From a virus, in IMG/VR virus record IMGVR_UViG_3300005753_000035, positions 1 to 43,449 of that record: a stretch of DNA of 43,449 nucleotides. One strand, written 5' to 3'. Shown here piece by piece: positions 1 to 43,449 of this stretch (the stretch's first letter is position 1; each line of letters starts with the position of its first letter). Made by a program: the position numbers and the translations under genes. The notes below the pieces were generated by a model. That model did not search any database, was not told where the DNA came from, and was given only the letters and a program-made list of their open reading frames with translations.

Positions 1-1764
1 AGTAAAGTACATGACCAAGCTCTTACTATAAACTACTGGAAGAATGCAGGTAATACAGGTAATATATCTTTCTATGTTATACAAATTGGTAACATAATTA
101 ATTTTATTGATGCCACTAAAACTCCTGTTAGTGGTGGTACAACAGGAATTACTATAGACCTTGTGACATTTAAGACAGCTTCTGCTCAGAACATAGGTTC
201 TGAACCTATTCAGACTGCAGTGGGTAATGGTGTTCTATATGTTGTGTCAAAAGACACAAGTCCATTCTATATAACATATGATAGTAGTAGTGGTTCTCCT
301 GCAATTAATACTCCTATTGTTATTGACATACAAGCCAGAGATTTTCTAGGATTAGAAGATGGCTACACCCTCGAAGAAAGGCGTATCACACCTATAACAT
401 CAGCACATCATTATAATCTTCTTAATCAAGGTTGGTTAAATACACACATTACAACATATGAAGCTGGTGGTACGTCACCCAGCAATGCTGATATATGGAT
501 ACTTGGAAAAGATGCTAATGATGTCTTTCAAGCTGCACAGTTAAATAAGGTTTATGTTGGTGATACTCCAGCACCTAAAGGACATTTCAAATTTAATGTA
601 TTTGATAGAGACTATAATTCTAAACTAACACCACCATCTACTGATTTAGTGGATATTATAGAGGAGAATAGATTTACTACCACAGCATTCTATTCAGGTC
701 GCGTGTGGTTCTCTGGTGTTGAAAGTAATATTAAATCTACAGCAGCATCTGGATTGAACAGTAATATATACTATAGTCAATTGCTTATTGATAATAGTAA
801 AGCAGGAAAATGTTTTCAGGATGCAGACCCAACATCAGAACAGGTTAGTGATTTAGTTGCTACTGATGGTGGTGTTATTGTTATTCCAGAAATAGAGAGA
901 GTATGGAAAATAGTTCCAATGAAGAACTCTCTTTTAGTATTTGCTAGTAATGGTGTTTGGCAGGTACGAGGTAGCGGAGATACTGGATTTGATGCTACAA
1001 ACTTTGAAATATTAAAGCTTATATCAATAAATATATACAATTCTGACTGCATAGTTGTAGTTGAAGATGCCATTATGTTCTGGGCTGATGCTGGTATTTA
1101 TGTACTTAGTTCTGATGGGCGTGGTTTATTTACATCAACTAATATATCTAAAAAAACTATACAAACACTATATAATAATGTATCTAATGTAGCTAAATTA
1201 TATGCTAGAGGCTCCTATGATGCTACTGGGAGAATTGTGTCCTGGTTATACAATGACAGTTCTTCATATAATGGATTCACAGATAGATTCTTTTATGACA
1301 CTGAATTGTTATTTGATGTTCAGTTACAAGCATTCTATAAACATACGTTTAGCTCTATTAATGTGCGTTCCCCAAGCATAGCAGGACAAATAAACTCAAA
1401 TGATTTATTAATAGCTGACGTTTCTTTTAATGTAGAAGTATCAGGAGTTAGTGTTGAAGCTAGTACTATACAAGTTAATATAACACAAGCAGCACGTGCT
1501 AGTGGGACATCATCAGTTAAATATTGGACTTTCAGAGAAGAAGCAATATCATTAGATTTTAAAATATACATGACAGAGCTTAATGATGGTACTTTTGTAG
1601 ACTGGAAAGGGTTTGATGGTGCAGGGGCAGACTTTCTATCATTCTTAAGAACAGGTCATGAATTATTTGATGACCCATCTAAAATTAAACAAGTTAAATA
1701 TCTTACGATGTACTTCAAACGAACAGAGACTGGATTCATGGAACAGGGCGGAGGGCCAGCATAA
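1..1764 (+). CDS. Tail tubular protein B-like, C-terminal part (joins 43252-43449)
   Basis: Frame 1 is open from the first base to the TAA at 1762-1764 (587 codons), and the frame opened by the ATG at 43252 reaches the right edge after exactly 66 codons in the same phase. On a circular genome this is one protein of about 653 aa. A GTG at 163 is only an internal codon. The protein is beta-rich and long, sits directly after a tail-tubular-A-like gene and a 77-aa gene, and precedes the internal virion proteins. That is the place of the T7 gp12-type tail nozzle protein. The N-terminal part (many charged residues, then NFILNSDGSRQRRRG) resembles nozzle/stabilisation proteins of podoviruses. The function is inferred from position and general resemblance, not from a catalytic motif. 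The stop overlaps the next ATG (TAATG). Confidence 0.75.
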   Translation, partial: SKVHDQALTINYWKNAGNTGNISFYVIQIGNIINFIDATKTPVSGGTTGITIDLVTFKTASAQNIGSEPIQTAVGNGVLYVVSKDTSPFYITYDSSSGSPAINTPIVIDIQARDFLGLEDGYTLEERRITPITSAHHYNLLNQGWLNTHITTYEAGGTSPSNADIWILGKDANDVFQAAQLNKVYVGDTPAPKGHFKFNVFDRDYNSKLTPPSTDLVDIIEENRFTTTAFYSGRVWFSGVESNIKSTAASGLNSNIYYSQLLIDNSKAGKCFQDADPTSEQVSDLVATDGGVIVIPEIERVWKIVPMKNSLLVFASNGVWQVRGSGDTGFDATNFEILKLISINIYNSDCIVVVEDAIMFWADAGIYVLSSDGRGLFTSTNISKKTIQTLYNNVSNVAKLYARGSYDATGRIVSWLYNDSSSYNGFTDRFFYDTELLFDVQLQAFYKHTFSSINVRSPSIAGQINSNDLLIADVSFNVEVSGVSVEASTIQVNITQAARASGTSSVKYWTFREEAISLDFKIYMTELNDGTFVDWKGFDGAGADFLSFLRTGHELFDDPSKIKQVKYLTMYFKRTETGFMEQGGGPA

Positions 1765-2054
1765 TGGCTGTAATACCAGTAACACCTAGTAGTTGCTTAG
1801 TACAAGCGCGCTGGGGATGGTCAGACCACTTAAATTCTGGTAGATTTGGCACACAATTTCAAGCTTATAGGTTGAGTTCTAACTACATACCTCTAGTTAC
1901 TTCAGATCCATACTCATATGGTTTTGAAGTAATAGTAACTAGAAGTAAATTACGCGGACATGGTAGGGCCCTGTCCTTATACATAAGTTCTGAGACAGGA
2001 AAAGACCTACACCTGTTGGGATGGACTGTTGACATTACTGGTGAATCTGATTAA
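1764..2054 (+). CDS. Unknown 96-aa protein, late operon
   Basis: ATG at 1764 overlaps the TAA of the tail protein (TAATG), so translation is probably coupled. The 96-aa product (MAVIPVTPSSCLVQ..., rich in aromatic and small residues, with no membrane segment or metal motif) looks like a compact beta protein. The end of the gene overlaps the start of the oxygenase gene. Its place in the tail block suggests a minor virion protein; no family was recognised. Confidence 0.7.
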   Translation: MAVIPVTPSSCLVQARWGWSDHLNSGRFGTQFQAYRLSSNYIPLVTSDPYSYGFEVIVTRSKLRGHGRALSLYISSETGKDLHLLGWTVDITGESD

Positions 2055-2589
2055 CTTTGAACGTATATATAAGGAAGACTTAACTGATTTAATATCAGAA
2101 GTTATTAATAATGAATCTCTATATAACTACATATCATTACGTACACAGTCTAAAGAATCTCCACATCGGGAAGTAGATGATATACTTCTTAGGGGGCCAA
2201 AAATAAATTCAGATTCAACGCCTCACCAATTATGGAATGAAGTACATTGTGTAAATTATAATGCCTTTGATGTATTCCCTATAGTGTATCAACATGTATT
2301 AGATGTGATGAGAGTAGTTGATGGTGTAGAACTAGGTAGAGTTATTATAACTAAGCTACCTTCTAATGGTAAAATCTACCCACACTTTGATGGTGGTGAT
2401 GCTGGAGAAGCATACACTAGATATCACACAGTACTTAAAGGTGTTATTGGTAATAAATTTACATCTGGAGAAGATACAGTACACATGGTAACAGGAGAAA
2501 CTTGGTGGGTTAATAACCATATTACGCATAGTGTACACAATGATACTAATGAAGATAGAATACACTTAATCATGGACATATTAATATGA
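2029..2589 (+). CDS. 2OG-Fe(II) oxygenase, aspartyl/asparaginyl beta-hydroxylase-like
   Basis: The 186-aa product has the layout of the Asp/Asn beta-hydroxylase (cupin) family: HxD metal motif in IYPHFDGGD (H119, D121), a GETWWVNN strand, a distal histidine in HSVHN (H167 or H170), and an arginine ten or so residues later (R177, DRIHLIMD) that would bind 2-oxoglutarate. Members hydroxylate side chains using Fe(II), O2 and 2-oxoglutarate; the substrate here is unknown. Start: TTG at 2029, preceded by GGGATGG; a GTG at 2041 is an alternative, and both overlap the previous gene. The last codons overlap the GNAT gene (ATGA). The gene lies among virion genes, so a virion or host-envelope protein is a possible target (inference). 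Confidence 0.72.
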   Translation: MTLLVNLINFERIYKEDLTDLISEVINNESLYNYISLRTQSKESPHREVDDILLRGPKINSDSTPHQLWNEVHCVNYNAFDVFPIVYQHVLDVMRVVDGVELGRVIITKLPSNGKIYPHFDGGDAGEAYTRYHTVLKGVIGNKFTSGEDTVHMVTGETWWVNNHITHSVHNDTNEDRIHLIMDILI

Positions 2590-3041
2590 TTACATATCAA
2601 GAAGAATTATTTAAAGATGTAGTAGAAGAAATGATACCTATAGTAGAGGTTCATTGGAATGAAATAGCAATACACAAAGAAAAGATTAAACTAGAATGTG
2701 ATTGGAATAAATACATAGCATTAGATGAATTAGATATGCTATCAACAGTTACTGTTAGAGACAATGGTGTTATGATTGGATACGTTGTTACTCTAATAGT
2801 ATCTCATGGGCACTACATGTCACATAACTTTGCTAATGTTGATGCAGTGTATATAGACAAGGAATATAGGGGAACTAAAGTTGGTAGCTCCTTATGTGAG
2901 TATGCAGAAGACATTTGTAAGGACCGTGGAGCATCTGTCATGATGCATCATGTCAAAGTTACACATAATTTTGGCCCCTTATTAGAAAGAATTGGTTATA
3001 CAAAAGTAGAAGAACTTTACTCTAAATATATAGGTGATTAA
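2586..3041 (+). CDS. GNAT-family N-acetyltransferase
   Basis: 151 aa. Motif A of the GNAT fold is visible: a beta strand (DAVYIDKEY) followed by RGTKVG at residues 95-100, the R/Q-x-x-G-x-G/A-type acetyl-CoA pyrophosphate loop, then a helix (SSLCEYAEDICKDRG) and the motif-B-like segment ending in ERIGYTKVEELYSKYI. It would transfer an acetyl group from acetyl-CoA to an amine; the substrate is unknown. The ATG overlaps the oxygenase stop (ATGA), so the two modifying enzymes are translationally coupled. Both sit between tail and internal virion genes, where T7-like phages normally carry no enzymes. Confidence 0.8.
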   Translation: MITYQEELFKDVVEEMIPIVEVHWNEIAIHKEKIKLECDWNKYIALDELDMLSTVTVRDNGVMIGYVVTLIVSHGHYMSHNFANVDAVYIDKEYRGTKVGSSLCEYAEDICKDRGASVMMHHVKVTHNFGPLLERIGYTKVEELYSKYIGD

Positions 3042-3043
3042 TA

Positions 3044-3499
3044 ATGGCAGTATCGGCGGTTATAGCAGTAGCTGCAGTAATATCTGCAGTTGAATCAGAT
3101 AAGTCTAGGAAAGCACAGCGTCAGGCTAATGATGAGAAAGCATCAGCAAGAAGAAATGAAGCACGTGTACGTCAAAAACAAGCAGATATTAAAGCACGTC
3201 AGGACCGAATTAGGGCAATAAGAGAACAGCGTATAGTACAGGCAGGTATTTTACAGTCCGGTGCCAATGCAGGTGCTACAGGTAGCTCTGCTGTAGCAGG
3301 AGGTGTAGGTAGCGTCGGTACTAGAACAGCAGGAAATATAAGTACAGCTAATCAGATAAGTACTTTGTCTCAAGAAGCCACTATATTTAACATAGAGGCA
3401 TCTAGGAGAGCACAAGCTTTTAGTAATGAAGCTAGTGCTGCAGCAGGTAGAGCTGATGTAGCTGATTCAGTTGGTAGTGCTGTTAGTATATTCAGATAA
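3044..3499 (+). CDS. Small internal virion protein (gp14-like)
   Basis: 151 aa. A short hydrophobic alanine/valine N-terminus (VSAVIAVAAVISAV) is followed by a long charged helix rich in R, K, Q and A (about residues 18-70), then a glycine/alanine/serine-rich segment and a final amphipathic helix. This composition and the position just ahead of two very large virion proteins match T7 gp14-like ejection proteins, which help form the DNA conduit across the host envelope. Start ATG 3044 follows TAGGTG two bases after the upstream stop. Confidence 0.7.
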   Translation: MAVSAVIAVAAVISAVESDKSRKAQRQANDEKASARRNEARVRQKQADIKARQDRIRAIREQRIVQAGILQSGANAGATGSSAVAGGVGSVGTRTAGNISTANQISTLSQEATIFNIEASRRAQAFSNEASAAAGRADVADSVGSAVSIFR

Positions 3500-3505
3500 T
3501 AAAGG

Positions 3506-3520
3506 TATAACATTGTTATA
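3506..3520. promoter_or_regulatory. Palindrome TATAACATTGTTATA, perfect copy
   Basis: Perfect 15-bp palindrome (7-bp arms, one central base) that fills the space between a weak SD (AAAGG, 3501-3505) and the ATG at 3521 of the large ejection protein. If it folds in mRNA (6-bp stem, 3-nt loop) it would draw the SD next to the ATG. It is one of eleven related sites in the genome. Confidence 0.7.
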
Positions 3521-6500
3521 ATGACTGATAAATTTAAAAATATACCTAATGATGAGTTCCTTCCACTAGTTGAAGAGGAAGAAGATATTCCTGTACCTGA
3601 AAAAGCTGCTAATCAAGAGTCATTCTATGTTACTGCATTAAATAACTCTGAAGACCCTGTAGTTGACTTCGTTAATACTCGTGAGAATTTAAGAGCTTTA
3701 GGTGAAGACCCTATATCCGCTAAGGTTAGGGAAAGGTTAGCTAGAGATTTAAATTTAGTTGAAGACTCAGTTATGATGAGAGAATCTGCACAAGCTACAG
3801 GTATTAAAAGAACTAATATTATATCGAACTTCATAAACCGTAGAACTATCCCTGCTGATGTGGACTTACAGCGTGAGTACATGACAGAGGCTGGTGTTAA
3901 TGCAACAAACACCAAGGATATTCTTAATGATGTACAGACTAATGCAATGGACGAGCATGAAAGAATACTAGAAGCTCGTGATAACATTAAAGAACAAATA
4001 ATAGATGTAGTTAATAACTTATCGTCTACTACTGGGCAGGCTGTTACAGATTTCTTAGGTAGTGTAGCACCATTCAATATGTCAAACACATATAGAGCTT
4101 TACTTGAAGGTCTACAGAAGAGAGGAACTTTAGGTGAAGGTTCTCCATCAGGAGCAATGGTATTAACTGGTGAAGCTTTAGAAATTATTAAAGATGAATT
4201 AAGAAAGTCTGACCCCACAGAGAAGAAAGCATTAGCTGCTGATATATTATCTATCATAGGTGATAACAGTGGACTACTAGCTAACAATGATATGATTAAG
4301 TTCTATATCATAAAGGAAGTCTTCCAAGAAATACAAGACCCTACTGCAGTAGAGAATTTTGATTGGGACAGGCTAATAGAGAATACTACAGGCATATTAG
4401 ATATAGTTATGCTTGGTCAGTTAGTTAAAGGTGCTGGTAGAATTATAGGTTCAATTGGTAGAGACACTCCTGCTGCTGCAGCTATAAGTGCAGACCCTTC
4501 CAAGGCTGCTAAGATTCTAGCAGGTGCAATTAAGTCAGAAGAACTAGCTAAAGCTGTTGGTACTACACCAACTGAAGTCTTATCTCATGCTGTATATCCC
4601 AAACCACTTAACTATGGAGACATACGTAGTGCTCCAGCTAATGTTGTGGATGAATTAAAAATAATTGAACAACAAGTTAAAGATGTGGTAGACTTAGCAG
4701 AGCCTATGTCTATCAACTTAACTACAGTGGAGCGTTCTAGTGCTTCAAACAATTGGTTAAAGGATTTAAACTTAAACTCTAGGTCACATCTATACACTAA
4801 CCTATCTGAAGTAGGTATTGAAGGTGAGAAGATTGTAGCTAAAGCTGTTTATGGTTTAGACGAGACACACGGATTCCCTAATGGATTCATGGCACATGAA
4901 CGTGCTATAGAATTAATGGGTTCATTTGGTAAATGGGATATACTAAAGAAACGTGGTGATGGTTTCGTTAAAACTAAGAATCTTTCTGGTAAGGGAGAGT
5001 TCTTCATAAAAACTACACATGAACGATTCTTTAGACCTGAAGATGCACTAATATTTGACCCTAAAGATATATACATTGGTGGAACTAAAGCTAAATTCTT
5101 AGGTGACCCATCATCTATATTTGCTAAGTGGTACAGTAATGCAGGTGCAGTATCTCATGACTTAGGAAAGTCTATTGAACACAGTCTATATAAAATTATT
5201 GATAAACCCTTTGTTAAACTTGGTGATGAATCCAAATTAAAGATAATTAACATGCTTGATGAAGGTAGCAAACGTGGTACACGTATTAACTACAAAGAAT
5301 TACTAGGTAGAGAGTTCTCAGAAACAGAAATAAATGGTATAAATAGTATGTATGGTTTGTCTGATGCTCTGTACTTCCTAAATAATAGACGGTACTTACA
5401 AGCTTTAGATAATAGTGGTATGAAAAAAATTGTGGGTTCTAGCTGGGAAGGATTAGGCAGACCAATTAAGGAAGATTTATCTATCTCAACAGTGTTTGAC
5501 CCATCTCTTAATGACGTGCGCTCTATAACACCCTTGGAAATTAAGAATCTTTATAAAGAAGGTGATACACTTATTCGATTAGCAGGTAGAGAGGGTACTA
5601 AGGATGTTAAAGCCACTGTAGCGATATCTAAGAAGTCAGACAAGACTAAAATAGAAGGATTGCCAGACCAAATACTTAATTATAGACCTGGTTATATTGC
5701 TAGATACTATAAAGATGAAGTATTTATTGATGAGATTAGCAATATCATTGTGGATGGTGTTAAGACTGAGAATAAACGTACTATCATAGCACTGGGTAAC
5801 AGAATACAAGCATCAAAGATAGCAGACAAGATGAATACTACTGCTGATGTAGGTGTTTCTTATGTTGCTCGGGTTGATAGAAAGATTACTGCAGAAGAAC
5901 GAACCAAAGCTATGATGGACATTGATAATGCTTGGGGTAGGTTATTCTTTAGTAAACGTGGTGAACAGTTACGTGGTCTCGAAGGTCTGGCAACTGTTGA
6001 TGACCCTATAGATGCTATTGTCCGTAACATTGGTACTACATCTAGGTCAGTATCTCATGAAGGATTCATTCAAACATCTAAGCAACGGTATATAAATACA
6101 TATGGTGACCTGTCATCTAATAAAGGTTTATATCCAAAGGATGCAAGTCAGATTGTAGGTTCAGGAGCACTAAAAGATAAAGATAGAATAGGTAAGGCTA
6201 TAGCTGTACATGACTACATTGGATTAATGGAAGGTGTACAACCAGTATCTGCAACTATGTGGAAAGGGTTTGTTAATAACCTAGCTGATACATTAGAGAA
6301 TGGTGCAGGTGGTTTCCGTGATGCTACTGCTACTAAGTTTCGTGGTGCTCAGAGAGACCCTATGCAATTAGCTCGTGGTGCTACATTCAATATGTTCCTT
6401 GCTGCTAACCCACTTAGACAAGCTATCTTACAGTCATCACAGTTTAGTTTTATTGCCTCATTAGAACCTAGATATGTTATGGGTGCTATTAAAGGTAAGG

Positions 6501-8128
6501 GATTTCTATCACAAAAATTAGGAATTGACTTAGGAATGGCATCGTCTACACGTCCAGAACTAGCTAAGAAATTAAACCCTATTGGTGCTAAACTTATGGG
6601 TGTTCCTGAAAAAGAATACCTAGAAATAGTACAGGACTTCCGTAATAGTGGTCTACCATTTAGTATTGATAGTCACTTATTTGTACGTGATGCAGTAATA
6701 GAACTATCAAAGAAAATAGAAGTCTCAATGGCTGGTAAAGTATCCAGACATCTAAGAGAGATACCAATTATTGCTCTACGTACAGCTAAGAAAGTGGGTT
6801 TTGATTTTGGTGAATACAATAACTTAGCATCAACATACTTACTAGCAAGACGTAGATACTTAGCTAGAGAAAGTAAGACTACAAAGAATCTAACAAGAGC
6901 AGACAAGTTAAATATTGGTGCAGAAGCTAGACAACTAGCATTATCTATGACTGAAGCAGGTAGCTTTGGTTATCAGAAAGGTGCATTTAGTTTAATGACA
7001 CAGTTCTACTCTATTCAACAAAAAGCTTTCTTAGCTGTGCTTCCTCAGAAATTAGGAGGTAACAAATTCTTTACTGCTCAAGAGAAATTACGTATAGGTC
7101 TAGGTCAAACTCTAATGTATGGTACTGCAGGGTTTGGACTCAAAGAAATATATGAGAAGAGCAGAGATTTCATGGGAGTAGAACCTAACCCTATAGTTGA
7201 TAAAGCTATCAAAGGTGGACTTGCAGATATAGTTCTCAATGCTTCAATAACAGCAGCCACAGGTGATGATACCAACTTAGTATTTGCTAATGACCTAGCA
7301 CCAGCATCAGGAACTATTAAAAGTGCAGGAGAATTGGTATTAGGCATATTCTCTGGTGGTACAGATGTAGCTGAACTAGCCTTTGGCCCATCATATGACG
7401 CTGGTGGAAGGCTCTGGAGAGCTGGTAAGATAACTAAGGATATCATGGTAGCACCAGATTTAAGCATCCCTGAACAGCTAACACGAGCTGTAAATAGCTC
7501 ACTAAGTGTCCTCTCAGGCTATAACAACTACCTCAAGGCCAGTGCTGCTAAGAATCTAGGATTCCATGTTAATAATAGTGGAGACCCGGTCGTTAAAGCA
7601 TCCTGGTCAGAGTCTATAGGACAAATGTTTGGTTTCCGTTCTAATGCCGTGGATGAATACTACAGAATGCAACAAAGTTTACACAGTTTTAATAGCAGTG
7701 GTGGTAAATCAGGTTCAGCAGACCACCTAAAAGAAATAGCTAAGCAGTACTATAAACGTATGAGTGCTATTGCTGCTAAATTCTCTAGTGAATCACCACA
7801 GAACCTAGATGATTTACAAATGAAAAGATTCAATGAAGCCATACGTACTGAAGCTATTATACTTAGCGTACTAGACCCTAACGATAGAGAGTTTGTTCTT
7901 AATGAATTCAGAAAACAACTATCTCGTGGTGTAGAAGTTAAGTCAGATAGATTAGTTAATGATATTGTACGTGCATCACTCAACGGTGACTATGGTAACC
8001 AAGTTGAAGGAATACTAACTCAATTGAAAAACTCAGGACTACTTAATACTCCAGAAGAACAGCAAGACATTAGAGACTTGTGGGATTATTTAACTAGTGA
8101 AGTTTTATTTGATAAGGAAGGTAATTAA
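3521..8128 (+). CDS. Large internal virion / DNA ejection protein (gp16-like position)
   Basis: 1535 aa, the largest gene. An acidic N-terminus (LVEEEEDIPVPE) is followed by long helical regions with many charged residues, several hydrophobic glycine-rich stretches (for example around IVMLGQLVKGAGRIIGSIG and the segment near residue 1200), and a helical C-terminus. Its size and its place between a gp14-like and a second large virion protein fit the ejection proteins that leave the capsid and span the host envelope. I saw no clear lytic transglycosylase signature at the N-terminus, unlike T7 gp16. The ATG is set by the palindrome-SD arrangement just upstream, and the stop overlaps the next ATG (TAATG). 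Confidence 0.75.
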   Translation: MTDKFKNIPNDEFLPLVEEEEDIPVPEKAANQESFYVTALNNSEDPVVDFVNTRENLRALGEDPISAKVRERLARDLNLVEDSVMMRESAQATGIKRTNIISNFINRRTIPADVDLQREYMTEAGVNATNTKDILNDVQTNAMDEHERILEARDNIKEQIIDVVNNLSSTTGQAVTDFLGSVAPFNMSNTYRALLEGLQKRGTLGEGSPSGAMVLTGEALEIIKDELRKSDPTEKKALAADILSIIGDNSGLLANNDMIKFYIIKEVFQEIQDPTAVENFDWDRLIENTTGILDIVMLGQLVKGAGRIIGSIGRDTPAAAAISADPSKAAKILAGAIKSEELAKAVGTTPTEVLSHAVYPKPLNYGDIRSAPANVVDELKIIEQQVKDVVDLAEPMSINLTTVERSSASNNWLKDLNLNSRSHLYTNLSEVGIEGEKIVAKAVYGLDETHGFPNGFMAHERAIELMGSFGKWDILKKRGDGFVKTKNLSGKGEFFIKTTHERFFRPEDALIFDPKDIYIGGTKAKFLGDPSSIFAKWYSNAGAVSHDLGKSIEHSLYKIIDKPFVKLGDESKLKIINMLDEGSKRGTRINYKELLGREFSETEINGINSMYGLSDALYFLNNRRYLQALDNSGMKKIVGSSWEGLGRPIKEDLSISTVFDPSLNDVRSITPLEIKNLYKEGDTLIRLAGREGTKDVKATVAISKKSDKTKIEGLPDQILNYRPGYIARYYKDEVFIDEISNIIVDGVKTENKRTIIALGNRIQASKIADKMNTTADVGVSYVARVDRKITAEERTKAMMDIDNAWGRLFFSKRGEQLRGLEGLATVDDPIDAIVRNIGTTSRSVSHEGFIQTSKQRYINTYGDLSSNKGLYPKDASQIVGSGALKDKDRIGKAIAVHDYIGLMEGVQPVSATMWKGFVNNLADTLENGAGGFRDATATKFRGAQRDPMQLARGATFNMFLAANPLRQAILQSSQFSFIASLEPRYVMGAIKGKGFLSQKLGIDLGMASSTRPELAKKLNPIGAKLMGVPEKEYLEIVQDFRNSGLPFSIDSHLFVRDAVIELSKKIEVSMAGKVSRHLREIPIIALRTAKKVGFDFGEYNNLASTYLLARRRYLARESKTTKNLTRADKLNIGAEARQLALSMTEAGSFGYQKGAFSLMTQFYSIQQKAFLAVLPQKLGGNKFFTAQEKLRIGLGQTLMYGTAGFGLKEIYEKSRDFMGVEPNPIVDKAIKGGLADIVLNASITAATGDDTNLVFANDLAPASGTIKSAGELVLGIFSGGTDVAELAFGPSYDAGGRLWRAGKITKDIMVAPDLSIPEQLTRAVNSSLSVLSGYNNYLKASAAKNLGFHVNNSGDPVVKASWSESIGQMFGFRSNAVDEYYRMQQSLHSFNSSGGKSGSADHLKEIAKQYYKRMSAIAAKFSSESPQNLDDLQMKRFNEAIRTEAIILSVLDPNDREFVLNEFRKQLSRGVEVKSDRLVNDIVRASLNGDYGNQVEGILTQLKNSGLLNTPEEQQDIRDLWDYLTSEVLFDKEGN

Positions 8129-10029
8129 TGGCTAAGAAATTTGTAGCAAACGTTCGTGAAGTAGCAGGTTCGACCTTCATACAGCCGTTTCAAACACCCA
8201 CAGACCCAGGCAATAATGCTCAGAGTGTTAAAGATATACTCAACATTGGACTACAGACATTTAAAGATGTTGAAAAGTCAAGGCTTAAATCTCAGTTAGA
8301 TAAAGAGACAGAAGAGTTTATTGGTACTGGCGAAATGAAAAGAGTAACTGGTGCTCTACAGCAAGAGTCTCAGTTACGTGAACAAACTGCAGGTCTTTTA
8401 GATTTAGAACAAGACAGAGCAGAGTTGAATAGAGGGGATTTAACCTCTGAAGAATTCATAGACCAGACATCTATAACTGCGCAAGAAGAACAGTTAATAC
8501 TTGGTGCAAAGAGAACTACTAACAAATTACATAATGCCTTCATTAAGGGTAGAATATCTGAGACTGAATTCAAGGCACGTACTGAAACTATTCTTAAAGG
8601 TTTTATTAATCGTGCCCCTGGATTAGCTAGTGAATTTAGACAAGTAGCTGCAGGTGTACTGGGGTTTGACCCTTCAGGAACTGCACTACAAGCAGCCTTT
8701 GATGCTGATTCTACTAGTTCTACAGTAGCTACAGCACAACGTAATAAGATTGCAGGGTTACTTATTGATGCAGGTATATATGATTCAAATAAATCTGCTG
8801 AAGATAACATATCAATGAATTGGCCTGCGTTTAGTAAAGTACTAACTGCTGAGAAGCAAGGTAACCTAGAGTATAATGCATGGAAGAAATCCAACGAAGT
8901 GGACGAGATAACTGACTTACAAATGCTTAGTCAATCTTCAATGGGACTACATATAAAAGCTTCTAATAACATAAATGACATTATAGGTACTAAATTTAAC
9001 ATTCTAACACAAACTGATATAGATAACATACCACTTCAACAACGTACTGCATTCATAGTACAGTTAGAAGCTGGTAAGTCTGCATTATTAACAGGTGCAA
9101 ATGCTACATATGATAAAGTATCAGACAAATCTAAGATATCCACAGTACTTAAAGGTACATTAGACCAGTACGATACTGCTATAACAATGTTACAAGGTAA
9201 AGTTACTGCTAATGTGTACCGTAATAGAGCTACTGCCAACCAACAACTAGCCCTTTCTGGTATAACAGCTAACCCGGATGATGCTAAATTAATGGCCTTC
9301 CTACAACTGTGGCCTAAAGGTGTGCCCCTTAGTGCTCGTGTTAGTAAGGGAGTACATGAAAGATTCAAACATATATATGATGCACTAAATACTAAAGGAA
9401 CTACGGACCCTTGGAAAGCTGTTACTCGTAATCAAACTGGTCAAGATGCTGTACAATCTCATAAGGATTTAAAGCAGAAGGTTCAAGAATCATGGAAGGT
9501 CATGCGTACTATGATGAATGATAATACTATAGATGATGACTCTGTATCTAAGATGGCTGAAATTATGCAGGGGTTTACATATGCATCATGGAAAGACCCA
9601 AGTGATATACAGCTTGAGTCTATGGATATGATATTTTCTGTTGCTAAAGACCCAGAATTTGCCAAGGTAGTTAAAGATAATGAATTACTACAAACTCAAA
9701 TGGCTATTAGTAGTGCAAATTATGTAGAGAGAACTCTCAATGGTTTAGGTAGTGAGATTAGTTTTGATAAGGATAAAGTATCTCTTGAACTTAATGATGG
9801 TTTTGTATCATTCAATACTAACGTGCCAGCTACAAATACAATGACACCAAGGCAGTTACGGGAATTAAATAATACATACGGTAATAGACTTAATAATGCT
9901 ATACGTAGCTTTGCACATATTAATGGTTCTACAGACTATAGAAAATCAGCAGCACAGTTATTAAAAGGTAACTCCCTGGGTAACCTCAATATAAAACTAA
10001 TCGGTAAAGATTCTGAGCTAATAAAATAA
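8128..10029 (+). CDS. Internal virion protein (gp15-like)
   Basis: 633 aa, starting at the ATG that overlaps the previous TAA (TAATG), with GGAAGG upstream. The sequence is mostly helical with coiled-coil-like charged stretches (DVEKSRLKSQLDKETEEF, residues about 48-65) and no transmembrane segment or enzyme motif. A protein of this size next to the giant ejection protein and directly before the lysis genes is the usual place of the second internal core protein (T7 gp15 class). The product is inferred from gene order. Confidence 0.68.
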   Translation: MAKKFVANVREVAGSTFIQPFQTPTDPGNNAQSVKDILNIGLQTFKDVEKSRLKSQLDKETEEFIGTGEMKRVTGALQQESQLREQTAGLLDLEQDRAELNRGDLTSEEFIDQTSITAQEEQLILGAKRTTNKLHNAFIKGRISETEFKARTETILKGFINRAPGLASEFRQVAAGVLGFDPSGTALQAAFDADSTSSTVATAQRNKIAGLLIDAGIYDSNKSAEDNISMNWPAFSKVLTAEKQGNLEYNAWKKSNEVDEITDLQMLSQSSMGLHIKASNNINDIIGTKFNILTQTDIDNIPLQQRTAFIVQLEAGKSALLTGANATYDKVSDKSKISTVLKGTLDQYDTAITMLQGKVTANVYRNRATANQQLALSGITANPDDAKLMAFLQLWPKGVPLSARVSKGVHERFKHIYDALNTKGTTDPWKAVTRNQTGQDAVQSHKDLKQKVQESWKVMRTMMNDNTIDDDSVSKMAEIMQGFTYASWKDPSDIQLESMDMIFSVAKDPEFAKVVKDNELLQTQMAISSANYVERTLNGLGSEISFDKDKVSLELNDGFVSFNTNVPATNTMTPRQLRELNNTYGNRLNNAIRSFAHINGSTDYRKSAAQLLKGNSLGNLNIKLIGKDSELIK

Positions 10030-10043
10030 TAAGGTAGGTAGTA

Positions 10044-10247
10044 ATGCAACAAATAACAGAAGTAACTAAGCATGGTATGGACGCTGGTGCTGTAGGTAGT
10101 TTAGTTCTAGTGATTGGTAATTATTTAACACCAATAGTCTTGGTTCTTACAGTGATATGGACATGCCTTAGAATATATAATGCCTATCTGGATATGAAGA
10201 TTAAGAAGAGGATACTTAAAGATGAACATGAAGATAACTCGATATAA
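10044..10247 (+). CDS. Small holin-like membrane protein
   Basis: 67 aa. There is one strong hydrophobic segment (about residues 18-44, GSLVLVIGNYLTPIVLVLTVIWTCL), a short linker and a highly charged C-terminal tail (DMKIKKRILKDEHEDN). This shape (N-out or N-in single TM with charged tail) matches small class II/III-type phage holins. SD AAGGTAGG precedes the ATG. It overlaps the DUF5675-like gene by 26 nt, so hole-forming and accessory lysis functions are coupled. Confidence 0.7.
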   Translation: MQQITEVTKHGMDAGAVGSLVLVIGNYLTPIVLVLTVIWTCLRIYNAYLDMKIKKRILKDEHEDNSI

Positions 10248-10644
10248 AACTGGAGCCAGTGGAACGTTCGGTGAATTAATAATTGATGGTACAAAGAAGT
10301 ACTACACTGTAGAGAAGCCTGATGCAGGTAATGTTCCTTATATATCTAATATCCCAGCAGGTAAGTATGTTTTAATACCACACTACAGCCCATCAAGGGG
10401 TGACCTACTATGTTTGGTTAATGTTGACTTAGGTGTTACACATTATAAAGACGACATTCCTAATAACAGGTTTGCTATTCTTATACACGTAGCAAACTAT
10501 GCTAGTGATGTCGAAGGATGCATAGGACTTGGTACTGGTAAGACAGATACTATGGTTACTAACAGTAAGAAAGCTATTAAGTCATTCTATGATATAGTAT
10601 CTCCTTATGAAGAACACAATATTGAAATATTTGAAGACTACTAA
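10222..10644 (+). CDS. DUF5675-like protein, probable lysis accessory or endolysin
   Basis: 140 aa. The pattern FGELIIDG...TVEKPDAGNVPYISNIPAGKY...NRFAILIHVANYASDVEGCIGLG is typical of the DUF5675 family found in phage lysis cassettes. The IHVAN...GCIGLG segment resembles the His/Cys arrangement of YkuD-type L,D-transpeptidase folds, so peptidoglycan handling is plausible but unproven. It lies between two holin-like genes and no classical lysozyme, amidase or spanin was recognised, making this the best endolysin candidate. Start ATG 10222 (SD AGGA nine bases upstream); ATG 10228 is an alternative. Confidence 0.65.
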   Translation: MNMKITRYKTGASGTFGELIIDGTKKYYTVEKPDAGNVPYISNIPAGKYVLIPHYSPSRGDLLCLVNVDLGVTHYKDDIPNNRFAILIHVANYASDVEGCIGLGTGKTDTMVTNSKKAIKSFYDIVSPYEEHNIEIFEDY

Positions 10645-10659
10645 TACTGGAGTATAGAT

Positions 10660-11142
10660 ATGATTAGTTTTATAACAAACCTATTTCCTTTTATAGCAAG
10701 ACTATTGCCAATGTTCTTTGGTAGTAGTAACAATGGACGTAGTGTAGTTGATGTAATTGAAAGATTCATACCATCAGCAGCCAGTATACGTGAAGGTAAA
10801 GAGAAAGACAAAACAGCTAATGATGAATCACAAGCTAGTGCTAGAGCTATGAAGTTCAAGTCACACGAGTCATGGTTAGATATAATTATAGATGGATGGA
10901 ACAGGTCTATACGTCCCATGGTAACTACTGGATTAGTTGGTATATGGTTTGGATGGTGGGATGCACCAGACTTAACTGATATGCACACATTCTATGTAGA
11001 CATGACTATGATAGTGTTTACATTCTGGTTCGGTGGTAGGTTCGTAACTAGAGATATAATTCCAGCAGTTCAGACATGGCGAGAACGTGAGAAGAAGAAG
11101 AAAGAAGATGACTATGAACCTGATGACGACTATGAAAATTAA
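10660..11142 (+). CDS. 3-TM holin family protein (GTA_holin_3TM-like)
   Basis: 160 aa. The layout matches the 3-TM holin family first described in gene transfer agents: a short N-terminal hydrophobic segment (ISFITNLFPFIARLLPMFFG), a charged linker, the conserved segment HESWLDIIIDGWNRSIRPMVTTGLVGIWFG, and another hydrophobic segment (FYVDMTMIVFTFWFGGRFV), ending in an acidic/basic tail. It would sit in the inner membrane and permit lysis. SD-like TGGAG precedes the ATG at 10660. It is the second holin-like gene of the cassette. Confidence 0.75.
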   Translation: MISFITNLFPFIARLLPMFFGSSNNGRSVVDVIERFIPSAASIREGKEKDKTANDESQASARAMKFKSHESWLDIIIDGWNRSIRPMVTTGLVGIWFGWWDAPDLTDMHTFYVDMTMIVFTFWFGGRFVTRDIIPAVQTWREREKKKKEDDYEPDDDYEN

Positions 11143-11383
11143 TAATATTACTCCCGGAGACTTAGTTAAAGTTATATGGGTTGACCCTGAAACTAGTAGT
11201 GGCTGGTTTGAAGAGCCTTCATATAAACTAGAGAATGTTGTAACCATAGGATACTATGTAGGTATTAAGAATAATATGTTGTGTTGTGCTACAACATACC
11301 ACAAGGGAACTGAAGCTTTTGCTGATGAGATGCAGTTCCCATGTGGTTGCGTTCTTGCTGTTGTAAGATTGATGAATGATTAA
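11132..11383 (+). CDS. Unknown 83-aa protein ending the late operon
   Basis: The frame is open further upstream, but the earlier codons encode an arginine/lysine/methionine-rich stretch that merely mirrors the holin tail. The ATG at 11132 (MKINNITPGDLVKVIW) is the sensible start and overlaps the holin stop. The product looks like a small beta barrel (GDLVKV...GYYVGIKNNMLCCAT...CGCVLAVVRL). No family was recognised. Its stop overlaps by 4 nt the stop of the opposing gene, so the two arms converge with no visible terminator hairpin. Confidence 0.6.
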   Translation: MKINNITPGDLVKVIWVDPETSSGWFEEPSYKLENVVTIGYYVGIKNNMLCCATTYHKGTEAFADEMQFPCGCVLAVVRLMND

Positions 11384-11658
11384 GTGAATACAGCTCTTTG
11401 GTTTAATTTGAAGTTTAATATATCTCCTCTAAATAATAATATAGTATCTTTAAAATTAACAAATACACCCATTTTATCTATATATCCTTTAATGTATATT
11501 TTTTCAGTTGCATAGAATATAATACAATAACCTTCAAGCCTAGTATCTAAGTAAGCATCGCTATAACATGGTATACCTGTATAAACTATTACAGGTATTG
11601 GAGTCTTTCCAACTTTAACTCTACCCCACCTTATATATGATTCTAAATTATTCGACAT
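11380..11658 (-). CDS. Unknown 92-aa protein, last gene of the leftward arm
   Basis: 92 aa (MSNNLESYIRWGRVKVGKTPIPVIVYTGIPC...), beta-rich, with no membrane segment or motif. The start ATG has only a distant GAGGG upstream, so expression is less certain than for its neighbours. It ends against the late operon, tail to tail with a 4-nt overlap. Confidence 0.55.
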   Translation of the reverse strand: MSNNLESYIRWGRVKVGKTPIPVIVYTGIPCYSDAYLDTRLEGYCIIFYATEKIYIKGYIDKMGVFVNFKDTILLFRGDILNFKLNQRAVFT

Positions 11659-11701
11659 AATTATACAGCCCTCACAAAATGGAGGATTAATACTTTATCA
11701 T

Positions 11702-11869
11702 CTAACATTTAAAACTACCTCTTTGAAAGTATTTACGCCATAGTACAGAGAGTTTATGTTCTCTGTCTAACTCACCAAGACATACATGTACTATGAGTAT
11801 GCATATAAATATAAATGCTATAAAAATCATTATGTACTCTAGTGTACTACGTATTATATTAATAAGCAT
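11702..11869 (-). CDS. Small single-pass membrane protein, 55 aa
   Basis: ATG at 11869 opens 55 codons ending TAG 11702-11704. A strongly hydrophobic stretch (YIMIFIAFIFICILIVHVCL, about residues 12-31) precedes a basic tail (DREHKLSVLWRKYFQRG), as in small inner-membrane phage proteins. The start overlaps the end of the upstream gene by 11 nt; the SD is weak (AAAGTT). The function is unknown. Confidence 0.5.
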   Translation of the reverse strand: MLINIIRSTLEYIMIFIAFIFICILIVHVCLGELDREHKLSVLWRKYFQRGSFKC

Positions 11870-12044
11870 CTTGTAACTTTAATAAAGCATCAATATTATC
11901 CGACATTAATAATAAAGTTTTACCTGCATCAGTAGCTGCCATTATCCTAACTCGTGCTGGTACTGGTGCACTAGTTAGAACATTACCTATAGACCTAGAC
12001 CTCTGAACCAATAGTTTAATGTGCTCATTTGATTTTGTATCCAC
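11859..12044 (-). CDS. Unknown 61-aa protein, GTG start
   Basis: GTG at 12044 with AGGA about 11 bases upstream. The product (MDTKSNEHIKLLVQRSRSIGNVLTSAPVPARVRIMAATDAGKTLLLMSDNIDALLKLQDAY) is soluble, with a helical C-terminus. It overlaps the membrane protein gene on either side, consistent with a packed operon. No family was recognised. Confidence 0.45.
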   Translation of the reverse strand: MDTKSNEHIKLLVQRSRSIGNVLTSAPVPARVRIMAATDAGKTLLLMSDNIDALLKLQDAY

Positions 12045-12271
12045 AAATATACTATCCTATTGTAACCTGCATTGTGCATTCTTCTCCAGAAGTATCCAAA
12101 GATGACAGACTTTATTGTAAAGATACCAGTGATAAAGAAGTTCTCTATTAATGGTATGTCCCATCCCCACAGTGGTTCTATTACAAGTATCCACAAAAGC
12201 ATAGCTAATATAAAACCAAAGAATGTCTTGCTACATACCTCTATTAATGATTCTAGTTTACTTTGTTTCAT
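11987..12271 (-). CDS. DUF7220-like small membrane protein
   Basis: 94 aa. The N-terminus MKQSKLESLIEVCSKTFFGF, then two hydrophobic segments around a short loop (ILAMLLWILVIEPLWG and FFITGIFTIKSVIFGYFWRRM), follows the layout of a small two-TM family common in phages (QS-x-ES-EA..., ending SYxxRRxFN). The last roughly 30 residues (YNRIVYLWIQNQ...) go beyond the usual family end and overlap the next gene, so they may be a read-on. SD AGAGG lies eight bases before the ATG. Confidence 0.65.
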   Translation of the reverse strand: MKQSKLESLIEVCSKTFFGFILAMLLWILVIEPLWGWDIPLIENFFITGIFTIKSVIFGYFWRRMHNAGYNRIVYLWIQNQMSTLNYWFRGLGL

Positions 12272-12773
12272 CTTCTAAACCTCTAAGTATAAACTCTAAT
12301 CTAGCTAAAGCATTCCATGCTACCTGTGCTGCATGTAGTACTGGGAGTTCATCATCATATGATGAGGTAGATTCCTTAAAGAAGTGTCTCAGCATAGCAT
12401 CAGTGTATCTACGTTGTCCTTCAGGCACTAACTTCCAGCCTCCTAAGCTATACTTCTGAGCGCCTAGGCTGCCTACCTCTCCTACTGCCATCAATGCATT
12501 AGAGAAGTCTCCTAAGATAGAGCCTAATTGGTTCTTACCAGCATCTAACTTAGCCCCACCATCATGTGCTCCTATACCATTAGGGTCTACTTCTTTTAAT
12601 TTTTCAGGTTCCTGTACTTTATTAAACTCACTATTAATTGGTGGCATATTTGCCATATCATACTCCTCATCATACTCATCTATTATACATCTAATTTCAT
12701 CATAGAATGCAGTCTTATTTGTACCACAGTCCTCTTCACATTTCTTTAATTCTGATAGTAAAGTTTTACTCAT
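12258..12773 (-). CDS. dATP/dGTP diphosphohydrolase-like protein (DUF5664/MazZ type)
   Basis: 171 aa. The C-terminal 100 residues carry the DUF5664 pattern: GGAKLDAGKNQLGSILGDF, KYSLGGWKLVPEGQRRYTDAMLRHFF and HAAQVAWNALARLEFILRG. The family is annotated as the N-terminal domain of dATP/dGTP diphosphohydrolase and relates to MazZ, which removes dATP in phages with 2-aminoadenine DNA. The first 70 residues are acidic and variable. No PurZ-like adenylosuccinate synthetase gene is present and the polymerase has a normal 3'-5' exonuclease, so a Z-genome is not indicated; general nucleotide-pool control is more likely. The start has a weak SD (AGAG). Confidence 0.68.
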   Translation of the reverse strand: MSKTLLSELKKCEEDCGTNKTAFYDEIRCIIDEYDEEYDMANMPPINSEFNKVQEPEKLKEVDPNGIGAHDGGAKLDAGKNQLGSILGDFSNALMAVGEVGSLGAQKYSLGGWKLVPEGQRRYTDAMLRHFFKESTSSYDDELPVLHAAQVAWNALARLEFILRGLEDETK

Positions 12774-12969
12774 ATCTTAAACTTCTCTCTATTAAATCAT
12801 AATAATTTTGTAAGCCTACATCAGTAGTGTTCATACCTAATGAACATATGCTATCTAGGTGTGCTCTATCCTCTTGAGACAGCTGGTATCTAAGTAGTAC
12901 TATCTCGTCCTTAAATATACTAAGAGCTATTTTATATGCATCATTCTTTAAATCAAGTAGATTTACCAT
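12766..12969 (-). CDS. Unknown 67-aa helical protein
   Basis: The ATG at 12969 gives MVNLLDLKNDAYKIALSIFKDEIVLLRYQLSQEDRAH..., an acidic, mostly helical product. Upstream in-frame ATGs exist, but their codons overlap the RNA ligase and encode a histidine/methionine-rich stretch unlike protein, so the shorter start is preferred. It overlaps both neighbours by a few codons. No family was recognised. Confidence 0.55.
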   Translation of the reverse strand: MVNLLDLKNDAYKIALSIFKDEIVLLRYQLSQEDRAHLDSICSLGMNTTDVGLQNYYDLIERSLRYE

Positions 12970-13489
12970 AATCATCATTCTCATATGTAACCTTAAACAT
13001 CTGTGCAAGCTGTGTATGATATACAACTACACCCTCTGGATTTTTAAAACCATATGATGCATGACTAGAGTTCTGTAACTCTTTCATTGCATCATCTACA
13101 GCATCAGTAGAGAATATACCTTCATACAGAACTGGCACTACTGCTAACTGCTCTACATTTTCAGTGTGTATGTTGTTCCATCGACCAGTATTAAAGAGAC
13201 TAAACATTTTAATTGGCATGTTATATGCTCTCTGTATACCTAGTCCCCACCACTCTCCATAGTGCCTACCCTCTCCTAGAATATTAAACAAGTCACTCTG
13301 GTTTCTATACGCCCAGTTTGCAAATCCATAGTTGTCATCACTTGGAGTTATAATTCTATTCCTAGACCCACATAGTATTTCTCCAGTGTCACTAAAGTTT
13401 ATCTGAGAATTAGTACCATCTAACTTCTCGGTGATGACACACTCACGCTTCATACGTTTAATGCTTGGAAACTTCATAAAGCTTGACAT
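12953..13489 (-). CDS. RNA ligase, single nucleotidyltransferase domain
   Basis: 178 aa with the covalent nucleotidyltransferase motifs in order: motif I TEKLDGTN (nucleophile K22), an R-containing strand CGSRNR (41-45), motif III-like RHYGEWWG (75-82), motif IV PEGVVVY (151-157, E152) and motif V MFKVTYE (K166). This is the RNA_ligase (Rnl2/DRB0094-like) superfamily; the enzyme would adenylylate itself and seal RNA 3'-OH/5'-phosphate ends. It is about half the length of T4 Rnl2 and has no C-terminal specificity domain. It starts one base after the phosphoesterase stop (SD GAGG), so the two are one unit. Confidence 0.8.
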   Translation of the reverse strand: MSSFMKFPSIKRMKRECVITEKLDGTNSQINFSDTGEILCGSRNRIITPSDDNYGFANWAYRNQSDLFNILGEGRHYGEWWGLGIQRAYNMPIKMFSLFNTGRWNNIHTENVEQLAVVPVLYEGIFSTDAVDDAMKELQNSSHASYGFKNPEGVVVYHTQLAQMFKVTYENDDYGKST

Positions 13490-13490
13490 A

Positions 13491-14258
13491 TTATTTACCT
13501 CTCTTTAAAAGATAATCTAAAGATAACTCCATAAGATTATAGTTACCATCAGCTACCTCATGTAGCATTAGGCATCCTCTGAAGTGCCCATTAGCTTGTG
13601 GCCCTTTATAGTCCTCATCATGCTGATAGAATGAACCAGCAACTAGAGCACGTATAGTCTGACCATTGGCTAGGGATTTAATAGCTGTATCTAGTCCTTG
13701 AACATGTCCTTGAACAAAACTAAAACCAACTTTATTTAGCTTAGTATGTGCTGTACCACCGTAAGGTCTTCCTGTTAGAGGCGCATAGAAGTAATGTGAG
13801 TATGCTATACCATCTATATTCACTATCTCTTTGAAGTCAAACACTTCCCATCCAAACTTCTTTAAGTCAAAGTCATCATATGATATAGTACCAGATAGTA
13901 ATGGATTAGCATTAATATGACGCATAATACGTTCTTCATGGTTACCTATTAAGAAGACCATACGAGGCTTGTACTGCCTTAGCTTAGTCTTTCTAAGTGC
14001 AACATTAAGTGCCTGTATAGGCTCCATAAACAACTCCATAGCGCTCTTACCTACCTTTATATCATTGTTATAACGTGCCCCTTCTGCTTTCTTTGTTGAC
14101 CTATCATAACTGCTTAAACTGTGCATGTCAAAGAAGTCACCTAGACATATGATAACATCTGGTCTCTTATCTACCACGTAATTACCTGCTGCAGTTAGAT
14201 GGTCTGTATCCACATCAGGTCTAACCTGACAATCCGGCATTACAAAATGTTTAGTCAT
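13491..14258 (-). CDS. Calcineurin-like metallophosphoesterase
   Basis: 255 aa with the metallophosphoesterase motifs: first ligands in MPDCQVRPD (D9), GDFFD (40-44), GNHEER (105-110), SHYF and GHVQG in the C-terminal half. The first motif is DxQ rather than DxH, as in many phage members. It would hydrolyse phospho-mono- or diesters with Mn2+/Ni2+. It lies immediately upstream of the RNA ligase. In bacterial Pnkp a metallophosphoesterase 2',3'-phosphatase domain is followed by a ligase domain, so end healing is a reasonable hypothesis, not shown. Good SD (GAGAAGAGG). Confidence 0.85.
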   Translation of the reverse strand: MTKHFVMPDCQVRPDVDTDHLTAAGNYVVDKRPDVIICLGDFFDMHSLSSYDRSTKKAEGARYNNDIKVGKSAMELFMEPIQALNVALRKTKLRQYKPRMVFLIGNHEERIMRHINANPLLSGTISYDDFDLKKFGWEVFDFKEIVNIDGIAYSHYFYAPLTGRPYGGTAHTKLNKVGFSFVQGHVQGLDTAIKSLANGQTIRALVAGSFYQHDEDYKGPQANGHFRGCLMLHEVADGNYNLMELSLDYLLKRGK

Positions 14259-14469
14259 ATAGAACCTCTTCTCCTATTGAGTTGCTTAAGTGTGTGCTTA
14301 AACCTAGTAAATCTACTGTACTTCCACACCATTGGCATTTTAAATAATTATCTTTAGTCTTAACTGCTACAACAATTGCTTCAAGGTCTTCAAATTCTAC
14401 TAACTCTTTTATGATACTCTTTATATAATTAACATCAGAATCCTTATCTATCTCTACAACATTAGTCAT
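14251..14469 (-). CDS. Unknown 72-aa protein with CxxC
   Basis: The ATG at 14469 gives MTNVVEIDKDSDVNYIKSI...; the longer frame upstream overlaps the zinc-ribbon gene and lacks protein-like sequence. The product is acidic, with a CQWCG motif near residue 46 and a helical region before it, so one half of a metal site or a disulfide is possible. Its end overlaps the phosphoesterase start. No family was recognised. Confidence 0.5.
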   Translation of the reverse strand: MTNVVEIDKDSDVNYIKSIIKELVEFEDLEAIVVAVKTKDNYLKCQWCGSTVDLLGLSTHLSNSIGEEVLYD

Positions 14470-14821
14470 GATGCTTACCACATGAAGTTTTATGCCAACC
14501 TGTAGCATCAAGTTTTCCTGCATTACCACAGACTTCACATGTTTCATAGCTTAAGTCTTCAGCTTCTTGTATGAACGCATATACATCATCACTTGCTGCA
14601 TTAACATAGAATCGTAACCCTCCGAACTTCTCCTTAACCTGCACAGCCCGTACCTCTGGGTCTGATTCGGATATCCTCTTTGATAGATTATATATTAAAT
14701 CAAACCAACCATCACCACATTCAAAACCAAAACACATACAGGTCTCCATTGGTCTGCCATGTATTCCAGCATATAGATAAGGGAAGTCTTCAACTAATTT
14801 AGTAGTGTGTTCTTTATTCAT
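14462..14821 (-). CDS. Conserved phage protein with C-terminal zinc ribbon
   Basis: 119 aa. The segment CGDGWFDLIYNLSK...VKEKFGGLRFYVNA...EAEDLSYETCEVCGNAGKL...GWHKTSCGKHH is a familiar conserved phage hypothetical: an alpha/beta core followed by a CxxC...C-x-x-H/H zinc site at the end. Its role is unknown; the GGLRFY motif is invariant in relatives I recall. The start is ATG 14821, just after the stop of the 54-aa gene. Confidence 0.7.
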   Translation of the reverse strand: MNKEHTTKLVEDFPYLYAGIHGRPMETCMCFGFECGDGWFDLIYNLSKRISESDPEVRAVQVKEKFGGLRFYVNAASDDVYAFIQEAEDLSYETCEVCGNAGKLDATGWHKTSCGKHHD

Positions 14822-14822
14822 T

Positions 14823-14987
14823 TTATATACCCTTACCTTCTAACTCTTTTATCATAGACTCTACTAAATTAGATAAGTCCTCTATAGCCCTATAGTCAGC
14901 AGAATCTCTGCTATCTAGTATTGAAGTATATAGTGTCTCAATTAAGGGCTCAAGTGTATATAAAAATTTCAAATCTTCGGGTGTCAT
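14823..14987 (-). CDS. Small acidic protein, 54 aa
   Basis: ATG 14987 follows a near-perfect SD (TGGAGG, eight bases upstream) and overlaps the endonuclease stop. The product MTPEDLKFLYTLEPLIETLY... is acidic and helical (SADYRAIEDLSNLVESMIKELEGKG). It fills the space between the endonuclease and zinc-ribbon genes exactly. No family was recognised. Confidence 0.62.
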   Translation of the reverse strand: MTPEDLKFLYTLEPLIETLYTSILDSRDSADYRAIEDLSNLVESMIKELEGKGI

Positions 14988-15352
14988 TTTAAATCCTCCA
15001 ATATTTTATGGCATGTGTCCTCAGTAAACCAACGGAATCCTTCCTTCTCTGCCCACTGCGCCATGCTTAGTTTAGCACCCTTGCGTACCTTAGTGTTAGG
15101 GTTGGCAAATATAAACATCAACTCTTTATCTGGATTACTATCTCTAATTGCTTTATACTTTGCTTGGTCTCCAACACGAAAGTATCCTTTAGCTTCTATT
15201 AATATGTTAGTACCTTTAGGAACAAAGTCTACTTTATAGTTCCTATGTGTTATATAAGGAACATTGAATGGTTCATACAATGTACCCTTGAGTCCATTGG
15301 TGTGTAGTCTGTATTCCAATCCAGAGCGGTATGGTTTAGGTACTGTCTTCAA
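14984..15352 (-). CDS. Endonuclease I / Holliday junction resolvase (T7 gp3-like)
   Basis: 122 aa. The endonuclease I active site is complete: YRSGLEYR (E13), YKVDFVP (D42) and LIEAKGYF (E53, K55), the PD-(D/E)xK layout of T7 gp3. It cleaves branched DNA and, in T7, degrades host DNA and resolves replication intermediates before packaging. The start is TTG at 15352, overlapping the exonuclease stop (TTGA); no ATG occurs before the catalytic region, so TTG is needed. Confidence 0.88.
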   Translation of the reverse strand: MKTVPKPYRSGLEYRLHTNGLKGTLYEPFNVPYITHRNYKVDFVPKGTNILIEAKGYFRVGDQAKYKAIRDSNPDKELMFIFANPNTKVRKGAKLSMAQWAEKEGFRWFTEDTCHKILEDLK

Positions 15353-16224
15353 AATGGTATACCATCATCCATAGATATTTCTGTAGCAGTAGGGTTATGT
15401 GCATCCCACAAGTCTTCATCATTATTAAGAATCCAAAGTAACTTAGCATTCATATCACGCATAGCTATACCTTTGTTATGGTCATTATTATAGCACTTTA
15501 TGTACTCTTCAGTAATAGCACCAAACATATCAGTATTACTATCCTGTATATCCTCCAACAGTTTATAAGCAGCCATCTTACCCTTCTTGGGTATTCCCTT
15601 GATGTTATCAGTAGGGTCTCCCATAATCATCTGACACCAGAACCACAACTTAGCATCCGCTGCTGACACATTATACAAGCAATCCTTCTGCCAGTTATAA
15701 TGCTCACCTCTAATGGTATTTAAATCCTTATCAATAGACGCTATACAGCAGTCATGTGGGCACATAGTAGCTGCCAATCCTATAGCATCATCGGCCTCAC
15801 AACCATCTATTACAATGGCATTGTGATTATTTATTAGATATTTTCGTAATTCTTCATAGTGAATAGGTCTAGTGCTTGGTGAGCGAGTTGCTTTATAGTC
15901 ATCAGTCACGAGGTCTCTAAAGTTACCTTCACCTGTTAAGTACACTACATAATCTGTAGCTTTGGTAGCTTTAACTACATTCTCTATTTGTAATTTCATA
16001 GAATGTAGAACGTTCTCTACTGCACAAGCTGTTACACTAATAGTTACATTATCAACTTGGTATGCAGGACTAGCCTTAGCAGATTTCATAGTACTGTAAG
16101 TCAAAGGTACATATAAAGAATGACCAACAGCCTCCTCTATAACATAAGCTATTTCTTGTCCTGCAAAACCTACACTATATACAAATATATCTGCATCTAT
16201 ATAAACAGTTTTTTCTTTACTCAT
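15349..16224 (-). CDS. 5'-3' exonuclease, FEN/PIN family (T7 gp6-like)
   Basis: 291 aa. Metal-binding motifs of the FEN family appear in order: VYIDADIF (D10, D12), GEGNFRDLVTDDYKATR (arch), EADDAIG, SIDKDLNTIRG and GDPTDNIKGIPKKGKMAAYKLL (helix-hairpin-helix-like 3' DNA contact). It digests 5' ends and flaps during replication and recombination. It lies next to endonuclease I and near the polymerase and ssDNA-binding protein, as in T7-like genomes. SD AAAGG; the ATG overlaps the preceding small gene's stop region. Confidence 0.88.
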   Translation of the reverse strand: MSKEKTVYIDADIFVYSVGFAGQEIAYVIEEAVGHSLYVPLTYSTMKSAKASPAYQVDNVTISVTACAVENVLHSMKLQIENVVKATKATDYVVYLTGEGNFRDLVTDDYKATRSPSTRPIHYEELRKYLINNHNAIVIDGCEADDAIGLAATMCPHDCCIASIDKDLNTIRGEHYNWQKDCLYNVSAADAKLWFWCQMIMGDPTDNIKGIPKKGKMAAYKLLEDIQDSNTDMFGAITEEYIKCYNNDHNKGIAMRDMNAKLLWILNNDEDLWDAHNPTATEISMDDGIPF

Positions 16225-16396
16225 TTTCTATACCTTTAGATAAATTTAGTAATACATGAAGCAAGCAACGAGCATGAGAGTCTGGCATACTATCAATGTT
16301 TCTTTCGGCATCTCTATGCACTGCAGTAATAGAATTAAAATCATATCCATCTTCTTCATATTCAGCAATAAGTATGTATATATTTTTGTTCATCAT
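16217..16396 (-). CDS. Small unknown protein, 59 aa
   Basis: ATG 16396 overlaps the TGA of the upstream 42-aa gene (ATGA) and the TAA at 16217-16219 overlaps the exonuclease start. Product: MMNKNIYILIAEYEEDGYDF..., an alpha/beta-looking acidic peptide with a leucine-rich end (RCLLHVLLNLSKG). Coupling on both sides supports it being real. No family was recognised. Confidence 0.58.
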   Translation of the reverse strand: MMNKNIYILIAEYEEDGYDFNSITAVHRDAERNIDSMPDSHARCLLHVLLNLSKGIENE

Positions 16397-16521
16397 AATT
16401 TAAACCATATCTCAAAATACCAGAAACCAAACACATGTGCACCTTCCATGTCATCGTATTGATAACCCCAATGTCTCTCATATTTAAATGATTTATTCAA
16501 TAAACACACATCAATCCACAT
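16393..16521 (-). CDS. Small aromatic-rich peptide, 42 aa
   Basis: ATG 16521 has an excellent SD (AAGGAG, six bases upstream). The 42 codons (MWIDVCLLNKSFKYERHWGYQYDDMEG..., ending FWYFEIWFKL) end in TGA overlapping the next ATG. The 15-bp palindrome lies just upstream of the SD. It is rich in Trp, Tyr and Phe; the role is unknown. Confidence 0.55.
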   Translation of the reverse strand: MWIDVCLLNKSFKYERHWGYQYDDMEGAHVFGFWYFEIWFKL

Positions 16522-16531
16522 ATGTACTCCT

Positions 16532-16546
16532 TATAACAATGTTATA
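16532..16546. promoter_or_regulatory. Palindrome TATAACAATGTTATA, perfect copy
   Basis: Perfect 15-bp palindrome between the 61-aa gene (it covers its stop codon) and the 42-aa gene. On the - strand it abuts the SD: ...GTTATAAGGAG then ATG. It is of the same type as the sites at 3506, 22293, 27017 and 41634. Confidence 0.72.
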
Positions 16547-16727
16547 CTGCTGCTAATCTATTGAGAGCTTTAGCAGCCTGCTTATCATTAGGGTTTCTAC
16601 TTACATAAGTAGTTAGCTTCTTAATCTTATTAGTTAATCTTTTATTCAAGAGCTTGTAAGCTGCATAGTACCGAGTACTAGAAGCCCCACGAGTTTTCTT
16701 GCAGCCGCCTATCTTTTGACTAGCCAT
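16542..16727 (-). CDS. Small basic phage protein, 61 aa
   Basis: MASQKIGGCKKTRGASSTRYYAAYKLLNKRLTNKIKKLTTYVSRNPNDKQAAKALNRLAAV. Strongly basic, with the motif GGCKKTRGAS...RYYAxYK and an NPNDKQAxxAL helix that I recall from many phage small proteins of unknown role; nucleic-acid binding is plausible. Start ATG 16727 with GGAG about 11 bases upstream, overlapping the preceding gene by 8 nt. Confidence 0.62.
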   Translation of the reverse strand: MASQKIGGCKKTRGASSTRYYAAYKLLNKRLTNKIKKLTTYVSRNPNDKQAAKALNRLAAV

Positions 16728-16896
16728 AAGATAATTTCTCCACTGTTACTGTTACTCTGAATGCTGTAGGTTTAATATTTAATGGGCAATATGTAAAAAA
16801 ATTATCATTAACAATTTCTTCCATTGCTTTTAATATTAATCTTTCATCATCTTCTTTCTCATAGCATGATACAATTTCTTTTGTGAATGTACACAT
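16720..16896 (-). CDS. Small unknown protein, 58 aa
   Basis: ATG 16896 with SD GAGGTG eight bases upstream; the start overlaps the stop of the FmdB-like gene. Product: MCTFTKEIVSCYEKEDDERL... ending in a beta-rich segment (AFRVTVTVEKLSYG). Ends TAG inside the start of the next gene. No family was recognised. Confidence 0.58.
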   Translation of the reverse strand: MCTFTKEIVSCYEKEDDERLILKAMEEIVNDNFFTYCPLNIKPTAFRVTVTVEKLSYG

Positions 16897-17129
16897 TATA
16901 CTTCACCTCTGTTCTGTATTTTCTTCTCTAGTTTATGTGAGTGCAGGTGACCTTTGGATTCCATATCTATCCAGCCTTCATTAAGGAACATGGCGCGTTG
17001 ACTTTGTAGAACTTTCTTAAGTGAGTTGTTACCACACTCAGGACAAGTAGTAAGTGCATCATCCGTGATGCGTTGTTTCTCCTCAAATAACCACCTGCAG
17101 TCTACGCATTGATAGACATATGTTATCAT
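16896..17129 (-). CDS. FmdB-like zinc-ribbon protein
   Basis: 77 aa. The N-terminal half has the FmdB/regulatory zinc-ribbon pattern: YVYQCVDCRWLFEEKQRITDDALTTCPECGNNSLKKVL, with cysteines at 8, 11, 29 and 32. A basic C-terminal tail follows. Such proteins are common in phages and may bind nucleic acid or protein; the function is unknown. Translation is coupled to the ssDNA-binding protein (overlap of 4 nt, SD GGAG inside that gene). Confidence 0.72.
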   Translation of the reverse strand: MITYVYQCVDCRWLFEEKQRITDDALTTCPECGNNSLKKVLQSQRAMFLNEGWIDMESKGHLHSHKLEKKIQNRGEV

Positions 17130-17605
17130 GCTCCTGCTGCTTCTGCCGCAGCTACTTTTTCCTCCGCTATTTCTACTTCTTCGTCTGCTGCTGAAGCTGC
17201 GAAACCTTCATGAGTTTCAAAGTTATTCTCAGGTGTACCATATGGAATTAGATCAATAACTTGTACACCACCTAGTAGAGCCTTAGTACCTGTCTTACCA
17301 GCATACGTCCATACCTTTGCTTCAAAGTCTACAATAACTTCACTACCATTACCAATCATTCCAGTGAAAGGTATGTTACTAGCATCAACACAGTTTGGTT
17401 TAGCTGCAGAACTACCATCCTTATACACTGCAGTACGTTTAAATCTAAACTCATTAGTCTCACCTTTTATTGGTGTTAGGTTTAGACCAATAAGTAAATC
17501 TCTAGTTGAATCATCAACTATTAAGTTTACTGTATACACAGGCTCGAACTTTGTGTTCGGAGTTATTACTGATGCCCATTTTGCTTTTCCTACTACTAAT
17601 GTCAT
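17126..17605 (-). CDS. Single-stranded DNA-binding protein (gp2.5-like)
   Basis: 159 aa. An OB-fold-like beta core begins GKAKWASVITPNTKFEPVYTVNLIVDD, with aromatic and basic residues, and includes VIVDFEAKVWTYAGKTGTKALLGGVQVIDLIPYG, the usual end of the phage SSB core. The tail after it is acidic (DEEVEIAEEKVAAAEAAGA). T7 gp2.5 ends in an acidic tail with a terminal Phe; here the final aromatic is missing. It coats ssDNA and recruits polymerase and helicase. Good SD (TTAGGAG). Its leader (17606-17708) contains three hairpins. Confidence 0.78.
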   Translation of the reverse strand: MTLVVGKAKWASVITPNTKFEPVYTVNLIVDDSTRDLLIGLNLTPIKGETNEFRFKRTAVYKDGSSAAKPNCVDASNIPFTGMIGNGSEVIVDFEAKVWTYAGKTGTKALLGGVQVIDLIPYGTPENNFETHEGFAASAADEEVEIAEEKVAAAEAAGA

Positions 17606-17708
17606 TTATATTCTCCTAATTTAAGAACTTGGAACTTAAGGCAGGGTAGTGTCCTGCATCTCAGCTTCATATTGAGCTGTGTTCTGATTGAACTACTTAA
17701 GTATTAAC
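17606..17708 (-). promoter_or_regulatory. Structured leader of the ssDNA-binding protein gene
   Basis: 103-bp gap between the polymerase C-part and the SSB gene. Read on the - strand it holds three consecutive short hairpins: CAGCT/AGCTG (17661-17679), GCAGG/CCTGC (17641-17657) and TTAAG/CTTAA (about 17620-17640), followed by the SD. No U-tract follows, so it looks more like a regulated or processed leader than a terminator. Inferred from sequence only. Confidence 0.45.
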
Positions 17709-18581
17709 TTATACTTCAAACACTTTCATGTTCGCCCAGGTTTTACCTACCTTGATTTCTACATTTAAGGGCAGATTAAAATCTATATCAAAAACTCTCT
17801 TCAACATATCTGGTGCATCCTCCATCACCTGTTTAACTAAACTTCCTATACTATAGACCATAGTATCTTGCATGTCAAGTAATATTGAATCATGAACTGT
17901 ATTAATTAATTTTACAGTATCATGATAAGGAACTACTGCATGGTATACCTCACCCAATACCATTGGGACTATATCCCCTGTTGCAAATCCCTGCACTGGG
18001 TAGTTCTTTATTTGTGTTGGACTAAAGTTAACTGGCTCACCCCAGCCATTAGTTACTTTATAGAACGGGTTATCATATTCATTGAACACATAGCGTCTAC
18101 CTGTTTTTGTACACAAGGTGGACTTTCCTACAGGAAATCCTGTAGGACTACTATTTCCTGTAGGCTTACGAAGACCTGCTATTGCTCTTATATGATAATC
18201 CTGGTACACCTTAACTTTAGGGTATCTTGCATAATATAAATCAATAAACTCTTGACATATACTCTGTAGTATGTCTAATGCTACAGACATGCTCTTAGCG
18301 CCTGCACCATATTGTAATTGAAAAGACAGAGTCTTTGCTATTCTTCTTTGACTCTTAGTTACATCGCACTCAGGTACTCTAAATAACTGTGCTGCTCTCA
18401 TAATGTGTAGGTCTTTACCACTTAATAAATCTGATATTAGAATTTCATCAGCAGTTAAATGAGCAAGTACAAATATTTCTAGTTGCGAGTAATCAACCTC
18501 CATTAAAATACCACTGGAACCAAACCTAGAGCCAAAGCATTCTCTAATATCATATGTCATTAGGATTAAAAACTTCGTCAT
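17709..18581 (-). CDS. Family A DNA polymerase, C-terminal (palm/fingers) part of a split gene
   Basis: 290 aa from ATG 18581, or 283 aa from ATG 18560 which overlaps the preceding stop more closely. Polymerase motif A DYSQLE (from D30), motif B RRIAKTLSFQLQYG (R79/R80, K83, Y91) and motif C VHDS (H230, D231) are all intact, so the catalytic palm and fingers are complete. The N-terminal exonuclease and thumb lie in 18765-19994. The sequence begins where the other piece stops: YDIRECFGSRFG corresponds to the residues that normally follow NLQNxxxKGxx. The two products presumably assemble into one replicase. Confidence 0.9.
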   Translation of the reverse strand: MTKFLILMTYDIRECFGSRFGSSGILMEVDYSQLEIFVLAHLTADEILISDLLSGKDLHIMRAAQLFRVPECDVTKSQRRIAKTLSFQLQYGAGAKSMSVALDILQSICQEFIDLYYARYPKVKVYQDYHIRAIAGLRKPTGNSSPTGFPVGKSTLCTKTGRRYVFNEYDNPFYKVTNGWGEPVNFSPTQIKNYPVQGFATGDIVPMVLGEVYHAVVPYHDTVKLINTVHDSILLDMQDTMVYSIGSLVKQVMEDAPDMLKRVFDIDFNLPLNVEIKVGKTWANMKVFEV

Positions 18582-18762
18582 CTTGTGGTATATCTATACA
18601 GACCCTTATAACTTTGTTATTAACTGCTGACTGTATTATAACTTCATTAAACTTATTGTACTCTATCATTGAGTATGCTACAAGAAATAAATTTGCTATA
18701 GCCTGTTGTGATTCATTATCTTTGTCAGACAACTCTATCTTCTGTACTCTGTTATCTTCCAT
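18550..18762 (-). CDS. Unknown 70-aa ORF inserted between the two polymerase halves
   Basis: ATG 18762 follows AAGGGAG (the last codons of the polymerase N-part) and lies just past its TGA; an in-frame TTG at 18768 is less likely. The 70-aa product MEDNRVQKIELSDKDNESQQ... has a central helix (AIANLFLVAYSMIEYNKF), a beta segment (VIIQSAVNNKVIRVCIDIPQ) and an acidic end. No nuclease motif (HNH, GIY-YIG, LAGLIDADG) is visible, so it is not an evident homing endonuclease. Its stop overlaps the polymerase C-part start region, so all three are one coupled unit. Confidence 0.62.
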   Translation of the reverse strand: MEDNRVQKIELSDKDNESQQAIANLFLVAYSMIEYNKFNEVIIQSAVNNKVIRVCIDIPQDDEVFNPNDI

Positions 18763-18764
18763 TA

Positions 18765-19994
18765 TCAATCTCCCTTGTTAGTTACGTTCTGTAAGTTTGG
18801 TTTACTACTGCTTAATCTTCCTGTAGCAGTGGCTGTATGGTTTAATCCTTGGTGTATACAGGAATCAGTAGGCCATGTTAGATTGCTATAACCTACAAAA
18901 TAAGTGTTTCGTTGTTTACTTAGCTTTCGATATTCTAATATAGCAGAAATAAAAGTTTCTGCATCTTTACCTGGTGTATCTGAAAGGATATCATTAAGTA
19001 CATTATCAGATACTGAAACATTTCCCTTGTCAGACTTCCACTTCTCTAAAATAGGAATTTCAAAACCTTTAATATTTATTGTTTTAAGTATCATTCTAGT
19101 TTTAATTTCTCCTTTTCTTTTACCTGTCTTGTATCTAACAACTGCCCCTAATTTATCAAGAACATCCTCCTTACTAGGTACCTTTATATCTCCACCAAAC
19201 AACACAAGACTAACTTGTTTTACACTATTAGGATTAAAGTCAAAGGAGATAGGCAGACCTAAAAACTTGATTGATTTTTCTAGAACAGTCTGTAATACAG
19301 TTAAATCCGTATCTATCTCATCTGCTATATTTATAGCCATATTTCTATTGAAGTGCATACCATTATATTCCATTTCAATAGTACATTTTAATGCATCCAT
19401 CTGTGTTAGAATTAGTGGTAGCATACCAATCCTGTCAGCTTCTTGAAGTTGCTTATTAAATACTAGATGTGTATTCATTACATCATCTTGAAGATATGGT
19501 AGTAGTAATTCTGAATCTATATCTTCCGTCTGCATACCTGCATCCCACATATCTTTTATAACATCATTCTTTTGTGTACCTCCATACTTTTTAGATAACG
19601 CATTAAGGCTTGCATACTGGTGCTCTTGACCTGTTAATAAGTACTCAGCTAATTGTGTGTCCCATATCTGGATTCTTGGAAATACTTCATACTGAAAGTC
19701 CACAACAGACTTAAAAATGTGGTGCATATCAAACTTAATATTCTGTCCTACCCACAGCTTAGGTATTTCATTATCTGTATTTTCTAAAATTATATGGCTA
19801 AGTTCATCATACACATAGGAATGATGATAATTAAGACGTTTGTTTAACGCTCCAGTAACTACTATTCTGTTTTCTGGATGAAATGCTGATGCTTTGTTCT
19901 TACCAATAGCATCATTACCAACATTTCTTATGGTAGTCTCAATATCAATTACTAGGTAGTCATCTGTGAATTTAAACTTACTAGCGCTCATCAT
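18765..19994 (-). CDS. Family A DNA polymerase, N-terminal part (3'-5' exonuclease and thumb)
   Basis: 409 aa. DEDDy exonuclease motifs are present: DYLVIDIETT (D17, E19), GQNIKFDMHH and LLPYLQDDVMNT (YxxxD). The thumb region follows and the protein ends with TATGRLSSSKPNLQNVTNKGD and a TGA stop, exactly before motif A of a Pol I-type enzyme. The rest is encoded at 17709-18581. The split falls in a loop and almost no polymerase residue seems lost. SD GGAGG precedes ATG 19994 (or 19991), and the start overlaps the previous gene. Confidence 0.9.
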   Translation of the reverse strand: MMSASKFKFTDDYLVIDIETTIRNVGNDAIGKNKASAFHPENRIVVTGALNKRLNYHHSYVYDELSHIILENTDNEIPKLWVGQNIKFDMHHIFKSVVDFQYEVFPRIQIWDTQLAEYLLTGQEHQYASLNALSKKYGGTQKNDVIKDMWDAGMQTEDIDSELLLPYLQDDVMNTHLVFNKQLQEADRIGMLPLILTQMDALKCTIEMEYNGMHFNRNMAINIADEIDTDLTVLQTVLEKSIKFLGLPISFDFNPNSVKQVSLVLFGGDIKVPSKEDVLDKLGAVVRYKTGKRKGEIKTRMILKTINIKGFEIPILEKWKSDKGNVSVSDNVLNDILSDTPGKDAETFISAILEYRKLSKQRNTYFVGYSNLTWPTDSCIHQGLNHTATATGRLSSSKPNLQNVTNKGD

Positions 19995-20337
19995 AGATAT
20001 CCTCCAGTAATCCTTCTATTACATACTTAGGTACGTTGTATCCTTCTTCTTTTAATTCAAATAATAGAGTACAGCATTCAGTAGCAGTATTAAGAGAGTA
20101 ATGATTACCATCATGGCTAAGACCTATAGGTTCTATATCAGCTTCAGCTAACATGTCCATTATTTTTTTATTTCTTGCTAACCACTTAACATCATACTTC
20201 ATGCTAACATATTCTGGTATAGGTTCTTTGTACAACACTCTATTATGAGATACACTTACAGAATACCCACCATATGCAGACTCATACACATGTAGGTCGC
20301 ACATAAAATCATCACTACTAAATCTACAGTAACTCAT
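19981..20337 (-). CDS. Conserved phage protein, MSYCRFSSDDF type
   Basis: 118 aa. The N-terminus MSYCRFSSDDFMCDLHVYESAYGGYSVSVSHNR is a familiar start of small phage hypotheticals (SYCRFSSDxxxCDxYxYE). The C-terminal half is helical and acidic. Function unknown. SD AAAGGAG; overlaps the polymerase N-part start. Confidence 0.68.
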   Translation of the reverse strand: MSYCRFSSDDFMCDLHVYESAYGGYSVSVSHNRVLYKEPIPEYVSMKYDVKWLARNKKIMDMLAEADIEPIGLSHDGNHYSLNTATECCTLLFELKEEGYNVPKYVIEGLLEDIYDER

Positions 20338-20357
20338 CTTGTAAGAACTCCTTTATA

Positions 20358-21593
20358 TTAAAAGTCTTCATATCTTCCTATCTCCGGTCTGAACTTAACC
20401 TCTGACTTCAAGTTACGTATGACAGTATCACCACTAGCTTTATTCTTTGGCGTGTGTATGAACCTAGTGTTAGTAAAAGCAGGGTCATGTGATTGCCCTA
20501 TCGCTATGATATAGTCCGCCTCCCCCTGTATCCCTGTCTTACTTCCATATATCTGTGACATTTCTATCCACATCTGTCCCTCTGCACTAGCATCAGCCTG
20601 TATAGTACCTATCACTGGTGCGTATTCCTTACACCATTCTCTCGCACTGTTGAATATCTTTGTCTGTCTGTATACTTCACCTAACTCCTCGAATCCTTTA
20701 AGCTTCCACAGTTGGTCAATGATTATTAATCCGGGATTATATTTCTTGATGGCTTCATGTACTTCATGCACAGTTATGATTGCTTTGTCTACCATCACAA
20801 TCTTGTTGATGTCACCAAGTACTTTAACGTACTCATCGATAGCCTTCTGCTTGTCTTTGTCTATTGCAGTAACAGTTAACCCTAGTGTTGATTGCAGCAC
20901 CTTAGACTGTACCTTGGAGCCTTTCTCTTCATTGTTAATCCAGAGTACTACCTTGTCTTTGTCTAGCTGAGAAGCCATGTGCGTAGCTTCAGAAGATAAG
21001 AATGTAGTCTTGCCGGCATTGGGTCTTGCTGTTAAGACTATTAAGTCCCCCTTACCTATGTTACCTATAGTCTTGTTGAGTGAATTTAGCCTCCAGCTAA
21101 GACCCCCAGTACCCGTAACACTGGACATTATATCCTCAACATTCCATATCAATACATGACTCTCTAACGCTGTTGTCTTACCTATATCATTGTTATAAGA
21201 ATCAAGTAAACCTTCAATAGCATCTAAGTCTGGAGTAATACCTTCTGCTACTTCTCCAGACTCTAAGTAAATTCTTGTAGCATAATCTCTAGTGATAAAC
21301 ATATTAACTAGAGCATCAGTGTCTTCATCATTAGTTACTAAACCAACAGTCAACTTACTAAACAACTGTTCAAATAGCTCATGCTTCTCAGACTTAAACA
21401 TTGGATGGTACACCTTAAACCAAGTGCTAAAGGTACTCCAAGTAATATCTGTTGTTGTTTTATGGGAATTATAGTATTCTTCTAAGTCTTTAAATATAAC
21501 TTTAGTTTCATTAGTTAATATATTATCTTTAATATAATCTTTATACTTAAAGAACTTGTCTTTATTACCAAGAAGTTGAATAACTTCTAACAT
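20358..21593 (-). CDS. Replicative DNA helicase, DnaB/gp4 C-terminal type
   Basis: 411 aa. RecA-like core: Walker A TARPNAGKTTF (about 188-198), an NNEEKGSKVQ segment, Walker B GLIIIDQLWKL, and a C-terminal region with VIGTIQADA and YIIAIGQSHD. It is a hexameric 5'-3' helicase for the replication fork. Unlike T7 gp4 it has no fused primase; a separate primase is encoded 0.5 kb upstream. The first 140 residues are helical and may contact primase or a loader. SD TTAGGAGG lies before ATG 21593 and can pair with an upstream complement (see 21599-21664). Confidence 0.88.
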   Translation of the reverse strand: MLEVIQLLGNKDKFFKYKDYIKDNILTNETKVIFKDLEEYYNSHKTTTDITWSTFSTWFKVYHPMFKSEKHELFEQLFSKLTVGLVTNDEDTDALVNMFITRDYATRIYLESGEVAEGITPDLDAIEGLLDSYNNDIGKTTALESHVLIWNVEDIMSSVTGTGGLSWRLNSLNKTIGNIGKGDLIVLTARPNAGKTTFLSSEATHMASQLDKDKVVLWINNEEKGSKVQSKVLQSTLGLTVTAIDKDKQKAIDEYVKVLGDINKIVMVDKAIITVHEVHEAIKKYNPGLIIIDQLWKLKGFEELGEVYRQTKIFNSAREWCKEYAPVIGTIQADASAEGQMWIEMSQIYGSKTGIQGEADYIIAIGQSHDPAFTNTRFIHTPKNKASGDTVIRNLKSEVKFRPEIGRYEDF

Positions 21594-21598
21594 ACTAG

Positions 21599-21664
21599 TA
21601 CCTCCTAAGAGTTCTTTATATTCTAGAATACTTAAATATCAATGTATATACCCACAAGGAGGTA
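21599..21664 (-). promoter_or_regulatory. Helicase leader with SD-masking inverted repeat
   Basis: On the - strand TACCTCCT (21664-21657) is followed 50 nt later by AGGAGGTA (21606-21599), the SD of the helicase gene. The 8-bp match is perfect. Between them lies the palindrome TATTCTAGAATA. An RNA hairpin formed this way would hide the SD. The first arm starts directly after the stop of the 92-aa gene, so ribosomes finishing there could open it. Confidence 0.5.
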
Positions 21665-21943
21665 TTAAACCTTACCTTTATTGTTTAATACATTGTTAAG
21701 CTCACTAAAACACCCCCACATATCTGCCATATGAGCATTACATCTAGCTATAGGGTCTATTATATTTGAGTGCTTAAGTCTATGCTTACGAATGATACCT
21801 TCTGCCCTCCATATACATTTAGCATCACTATAGCACATGACTTCTATCTCGTGTGCTATTAGTTTATCTCTAAAATCTTCAAACTTTTCTGGAGTATTAG
21901 TATTAATAACTCTTAGCTTATCAAATATCTCTACTAAGGACAT
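21665..21943 (-). CDS. Unknown 92-aa protein
   Basis: MSLVEIFDKLRVINTNTPEKFEDFRDKLIAHEIEVMCYSDAKCIWRAEGIIRKHRLKH.... Alpha/beta-looking, with several Cys and His but no clear zinc pattern. SD AGGAG eight bases upstream; it starts directly after the 64-aa gene's stop. It sits between primase and helicase, suggesting a replication accessory role (inference only). Confidence 0.6.
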   Translation of the reverse strand: MSLVEIFDKLRVINTNTPEKFEDFRDKLIAHEIEVMCYSDAKCIWRAEGIIRKHRLKHSNIIDPIARCNAHMADMWGCFSELNNVLNNKGKV

Positions 21944-22138
21944 CTACATACTCCTAAAATTCTTAATTGTAAGCTCTATGACTTGCTGTTCAACTGCGAT
22001 AGTTAATGCTCTTAGCTTCTCTAATCGTGCATTAACTTTTCTAGTAGCCCTCTCAGCATCACGCATTCTAATCTCAAGTACCTGTATAGCAGCTATCATA
22101 TCTTCTTCAAGGGTACTTGTATCACTTAGTCTCTTCAT
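21944..22138 (-). CDS. Small coiled-coil protein, 64 aa
   Basis: MKRLSDTSTLEEDMIAAIQVLEIRMRDAERATRKVNARLEKLRALTIAVEQQVIELTIKNFRSM. Heptad-like spacing of I/L/V over nearly the whole length predicts a coiled coil. ATG 22138 overlaps the primase 3' end and has SD AGGAG. It could be a helicase/primase accessory; no family was recognised. Confidence 0.6.
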   Translation of the reverse strand: MKRLSDTSTLEEDMIAAIQVLEIRMRDAERATRKVNARLEKLRALTIAVEQQVIELTIKNFRSM

Positions 22139-22988
22139 ATCCTAGTATCTCCTTAAGTTTTTTGTCACTCATTTCTTTAGGGTCAATGCCACCACTGTGT
22201 ATTATAGTGCTACTATCTACGAAAGGTTCCAACCTATTCTTAATCCTCAGTTGACTATTACGAACCTGTTGGTTATCATCATCCATAAATATTATAACAT
22301 TGTTATACCTACTAACATACTCCAAGGTTCTTTCATTTATAGAGGTACCAAGAAGAGCAATACTTGGTACGTACCGCGCTACTTTTATCGCAGATAGTAT
22401 ATCTTCTGTAAGTACCACAGTGTCAGTCAATGCACCGAGTGCAGTGGCTGACTGTGTAATATACAGTGGATGCTCTACGTTTGAGAATGTAAGGTACTTA
22501 GGACTGTCATTATCCATTGAGTTAACTCTACGCATAACTACGAAGTCAATACCTTTCTTACCAAACATAGGTAGTATTACTCTTCCGTATAGTTCTGAGT
22601 ATCCAATGTTGTTTGATTTAATTTCTTCATCAGTGATTCCATATCTTCGGAGCCATACATATGCACCTGAACCCCATTTTTTATAATCTCGTTCATAGTC
22701 TTTTGGAAGTTTGTATTTAATGCGCGGTCTGCCTGTTGCGCTGATTTTGCTACATGATTTACCATATATAGCAATTGATTTGATCTGTTGTATAGTACTA
22801 TGTTTAAGTGAATCAAACCTACCACGTTTACCACAGTGATGGCAGTAAGCCAATATAGTGTATCCATCTTCGCACCTCGTTATGAATAGTTTGTCGTTGT
22901 CTTTACCATCTTTACAATGGTGTTTGTGTACAGTTCCTACCTCTTCTGGAGCATAAGGAACATATTCTTTATGCTGTAGCCAGGTCAT
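22122..22988 (-). CDS. DNA primase with zinc-binding and TOPRIM domains
   Basis: 288 aa. N-terminal zinc-binding region with His/Cys ligands (HKHHC near 21-25, C39, CHHCGKRG at 49-56), then a linker and a TOPRIM domain: VVLTEDILSAIKVARY (acidic residues of motif I) and NVIIFMDDDNQ (DxD of motif II). This is the primase half of T7 gp4, here encoded apart from the helicase. It makes RNA primers for lagging-strand synthesis. SD AGGA; overlaps the preceding gene by 4 nt. A perfect copy of the 15-bp palindrome lies inside it (22293). Confidence 0.85.
   Translation of the reverse strand: MTWLQHKEYVPYAPEEVGTVHKHHCKDGKDNDKLFITRCEDGYTILAYCHHCGKRGRFDSLKHSTIQQIKSIAIYGKSCSKISATGRPRIKYKLPKDYERDYKKWGSGAYVWLRRYGITDEEIKSNNIGYSELYGRVILPMFGKKGIDFVVMRRVNSMDNDSPKYLTFSNVEHPLYITQSATALGALTDTVVLTEDILSAIKVARYVPSIALLGTSINERTLEYVSRYNNVIIFMDDDNQQVRNSQLRIKNRLEPFVDSSTIIHSGGIDPKEMSDKKLKEILGYEETK
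22293..22307. promoter_or_regulatory. Palindrome TATAACATTGTTATA, perfect copy inside primase gene
   Basis: Perfect copy within the TOPRIM-coding part, where it encodes YNNVI. Part of the match is forced by the protein sequence, so it may be fortuitous; unlike the other perfect copies it is not beside a start codon. Confidence 0.4.
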
Positions 22989-23347
22989 CTTAATATCCTA
23001 TGAATACTACCAAACAGGTCCTCAACTTCTTCTAAGTCTGGTAATTTAGCAACTATATCTAATAAATTCTTAACTTCCTTGTACTGATTTGAGTTCTTAA
23101 ATAGCTCATTAAAGTCAAAGTCTTTTAGTCCTTCTGCTATTTTTGTATCTATGTCCTCATTAGCAATCCTTGTACCTTTGATAAGACCTTGAATCTTTCC
23201 CCTATTACGTACATCTGATGTGCAATGTTTACACATATCTACATGAATAATTAGCAATTTATTAATCAACTCATCAGAAGTCTGATAAAGTGGTTTATCG
23301 CAGTTCTCACATAATAAGTATACTTCAACATTGTTATTAATTATCAT
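22985..23347 (-). CDS. Unknown protein with four-cysteine zinc site, 120 aa
   Basis: CxxC pairs at 13/16 (LCENCDKPL) and 39/42 (MCKHCTSDV) form a probable zinc ribbon, followed by an acidic helical C-terminal half (DFDFNELFKNSNQYKEVKNLLDIVAKL). SD AGGA; its stop overlaps the primase start. Probably a nucleic-acid or protein-binding accessory of replication; no family name is assigned. Confidence 0.62.
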   Translation of the reverse strand: MIINNNVEVYLLCENCDKPLYQTSDELINKLLIIHVDMCKHCTSDVRNRGKIQGLIKGTRIANEDIDTKIAEGLKDFDFNELFKNSNQYKEVKNLLDIVAKLPDLEEVEDLFGSIHRILR

Positions 23348-23531
23348 AAGTACTGTCCTTTATAACAAATGACTTACTAGTACTATACAGCCACTCACAT
23401 TGTTTAATATTATTATCTATACAGAACTCCATAGCATTATAATTACTCTCAAAAATATTTACTAACTCTTGAGAACTTGGTATTCCTTTACTATTTACAC
23501 AGTACCTGTAAACTACATACACACTATTCAT
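23337..23531 (-). CDS. Unknown 64-aa protein
   Basis: ATG 23531 lies six bases after a strong SD (GAGGAGG); the ATG three bases earlier and a TTG are too close to that SD. Product: MNSVYVVYRYCVNSKGIPSSQELVNIFESNYNAMEFCIDN.... Alpha/beta pattern with three cysteines. Overlaps both neighbours. Function unknown. Confidence 0.6.
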   Translation of the reverse strand: MNSVYVVYRYCVNSKGIPSSQELVNIFESNYNAMEFCIDNNIKQCEWLYSTSKSFVIKDSTYDN

Positions 23532-23679
23532 CATCAACCTCCTCTATTACTATAGTTATATCTGGATTCTTAAGAATAGTATCTAACTTAGACTTGACAC
23601 CTGCTGCTTCCCCATATGATTCACATACATCTAACATAACATTGCTATAACCTTTACTTATTAATTCTACGTACCACAT
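23524..23679 (-). CDS. Unknown 51-aa protein
   Basis: The frame is open further up, but ATG 23679 has the SD (GGAGG, seven bases upstream) and gives MWYVELISKGYSNVMLDVCESYGEAAGVKSKLDTILKNP..., a typical small alpha/beta peptide with an acidic end. The longer start would overlap the upstream gene. No family was recognised. Confidence 0.6.
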   Translation of the reverse strand: MWYVELISKGYSNVMLDVCESYGEAAGVKSKLDTILKNPDITIVIEEVDDE

Positions 23680-23695
23680 ATTATATCCTCCGTAT

Positions 23696-23923
23696 TTAAA
23701 AAGGTACATTAGCACTACTAACATCTTTAAGTATATTTATTAAATTACCCACAAGCACATAATCATCTGTTAAAAAACTTCTAGAAAATTTTATTACATT
23801 ACTATTACTAATGTTAACAAAAACCTTTTTGTTTCTTTTATCTAAAGATAAGTATATACAATAGTTATCTATTTTAGCATTATAAAACATATCAAATATT
23901 TTAAAGTTATCACTTGATGACAT
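23696..23923 (-). CDS. Unknown 75-aa protein
   Basis: ATG 23923 overlaps the TAA of the AAA+ ATPase gene (TAATG) with SD AGGAG. Product: MSSSDNFKIFDMFYNAKIDNYCIYLSLDKRNKKVFVNISN..., beta-rich with a helical end. Coupled to the ATPase; role unknown. Confidence 0.58.
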   Translation of the reverse strand: MSSSDNFKIFDMFYNAKIDNYCIYLSLDKRNKKVFVNISNSNVIKFSRSFLTDDYVLVGNLINILKDVSSANVPF

Positions 23924-25020
23924 TATATCAACTCCTCTCCAAACACAGTCTTAAAGAACCCTGATACCATAGTACGTTCTGTTTCATTGGGTAACTTCTC
24001 AAAGAAAGACATCTTTAATGCTAGAGATACAGACTTAAGGTATTGTGCTTTGCTAGACCAATTAATCAAAGTTCTTGGTGAACACGTCATACTTATATCA
24101 TTGGTATCATAAGCACGCCGTACTAGTGCTGCAAACTTAAGCATCTTATTACCTAAGACATCGTTCATCTTGGGGTTACGTGCCTTTAGTATAGATAGTT
24201 CATGACTAGGGGGCAAGTAACCTACATGAATACATGTACCAAATCTATCCAAGGTAGCTGTATTCTGTACATTGGTAGCAGCAAAGCCTCCCTTATCATC
24301 ACCTAACCCTTTAGTATTGTCAGTAAATACAAGATTATATTCTGGGTGTGGCTTTATTAATTTATCAGAACTACTGCCAGGTTTGTCAGATAGATAGAGC
24401 TGTCCGTTCTCTTCCATCAACCATTGTAGAGACATCATAATTTCTGGTGGTATTACTGTCCATTCATCAACACATATAGTTGCACCATTCTTAACACCTT
24501 CAGTTATAGTACCGTCAACCCACTTAGTAGCACCACCTTGTGCTGTTAACATACCTAATAAGCTATCAGATTCTAAATCACCACGACCATTGATGCGTAT
24601 GAAGGGGCGGCAACTAAGAGCACATATGTACTTGACCATAGATGACTTACCACTACCAGTTGGCCCAGTTATATTAATCTTATCTCTCATTTCCATACCT
24701 AATACACACATTTCTAACTCATGTTTCTGCGCTTGATAGTTAGTAAACTCTGACATCTTCGGTATATGTACTGCTATAGTAGGACTCCAGTCTTCAGTAG
24801 CATACTTATGTACCGCATGGTCTATCCCGGACAGTGGTAAGAAACCATAAACATCACTAAACTTATATAATCCTTCAGGGATTGGTAGCGTTGTATCTTC
24901 AACTTCAAAATCTGCTGGTTCAGATTGGTAACCTGGTGCAGACTTCTTAGCATTCAAAACTTTATCAAGCAAAGCTTCTTGTATTTTTTTCTCAAAGGAT
25001 TCTTCTATTGCTGTAGACAT
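23923..25020 (-). CDS. MoxR/CobS-like AAA+ ATPase
   Basis: 365 aa. Walker A GPTGSGKSS (119-127), Walker B TICVDEW (181-187) followed by the MoxR-type insert region PPEIMMSLQWLMEENGQLYL, sensor-like NLVFTDN, and arginine-finger region ATLDRFGTCIHVGYL. These features are those of the CobS/MoxR branch, which works with a VWA partner (CobS-CobT, RavA-ViaA, CbbQ-CbbO) to insert metal or remodel proteins. The VWA partner is 25288-27024, separated by one 75-aa gene. No cobalamin pathway gene is present, so cobalt chelation is not implied. SD AGGAG. Confidence 0.82.
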   Translation of the reverse strand: MSTAIEESFEKKIQEALLDKVLNAKKSAPGYQSEPADFEVEDTTLPIPEGLYKFSDVYGFLPLSGIDHAVHKYATEDWSPTIAVHIPKMSEFTNYQAQKHELEMCVLGMEMRDKINITGPTGSGKSSMVKYICALSCRPFIRINGRGDLESDSLLGMLTAQGGATKWVDGTITEGVKNGATICVDEWTVIPPEIMMSLQWLMEENGQLYLSDKPGSSSDKLIKPHPEYNLVFTDNTKGLGDDKGGFAATNVQNTATLDRFGTCIHVGYLPPSHELSILKARNPKMNDVLGNKMLKFAALVRRAYDTNDISMTCSPRTLINWSSKAQYLKSVSLALKMSFFEKLPNETERTMVSGFFKTVFGEELI

Positions 25021-25034
25021 AGTGTACTCTCCTA

Positions 25035-25262
25035 TTATGATGATGAGTGGGTTACTTGTAACATTGCTCGACCGTCAGCAATCAAACGACCTGTAGTTCT
25101 TGAGGGTGTATCTGAGTTACGACATCTAGCCATTCCTTGACCAATTATATTTCCTGCAGTATCAAATACTTTAGTAATGGTTACATATCTACTATTCAAT
25201 CTCTGTGCTCTGCTCGAATTTCCTGGGTGTAAATGTGTACGTGTTATGTATAAATTTTTCAT
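25035..25262 (-). CDS. Small basic protein between the VWA and AAA+ genes, 75 aa
   Basis: MKNLYITRTHLHPGNSSRAQRLNSRYVTITKVFDTAGNIIGQGMARCRNSDTPSRTTGRLIADGRAMLQV.... Basic, beta-rich (SRYVTITKVFDTAGNIIGQG), with a helix GRLIADGRAML. SD TAGGAG; a palindrome copy (25278-25292) lies just upstream. Its place within the VWA/AAA+ unit suggests a third partner or target adaptor, which is inference. Confidence 0.6.
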   Translation of the reverse strand: MKNLYITRTHLHPGNSSRAQRLNSRYVTITKVFDTAGNIIGQGMARCRNSDTPSRTTGRLIADGRAMLQVTHSSS

Positions 25263-25277
25263 AGTATTCTCCTAGTT

Positions 25278-25292
25278 AATAACAATGTTATA
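25278..25292. promoter_or_regulatory. Palindrome, near-perfect copy (AATAACAATGTTATA)
   Basis: One mismatch to TATAACAWTGTTATA. It covers the stop of the VWA gene and precedes the SD of the 75-aa gene on the - strand (...GTTATTAACTAGGAG). Confidence 0.6.
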
Positions 25293-27024
25293 GTCTTATA
25301 ATCTTAGTTTTAATTACATCAAGTAAGGCTTCTTCCAACTCTTCAGGTTTATTTATTACTTGATGGTCTTTGTACAAATCCATTACGGCATCACTTTTTA
25401 TACCTATTCCATATATTTCAATTGAACTTTCATCTTGTATGTATTGAATAACTTGTTTAGTATGACTATAAGCACCACGCCTATCACTATTAGGTTGGCC
25501 ATCACTAAGTACTATTAATATCTTGCGCTTATTCTTTTGTGCTGCCAGCCTATGATATGCAAATTGTATTGCTTCTCCATCAGCATTCTGCCCCATCATA
25601 TCACTACCATTTGAGAAGTCATTAACTAACCACTCAGGTGTAGTTCTGGAGTTAAAAGTTTTATATATACATAACACACTTTTGCCAAGTGCTTCAGTAA
25701 ATCCTAGTATCTCCAAGGGTATCTTAAGTGGTGATATAGCCTCATTTAACATAATACATGAGTGTACCATATATATATATTTTTTACCTCTCATACTGCC
25801 TGACATATCACCCAGTACTGTGACTGCTGTATCAAGCATATCATTTTCAGTACGTTGACTGAATACTTTCTCTCCGTATCTGCCACTATCAGGTATGGAC
25901 ATGCGGTATAAAGCTTTGCCGTTAATCTTACCTTTCTTTTTGCCATGTATACGCTTGGATTTACTACGTATCTGTAGTAGTCTGCGTACAGTAGATGATA
26001 GACCTTTACCTAAGGTCTTGATATTATTAAGATCTTCTCTGTGTTGTCTAGCGTAGTGTCCATATGTATCCTCGTGATTACCACTATAGTATGGTATCTG
26101 CTTAACGTCTTCAGCTCTAAATTGATACTCATCATCAGACACATCATACTCTATCTCTAATCCTGCATAGGTAGCTTGATTTTTATCATCACTAGTGTGC
26201 ATGTGCTTAAGTATATCAGAGTACTTAACCCTTGCATCCTCCTTGCTGTCTACTCTTTTACCTTCACCTTCAACGCTCTTACCCTTACCAGATTCCCCTT
26301 CTTCCTCATCACTATCATCACCAGAATCTTGGGATTTCTTTTCTTCCTCATCTGAATTCATTTCAAAGACTTCATCAAGTGCCAGCTTCCATTTATCATA
26401 TACATCAAATGCTGTGTTAAGCGGTGGTGGTTGTACTTGATATCTGTCTTCATTATTCAGTAGTTTATTAACCCATGTCTGCTGTTCATCATCAAGCATA
26501 TTAAATATTTGTTTGCCTTGTCCTATAAGAGAATGCTGCCAGACCTCTCGACATATTATATCAAAGCACAGCATAGACTCTATGATTCTTCGCTCTTTAT
26601 TCTTAGAAATCCCAAGTTTTTTACTTTTAATTATTGCTTCAATACTATAACAGTTACTAGATTCTAATGCACTGTCTCTACCATAGTACTCACCTTTCTT
26701 AAAGATTTCTATCCTATAGTCCTCAAGTAAATTTATACCGAAGCCAAAAAAACTGTCCATGTTTAATTTCTTGTCTCTTGCCATAACAAAAGCATCACGA
26801 GTCTCTGGATAGTTATGACTTATTTCATGGTACAGTGAACCCCACCATTTTATGAACTGATCTTTACTCCACGATGTGTGAGGATTACCGACAACTATAG
26901 TACTTCCATTAGTATGTGGAACCTTAAGACTGTCACGAAACTCTACATTTAATTTGGTATTAGCTGCGAGTACCCTGACAAACTTCTTTATACCTCCGAT
27001 ATCTACCATTTGTTTGTATAACAT
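25288..27024 (-). CDS. VWA-domain protein with N-terminal HExxH (CobT / DUF2201-like)
   Basis: 578 aa from ATG 27024 (SD TAGGAG ten bases upstream; earlier in-frame codons are hydrophobic and overlap the next gene). N-terminal region: SLYHEISHNYPE, an HExxH motif at 66-70, with LLEDYRIE about 30 residues later as a possible third ligand, as in zincin-like domains that precede VWA domains in DUF2201-type and phage CobT-like proteins. A long acidic linker (about 255-280, rich in D, E, S, G) leads to a VWA domain: VLGDMSGSM (MIDAS DxSxS, about 405-412) and VLSDGQPNSD. It is likely the partner of the CobS-like ATPase. Peptidase activity is possible but unproven. Confidence 0.82.
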   Translation of the reverse strand: MLYKQMVDIGGIKKFVRVLAANTKLNVEFRDSLKVPHTNGSTIVVGNPHTSWSKDQFIKWWGSLYHEISHNYPETRDAFVMARDKKLNMDSFFGFGINLLEDYRIEIFKKGEYYGRDSALESSNCYSIEAIIKSKKLGISKNKERRIIESMLCFDIICREVWQHSLIGQGKQIFNMLDDEQQTWVNKLLNNEDRYQVQPPPLNTAFDVYDKWKLALDEVFEMNSDEEEKKSQDSGDDSDEEEGESGKGKSVEGEGKRVDSKEDARVKYSDILKHMHTSDDKNQATYAGLEIEYDVSDDEYQFRAEDVKQIPYYSGNHEDTYGHYARQHREDLNNIKTLGKGLSSTVRRLLQIRSKSKRIHGKKKGKINGKALYRMSIPDSGRYGEKVFSQRTENDMLDTAVTVLGDMSGSMRGKKYIYMVHSCIMLNEAISPLKIPLEILGFTEALGKSVLCIYKTFNSRTTPEWLVNDFSNGSDMMGQNADGEAIQFAYHRLAAQKNKRKILIVLSDGQPNSDRRGAYSHTKQVIQYIQDESSIEIYGIGIKSDAVMDLYKDHQVINKPEELEEALLDVIKTKIIRL

Positions 27025-27031
27025 TGTTATA
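27017..27031. promoter_or_regulatory. Palindrome TATAACAATGTTATA, perfect copy over a start codon
   Basis: The central ATG of this copy is the start codon of the VWA gene (27024): SD TAGGAG, then CTTATAACAATGTTATAC. A protein bound here, or a hairpin in the mRNA, would block initiation directly. Confidence 0.68.
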
Positions 27032-27037
27032 AGTCTC

Positions 27038-27208
27038 CTAATGTAGTGTGTTATTATATACAAAGAAAACACAGGTATCATCTGCTAGCTCATTTATACG
27101 TTGAACATTCTCATATACTGTGATAACACCAGCTCTTCTACGCTGTTCCTCAAAGAATTTGTTAAGATATTCCATATCATTAATTCTTTGTTGCTCTAAG
27201 AAGTTCAT
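27038..27208 (-). CDS. Small charged protein, 56 aa
   Basis: ATG 27208; product MNFLEQQRINDMEYLNKFFEEQRRRAGV..., a charged helix with a beta end (VFFVYNNTLH). It sits directly upstream of the VWA gene; its ATG overlaps the stop of a possible 21-codon ORF (TAATG). SD is poor. No family was recognised. Confidence 0.5.
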   Translation of the reverse strand: MNFLEQQRINDMEYLNKFFEEQRRRAGVITVYENVQRINELADDTCVFFVYNNTLH

Positions 27209-27273
27209 TACGATACATCTTTTTCTGCAGTTTCACAGAATTTATCAGCATTAAAATGTTTATATTTCTTCAC
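27208..27273 (-). CDS. Possible 21-aa peptide, GTG start
   Basis: GTG at 27273 has GGAGG nine bases upstream; 21 codons (VKKYKHFNADKFCETAEKDV...) end in TAA overlapping the next ATG. SD and coupling make translation plausible, and it may serve mainly to couple its neighbours. Confidence 0.32.
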   Translation of the reverse strand: MKKYKHFNADKFCETAEKDVS

Positions 27274-27475
27274 TATCTAATACCTCCACGTCCACCCATG
27301 CTGCTGGATGTACAATATTATTATTACAATCAAGGCAGTAGGTGTACATACCATCAGCATGCTTGAATAAAAGTACATCGTTCTGCATTATAGGTAGTGC
27401 TCCTGGTGGTACTAGTGTACCGTTATTCAATATACGTACTAGACTATTATCAGGTACATTATATAGCTCAGTCAT
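27260..27475 (-). CDS. Unknown 71-aa protein
   Basis: ATG 27475 has GGAG seven bases upstream and gives MTELYNVPDNSLVRILNNGTLVPPGALPIMQNDVLLFKHADGMYTYCLDCNNNIV..., a small beta-barrel-like protein with CLDC. The longer frame start would lie inside the upstream gene. Function unknown. Confidence 0.6.
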   Translation of the reverse strand: MTELYNVPDNSLVRILNNGTLVPPGALPIMQNDVLLFKHADGMYTYCLDCNNNIVHPAAWVDVEVLDSEEI

Positions 27476-27644
27476 TACGTTCTCCATACTCTCGTAAAGG
27501 TGCGGCATCCATAGTAGACAGGGCACGTTGTTTAAGATAAAGAATCTCTACCATAGTAGTAACAATACCATAGTTGGTTTGTATTTTTAGTAGTTCTTTA
27601 TGTGTTAGTTCTAATACATCGTATGAAGGTAGGGATTCTTTCAT
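27468..27644 (-). CDS. Small helical protein, 58 aa
   Basis: ATG 27644 with SD TAGGAG nine bases upstream. Product MKESLPSYDVLELTHKELLKIQTNYG..., helical, ending APLREYGERND; the stop overlaps the next start region. No family was recognised. Confidence 0.58.
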   Translation of the reverse strand: MKESLPSYDVLELTHKELLKIQTNYGIVTTMVEILYLKQRALSTMDAAPLREYGERND

Positions 27645-27661
27645 GTGTTAGTACTCCTATG

Positions 27662-27835
27662 TTATATGCTACAATCTGATAGTTCTTCTGAAAGTGTGTA
27701 AAGATTTTCTCTAGCCTCAACATGATACTCATGAAGTTTAAAGGTATCAAGTACAGCTTGGCATTCTTTACGTAGTATTAAACTTATTTTATTTCTCCAA
27801 TTTGGTGTTGTATTTATTGGTGTTGTATTTATATG
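27662..27835 (-). pseudogene. 57-codon ORF without a standard start codon
   Basis: Between TAG (27836-27838) and TAA (27662-27664) the frame is open and protein-like: ...NTTPNWRNKISLILRKECQAVLDTFKLHEYHVEARENLYTL.... No in-frame ATG, GTG or TTG exists. An ATA codon sits where MNTTPNWRNK would be a natural N-terminus, within an exact 15-bp tandem duplication. It may use ATA, be reached by a +1 shift from the overlapping 71-aa gene, or be a decayed gene. Confidence 0.4.
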
Positions 27836-28004
27836 CTATGACACTAGTATCCTTGTATAATTTGTTTAGTAACCCTGATACGAAAGCTTTATCTCGGTTA
27901 GCACCATAAGAATAATCAAAGTAATCATCTATTCTATTCAATGCTGTCTGATATATTGCTACTATCTCAACTAGCATTGGTGTTGGTTTATTTTCTAAGT
28001 TCAT
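27789..28004 (-). CDS. Unknown 71-aa protein
   Basis: ATG 28004 with SD AAGGA. Product MNLENKPTPMLVEIVAIYQTALNRIDDYFDYSYGANRDKAFV..., helical, with a tail YKYNTNKYNTKLEK that contains the product of a 15-bp tandem repeat (YNTNKYNTK). Its end overlaps the start-less ORF. Function unknown. Confidence 0.58.
   Translation of the reverse strand: MNLENKPTPMLVEIVAIYQTALNRIDDYFDYSYGANRDKAFVSGLLNKLYKDTSVIAYKYNTNKYNTKLEK
27802..27831. repeat. 15-bp exact tandem duplication
   Basis: TTGGTGTTGTATTTA occurs twice in a row (27802-27816, 27817-27831). As 15 bp it keeps both overlapping reading frames and adds five residues to each. It lies at the would-be start of the ORF that lacks a start codon. Confidence 0.85.
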
Positions 28005-28233
28005 ATTTATCCTTCTCTTTGTTTGATATAGCTATTAATTTTAAATCCTCATGACTTATAACTCCAGAATTTACCATGGATTTTAAATACTCCTTAAATG
28101 TTCCCTTCTTATTTAGTGGGCAGTCAATACATAAAAGCTCCCTGCATATATACGTAGGGTCATTTGAATTTCTAATACTACTACATAAGTCCGCTCTTAA
28201 TACATATAGTCTATTGTCATTAATAAAAACCAT
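27988..28233 (-). CDS. Cysteine-containing small protein, 81 aa, paralogue of 28848-29057
   Basis: ATG 28233 (SD AGAGG eight bases upstream) gives MVFINDNRLYVLRADLCSSIRNSNDPTYICRELLCIDCPLNKKG...SGVISHEDLKLIAIS.... It shares with the 69-aa product at 28848-29057 the segment LR-x-DLC, downstream cysteines, and VIS-x-x-D-x-x-LI. Conserved cysteines suggest a metal site. Overlaps the next gene by 17 nt. Confidence 0.58.
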   Translation of the reverse strand: MVFINDNRLYVLRADLCSSIRNSNDPTYICRELLCIDCPLNKKGTFKEYLKSMVNSGVISHEDLKLIAISNKEKDKYELRK

Positions 28234-28327
28234 TAGCAAACCTCTCATATAATGGACAAGAATTACAGAAACATGCGCACTTACACTATATCTCCACATG
28301 TCTAAATGTTAATTCATAGCTTACATA

Positions 28328-28534
28328 TTACTCCTTATGTTTAGTAAACCATGTATATGAATACTCTGGGGGATTAAGACCTAAACAATGTATGTATTGT
28401 TCCTGTGTTTTACCACATTTTTTACATGTTCTAGTTGCATTTATACTAGGTATACCAACAAGTTTACTAGTTGAATTAGGATATTTAGCATCAGTATTTG
28501 TATAACTGTGTATATTAATTTTACATAAATTCAT
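28328..28534 (-). CDS. Small zinc-knuckle-like protein, 68 aa
   Basis: ATG 28534 with a strong SD (AAGGAG) gives MNLCKINIHSYTNTDAKYPN..., with CKKCGKTQEQYIH at 37 onward, half of a zinc ribbon, and early Cys4/His9 that could complete it. Directly upstream is a palindrome copy and the 78-bp leader repeat. Function unknown. Confidence 0.6.
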   Translation of the reverse strand: MNLCKINIHSYTNTDAKYPNSTSKLVGIPSINATRTCKKCGKTQEQYIHCLGLNPPEYSYTWFTKHKE

Positions 28535-28555
28535 AATTTTTCTCCTTATAAGACC

Positions 28556-28633
28556 AATAACATTGTTATAAGCTCTACACATTAGAACCTATAAGAATAT
28601 TTTTATACCTCGTCACCTCTCTAGGTAATACAG
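28556..28633. repeat. Leader repeat A, copy 1, beginning with a palindrome copy
   Basis: 78-bp segment repeated without gaps at 29076-29153, about 80% identical by eye. It contains a near-perfect palindrome (AATAACATTGTTATA, 28556-28570), then AGCTCTA, an exactly shared AT block (28591-28609, ATAAGAATATTTTTATACC) and CTARGTAATACAG. Each copy lies about 20 bp upstream of a - strand gene start (28534 and 29057), so it is probably a duplicated promoter/leader. The gap 28535-28714 otherwise shows no gene. Confidence 0.75.
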
Positions 28634-28657
28634 TTACCCGTTCCAAGTTCACATCAT
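28634..28657. repeat. 24-bp exact direct repeat B, copy 1
   Basis: Identical over 24 bp to 29341-29364; contains TTACCCGTTCCAAG followed by TTCACATCAT. Here it directly follows leader repeat A; the second copy lies about 190 bp from the second leader. Exact conservation in non-coding DNA suggests a protein-binding site. Confidence 0.75.
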
Positions 28658-28714
28658 AGAATCACACAGTTCATTCCTGAATAAAAGTAATTTCTCTCGA
28701 CGATTACTCATCTA

Positions 28715-28861
28715 TCACACCTCACAAAAACTATAGTAATATACTTCTGGAATTGTTTCTATTAGTTGTTTGACAGCATCAGCACAAGTGGTGGCCTCGC
28801 ATAAGAAATCTTTAAGTACAGCAGAATCATCATCGCAGTATTTAATCTTATATGTCTTCAT
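28715..28861 (-). CDS. Small unknown protein, 48 aa
   Basis: ATG 28861 with SD AGGTG, overlapping the end of the 69-aa gene by 14 nt. Product MKTYKIKYCDDDSAVLKDFL... followed by CEATTCADAVKQLIETIPEV: a beta strand followed by a helix, four cysteines. No family was recognised. Confidence 0.52.
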   Translation of the reverse strand: MKTYKIKYCDDDSAVLKDFLCEATTCADAVKQLIETIPEVYYYSFCEV

Positions 28862-29057
28862 TACTTACACCTAGTATATTGTTAAGTATTAATTCATAAT
28901 CAGATTCAGAGATAACCTTTGAATTTATTATATATTTATGTAGTGATTTATCAGTGTTCAGAATACACCCACCACTGCAGAATTTTGCGGAATCCTTCGT
29001 GCAGCACTCACGATTCTTCCACATATACATGCATAAATCATTTCTTAGAATAGACAT
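28848..29057 (-). CDS. Cysteine-rich small protein, 69 aa, paralogue of 27988-28233
   Basis: MSILRNDLCMYMWKNRECCTKDSAKFCSGGCILNTDKSLHKYIINSKVISESDYELILNNIL.... Six cysteines in the first 31 residues. It shares LRNDLC and the VIS-x-x-D-x-x-LI segment with the 81-aa protein, so the pair arose by duplication. ATG 29057; SD-like AAAGG; leader repeat A copy 2 lies just upstream. Confidence 0.62.
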   Translation of the reverse strand: MSILRNDLCMYMWKNRECCTKDSAKFCSGGCILNTDKSLHKYIINSKVISESDYELILNNILGVSNEDI

Positions 29058-29075
29058 TATGAATACCTTTATTAT

Positions 29076-29153
29076 TGTAACATTGTTATAAGCTCTAAGT
29101 ATACAAGCTCATAAGAATATTTTTATACCGCGTTACTTTTCTAAGTAATACAG
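29076..29153. repeat. Leader repeat A, copy 2, beginning with a palindrome copy
   Basis: Second copy of the 78-bp segment at 28556-28633, exactly 520 bp away. The palindrome at its left end (29076-29090, TGTAACATTGTTATA) has one mismatch. It lies 18 bp upstream of the ATG of the 69-aa gene. Confidence 0.75.
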
Positions 29154-29340
29154 TGCGAATCTCCCTCAACACTAGCGGTACTAAGTTGATGGCTGTCACC
29201 CTTCACAGGAGCCAAAGACCTAGATTAATATGGTAGTCCATAGTTATACTATCATAATATGTATTGGAGTAATATAATACTCACATTCTACATGCCTATG
29301 TGATAGCCTTATCTACTAACTAACCTATAAAGATAGTCCT

Positions 29341-29364
29341 TTACCCGTTCCAAGTTCACATCAT
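29341..29364. repeat. 24-bp exact direct repeat B, copy 2
   Basis: Same 24 bp as 28634-28657, in the same orientation. In the first copy it directly adjoins leader repeat A, but here a 187-bp segment lies between them, so one unit has gained or lost sequence. Confidence 0.75.
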
Positions 29365-29460
29365 TAAGCTAGTATAATCACCCAGTACGATTAACAGTCA
29401 TTACAATGTCATGTAATTATCGTTAGTACGTTGGACTATAGTAAACTCTAGTTACCTTGT

Positions 29461-29495
29461 GATAGTACCTTATAACATTGCTATAAGATACTATA
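29461..29495. promoter_or_regulatory. Long imperfect inverted repeat around a palindrome copy
   Basis: Arms GATAGTACCTTATA and TATAAGATACTATA (two mismatches) flank ACATTGC. The core TATAACATTGCTATA (29471-29485) is a one-mismatch copy of the genome-wide palindrome. It lies just downstream (- strand) of the 149-aa gene stop, so it may act as operator or as a transcript end. Confidence 0.5.
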
Positions 29496-29509
29496 CCAAA
29501 TCAACTACA

Positions 29510-29959
29510 CTAAGCAGCCTTTACAGCACCTGGAATAATCCTAGTCATAAGTCTAGTAACATCACTAGCTAGGCCAATACAGACCTGTGAAGTCTCTTCG
29601 TTCTTGACAGCTGTCTTAAACTTAGCTACCGCTTGAAGTAATTCATCTTTCTTTGTGTCACGTTTAGCTGTCACGATATAACAGGATATACTATCAGCTA
29701 CACTGAGCTTAATACCTACCTTAACAGTAATACCTGTAGACTCTTGACTAAATTTACCTGTTTCACGTTGTAGACCTGCATTGATAGACTTGATTTTATT
29801 TTCATCAATCAAACTTTCATCAAATAGATATTGTATATCAGTCTCAAGCTTATCCATCTCAGCACCTAACTCTCTAGCACTTTCGATTAACTCTCGTGCT
29901 ATTGTAGAGATAGCCCTTTCACCATTTAAAAAAGCAGTGATTTGCTCTGCATAATTCAT
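29510..29959 (-). CDS. Unknown 149-aa early protein
   Basis: MNYAEQITAFLNGERAISTIARELIESARELGAEMDKLETDIQYLF...; helical N-terminal half, a beta segment (STGITVKVGIKLSVADSISCYIV), then a helical end. SD GTGAGG before ATG 29959, with a palindrome copy 25 bp further up. Second gene of the leftward arm, so early expression is likely. No family was recognised. Confidence 0.68.
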   Translation of the reverse strand: MNYAEQITAFLNGERAISTIARELIESARELGAEMDKLETDIQYLFDESLIDENKIKSINAGLQRETGKFSQESTGITVKVGIKLSVADSISCYIVTAKRDTKKDELLQAVAKFKTAVKNEETSQVCIGLASDVTRLMTRIIPGAVKAA

Positions 29960-29983
29960 ATTAAAACCTCACTTTTAAAAGTT

Positions 29984-29998
29984 AATAACTATGTTATA
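29984..29998. promoter_or_regulatory. Palindrome, diverged copy (AATAACTATGTTATA)
   Basis: Two mismatches to TATAACAWTGTTATA. On the - strand it is followed by TTATTAACTTTT, then the SD and ATG 29959, an arrangement much like the site at 25278. Confidence 0.45.
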
Positions 29999-30041
29999 AA
30001 TAAATATTACTATATTTTGCGTTATGTTGTCCTCCTTTTAA

Positions 30042-30058
30042 GTTAATCATTGATTAAC
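30042..30058. promoter_or_regulatory. Perfect 17-bp palindrome GTTAATCATTGATTAAC
   Basis: Eight-bp arms around a central T, overlapping the stop of the 85-aa gene. Just downstream (- strand) lies AAGGAGG without a start codon at the usual distance. Operator or transcript end is possible; unlike the main palindrome family. Confidence 0.45.
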
Positions 30059-30311
30059 ACATCAAGTCGCCTTTGCAAGTGTAATCCTCATCACCCTCAA
30101 GAAGAATGTCACCTAGTGAATTTTTATTTTTGCAAGTTTTTTCAAGCGCCATAAAAGCATCATCCATCTGGGATTGATAGAACTGCATTGACATAATTAA
30201 CGCACTTTGCTTGGCCTGAAGCTTATTGTCTGTAGCCGTATGCGTGAAATAACGTTTACCTGTAAAGACAGCCCATTGACCACTTTTTAATTGTTTTGCT
30301 GTATATTTCAT
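30054..30311 (-). CDS. Unknown 85-aa protein, first gene of the leftward arm
   Basis: MKYTAKQLKSGQWAVFTGKRYFTHTATDNKLQAKQSALIMSMQFYQSQMDDAF.... The segment MKYTAKQLKxGQWAVFTGKxYF followed by a helix is a pattern I recall from other podovirus early genes of unknown role. The C-terminal part is acidic with two cysteines. It would be the first gene expressed from the leftward promoter at 30366-30393, a place often used for host-takeover proteins (inference). Confidence 0.65.
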   Translation of the reverse strand: MKYTAKQLKSGQWAVFTGKRYFTHTATDNKLQAKQSALIMSMQFYQSQMDDAFMALEKTCKNKNSLGDILLEGDEDYTCKGDLMC

Positions 30312-30365
30312 GTTGTTACTCTTTAGGTCACCACTTCATAGCTCTTTGGGTTATATTTATCTGTG

Positions 30366-30393
30366 ATTATACATTACACTACCCCTACACAAA
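30366..30393 (-). promoter_or_regulatory. Candidate sigma70 promoter for the leftward arm
   Basis: On the - strand: TTTGTG (30393-30388), 16-bp spacer, TATAAT (30371-30366). The -10 box is perfect, the -35 weak. It points to the gene starting at 30311, about 55 bp downstream. Confidence 0.5.
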
Positions 30394-30401
30394 TGTATAC
30401 A

Positions 30402-30419
30402 GCAATTAAATTTAATTGC
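30402..30419. promoter_or_regulatory. Perfect 18-bp palindrome GCAATTAAATTTAATTGC
   Basis: Nine-bp arms with no spacer, just upstream of the candidate leftward -35 box, in the position of an operator or activator site. A second palindrome, TATAGGCCTATA (30432-30443), follows 12 bp away. Confidence 0.55.
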
Positions 30420-30528
30420 ACAGAACATTTCTATAGGCCTATAAGTAAAACTAATGAGCTTTAGATATAAGTAGAATCTATAGGGGTATAAGCTGTGTGT
30501 ATGATTACTAACAACTGTCGACATATAT

Positions 30529-30552
30529 AAAGAATAAAAGAAAGAATAAAAG
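30529..30552. repeat. 12-bp tandem duplication AAAGAATAAAAG
   Basis: Two exact adjacent copies of a purine-rich 12-mer. Iteron-like or chance in AT-rich DNA. Confidence 0.6.
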
Positions 30553-30675
30553 CAAGGGTCATTAGTAATACTTATAATCCCTTAGAGCCTACTACAAGAA
30601 TTTAAACACTAAAGTAATACTAAGACAGCACTATGATTTATATCAAGTCATACAGTGTGTAAGGCTGTTAGAATG

Positions 30676-30697
30676 TATATTAGTATATCCTAATATA
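30676..30697. promoter_or_regulatory. Inverted repeat TATATTAG-N6-CTAATATA
   Basis: Perfect 8-bp arms separated by 6 bp, about 20 bp from the Fur-box-like site, inside the divergent control region. Possible operator. Confidence 0.45.
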
Positions 30698-30715
30698 GTG
30701 ATAGTAATCATATAT

Positions 30716-30736
30716 GTAAATGAGAATCATTCTTGT
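30716..30736. promoter_or_regulatory. Fur-box-like sequence
   Basis: AAATGAGAATCATTCTT closely matches the known Fur consensus GATAATGATAATCATTATC around its centre (ATGAxAATCATTxT). Located in the control region upstream of the regulator gene. The match is by eye; binding is unproven. Confidence 0.4.
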
Positions 30737-30816
30737 TTACTGGAGACAGCGTATATTAGTGAAGTAATACGTTATAATATAATAACACACGAATATAATA
30801 ATATTCTAATATGCTA

Positions 30817-30831
30817 CATAACAATGTTATA
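30817..30831. promoter_or_regulatory. Palindrome, near-perfect copy (CATAACAATGTTATA)
   Basis: One mismatch to TATAACAWTGTTATA. Followed by ATATAATAA; a related string, GTTATAATATAATAA, also occurs at about 30770-30784. Lies 160 bp upstream of the regulator promoter. Confidence 0.55.
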
Positions 30832-30990
30832 ATATAATAATACTCACAGGAACTGAAGCAGGGGGAGGGGGTGCTGCTATATGTATGCATTACGTAAGGA
30901 AATATTCTACACAAAATTATAGTATATTCAATATGAACACTATGCTATACAAAAGACAGCAGACTTTAGATAACTATTATGTCAAGTTCC

Positions 30991-31019
30991 TTGACTATTA
31001 TAAATCAATATGCTATAGT
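30991..31019 (+). promoter_or_regulatory. Sigma70-type promoter of the HTH regulator
   Basis: TTGACT (30991-30996), 17-bp spacer, TATAGT (31014-31019): near-consensus. It lies 30 bp upstream of ATG 31049, which has its own SD (AAGGAATAATA). Implies expression by host RNA polymerase early in infection. Confidence 0.75.
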
Positions 31020-31048
31020 TAAAGTAATATAATTAATAAGGAATAATA

Positions 31049-31351
31049 ATGTCAGTAAGTTTAACAACAATAAATACTATAACAGAAATGAAGAAAGAAC
31101 TGTTTACTCAAAAAGATATAGCAGAGTTACTAAATATATCAGAGTCTACAGTATCAAGAGTACTATCAGAGAAGACTGGTAAGAAACAACGAGCTATAGC
31201 AGATAGAATGGAGTACTTCATGGGTGGAGCTATCAAAGGTACTGGTTGCTATGAGAATGGTAGGGAGATAATAGAATTCACAGATATAACTTATGAAGAA
31301 GCATCCTTAGCAGAAATGCTAGAGAATATAGAAACAATCAAAGACTTGTAA
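31049..31351 (+). CDS. Helix-turn-helix transcriptional regulator
   Basis: 100 aa. Residues about 20-41, TQKDIAELLNISESTVSRVLS, form a clear HTH of the LacI/Cro/phage-regulator type, followed by KKQRAIADRMEYFMGG and an acidic C-terminus (EEASLAEMLENIETIKDL) that may mediate dimerisation. It is the only recognised DNA-binding regulator in the genome, has its own strong promoter, and lies between the two arms. It is therefore the prime candidate to bind the recurring palindrome, or the palindromes in its own control region (inference). An inverted repeat TTGTAA/TTACAA overlaps its stop. Confidence 0.78.
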   Translation: MSVSLTTINTITEMKKELFTQKDIAELLNISESTVSRVLSEKTGKKQRAIADRMEYFMGGAIKGTGCYENGREIIEFTDITYEEASLAEMLENIETIKDL

Positions 31352-31877
31352 GTTATTTACAAAGACATGTCGTTATTCTTGCAGTTTATACACGTAAGGG
31401 TATAGGAACAATAAATTGCATCCTAGCAATAGGGGAGATGCAGTGAGGGTAATCAAAAGCCTCCTCCTCCCCAACCTTATAAGTCTATATAAATGAGTTG
31501 ACGAAAGTTAGTAGACAGACCACCCTTAGAGGGTTTCAGGTGACCTGATATAATCAAGAGTACTTAATTAGTAATACTTACAATATGAATGTGCTATTAG
31601 AGAGGGCACACCGATGCTAGAGGACTGAGACCCCTTTAGTAGTAGCTAGTAGGTACTGACCGCTAGTGAGGAGAACACGGGTTATAGTGTAAAAACTATG
31701 GGGTGTGATAGGGTACTAAGCAGTTCAGGCTCAAACTGTTAAAATAAATGAGTATTCGACAATGAGAGTATTGTAATTATAAGTCTCCAGAGTGTTACTA
31801 GAACAAGGTGAGTAGATAGAATATAGTGGGTATCCATCATACTTCTAACCTCTCTAATTGAATTATGGAATAAATAA
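31352..31877. other. 526-bp non-coding, hairpin-rich region before the terminase genes
   Basis: No gene-like ORF. It looks less AT-rich than the control region before it and holds several perfect hairpins: GTGC/GCAC (about 31592-31611), ATAGT/ACTAT (about 31685-31700), CAGTT/AACTG (about 31722-31739), CAATGAGAGTATTG (about 31760), and a nested GGGGAG/GAGG with CCTC/CTCCCC pairing (about 31431-31474). Candidate structured RNA or packaging (pac/cos) site, since terminase genes follow. Confidence 0.5.
31536..31554 (+). promoter_or_regulatory. Extended -10 promoter with overlapping palindrome
   Basis: TGATATAAT (31546-31554) is a perfect extended -10 box (TGnTATAAT). The palindrome TCAGGTGACCTGA (31536-31548) abuts and overlaps it, a typical operator position. 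No good -35 box. It could drive the late operon or a transcript of the non-coding region. Confidence 0.5.
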
Positions 31878-31985
31878 ATGTATCTAATAAATAAACTACT
31901 TAAACATATTCATAGTGAGATACATGACCCTATATTCCCAATAGTTATTATACTAATAGTACTAGCACTAATAATAGGATTATAA
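31878..31985 (+). CDS. Small hydrophobic peptide, 35 aa
   Basis: ATG 31878, 35 codons, with a stop overlapping the terminase small-subunit ATG (TAATG). The last roughly 18 residues (PIFPIVIILIVLALIIGL) form a single membrane segment; the first half is basic. SD is weak (TGGAAT). Coupling and composition support a real membrane peptide; function unknown. Confidence 0.48.
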   Translation: MYLINKLLKHIHSEIHDPIFPIVIILIVLALIIGL

Positions 31986-32482
31986 TGTACAAGTCATCTA
32001 ACGGAAAGCTAAGAACCAATTCACTATTCATTGAATTGAATAAGACTAAGTCTTTGGCTATCTTCTCCATTAGTGATGAGGATGTAACTAAGAATAGTAT
32101 TGACTATCCAAGTCTTAGAAAGATATACTTAAATTATAATGACCCTACTGAATATGAATTTGCTATTGAAGTATTTGGTTCCTGGAAGCAATGGGAAACT
32201 ATTCTTGGTAATGCACAGCTTATGACTTACATACAAGACTGGCGTGATGAAGCTGAGATTAAATACAGAAGCATAGCCCTTAAGGCTTTAGTTGCAACTG
32301 CTACACAAGATGGAGCTAAAGGAACTACTGCTGCTAAATACATAGCAGAGAAGGGTTGGATTAAAAGAAAGGCAGGTGCTCCTAGTAGGGAAGAACGTGC
32401 AGGAATGAAAAAGATTAATGATGCTGTTACTAAGGAAACTAAAGAAGCAGCAGAGCGGATGGGTTTGAAACTTGTTAAGTAA
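31985..32482 (+). CDS. terS: Terminase small subunit
   Basis: 165 aa directly before the large subunit. An acidic/aromatic N-terminal half (DPTEYEFAIEVFGSWKQWETILGN) is followed by basic helices and the tail GWIKRKAGAPSREERAGMKKINDAVTKETKE. The xRKxGxPSxEE pattern is frequent in phage terminase small subunits. It recognises the packaging site and loads the large subunit. The identity rests on position, size and this motif. The end overlaps the large-subunit start by 11 nt. Confidence 0.75.
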   Translation: MYKSSNGKLRTNSLFIELNKTKSLAIFSISDEDVTKNSIDYPSLRKIYLNYNDPTEYEFAIEVFGSWKQWETILGNAQLMTYIQDWRDEAEIKYRSIALKALVATATQDGAKGTTAAKYIAEKGWIKRKAGAPSREERAGMKKINDAVTKETKEAAERMGLKLVK

Positions 32483-34019
32483 GGCAGAAGCACAAATTAA
32501 GGAAGCGGCAGAGCTGTCTTTACTCTCGTTCATCAGACTGGTTGCACCCAAGAGGATGCTTGGAGCAATACACGAAGATGTCGTTTACTGGTGGTCTAGG
32601 GAAAATGCCAAAGACCACCAACTTTTATTATTACCTCGTGGTCATCAGAAGTCAAACATGATAGCTTATAGAGCTGCGTGGAGAATAACTAAGAACCCTG
32701 AGATAACTATACTATATCAAAGTGCAACATCGGGGCTAGCAGAGTTACAGCTTAGAGTTATACAAGACATATTAACTTCTAAGATATATAAACGATACTG
32801 GCCTGACATGGTACATTCCAAGGAAGGTAAGAGAGAGAAATGGAATACTACTGAGATATGTGTAGACCATCCTAAAAGAAAGGAAGAGGGTATACGAGAT
32901 TCAACCGTACTAGCTGTAGGCCTTACATCTAACACAGTTGGATTTCATTGTGATATATCTATCCTAGATGATATTGTAACAGATAAGAATGCATACACAG
33001 AGGAAGGAAGACGTACAGTTAAACGAGCTTATTCACTTCTAAGTTCTATTGAGAATCCAGATTCAGAAGAATGGGTTGTAGGTACTAGATACCATCCCAA
33101 AGATTTATATCAAGACTTAATAGAAATGGAAGCTGAAGTTATAAGTGAAGATGGTACTATAACTGGTTCAGACCCTGTGTACGAGGTTTTCTCAGCAGAG
33201 GTAGAGGATAAGGGAGACGGAACAGGAGAGTTCCTGTGGCCACGGCAGAGAAGGACTGATGGTAAATGGTTTGGTTTCAATGCATCTGTACTAGCAATTA
33301 AAAGAGCTAAGTATAAAAATACAATGGAACAGTACTACGCACAGTACTATAACAATCCTAATGACCCAGATGAGTCACCTATAGATACCAGTAGATTTCA
33401 ATACTATGATAAATCCTATCTTAAGTTTGATGGTAATCATTGGACTATTGATGGAGAGAGACTAAATATATTTGCAGCAGTAGATTTCGCGTACTCAATT
33501 AGGAAGAGAGCTGATTATACTGCTATAGTAGTTATTGGTATTACTTCTAATAATGATATCTATGTACTAGATATTGATAGATTTAAGACTAAGAAGATTA
33601 GAACTTACTATGAACACCTTATAGTCCTACATAATAAGTGGGGATTTAGAAAGCTTAGAGCTGAAGTTAATGTTGCTCAAGCATCTATTGTAGAAGAACT
33701 TAAGACAGAATACTTTAAGCCTAATGGTATTAATATTAAAATAGATGAGTTTAGACCACAGAAGGAAGGTAGTAAGGAAGAAAGAATACGAGCCACTTTA
33801 GAACCTAAGTATGATAACTTAGCTATGTGGCATTACAGAGGTGGTAACTGTCAATTGTTAGAAGAAGAATTAACATTGAACAATCCTCCTCATGATGATA
33901 TTAAAGATGCATTGTCTGCTGTAGTGGGTATAGCTTCAGCACCAACAGTGTCGCATGCATCAAGTTATGATTTAACTAATATATTAACACACAGCAGATT
34001 TGGTGGAGTAGCTTTTTAA
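32472..34019 (+). CDS. terL: Terminase large subunit (ATPase and nuclease)
   Basis: 515 aa. N-terminal ATPase: Walker A-like LLPRGHQKS (53-61), Walker B ISILDDIV (162-169) with the adjacent DD. C-terminal RNase H-like nuclease: FAAVDFAYS (D338) and a later HDDIKDAL motif near the end. It pumps DNA into the prohead and cuts concatemers. The start is TTG at 32472, overlapping the small-subunit gene; no ATG occurs before residue 29, which would cut into the conserved N-terminus. Ends TAATG into the portal gene. Confidence 0.92.
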   Translation: MLSKAEAQIKEAAELSLLSFIRLVAPKRMLGAIHEDVVYWWSRENAKDHQLLLLPRGHQKSNMIAYRAAWRITKNPEITILYQSATSGLAELQLRVIQDILTSKIYKRYWPDMVHSKEGKREKWNTTEICVDHPKRKEEGIRDSTVLAVGLTSNTVGFHCDISILDDIVTDKNAYTEEGRRTVKRAYSLLSSIENPDSEEWVVGTRYHPKDLYQDLIEMEAEVISEDGTITGSDPVYEVFSAEVEDKGDGTGEFLWPRQRRTDGKWFGFNASVLAIKRAKYKNTMEQYYAQYYNNPNDPDESPIDTSRFQYYDKSYLKFDGNHWTIDGERLNIFAAVDFAYSIRKRADYTAIVVIGITSNNDIYVLDIDRFKTKKIRTYYEHLIVLHNKWGFRKLRAEVNVAQASIVEELKTEYFKPNGINIKIDEFRPQKEGSKEERIRATLEPKYDNLAMWHYRGGNCQLLEEELTLNNPPHDDIKDALSAVVGIASAPTVSHASSYDLTNILTHSRFGGVAF

Positions 34020-35791
34020 TGCCTGGTAAAGTCGTAGAACTTGAAACACAATTAGGTGGTGATAGTGTAGCTTCGTCTGTTGTTGATACTTATAGCACTT
34101 GGCGCAACCAGCGTAGACCTTGGATTAGTGAGAAGAAGGAACTGCGTAATTATATATTTGCTACTGATACTAGTAAGACATCTAATTCTACATTACCTTG
34201 GAAGAACAGTACTACTATTCCAAAGATATGTCAGATACGAGATAACTTACATGCCAATTATATGTCTGCATTATTTCCTAATGATGAATGGTTAAGATGG
34301 GAAGGTGCAGCAGAGGATGATGATAGCAAAGAGAAAGCTAATGCTATTGAATCATACATGAAGAATAAACTTATACAGTCTAACTTTCAAGAGACTGTAG
34401 CTAGAATACTATATGACTATATAGATTATGGTAATGCTATATCTGATTGTGAGTATGTCACTATACGAAGTGATGCAGATGAGAATGGAGACATTGAGGA
34501 TGTATACATAGGCCCAAGAGCTTTACGTATTAGTCCACTTGATATTGAGTTTAACCCAGCAGCTTCTAGGTTTGAGGATACACCTAAGATTACAAGAGTT
34601 ATTAAAACATTAGGAGAGCTAAAGCTTGAAGCTTCTACGCACCCCGAACTATCATATAATTTAGATATTATAAAAGAATCTGAAACCTTTAGACGTAACT
34701 TAGGTCTATATGAGCAGGCTGATTGGGATAAGGCAGAAGGTCTTACTGTTGATGGGTTTGGGTCACTCCAAGAATACTATCAATCGAACTACGTAGAGAT
34801 ACTAGAATTAGAAGGCTCCATACATGATGTACATACAGGAGAGTTCCAACAAAATAGATTGATTACTGTTATAGACCGTAGTAGGGTTATACGTAACATA
34901 GCTAACCCATCATGGACTGGTGGAAGTTCTAAGAGCCATGCAGGGTGGAGACTAAGACCAGATAACTTATGGGCTATGGGGCCACTTGATAACCTAGTGG
35001 GTATGCAGTATCGTATAGACCACTTAGAGAATCTTAAGGCTGATGTATTTGATTTAATAGCTCATCCTCCGTTGGTTATCAAAGGTGATGTAGATGCTTT
35101 TACATGGGGTCCATACGCTAAGATTAATATAACATCAGAAGATGGTAGTGTATCAATACTAAAATTAGATACCACAGCTTTGAATGCTGACTTGCAGATA
35201 TCTAATCTTATGGCTGTAATGGAACAGATGGCAGGCTCTCCTAGAGAATCAATGGGTATAAGAACACCAGGAGAGAAGACTGCATTTGAAGTTCAATCTT
35301 TAGAAAATGCAGCAAGTAGAATCTTTCAACAAAAGATTACTTACTTTGAAAAGAATATACTAGAGCCTCTTCTTAATAATATGTTAGAGAAGGCTCGAAG
35401 AAATTTAAATATCAAAGATACAATTAGAGTTATGGATGATGACTTTGGTGTAGCTGAGTTCTTAGAAATTACTAAGGAAGACCTATCAGCTAAAGGTAAG
35501 TTACGTCCTAGGGGTGCTAGACACTTTGCTGCTAGAGCACAGCTTCTACAGAACATTAATGGTATCTTTACAGGGATAGTTGGTGAAATGCTAAGACCAC
35601 ATACAAGTAGCATGGAACTAGCTAAGCTAGTAGAGGATACATTAGGTATAGAAAAGTTTGGTTTATTCTCTAAAGATGCTGCATTAATTGAACAAGCAGA
35701 GTCACAAAAGTTAGCTAACACATTAAAAGATAATGTAGATAATGAATCTATAACACCGGTTGAAGGAGAAGTACCAGATGTCACTCAATAG
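34019..35791 (+). CDS. Portal (head-tail connector) protein
   Basis: 590 aa, the size of T7 gp8-type portals. It begins with a helical N-terminus (DTYSTWRNQRRPWISEKKELRNYIFATDTS), contains typical portal segments (PRALRISPLDIEFNPAA, LRPDNLWAMGPLDNLVGMQYRIDHLENLKADVFD, GIRTPGEKTAFEVQSLENAASRIFQ) and an acidic C-terminus. It forms the dodecameric ring at the capsid vertex. ATG 34019 overlaps the terminase stop. Confidence 0.9.
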   Translation: MPGKVVELETQLGGDSVASSVVDTYSTWRNQRRPWISEKKELRNYIFATDTSKTSNSTLPWKNSTTIPKICQIRDNLHANYMSALFPNDEWLRWEGAAEDDDSKEKANAIESYMKNKLIQSNFQETVARILYDYIDYGNAISDCEYVTIRSDADENGDIEDVYIGPRALRISPLDIEFNPAASRFEDTPKITRVIKTLGELKLEASTHPELSYNLDIIKESETFRRNLGLYEQADWDKAEGLTVDGFGSLQEYYQSNYVEILELEGSIHDVHTGEFQQNRLITVIDRSRVIRNIANPSWTGGSSKSHAGWRLRPDNLWAMGPLDNLVGMQYRIDHLENLKADVFDLIAHPPLVIKGDVDAFTWGPYAKINITSEDGSVSILKLDTTALNADLQISNLMAVMEQMAGSPRESMGIRTPGEKTAFEVQSLENAASRIFQQKITYFEKNILEPLLNNMLEKARRNLNIKDTIRVMDDDFGVAEFLEITKEDLSAKGKLRPRGARHFAARAQLLQNINGIFTGIVGEMLRPHTSSMELAKLVEDTLGIEKFGLFSKDAALIEQAESQKLANTLKDNVDNESITPVEGEVPDVTQ

Positions 35792-36041
35792 TAAATGGTT
35801 AAGCCATATCAATGATGAGGTACAGAGTAGAACTTTTGAGAAGAGTCTTATAGAAAATGTAACTCTATTTAAAAGATTAAAAGAAATATTAGAAGATAAG
35901 TTACATGAGACAGAACGTAGTAGACGTTCACTTAAGTCACATGTCACTCAGTCTTATGTAGCATATCAAGCAGACCGTAATGCTACAGAGCGTACTATAC
36001 AAGAGATTATAGATTTAATCCCAAATAAGGATGACAAGTAA
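35778..36041 (+). CDS. Small coiled-coil protein after portal, 87 aa
   Basis: ATG 35778 follows AGGAG about ten bases away, within the end of the portal gene; a TTG at 35760 is less likely. Product MSLNSKWLSHINDEVQSRTFEKSLIENVTLFKRLKEILEDKLHETERSRRSL..., almost entirely charged helix. Possible head-assembly accessory or minor core protein; no family was recognised. Ends TAATG. Confidence 0.65.
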   Translation: MSLNSKWLSHINDEVQSRTFEKSLIENVTLFKRLKEILEDKLHETERSRRSLKSHVTQSYVAYQADRNATERTIQEIIDLIPNKDDK

Positions 36042-36352
36042 TGGGGAAACCTGTACTTGAAAGAGATAAGAATGGAGTACCAATACAATCTTTAGCACCA
36101 GAGTTTATTATAAACTTAACTCTAGGAGCAGCATCATCAATAAATATTTTACCAGTCAATACTAAGGTACTAAGATTAACTGCAACTCAGGAGTGTTGGT
36201 TAGCTTTTGGTGGGGCTACTATAGTAGCTACTACATCAGGTATACTATTTCCTGCAGGAGTTGAAATCTTTACAGTACCAGAAGCTGCAACTTATATAGC
36301 AGCACTACAAAATGCTACTGGGGGAACATTAAATGTTTGTGCTATGGTATAA
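36041..36352 (+). CDS. Small beta-rich virion protein, 103 aa
   Basis: After a short charged lead the sequence is strand-rich (FIINLTLGAASSINILPVNTKVLRLTATQECWLAFGG...), like small head-decoration or tail-associated beta-sandwich proteins. In the structural block, coupled to the previous gene by TAATG. The role is inferred from context. Confidence 0.62.
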   Translation: MGKPVLERDKNGVPIQSLAPEFIINLTLGAASSINILPVNTKVLRLTATQECWLAFGGATIVATTSGILFPAGVEIFTVPEAATYIAALQNATGGTLNVCAMV

Positions 36353-36368
36353 GAATGTAAAGGATACT

Positions 36369-36431
36369 ATGCATTCAACAGTTCTTAAATTAAAACTTAA
36401 ATATGGTAAAGCTACTAGGGGTAGACAATAA
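36369..36431 (+). CDS. Possible 20-aa basic peptide
   Basis: ATG 36369 with AAAGGA five bases upstream; 20 codons rich in Lys, Leu and Arg (MHSTVLKLKLKYGKATRGRQ), stop overlapping the next ATG (TAATG). It may mainly couple translation of the following gene. Confidence 0.38.
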   Translation: MHSTVLKLKLKYGKATRGRQ

Positions 36432-36970
36432 TGAAATTAAGATATAAGATTCGTTCAATTTGGGAGGAACTTAAATTACAAGTACGTGTATGGTTTGTTG
36501 GTATGACTTCCCCCTTTCGTGCAGACATTACTCCAGTAGGACGATTGTTCGCTAAAGTAACACATGATGATGGCACAGTAGAAAAGCTTGGACTGATTTC
36601 AACTAAGGTAGTTACGACTGCTGGTGTTGGATTCATTGTAGATGCATTCCAGAATATTACTGAAGTAGAGCTTATGAAGTTTCATGGTTCTGGTACAGGT
36701 GCTGTAGCAGAAGCTATTGGTGATACTGCATTAGGATTAGAAGTAGAATCCCGTACTAGTGGTACTACAGCAGAAGGTGCTAGTGGTAATATATTTCAAA
36801 CTGTAGGTACTGTAGCATATACAGCTATACGTGCTATTACAGAACATGGTATATTTAGTGCAGTTACAGCAGGTGTATTGTTAGACCGTTCAGTATTTAC
36901 TGCTATTAATGTTGTTAGTGGAGATAGTATCCAGTTCACATATGAACTAACTTTCCCTGCTGGTAGCTAG
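36431..36970 (+). CDS. Structural protein, 179 aa
   Basis: A basic amphipathic N-terminus (KLRYKIRSIWEELKLQVRVWFVG) is followed by a beta-rich body (GDTALGLEVESRTSGTTAEGASGNIFQTVGTVAYTAIRAITEHGIFSA...DSIQFTYELTFPAGS). This beta pattern, with T-x-A-I-x-E-H-G-I-F, occurs in phage tail and head accessory proteins. It lies before the fibre-like gene, so a virion role is likely. No family name is assigned. Confidence 0.62.
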   Translation: MKLRYKIRSIWEELKLQVRVWFVGMTSPFRADITPVGRLFAKVTHDDGTVEKLGLISTKVVTTAGVGFIVDAFQNITEVELMKFHGSGTGAVAEAIGDTALGLEVESRTSGTTAEGASGNIFQTVGTVAYTAIRAITEHGIFSAVTAGVLLDRSVFTAINVVSGDSIQFTYELTFPAGS

Positions 36971-36980
36971 CACATAAGTT

Positions 36981-39209
36981 ATGGCTATTACACAGACCGA
37001 CTATCGTTGGAGAAATGATGATGGTTCTGAGTCTGCTGCAACATGGCCTGTTGCTGTCAACACCACCAATGACTATGATTTGGGTGCAGGTAATGTAAAT
37101 GCTAGATTAAGATTCGCTATATTTGATACTGGGGAATCTGCGATATCATCAGGTCAGCTACAATTCAGTATTAATGGTGGAGCGTATAATAATTTAACAA
37201 ACACAAGTACAGGTTGTCAGTATTATAATAGTGCAAATCTAACAGATACTAATGATTGTACACAGCAAATAAATGCAACAACTTTTGAAGCAACCAACGA
37301 AGGTGTTATAGAAACAGGCTCTGGCGGTATTGGAGAGTTCAATAATTCAGGCATTGAACATGAGTACACTATAACATTTATAGCTGCTGACTTAGCTAAC
37401 AATGATAGTATAAACTTTAGGGTGTCAGACCCTGCTGTATACACGAACACAGCTAACGCTACTATCACTATAGCAGGTGGTACAGCATTTACTCAGACTA
37501 TAACTGGCAGTATAACTCCAGTAGGTGCTTTAATTAAGACTGCACTTAAGGCATTATTAGGTACAGTTACTAGTACTAGTATCTTAACTAAGAAAACTTT
37601 TAAGGATTTAGTTGGGTCTATAACAGGAACAGGAAGTCTTAAAACTTCTCCTAATATAACACTAAGTTCTATTACAGTTTATGATGACCCATTATCTGCT
37701 AACTTTAGTATTACAATATCTGCTGCACAAGCAGGAAGAGTTCTAGTTCTTTGTAACTTAGCTAAAGATGATACTACAGTTGTTAGTCTTATTAGTAGTT
37801 TAGCTTTTGATACTGCTGGTGTTAATGCTACATTAGCTGGTGGTGCAATAGCACTGCAGGGTACAACACAGATAGCACAAGAAGGTATACGTTCTAGCCA
37901 GTGCAGTGTCTACTTCATTAAAGATGCAGACCTACCATCAACAGCAGGGACATATACTTTTGAACCTACTTTTGATAGTGATGTTGACAAGTATTTGTGG
38001 ATATGTTTTGAAATAACAGGGTGTCCTGATGAAGCTTATAACACTATAGTACAGAATACAAGTGTAGCTGATGTTGCATCAGGAGTAAAGTTTAGTGACT
38101 CAATTACTCCAACTATAGATAACTGTTTAATAATTGATGTGTGGGCTACATCACATACGGACCAACCTGTATTTACCAGTACTGAGACACAAGTTGGAAG
38201 TGCTCTACAAAACAATGGTGCTGGTGTAGTAAGCCAATTCAAGCAAGGAACTGCTGTAGCTAAGACAATGGAACAAGAGAGTTCTACGTTACATCAACGT
38301 AGGGCATGGACATTACTATCATTTAGTCCTAGAGCTTCTGTAGGTACATTATTTATTCAAGCAGTCTCAGGTACTATTACTGGTGCAGGTAAGCTAATAA
38401 GAGAAACTAACAAACTAGTTGTAGGTAGTATAACTTCTACTGCACTATTAGTAAGAGCAACATTGAAGTTACTAGCTGGAAGCATTATTACAACAGCGAC
38501 AGTAGTAACAGCACAAGCATTTACATTAGCATTAGTAGGAGCAGTTACTATAGCTGGAGTTTTAACTAAAGAAACTATTAGAACATTAACAGGAAGTATA
38601 ACAGCTTTCAATATACTGAGTACTATAAAAGCTGTAACAAAGTTATTAGCTGGTAGTATAACAGCATCTAGTTCTTTAGTTAAGTTAACATATAAGATAG
38701 TTTCAGGTAGTATAACTGCTACTGGTGCACTTCTTAAGAGAACACTATTAACATTACTTGGAAGTATAACAGGAGGTGGTCTAGTATCTAAGCTCACTAG
38801 TAAGTCTTTTACTGGTAGTATTATTTCTTCAAGTATACTGACTATAACTAGTGTATTTCTTTCATCACTATTAGGTAGCATCACAGTTATTGGTGCTACC
38901 TCTAAGGTAACAATTAAGTTTATAACTGGTTCCATTACAGTTATAGGTAATATATTTAGACTAATACCAATGTTACTTACAGGAACTTTAACTCCTATAG
39001 GTAATGTATTTAAGAAAACTATCATTAGTTTATTTGGAAGCGTGACAATAACATCTATACTAAGTAAATCTTTAAATATATTACAAGGTACAGCAGGTTC
39101 TATAACTTCATCAGGTACAGCAGTTGGAGTTATATTAGGCATACCTTCAGCAGTAGTTAGAAGGATACGACATGGTTTACAACTTATATTAGGAACACAA
39201 AAAAGGTAA
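36981..39209 (+). CDS. Repeat-rich fibre/adhesin-like virion protein, 742 aa
   Basis: Three parts are visible. An N-terminal beta domain (1-165; WRNDDGSESAATWPVAVN...) is followed by two units of a repeat ending in GSIT (about 166-225), then an inserted beta-sandwich-like domain (about 228-450; ITLSSITVYDDPLSANFSITISAAQAGRVL...), then about ten more repeats (455-715) of roughly 20-24 aa with the core L-x-GSIT-x-x-G-x-L-x-K-x-T-x-K. The repeats are hydrophobic, Thr/Ser-rich and almost free of acidic residues. It ends in a basic tail. It resembles phage tail or head fibres that display receptor-binding domains; which one is uncertain. No clear SD precedes ATG 36981. Confidence 0.65.
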   Translation: MAITQTDYRWRNDDGSESAATWPVAVNTTNDYDLGAGNVNARLRFAIFDTGESAISSGQLQFSINGGAYNNLTNTSTGCQYYNSANLTDTNDCTQQINATTFEATNEGVIETGSGGIGEFNNSGIEHEYTITFIAADLANNDSINFRVSDPAVYTNTANATITIAGGTAFTQTITGSITPVGALIKTALKALLGTVTSTSILTKKTFKDLVGSITGTGSLKTSPNITLSSITVYDDPLSANFSITISAAQAGRVLVLCNLAKDDTTVVSLISSLAFDTAGVNATLAGGAIALQGTTQIAQEGIRSSQCSVYFIKDADLPSTAGTYTFEPTFDSDVDKYLWICFEITGCPDEAYNTIVQNTSVADVASGVKFSDSITPTIDNCLIIDVWATSHTDQPVFTSTETQVGSALQNNGAGVVSQFKQGTAVAKTMEQESSTLHQRRAWTLLSFSPRASVGTLFIQAVSGTITGAGKLIRETNKLVVGSITSTALLVRATLKLLAGSIITTATVVTAQAFTLALVGAVTIAGVLTKETIRTLTGSITAFNILSTIKAVTKLLAGSITASSSLVKLTYKIVSGSITATGALLKRTLLTLLGSITGGGLVSKLTSKSFTGSIISSSILTITSVFLSSLLGSITVIGATSKVTIKFITGSITVIGNIFRLIPMLLTGTLTPIGNVFKKTIISLFGSVTITSILSKSLNILQGTAGSITSSGTAVGVILGIPSAVVRRIRHGLQLILGTQKR

Positions 39210-39214
39210 AGGTT

Positions 39215-39490
39215 ATGGAAACTCATGGTATGACAGCAAAGCAAAAAGCTGCTGCTGCAAAGAAGAAACGTATAGCACAAGGTCTTAAGGACTTAGCTGA
39301 AAACAGAGCGCGCAATAAGAAGAAGAAAGATACTCGCTCAGTAGATGATATTTTAGGTAAAGCACCAAAGAAACCTAAAGCTAAGAAGAAACAATCTAAG
39401 AAAAAGACAACAAAGAAAACAAAGTCCGCTGAAGATTTAGTAGCAGACTTACGAAAAGGTAAGGGACACTTACTTAGAAAGAATAAATAA
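39215..39490 (+). CDS. Lysine-rich, histone H1-like basic protein, 91 aa
   Basis: METHGMTAKQKAAAAKKKRIAQGLKDLAENRARNKKKKD..., then a central APKKPKAKKKQSKKKTTKKTK stretch and the tail DLVADLRKGKGHLLRKNK. More than a third of residues are Lys or Arg, with PKKPKAKK motifs as in H1 tails. It is likely to bind nucleic acid or the acidic scaffold. It lies between the fibre and scaffold genes. SD AAAGG before ATG 39215. A packaged DNA-binding protein or assembly factor is possible. Confidence 0.65.
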   Translation: METHGMTAKQKAAAAKKKRIAQGLKDLAENRARNKKKKDTRSVDDILGKAPKKPKAKKKQSKKKTTKKTKSAEDLVADLRKGKGHLLRKNK

Positions 39491-39517
39491 TTAGCTAACC
39501 AAGCTTAGGAGAATATA

Positions 39518-40210
39518 ATGACTGACCAAGTCACAATAGCAACACCGTTTAGTACGCCAGAAGTAACTACAGTAGTACCAACTACGCCAGAAGTTTCTGT
39601 CCCTGATTTAGTAGGGGATGATAAGAAGTACAAAACAGAGCAAGCAGCATTAGAATCAATACCTTTTGCACAAGCTCACATTAAAAATCTGGAAGCACAA
39701 CTTGCAGATTATAAAGTCAAGGAAGAAAATAGTAAAACAATGGATGAATACCTTGCTGAGATTAAACTAGCAAGTACACCAACAGCTCCTACAGCTACAG
39801 AAGTCATTACTCCACAAGAGATTGATTATGACAAGTTAGGTGGTTTGGTAGATTCCAAAATTGAGAACATGCGTAAACAGGATGTATTTGATAGTAACAT
39901 TTCTAGTGTTGTTTCAGTACTTACTAAACAGTATGGTTCTACTGAGGAAGCAAATAAGGTATACATATCTAAAGCTACAGAATTGAATTTACCTATGGCT
40001 GAGATGAATAAGATGGCTGGTGATAGACCAGACTTATTGCTAAAGTTAATTGGTTCTCCTGCTAGTGTTGATGCTAACGTGTCTACTAGTGTGTTGAATA
40101 CCGATGCTTTAAACCTAGACAAACCTACAGAGGTTCCTAAGAAATCTGTCATGTCTGGTGCTACTAGCAAGGACATGATTAATGCTTGGAGAGCTTCTGC
40201 TCCAAAATAA
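39518..40210 (+). CDS. Capsid scaffolding protein
   Basis: 230 aa, acidic. The segment GDDKKYKTEQAALESIPFAQAHIKNLEAQLADYK resembles the conserved helix of T7-like scaffolding proteins, followed by a coiled-coil region and an extended middle. The C-terminus (MINAWRASAPK) is the usual capsid-binding helix region. It guides prohead assembly and is then lost. It sits immediately before the capsid gene. SD TAGGAG. Confidence 0.82.
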   Translation: MTDQVTIATPFSTPEVTTVVPTTPEVSVPDLVGDDKKYKTEQAALESIPFAQAHIKNLEAQLADYKVKEENSKTMDEYLAEIKLASTPTAPTATEVITPQEIDYDKLGGLVDSKIENMRKQDVFDSNISSVVSVLTKQYGSTEEANKVYISKATELNLPMAEMNKMAGDRPDLLLKLIGSPASVDANVSTSVLNTDALNLDKPTEVPKKSVMSGATSKDMINAWRASAPK

Positions 40211-40229
40211 TTAATATGAGGATTTAAAA

Positions 40230-41177
40230 ATGGCTACACAAAACACAGGAAATACTGCTGCATTTATCGAAGCTCAGCAGTACTCTGACTTTATAATTAC
40301 CAACCTACATGATGGTATGTTACCAGACCAGTTCTTCCGTAACGTGTCTGACTTCCCTGCAGGTACTACTTTGAATATTAAGGTAGTTGGCGCTGCAACC
40401 ATTCGTGATGTTACGGAAGGTCAACCTGCAATTTATGATAAGATTGATACAAGTACTGTTACACTTTCTATTACTGATTACATTGGTGATGGTTGGGCTG
40501 TGGATGATGTGCTTCGTCAAGATGGTGCCCAGATTGAACAATTGATGGCTCAACGTGGTATTGAATCTACTCGTGCTATTCAAGAACGATTTGAAACTAA
40601 GTTCTTATCTAGTGCTAATGCTGCACAAACTAACGCTAATGCTAATAACATTAATGGTTTTGCACATCGTATTGTGTCTGCTGCTACAAATAACATTGTA
40701 ACATTAGACCACTTTGTAGATATGAAACTAGCTATGGATAAAGCTGGTGTACCCGGTGCAGGTCGTGTATTCTTGGTTGACCCTGTAGTTGAAGCTACAT
40801 TAAACAAACTTGTTACTGTACAAGCATTCACTAATAATCCAATGTTTGGTGGTCTTGTTAATGAAGGTTTTGCTCGTGAACATAAGTTCGTAGCAAATAT
40901 AATGGGTTTTGATATCTTCACTTCTAATCGTTTATTCAAAGGTTCAGTTGATGATGGTACTACAACTCTAGCTTCTGCTGTTGCTAATATTGGTATGTGT
41001 GTACTAGATGATAGTACTAAACCAATGATGGTTGCATGGAGACAAAAACCTGCTGTTGAGGGTGAACGTAACAAGGATTTAGCACAAGATGAATTCGTTA
41101 CTCGTGCTCGATGGGGTGTTGGTCCTCAACGAACTGAAACTCTAGTTGTACTTGGTACATCTTCTGTAAACTATTAA
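40230..41177 (+). CDS. Major capsid protein
   Basis: 315 aa. It follows the scaffold gene and has the best SD of the late operon (TGAGGATTTAAAA). The sequence shows an N-arm, PAGTTLNIKVVGAATIRDVTEGQPAIYDKI, a spine helix region RGIESTRAIQERFETKFLSSANAAQ, and AGRVFLVDPVVEATLNKL, as in HK97-fold capsid proteins of short-tailed marine phages. It forms the icosahedral shell. Codon use is noticeably richer in CGT and GGT than that of its neighbours, as expected for the most abundant protein. Confidence 0.88.
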   Translation: MATQNTGNTAAFIEAQQYSDFIITNLHDGMLPDQFFRNVSDFPAGTTLNIKVVGAATIRDVTEGQPAIYDKIDTSTVTLSITDYIGDGWAVDDVLRQDGAQIEQLMAQRGIESTRAIQERFETKFLSSANAAQTNANANNINGFAHRIVSAATNNIVTLDHFVDMKLAMDKAGVPGAGRVFLVDPVVEATLNKLVTVQAFTNNPMFGGLVNEGFAREHKFVANIMGFDIFTSNRLFKGSVDDGTTTLASAVANIGMCVLDDSTKPMMVAWRQKPAVEGERNKDLAQDEFVTRARWGVGPQRTETLVVLGTSSVNY

Positions 41178-41190
41178 GAGGTAATTTAAA

Positions 41191-41631
41191 ATGAGTTTTG
41201 AAATTGTAAATGGTGTACGTCAACACTACAATGCACGAGACATTGAAGAAAGTGAAGTTGGAAGTACTAAAATGTACGGGCATGAGAAAGAATTAGTTCT
41301 TACTTTTGCAGGGGATACTTATACAGCTGTGTCTGAAGTTATTCCCCTTGGTGCACGTATTATGAGTGTACTTATTGAAGTTAAAGAGGCATTTGTACTT
41401 ACAGGAACTGCACCTACTATTAATTTAGGGGGTGTTGCAGGTACTGATAGTATCTTTGAACTGTCTGAGGCTAATGCTGAAGCTGTTGGTAGCTACGTAG
41501 GTGTTTTAGCAGGAACATATGCTGTACCTTTGGCTGCTGCTTTAACTGCTACTGTAACTTTAGGTGGTACAGCACCTACTATTACTTCTGCAGGACAAGC
41601 TAAAGTAATCATACGTTATATTGATGCATAA
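41191..41631 (+). CDS. Head decoration-like protein, 146 aa
   Basis: SD AAGAGGTAATTT before ATG 41191, 13 bp after the capsid stop. The product is beta-rich with a repeated motif (TGTAPTINLGG and LGGTAPTITSAG) typical of small capsid-associated proteins. The end of the gene is followed by a palindrome copy and a strong hairpin, so it is probably co-expressed with capsid at a high level. The role is inferred from position. Confidence 0.62.
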   Translation: MSFEIVNGVRQHYNARDIEESEVGSTKMYGHEKELVLTFAGDTYTAVSEVIPLGARIMSVLIEVKEAFVLTGTAPTINLGGVAGTDSIFELSEANAEAVGSYVGVLAGTYAVPLAAALTATVTLGGTAPTITSAGQAKVIIRYIDA

Positions 41632-41633
41632 GA

Positions 41634-41648
41634 TATAACATTGTTATA
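41634..41648. promoter_or_regulatory. Palindrome TATAACATTGTTATA, perfect copy
   Basis: Perfect copy three bases after the decoration gene stop (41631) and directly adjoining the terminator-like hairpin at 41648-41698, upstream of the 180-aa gene. A + strand, late-operon example of the family. Confidence 0.72.
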
Positions 41649-41698
41649 AGGGAAGTGACACAGTGGGCAATTAGAGCCGTAATGTCTTCACTTCCCTT
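41648..41698 (+). terminator. Terminator-like hairpin after capsid/decoration genes
   Basis: Perfect 11-bp arms AAGGGAAGTGA (41648-41658) and TCACTTCCCTT (41688-41698) with a 29-nt loop, followed by only TTAAC. It could be a leaky intrinsic terminator, or an RNA stabiliser or processing site that raises capsid expression over the tail genes. Confidence 0.65.
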
Positions 41699-41718
41699 TA
41701 ACTCTACGAGGAAATACT

Positions 41719-42261
41719 ATGCCAATTGAGCATAAGAATATAACTAATGCAGATTTACACGAACCTTTAGATGTATCAACTGCACCTGTAGATGCAGTAT
41801 ATATTTCAGACGGCTTAGGTAGTGGTAATTGGGAAGTACCAGTGATACATGGTGGCTGGAGGTATGAGGCTATTGGCACGGGAACTACATTTACTACACC
41901 TACAACAAACACACTAATAAATGTAGTTGGTGTTACTACTTTTCTATCAGAGTTTACTAACAATGGTTTAGGAAGATTAACATATACTGGTACTAAGACC
42001 AGGCATTCTCACTTGGTATTTGATGTATCATTAAAACACTCAACAGGTGCAGGCTCAGATATATTCTTTGATATATACAAGAATGGTGTATCAACAGGTT
42101 CTGAGAATGTTGTATCAGCAGATAGCACCACGTACCAACATGTAGCTATACACTACGATGGGCAATTATCAACTAATGATTATTTAGAAATTTTCTTAAG
42201 AACTGCTTCTGGTAATGTAATTATACATGAAGCTTACATGTTTATTATGGGTGTGCAGTAA
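41719..42261 (+). CDS. Head or tail fibre-like protein, 180 aa
   Basis: The N-terminus MPIEHKNITNADLHEPLDVSTAPVDAVYISDGLGSGNW is the attachment-like motif (xNITxxxLHEPxGxxxAxxxxVYxxDGxGSGxW) of phage head-fibre and related proteins. The rest is a jelly-roll-like domain (HSHLVFDVSLKHSTGAGSDIFFDIYKNGVSTG...TNDYLEIFLR), similar in pattern to C1q/TNF-like fibre heads. SD CGAGGAAA. Stop overlaps the next ATG. Confidence 0.66.
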   Translation: MPIEHKNITNADLHEPLDVSTAPVDAVYISDGLGSGNWEVPVIHGGWRYEAIGTGTTFTTPTTNTLINVVGVTTFLSEFTNNGLGRLTYTGTKTRHSHLVFDVSLKHSTGAGSDIFFDIYKNGVSTGSENVVSADSTTYQHVAIHYDGQLSTNDYLEIFLRTASGNVIIHEAYMFIMGVQ

Positions 42262-43013
42262 TGGGTACTATGACTTCATTAAAGATGGTTCAAGACATAT
42301 TATCTGATTTAGATAGTGATGAGATATCTAGTATTACTGATACTCTAGAAGCTTTACAAATATCACAGATATTAGAGACAACTTACTTTGAAATTATATC
42401 ACAAAGAGACTGGCCGCATTTAGGGGGAATCTTCCAACTAACTGCTGCTGGCAGTGCTTCCAACCCAACTAGATTTCAAATAGCTCCTACAGTACAGAAA
42501 ATTGATTGGATTAAATATGATGTCCGTTCTCTTGGCATAACTAGAAAGAGTTATGTAGACGTACATTATATTACTCCAGAAGAATTCGTTAACAAAGTTA
42601 ACTCACTAGATAGTACTATAACTACTGTTGATACAATAACTGCTAATGGAATAGACCTACTCATACAGAATGATAAGGCTCCACAGTTCTATACAACGTT
42701 TGATGATGAATTTATTATTATGGATTCCTATGAAGTTGCAATAGAAACATTTCTTGTAGCTGCTAAGACACAAGCCTTTGGTTATACAGAGCCAGCATAC
42801 ACTATTAATACTGATGCATTTGTAGCTGATTTACCTGCTAAAGCATTTCCTTATTACCTTGCAGAAGCAAAGTCGGTAGCGTTTAATGCACTTAAACAGG
42901 TTCCTAACGCGAAAGAAGAACAACGTAGTAGACGACAAAGATATAAAATGGCTGCTGATTCAGATAGAGCAGAGCAGAAAAGAGTAATCTACCCGGATTA
43001 CGGGAGAAAATAA
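42261..43013 (+). CDS. Tail tubular protein A (gp11-like)
   Basis: 250 aa. Helical start (MTSLKMVQDILSDLDSDEISSITDTLEALQISQILETTYFEIISQRDWPHL) and later PEEFVNKVN, a beta sheet region, and the helical end AEAKSVAFNALKQVPNAKEEQRSRRQRYKM. This matches T7 gp11-type tubular proteins that join portal to nozzle. TAATG coupling to the previous gene. Two genes before the tubular B-like gene, the usual order. Confidence 0.82.
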   Translation: MGTMTSLKMVQDILSDLDSDEISSITDTLEALQISQILETTYFEIISQRDWPHLGGIFQLTAAGSASNPTRFQIAPTVQKIDWIKYDVRSLGITRKSYVDVHYITPEEFVNKVNSLDSTITTVDTITANGIDLLIQNDKAPQFYTTFDDEFIIMDSYEVAIETFLVAAKTQAFGYTEPAYTINTDAFVADLPAKAFPYYLAEAKSVAFNALKQVPNAKEEQRSRRQRYKMAADSDRAEQKRVIYPDYGRK

Positions 43014-43014
43014 A

Positions 43015-43248
43015 ATGAGAATATTTAAAAGACAAGACGAATCTAATCAAGAATCAGATGAGGTAAAGATTGTGGCACGTAAAAGAGAATTAGAAATAGT
43101 TAAAGATGGCCAGACACAATTCTATAAGTTTAAGTTTAAAGAATCCGGTGGTGAACTTCCTAATAAATTAAAGGGAGTGTATACTTCATATAGTGTAGCT
43201 GAAGGTTGGCGAGACTTATATTATGCAGGTAGTCTAAATAAGGCATAA
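43015..43248 (+). CDS. Unknown 77-aa protein between tubular A and B
   Basis: MRIFKRQDESNQESDEVKIVARKRELEIVKDGQTQFYKFKFKESGGELPNKLKGVYTSYSVAEGWRDLYYAG.... Charged N-terminus, then a small beta domain. ATG two bases after the tubular A stop. A minor tail-completion protein is plausible from position. Confidence 0.65.
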   Translation: MRIFKRQDESNQESDEVKIVARKRELEIVKDGQTQFYKFKFKESGGELPNKLKGVYTSYSVAEGWRDLYYAGSLNKA

Positions 43249-43251
43249 GAT

Positions 43252-43449
43252 ATGGCTTTACGTGGTGAGACAAAAGATTATAGTACCTTTGTAAAAGGTT
43301 TAATCACAGAGAACTCTGCACTCAGTTTTCCTGAGAATGCTTCATTAGATGAAGAGAATTTTATTCTTAATTCTGATGGGTCTCGACAGAGACGTAGAGG
43401 TATAAACCTTGAATTAAATGGTACAGGCTCTGGACAAACATTTGCTGCA
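43252..43449 (+). CDS. Tail tubular protein B-like, N-terminal part (continues at position 1)
   Basis: ATG 43252 (SD AAGG eight bases upstream) opens 66 codons to the last base: MALRGETKDYSTFVKGLITEN... then ...RRRGINLELNGTGSGQTFAA. The next codon is supplied by positions 1-3, and the frame then runs on to 1764. The join makes sense at the protein level and shows that the ends of the window are a linearisation point of a circular or circularly permuted genome. Confidence 0.78.
   Translation, partial: MALRGETKDYSTFVKGLITENSALSFPENASLDEENFILNSDGSRQRRRGINLELNGTGSGQTFAA

Follow-up and report, generated by a model that had tools for sequence, protein, structure and literature searches.

The stoperators of cluster A mycobacteriophages, such as L5 and Bxb1, are described as many short sites dispersed over short intergenic spaces, each lineage having its own sequence and some copies lying in real promoters (PMC6550527, PMC9283540). 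In lytic T1-like phages (TLS), intergenic repeats have also been likened to stoperators by the authors who reported them; these are direct repeats, the ends of which read ATAGCAC and TAAAA, whereas the sites considered here are palindromes (PMC11447400). These palindromes, of sequence TATAACAWTGTTATA, are present in five exact copies in the window, i.e. the whole stretch of DNA analysed, which corresponds to a complete IMG/VR virus record of 43,449 bases. In the open-access literature, no publication was found dealing either with this palindrome or with sites of this kind in Zobellviridae, and the sequence strings were retrieved from one yeast paper only. Dispersed operators that change letters between lineages are a sign of regulator-operator co-evolution, which is known mainly from temperate mycobacteriophages. 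Operators of the tetO or lambda type, for their part, overlap a sigma70 promoter.

Cluster A stoperators are the nearest known system to the palindromes of the window, as a matter of likeness only. Both form at least ten dispersed sites (16 at ≤2 mismatches in the window and 16 at ≤1 mismatch in the related phage record G001) and both have lineage-dependent letters, the motifs of the relatives G015 and G016 differing from TATAACAWTGTTATA. With respect to the short intergenic spaces occupied by stoperators, 7/13 sites in the window and 9/16 in G001 are intergenic but, unlike stoperators, some window copies lie within genes. Besides, the stoperator is an asymmetric 13-bp site that follows the direction of transcription, whereas the window site is a 15-bp palindrome, and stoperators are bound by a monomeric temperate-phage repressor, whereas neither such a repressor nor an integrase was found in the window, only a 100-aa HTH protein. 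Because the site is symmetric and neither a monomeric repressor nor a sign of lysogeny was found with it, the palindromes are not classed here as stoperators. Compared with tetO or lambda operators, the window sites have no accompanying -35 box, whereas in temperate contigs the arrangement is tetO-like, the palindromes occupying the spacer of a TTGACA promoter and, in many cases, its -10. A likeness to LexA systems is restricted to the temperate records G008 and G012, which both encode a LexA_DNA_bind wHTH beside similar sites, whereas no LexA-type domain was found in the window, G001 or the T7-like record G004 (0/3).

The window phage is an integrase-less podophage of the CobS/CobT kind, related to Zobellviridae. 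Its terminase shares 54-60% amino acid identity with those of Lentibacter, Celeribacter and Roseobacter phages and about 57% with those of the Methylophilales phages MEP401/402; the terminase relatives ICBM3, ICBM2, P12053L, CRP-5 and SIO1 are classed as Zobellviridae, and the window phage is placed with this family by the criterion of homologous terminase, portal, capsid and replication genes, from identities rather than from a tree. Among 30 window proteins, PHROGs recognised terminase, head-tail adaptor, capsid and internal virion proteins together with a DNA polymerase (2 ORFs), helicase, primase, and CobS-like and CobT-like proteins. No integrase was found among these 30 proteins, nor among the 25 listed of 36 Pfam families for 44 window ORFs, and no tRNA gene was found in the window. 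In keeping with the original prediction, no RNA polymerase gene was detected in the PHROG scan of the 30 proteins, so that something must time the genes of this phage. The plus strand carries the late genes and the minus strand the early and replication genes, with control DNA, largely non-coding, at ~30.3-32.0 kb surrounding the 31049 gene.

The palindrome is best read as a cis-acting DNA operator for a sequence-specific dimeric regulator, probably functioning in a roadblock- or stoperator-like manner at gene boundaries, and a probability of roughly 60% is given to this reading. A dimeric, two-fold symmetric DNA-binding protein would occupy the palindromes, about half of the better window copies being just before a gene start and beside a Shine-Dalgarno (SD) sequence; once bound, it would block RNA polymerase at gene boundaries and nearby promoters, and many genes would thereby be switched jointly, presumably in a timed manner. 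The two-fold symmetry, the sequence kept amid changing flanks and the overlap with promoters elsewhere together point to such a protein. The unrecognised regulatory sites originally proposed also gain support from their recurrence in several phages, from orthologous sites that are kept and from replacement palindromes in relatives.

The palindrome family in the window is real, above chance and broader than noticed at first. At ≤0, ≤1 and ≤2 mismatches, 5, 13 and 16 copies were counted, respectively, versus means of 0, 0.05 and 0.7 and maxima of 0, 1 and 3 in 60 order-3 Markov sequences, which agrees with the initial argument that such a 15-mer should hardly occur by chance; at ≤3 mismatches, there are 22 copies versus 7.3 in shuffles, 0/100 shuffles reaching 22. 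A position weight matrix derived from these 13 copies at ≤1 mismatch gave 16 sites at ≥14 bits versus 0.2 by chance, the sites scored including those used for training. A de novo search for near-palindromes recovered the TATAACAWTGTTATA family (14 15-mers versus 3-4 in shuffles) and no second repeated near-palindrome family in the window. The architecture is 7-1-7 and two-fold symmetric; beyond the 15-mer, conservation drops off, with T/A favoured immediately outside. The 11 copies listed in the original prediction are all present, that is the five perfect ones (3506, 16532, 22293, 27017 and 41634) and the six near ones, of which 29984 has two mismatches and the other five a single one; missing from that list were 9180, 14058 and 21183 (one mismatch) as well as 18607 and 23635 (two mismatches). 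The sites and associated genes are the following:

3506-3520: exact palindrome, directly adjoining the ATG (3521) of the 1535-aa internal virion protein
16532-16546: exact palindrome, adjoining the AGGAG of a small minus-strand gene, with a stable stem-loop immediately 5'
22293-22307: exact palindrome within the primase gene, in-frame reading Y-N-N-V-I
27017-27031: exact palindrome, including the probable cobT start codon
41634-41648: exact palindrome, in the gap separating the stop of 41191-41631 from the start at 41719
9180-9194: one-mismatch copy within gene 8128-10029
14058-14072: one-mismatch copy within the metallophosphoesterase gene
21183-21197: one-mismatch copy within the helicase gene
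25278-25292: one-mismatch copy upstream of gene 25035-25262 (minus strand)
28556-28570: one-mismatch copy closing a duplicated leader module, upstream of gene 28328-28534 (minus strand)
29076-29090: one-mismatch copy closing a duplicated leader module, upstream of gene 28848-29057 (minus strand)
29471-29485: one-mismatch copy in non-coding DNA, the closest start being 421 nt away, with flanks extending the pairing
30817-30831: one-mismatch copy within the principal non-coding control region, which separates the two arms
29984-29998: two-mismatch copy upstream of gene 29510-29959 (minus strand)
18607-18621: two-mismatch copy in the small ORF 18550-18762 (minus strand), 33 nt upstream of the second DNA polymerase ORF 17709-18581 (minus strand)
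23635-23649: two-mismatch copy within the small ORF 23524-23679 (minus strand)
25288-27024, minus strand: cobT-like gene, the start of which carries the palindrome
29510-29959, minus strand: 149-aa early protein, candidate regulator and tentative, weakly matched member of a palindrome-adjacent family in several carriers
31049-31351, plus strand: 100-aa HTH protein, the binder first proposed

Regarding their placement, the window sites are dispersed genome-wide and clustered in the early region. With starts picked by SD score and near-start taken as -5 to 60 nt before a called start, 6/13 sites at ≤1 mismatch are near-start versus 10.6% of all positions qualifying, which bears out the expected enrichment at starts, and the seven sites with an intergenic centre compare with 8.7% of the window being intergenic (91% coding by the same calls). 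The statement that ten of eleven copies lie between or at the edges of genes holds for the list on which it was made, where only 22293 is deep in a gene; it does not hold once all copies are considered, as 4/13 sites are within genes (9180, 14058, 21183 and 22293). The site at 30817 was also counted as genic, solely on account of a doubtful 45-aa ORF, and 29471 and 41634 are not close to a called start (421 and 78 nt, respectively). At 27017, the palindrome does contain a start codon, as first noticed, namely the ATG of cobT as chosen by the gene caller. The four in-gene sites count against a roadblock, as the transcript of their own gene would be cut, and the in-gene sites of G016 in cobT, primase and helicase genes likewise count against it. 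Three of the in-gene window copies encode Tyr-Asn-Asn-Asp/Val-Ile in frame, so that a coding coincidence is possible for these three.

Among relatives, no exact copy of TATAACAWTGTTATA was found in 33 loci retrieved by terminase and, among 142 zobellvirus/CobT loci, many of them fragments, exact copies are present only in the two loci of G001. This 50,020-base record shares with the window 49% identity for the terminase, 51% for the portal and 40% for the capsid, and 35% over 245 aa for CobT. It holds 12 exact and 4 one-mismatch sites, versus 0 with a reversed-pattern control; 7/16 are near-start (P 0.001), the intergenic share given above is reached in a genome that is 96% coding, and at several sites the order is palindrome, SD and then ATG. 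In G020, a CobT phage of 37 kb, 11 sites were counted at ≤1 mismatch (control 0), 6/11 of them near-start (P 0.0003), one of the six hanging on a doubtful ORF. G020 has cobT and two early genes in common with the window, while its virion genes exhibit almost no similarity, with one 22% capsid match to G001; since it shares cobT and early genes but hardly any virion genes, the sites appear tied to the early cobT module, which suggests that the palindromes travel with this module rather than with virion genes. Upstream of cobT, the TATAACAWTGTTATA-type palindrome ends at 13 nt in G001 and 15 nt in G020, and the different motif of G016 ends at 23 nt; in a further CobT phage, G021, the palindrome ends at 101 nt, the cobT starts in G020 (TTG) and G021 (GTG) being choices of the gene caller.

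ICP2, the nearest named kin found for G001, has no site at ≤2 mismatches, and eight more named genomes have no family of the TATAACAWTGTTATA palindrome, so that the function is not a general one. Relatives lacking the palindrome had been named beforehand as an argument against the proposal, and this argument applies in part, to these nine named relatives. In an upstream test covering 31 genomes or loci, clear passes were obtained for the window, G001 and G015 and weak ones for L227 and L230, and none of eight named relatives passed (the nine minus SIO1).

In IMG/VR, the exact 15-mer is found in at least 119 loci. Among the matches listed, multi-copy loci amount to 15/119 versus 0/120 for a permuted palindrome of equal composition, TTGACA-adjacent sites to 17/163 versus 0/120, and sites with an SD and start to 56/163 versus 11/120; after merging contigs that share proteins, the latter become 13/60 clusters versus 7/61, again among the matches listed, and this shrinkage means that the IMG/VR excess at SD-starts rests on few groups. 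A scan for the palindrome with AGGAG in IMG/VR returned 13 stretches, 7 of which were new; L439 pointed to G021 and L444 to G020, and L440-L443 and L445 have proteins 50-100% identical to those of a T7-like group.

This T7-like group carries T7-like primase and polymerase genes. Between L112 and L106, 15/15 letters are kept at two orthologous sites, the flanks of which are 76/120 (63%) and 98/120 (82%) identical; in one L112-L048 pair, the central base alone differs (A to T), and more letter-for-letter orthologous pairs are found among L112, L083, L048, L108 and L106, all these contigs having been fetched for containing the palindrome. Such sites, preserved while their flanks diverge, speak against a functionless repeat spread by copying or mutation bias. 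That explanation could draw on the three in-gene copies that may be coding coincidence and on copies in duplicated stretches, namely the 77-nt module at 28558-28634 and 29078-29154 (82% identical); yet other copies have unrelated flanks, and another lineage has different letters at the matching place before cobT, which makes it extremely improbable.

In temperate AT-rich contigs, TTGACA directly precedes the palindrome in 38 stretches over the whole of IMG/VR and, in 25/32 distinct viral contexts, TATAAC lies 3 bp after the TTGACA-palindrome, at the -10 place. An integrase was seen in one member of this group (G012), and a 79-81-aa LexA-like wHTH gene flanks other, similar sites in temperate contigs. 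The TATAAC half would thus be able to act as the -10 of a TTGACA promoter, which raises the alternative that the palindrome is itself a core promoter without -35 box, from which host RNA polymerase, guided by a phage-borne or alternative factor, would start each downstream gene. The -35 scores exceed shuffles in L112 (3.3 vs 2.4) and L048 (3.7 vs 2.4), with three sites each, but there is no excess in the window (2.5/2.6), G001 (2.1/2.4), G015 (2.3/2.5) or L197 (2.0/2.6). Stable hairpins end shortly before the palindrome in G020 (29627, 30237), G001 (7275), G016 (27471) and L197 (15108), and upstream hairpins are slightly stronger at 42 near-start sites than at 288 control starts (P 0.035); as a transcription start would be useful after a hairpin, this leaves room for a promoter role. 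The two-fold symmetry and the in-gene copies nevertheless speak against it, as does the motif at 27017, which holds the cobT start codon, and a start of transcription at these sites is considered rather unlikely. A promoter-like DNA query against named phages yielded only matches of E 0.4 or worse. Of note, a few hairpins upstream of sites bear T-runs resembling terminators.

The recurrence of the 15-mer in zobellvirus kin, in the CobT phages G020 and G021, and in T7-like and temperate groups without a detectable common regulator could also be understood if the sites bound a host regulator, mainly as titrating decoys or as imported host control, their proximity to starts being secondary. A host protein would be compatible with identical letters in phages that are unrelated, and in-gene copies would serve equally well as decoys. 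Against this stand the recurrent placement just before cobT and SD sequences, and the scan of host genomes for TTGACA plus palindrome, in which the species-genome collection gave a single match, with only one exact palindrome copy in that genome; sites serving mainly in this way are thus judged improbable.

That the palindrome adjoins the SD and can fold into a 6-bp stem with a 3-nt loop is what would be expected of an RNA element, the short hairpin beside the ribosome binding site setting translation or cleavage. Folded with its flanks, the stem probably forms at 27017 and 29471 and to about one half at 16532, but it is unlikely at the other 7/10 window sites tested, and the fold energy of the 15-mer is weak (-0.9 kcal/mol). 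Over 102 stem pairs in the window variants, 21 are broken and 2 compensatory, a count in which choosing variants by their letters disfavours compensatory pairs. Moreover, Rfam gave no match at gathering score, and sites overlap promoters in other phages. The mRNA hairpin offered as an option in the original prediction is accordingly disfavoured and held to be very improbable.

Coming back to an operator bound by a dimeric regulator, the binder may be phage-encoded (the 29510-29959 protein or the HTH protein 31049) or host-derived. The HTH protein had been the first candidate; no homologue was found among 23,017 distinct ORFs, including those of G001, G020, G021 and T7-like and temperate members, nor in an IMG/VR search, the best non-self match being a 50-aa ORF of L148 (E 0.07), and it was set aside for having no homologue in other carriers. 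Its gene has its own sigma70-like promoter, no copy at ≤1 mismatch is found in the 200 nt upstream of its start, and its AlphaFold model has a pLDDT of 46. No HTH family was found in Pfam scans of 63 G001, 77 G015/G016 and 8 G020 ORFs (larger ORFs excluded), and small ORFs of the window, G001, G015 and G016 compared with 151 loci revealed no common recognisably DNA-binding protein, which weighs against the operator reading.

An early protein of 140-168 aa has look-alikes in the window, G020, the T7-like group, G015 and G016. Aligned by hhalign, the T7-like family and the window/G020 pair match at E 0.005, with a probability of only 7%. With the T7-like family as query, the early protein ranks 1/14 in G020, 1/31 in G016, 3/33 in G015 and, in the window, shares the top rank with two others out of 27, ranks that are biased since the candidates were first chosen by eye. 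No clear relative of the 149-aa protein was found in G001, and the predicted model of the early protein (pLDDT 67) gave no PDB or BFVD match at E <0.1. The 149-aa protein at 29510-29959 is put forward as a tentative candidate for the palindrome regulator. A wider family drawn from a weak match list was partly wrong, as its L214-type members look by eye like the terminase small subunit; a match of the G020 early protein to an RNA polymerase domain (E 0.0014) is below the curated cut-off and was taken as chance.

A de novo scan revealed that relatives carry palindromes of different sequence. In G015, the motif TTGATAACNGTTATCAA forms 12 sites at ≤2 mismatches (control 0); over 40 kb of the record, 10/12 are before starts, the other two being in larger genes, and at the G015 locus L301, 9/9 are 23-58 nt upstream of starts (P 6e-9), the identical sites of L299, L300 and L301 being counted once. 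In G016, the motif TTCTAANTANTTAGAA forms 10 sites at ≤1 mismatch, 4/10 before starts and 3 within the cobT, primase and helicase genes; it is not prominent in the upstream-only test, which G016 passes only via a different 14-mer.

It is possible, though doubtful, that CobS/CobT phages and those sharing their early module have a genome-wide symmetric stoperator-like system, in which a fast-diverging regulator, perhaps of the 149-aa family tentatively seen next to the sites in five lineages, would act on lineage-specific palindromes at gene boundaries to time early genes, the operator code being spread across unrelated marine phages. If this were true, the same operator in unrelated phages would predict cross-repression, and phages that co-infect a host or already reside in it could silence each other by virtue of a common operator code.

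Palindromes of the TGTTACTAGTAACA type in CobT loci are also above shuffles, with near-start proportions of 2/9 in L214, 4/8 in L230, 3/7 in L211, 0/7 in L203 and 1/11 in L252; they were rejected as the same phenomenon for being frequently in-gene. Among the named phages, small excesses were observed for the palindrome TGTTATAGTATAACA in ICBM3 (3 vs at most 2) and for AT-repeats in ctOsX528.

The early region of the window carries two kinds of repeat. A sigma70-like promoter lies immediately upstream of HTH gene 31049, which encodes a 100-aa candidate binder of the palindrome, and the DNA polymerase occupies two ORFs.

28558-28634 and 29078-29154: duplicated 77-nt module, 82% identity between copies
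28634-28657 and 29341-29364: exact 24-nt repeat TTACCCGTTCCAAGTTCACATCAT, non-coding early region
30991-31019: sigma70-like promoter, TTGACT-17-TATAGT
17709-18581 and 18765-19994: DNA polymerase, in two ORFs

Each copy of the 77-nt module, the core of which is GGTATAAAAATATTCTTAT and the end of which is the palindrome itself, i.e. the dispersed 15-bp operator-like site, lies upstream of an early gene (two genes in all). As for the promoter, a TG precedes the second hexamer. The two-ORF arrangement of the DNA polymerase is also found in the annotations of MEP401, MEP402, CRP-5, and ICBM2.

Beyond the window, palindromes of several types were recorded in phage loci and contigs.

L193 18113-18180, L195 13142-13210, L198 6702-6770: several palindrome-like sites in a divergent region, AT-rich phages with integrase
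L038 (ICBM3) 7288, L042 (P12053L) 34003, L044 (SIO1) 1543: TGTGTTATTATTAACACA-type palindromes, alike
L039 (MEP401) 42042, L038 (ICBM3) 40340: TGTTATA-N-TATAACA palindromes
L246 (phage contig, GC 50%) 3711, 13845, 18920: GGTTTCGACGTCGAAACT-type palindrome, repeated, 7-8 copies

In these integrase-bearing phages, a LexA-like wHTH gene adjoins the divergent region. Regarding the named relatives, the TGTGTTATTATTAACACA-type palindrome is located between the terminase gene and a neighbour gene in ICBM3 and P12053L. In the TGTTATA-N-TATAACA palindromes the half-site is the same, in the opposite order; they resemble a Zur box. Besides, TGTTMYTARKAACA-type palindromes, frequently intragenic, are repeated in several loci of phages with a cobT-like gene (L203-L230, L252).

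Follow-up and report, generated by a model that had tools for sequence, protein, structure and literature searches.

A family A DNA polymerase probably built from two chains in tailed phages, with a gap that collects passing genes

Family A DNA polymerases are textbook single-chain enzymes, and group I introns are known in phage polymerase genes (SPO1, Bastille), where they lie near the active site and often occur with HNH genes. Introns of this kind contain a catalytic RNA detectable with Rfam, whereas none was found in the gaps of the split loci searched here. The closest described system is that of the OM43 phages MEP401 and MEP402 (Zobellviridae), in which a family A polymerase is encoded by two ORFs around a small unidentified ORF; its authors found most group I metagenomic relatives to be split as well and left undecided whether it represents an intron or a split gene (PMC10580990). 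In family B, the split gene 43 of T4-type phages (Aeromonas phages 25 and 44RR) specifies two polymerase chains around an insertion, and the 43A and 43B products of phage 25 co-purify with polymerase activity, according to a review which also suggests that the endonuclease may have invaded a gene 43 that was already split (PMC2988022). Further genes in pieces are the split nrdA of phage Aeh1 and topoisomerase gene 60 of T4, essential enzymes divided by the homing endonuclease genes mobE and mobA with function kept (PMC2988022), whilst PolB of Pseudomonas phage MIJ3 contains a split intein and is encoded by two genes around an HNH gene (PMC6892783).

Here, we analysed a polymerase locus in a stretch of viral DNA of 43,449 nt (IMG/VR record IMGVR_UViG_3300005753_000035; hereafter the window). 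Like MEP401 and MEP402, it contains a two-ORF family A polymerase around a small ORF, and its terminase is 57 % identical to theirs (57–59 % among Zobellviridae phages); unlike in the window, however, the break in MEP401 and MEP402 lies 14–18 residues later, after SRYGE and directly before motif A, and their gap ORFs partly belong to one family. Vibrio phage ICP2, annotated as a joined CDS in RefSeq (NC_015158), shares the break of the window exactly, with a C-part beginning MSDIKRC and ∼40 % identity in both parts, but has an HNH gene in place of the small ORF. Split gene 43 is similar in that a replicative polymerase is made as two chains around an insertion; it belongs to family B and is restricted to few phages, whereas the window type belongs to family A, breaks elsewhere, and is found in many lineages with a broad gene cargo. 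In comparison with Aeh1 nrdA and T4 gene 60, the enzyme is different and the cut outlives or lacks an endonuclease in most lineages. The halves of MIJ3 PolB carry intein sequences, whereas in the window type the conserved motifs lie only a few residues from where the halves stop and start; a split intein was rejected for the window, where the N-part ends six residues after NLQN and the C-part starts four residues before the conserved block. The split itself is already published for MEP401 and MEP402, and the two-chain polymerase would be a further case of genes in pieces. In the open-access literature we found no description of the break seen in the window (type I, below), of splits without an insert, or of the gap as a site for cargo genes.

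Polymerase genes in the window

Three minus-strand ORFs lie head to tail in the window: a polymerase N-part, a 70-codon ORF and a polymerase C-part (Table 1). The N-part matches the Pfam DNA_pol_A profile at positions 41–133 together with DNA_pol_A_exo1 (3'-5' exonuclease), as well as PHROGs 9556 and 17, and ends with TGRLSSSKPNLQNVTNKGD followed by TGA (18765–18767), six codons past PNLQN. The C-part begins ATG ACA TAT GAT ATT AGA GAA TGC (MTYDIREC) and reads MTYDIRECFGSRFGSSGILMEVDYSQLE from ATG 18560, four codons upstream of IRECFGSRF, followed by motifs B and C down to 17709; it matches DNA_pol_A from position 140 onward and PHROG 2573 from position 3. The start proposed by the ORF caller (ATG 18581) adds seven residues absent from relatives, and ATG 18560 was taken instead. 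A preliminary description of this DNA had proposed a family A polymerase split into two genes with almost nothing missing at the break, and these matches bear it out on both points: only ∼6 DNA_pol_A positions are absent between 133 and 140. The PHROG collection already contains separate families that end and begin at the break (phrog_9556 is matched to its last position and phrog_2573 from position 3). The exonuclease motifs and polymerase motifs A, B and C are all intact with their catalytic residues, as is characteristic of family A. The single polypeptide usual for that family is replaced by an N-part with its own stop codon and a separate C-part, an arrangement kept in relatives, and we therefore regard the locus as a variant architecture rather than a different family.

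The intervening ORF runs from ATG 18762–18760 to a stop at 18552–18550. It had been described as having its own Shine–Dalgarno (SD) sequence and overlapping ends; the SD (GGGAG) and an 11 nt overlap with the C-part were confirmed, whereas at its 5' end 2 nt separate the N-part stop from the ATG (TGA TA ATG), with no overlap. By codon usage the ORF outscores essentially every non-coding frame in the window and ranks at the 32nd percentile among real coding windows, and so it appears to be more than a chance occurrence; an antisense ORF of 75 codons over the same stretch does not have coding-like codon usage. As such, the 70-codon ORF is probably a translated gene. Its product matched nothing in Pfam or PHROG, no relative was found in IMG/VR (pattern scan) or in phages (tblastn), and it showed no similarity to the gap ORFs of other loci. 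We read it as cargo, the current tenant of the gap, without homologues in these searches. The C-part has no good SD of its own and is therefore probably translationally coupled.

Genes for a helicase, a primase, a single-stranded DNA-binding protein and a 5' exonuclease surround the polymerase parts, which identifies the locus as a replication module. Adjoining the replication genes are an AAA_5 ATPase gene, CobS-like by position, and a CobT-like gene. Elsewhere on the minus strand, genes for an RNA ligase and a metallophosphoesterase lie end to end and are possibly an RNA repair pair.

Table 1. Features of the polymerase locus and its surroundings, with features of related loci (L numbers)
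Feature	Position	Strand	Basis or remark
DNA polymerase N-part: 3'-5' exonuclease, thumb, first palm segment	18765–19994	-	409 aa; C-terminal end SSKPNLQNVTNKGD, then stop
SD (GGGAG) of 70-codon ORF	18770–18774	-	Within the last codons of the N-part
70-codon gap ORF (MEDNRVQKIEL...FNPNDI)	18550–18762	-	Sequence; coding-like codon usage
DNA polymerase C-part: palm motifs A and C, fingers motif B	17709–18560	-	Pfam, PHROG, alignment; start kept in relatives
Gp2.5-like ssDNA-binding protein, next gene downstream	17126–17605	-	PHROG 112
5'-3' exonuclease, downstream	15349–16224	-	Pfam 5_3_exonuc_N
DnaB-like helicase, upstream	20358–21593	-	Pfam DnaB_C, PHROG 19
DNA primase, upstream	22122–22988	-	PHROG 47
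AAA_5 ATPase	23923–25020		CobS-like by position
CobT-like gene	25288–27081
RNA ligase	12953–13489	-
Metallophosphoesterase	13491–14258	-
ICP2 polymerase parts, RefSeq join	L001:3510–4019		Join probably wrong
R67-type dihydrofolate reductase	L014:4142–4348		DHFR_2, E 2.7e-22; phage ctOsX528
Group I intron in C-part	L061:4256–4517		Rfam, 75.5 bits
Group I intron with HNH ORF	L081:965–1617		Below Rfam gathering score
Group I intron with HNH ORF	L083:3543–3810		Below Rfam gathering score

Conservation of the break and turnover of the gap

In order to find related loci we used profile scans of IMG/VR, followed by a script that located the NLQN end, the next C-part and the start of that C-part. A single-sequence scan with the C-part gave zero matches, relatives surfacing only with profiles, and a scan of genome contigs gave only two relatives, both fused. 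Removal of near copies left 45 distinct type I and 24 distinct type II loci; as the profiles were built from split sequences, the share of split loci in this set is not a prevalence. In type I, which includes the window, NLQN and a few residues are followed by a stop and then by MSxIKxCFxSRF, whilst in type II, the clade of the OM43 phages, the break is 14–18 residues further downstream, directly before motif A. The split is present in isolated phages (the ICP2 group, VP41s3 and MEP401), and in the Vibrio phages ICP2 and VP41s3 it falls at the same residue as in the window. The preliminary description had suggested looking for the same break in related phages and checking for the constant presence of the 70-aa ORF; the break does recur (ICP2, VP41s3 and the 45 type I loci), but the ORF does not accompany it. 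Although fused relatives exist (L003, L004, L008 and L009), we found no near relative with an intact fused gene, which would have spoken for a recent insertion, and the nearest insert-free relatives are also split.

Of the 45 type I loci, 11 are split yet insert-free; their gaps measure −4 to 9 nt and cover all three relative frames. Two type II loci are also insertless. Across the split loci the gap ranges from −17 to 1736 nt, again in all three frames, and is mostly packed with tandem same-strand ORFs. Pfam matches among these were to HNH_3, DUF3310, 2OG-Fe oxygenase, DUF551 and R67 dihydrofolate reductase, with a weak match to the poly(A)-polymerase head. HNH genes were found only in the gaps of ICP2, L069 and L162, and none is present in that of the window; the VP41s3 gap holds an 88-codon ORF. 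The R67-type gene lies in the gap of the split polymerase of phage ctOsX528 (Table 1). Many gap ORFs of the type II clade (L013, L137, L165, L172, L174 and others) belong to one small protein family, whereas type I cargo is mixed. Mostly unrelated from lineage to lineage, gap contents change even among relatives whose polymerase parts are 90–99 % identical: 484 nt in ICP2 vs 9 nt in Saratov-12 (99 % protein identity), 1 nt in L167 vs 279 nt in L169 (97 %), and 256 nt in L035 vs −1 nt in L039 (91 %).

Both ICP2_2013_A_Haiti and Saratov-12 are split with a 9 nt gap, whereas ICP2 has an HNH gene at that place. Since Saratov-12 is still split without it, and both polymerase parts are 96–97 % identical to those of ICP2 in DNA sequence, the RefSeq join of the ICP2 parts is probably wrong. 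Mismatches between the two phages accumulate beside the HNH gene (nine over the final 60 nt of the N-part and 17 over the opening 60 nt of the C-part, vs 0–6 per 60 nt elsewhere), a pattern that would fit co-conversion as the HNH gene entered an already split junction. Insertless relatives likewise answer the question of intron or split raised for the MEP401 clade.

Separate translation of the two chains appears well supported across the split loci. In 32 of 45 type I loci the C-part opens exactly 9 nt ahead of the IKxCF block; in type II the corresponding distance, measured to the motif A block, is 15 nt in all 24 loci. Using a wide definition, an SD precedes 78 % of type I and 83 % of type II C-part starts, compared with 25 % of 827 internal in-frame ATGs; with a core definition the values are 67, 79 and 13 %, respectively. 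The C-part of the window is among those without a clear SD. Taken with the active-site residues described below, the starts and SDs would make this one conserved gene expressed as separately translated ORFs with its function kept.

To gain insight into the age of the split we used a quick, unrooted maximum-likelihood tree of 113 sequences, on which 3–4 changes between split and fused states are needed. Type II forms a single clade (support 100). Placing type I on one side of a branch was not rejected and gave the better likelihood (p-AU 0.78), which fits one origin of the type I split, whose members differ by branch lengths of 0.5–1. Fused relatives occupy nested positions close to the split groups, and as the position of the root is not fixed, re-fusion is possible in one nested fused clade (L059, L063, L057 and relatives). 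Collectively, the tree supports a split that would be old, long-lived and inherited. The same precise break, next to the active site, is kept in dozens of distant relatives whilst unrelated small genes turn over within it, and we therefore interpret it as an old, stable feature rather than damage or an intron.

Three polymerase genes of the set contain group I introns. That of L061 lies in the C-part of an already split gene, which is both split and intron-bearing, whilst those of L081 and L083 lie between SSSDP and NLQN in otherwise fused genes, a few residues away from where type I loci break.

Fit of the two parts to one enzyme

Across representatives of both types (37 of type I, 18 of type II), the exonuclease residues, the TGR arginine, Asp of motif A, Arg, Lys, Phe and Tyr of motif B, and His-Asp of motif C were invariant with two exceptions, one an incomplete (truncated) row and the other a type II row at motif C. 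On Escherichia coli Pol I/Klenow, using residue numbers (e.g. TGR arginine 668, Asp705) of the established Pol I numbering, the type I break maps to the loop between ∼680 (NLQNIP) and ∼688 (RRIRQAF), before the Asp705 strand, and the type II break maps to just before Asp705. The TGR arginine (668; TGRLSS) is thus on the N-chain and both catalytic aspartates are on the C-chain; consequently, neither chain should be a polymerase alone.

The two parts of the window are in the same frame, and for AlphaFold they were supplied as one chain in which the gap stops were read as residues, giving a dummy linker of 70 residues; the alignment comprised the window and IMG/VR split loci only, with zero fused sequences. 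The model had a pTM of 0.86 and a mean pLDDT of 88; pLDDT exceeded 90 in most blocks of both parts, the read-through insert was disordered (∼40–55), and the break sits in a loop between two short helices. Foldseek ranked Bst DNA polymerase I first among PDB structures (TM by target 0.82), and its best matches, which also include Klenow, span 0.77–0.84. Both parts are therefore predicted to be compatible with one Pol I-like fold; as the modelled chain is covalently continuous, the model speaks to the fit of the halves and not to their binding in trans.

Alternative readings and significance

In our view the locus very probably represents an old, obligate two-chain family A replicative polymerase, the gap of which collects passing genes, although assembly in trans and activity are inferred. 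Each chain would be made from its own start codon within one operon, the C-chain via its own ribosome-binding site or by coupling to the preceding ORF. The exonuclease and thumb would reside on the N-chain together with the palm segment bearing the TGRLSS arginine, motifs A, B and C would reside on the C-chain, and the active site would form on association of the two chains. The gap would tolerate insertions, such that small phage genes (homing endonucleases, metabolic genes and others of unknown function) enter and leave; the split itself may have arisen by invasion of a homing endonuclease or a similar element. The two-subunit replicase proposed in the preliminary description accordingly gains weight from a break shared by dozens of divergent phages, its persistence without an insert, the retention of catalytic residues, and a C-part with its own start and, at most loci, its own SD.

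A related reading also takes the break as a standing gene-entry site in an ancient, obligate two-chain replicase clade, but holds that at least some of the proteins encoded in the gap (the small-ORF family of type II and possibly the 70-aa ORF) have been recruited as polymerase accessory subunits; we consider this unlikely. More specifically, the 70-aa protein might be a genuine third subunit, as had been tentatively suggested, acting for example across the break as a clamp or processivity peptide. Its coding-like sequence, its SD and its position between both parts are in keeping with this, as is the family shared by several type II gap ORFs. Against it, the gap ORF is missing altogether from 11 of 45 type I loci, other gaps hold unrelated HNH, DUF3310, 2OG oxygenase and R67 dihydrofolate reductase genes, contents turn over among relatives with near-identical polymerases, and the searches returned zero homologues of the ORF. 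A third subunit is thus distinctly improbable, and this part of the earlier proposal is not upheld.

The two-chain reading was also weighed against readings in which a single polypeptide is made. Were the gap a self-splicing group I intron, the polymerase mRNA would be spliced into one frame, as the joined CDS of ICP2 in RefSeq implies and as the MEP401 authors considered (PMC10580990); HNH genes do occur in some gaps, and true introns exist elsewhere in polymerase genes of the set (L061, L081 and L083). However, the same Rfam search that found these three, which serve as positive controls, gave no intron hit for the gap of the window, even with E values up to 1 allowed, and none for the gaps of ∼34 split loci at the gathering threshold or of 16 at a lax threshold. 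The window gap has no conserved catalytic RNA core and its RNA is no more folded than shuffled sequences (z 0.69), whilst gaps in general are mostly filled by tandem ORFs and the split persists where there is no insert. Splicing is therefore very hard to sustain for this locus. One product might equally result if ribosomes bypassed the gap, shifted frame or read through a stop: in the window, one GAT codon sits ahead of the stop and another, in frame with it, at the downstream junction, a pair resembling take-off and landing codons, and in L005, L011 and L012 the parts are in frame across one stop. In disagreement with this, gaps vary from overlap to well over a kilobase in all three frames and are full of ORFs with their own SDs, the C-part has a dedicated start and SD, and the window gap has no stable RNA structure; a bypass element of the T4 gene 60 type has a fixed, short non-coding gap with matched codons and a hairpin, and of these features the window shows the GAT/GAT pair, whereas the gap varies in length and frame, looks coding and has no extra structure. 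We regard this, too, as highly improbable, and because 11 of 45 type I loci are split without an insert, intron, bypassing and readthrough are all excluded as a common rule. Lastly, a gene broken by a recent inactivating insertion or by a sequencing or assembly error, which a single metagenomic contig and the known fused relatives might suggest, is scarcely credible given the same break in viable isolates and dozens of divergent contigs, the invariant catalytic residues and a split long-lived on the tree, and the preliminary description had rightly discounted a sequencing error.

These findings correct the interpretation of ICP2 and MEP401 as intron-bearing, and serve as a warning that PolA-based surveys and gene callers will register half-genes. 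They also make testable, with simple proteins, whether a palm can be assembled from two polypeptides without loss, and the natural break points could guide the design of split polymerases for laboratory use. More broadly, a large and varied group of tailed phages appears to have long run with a polymerase active site shared by two chains, and a break of this kind can outlive the element that possibly caused it and become a docking site for new genes.
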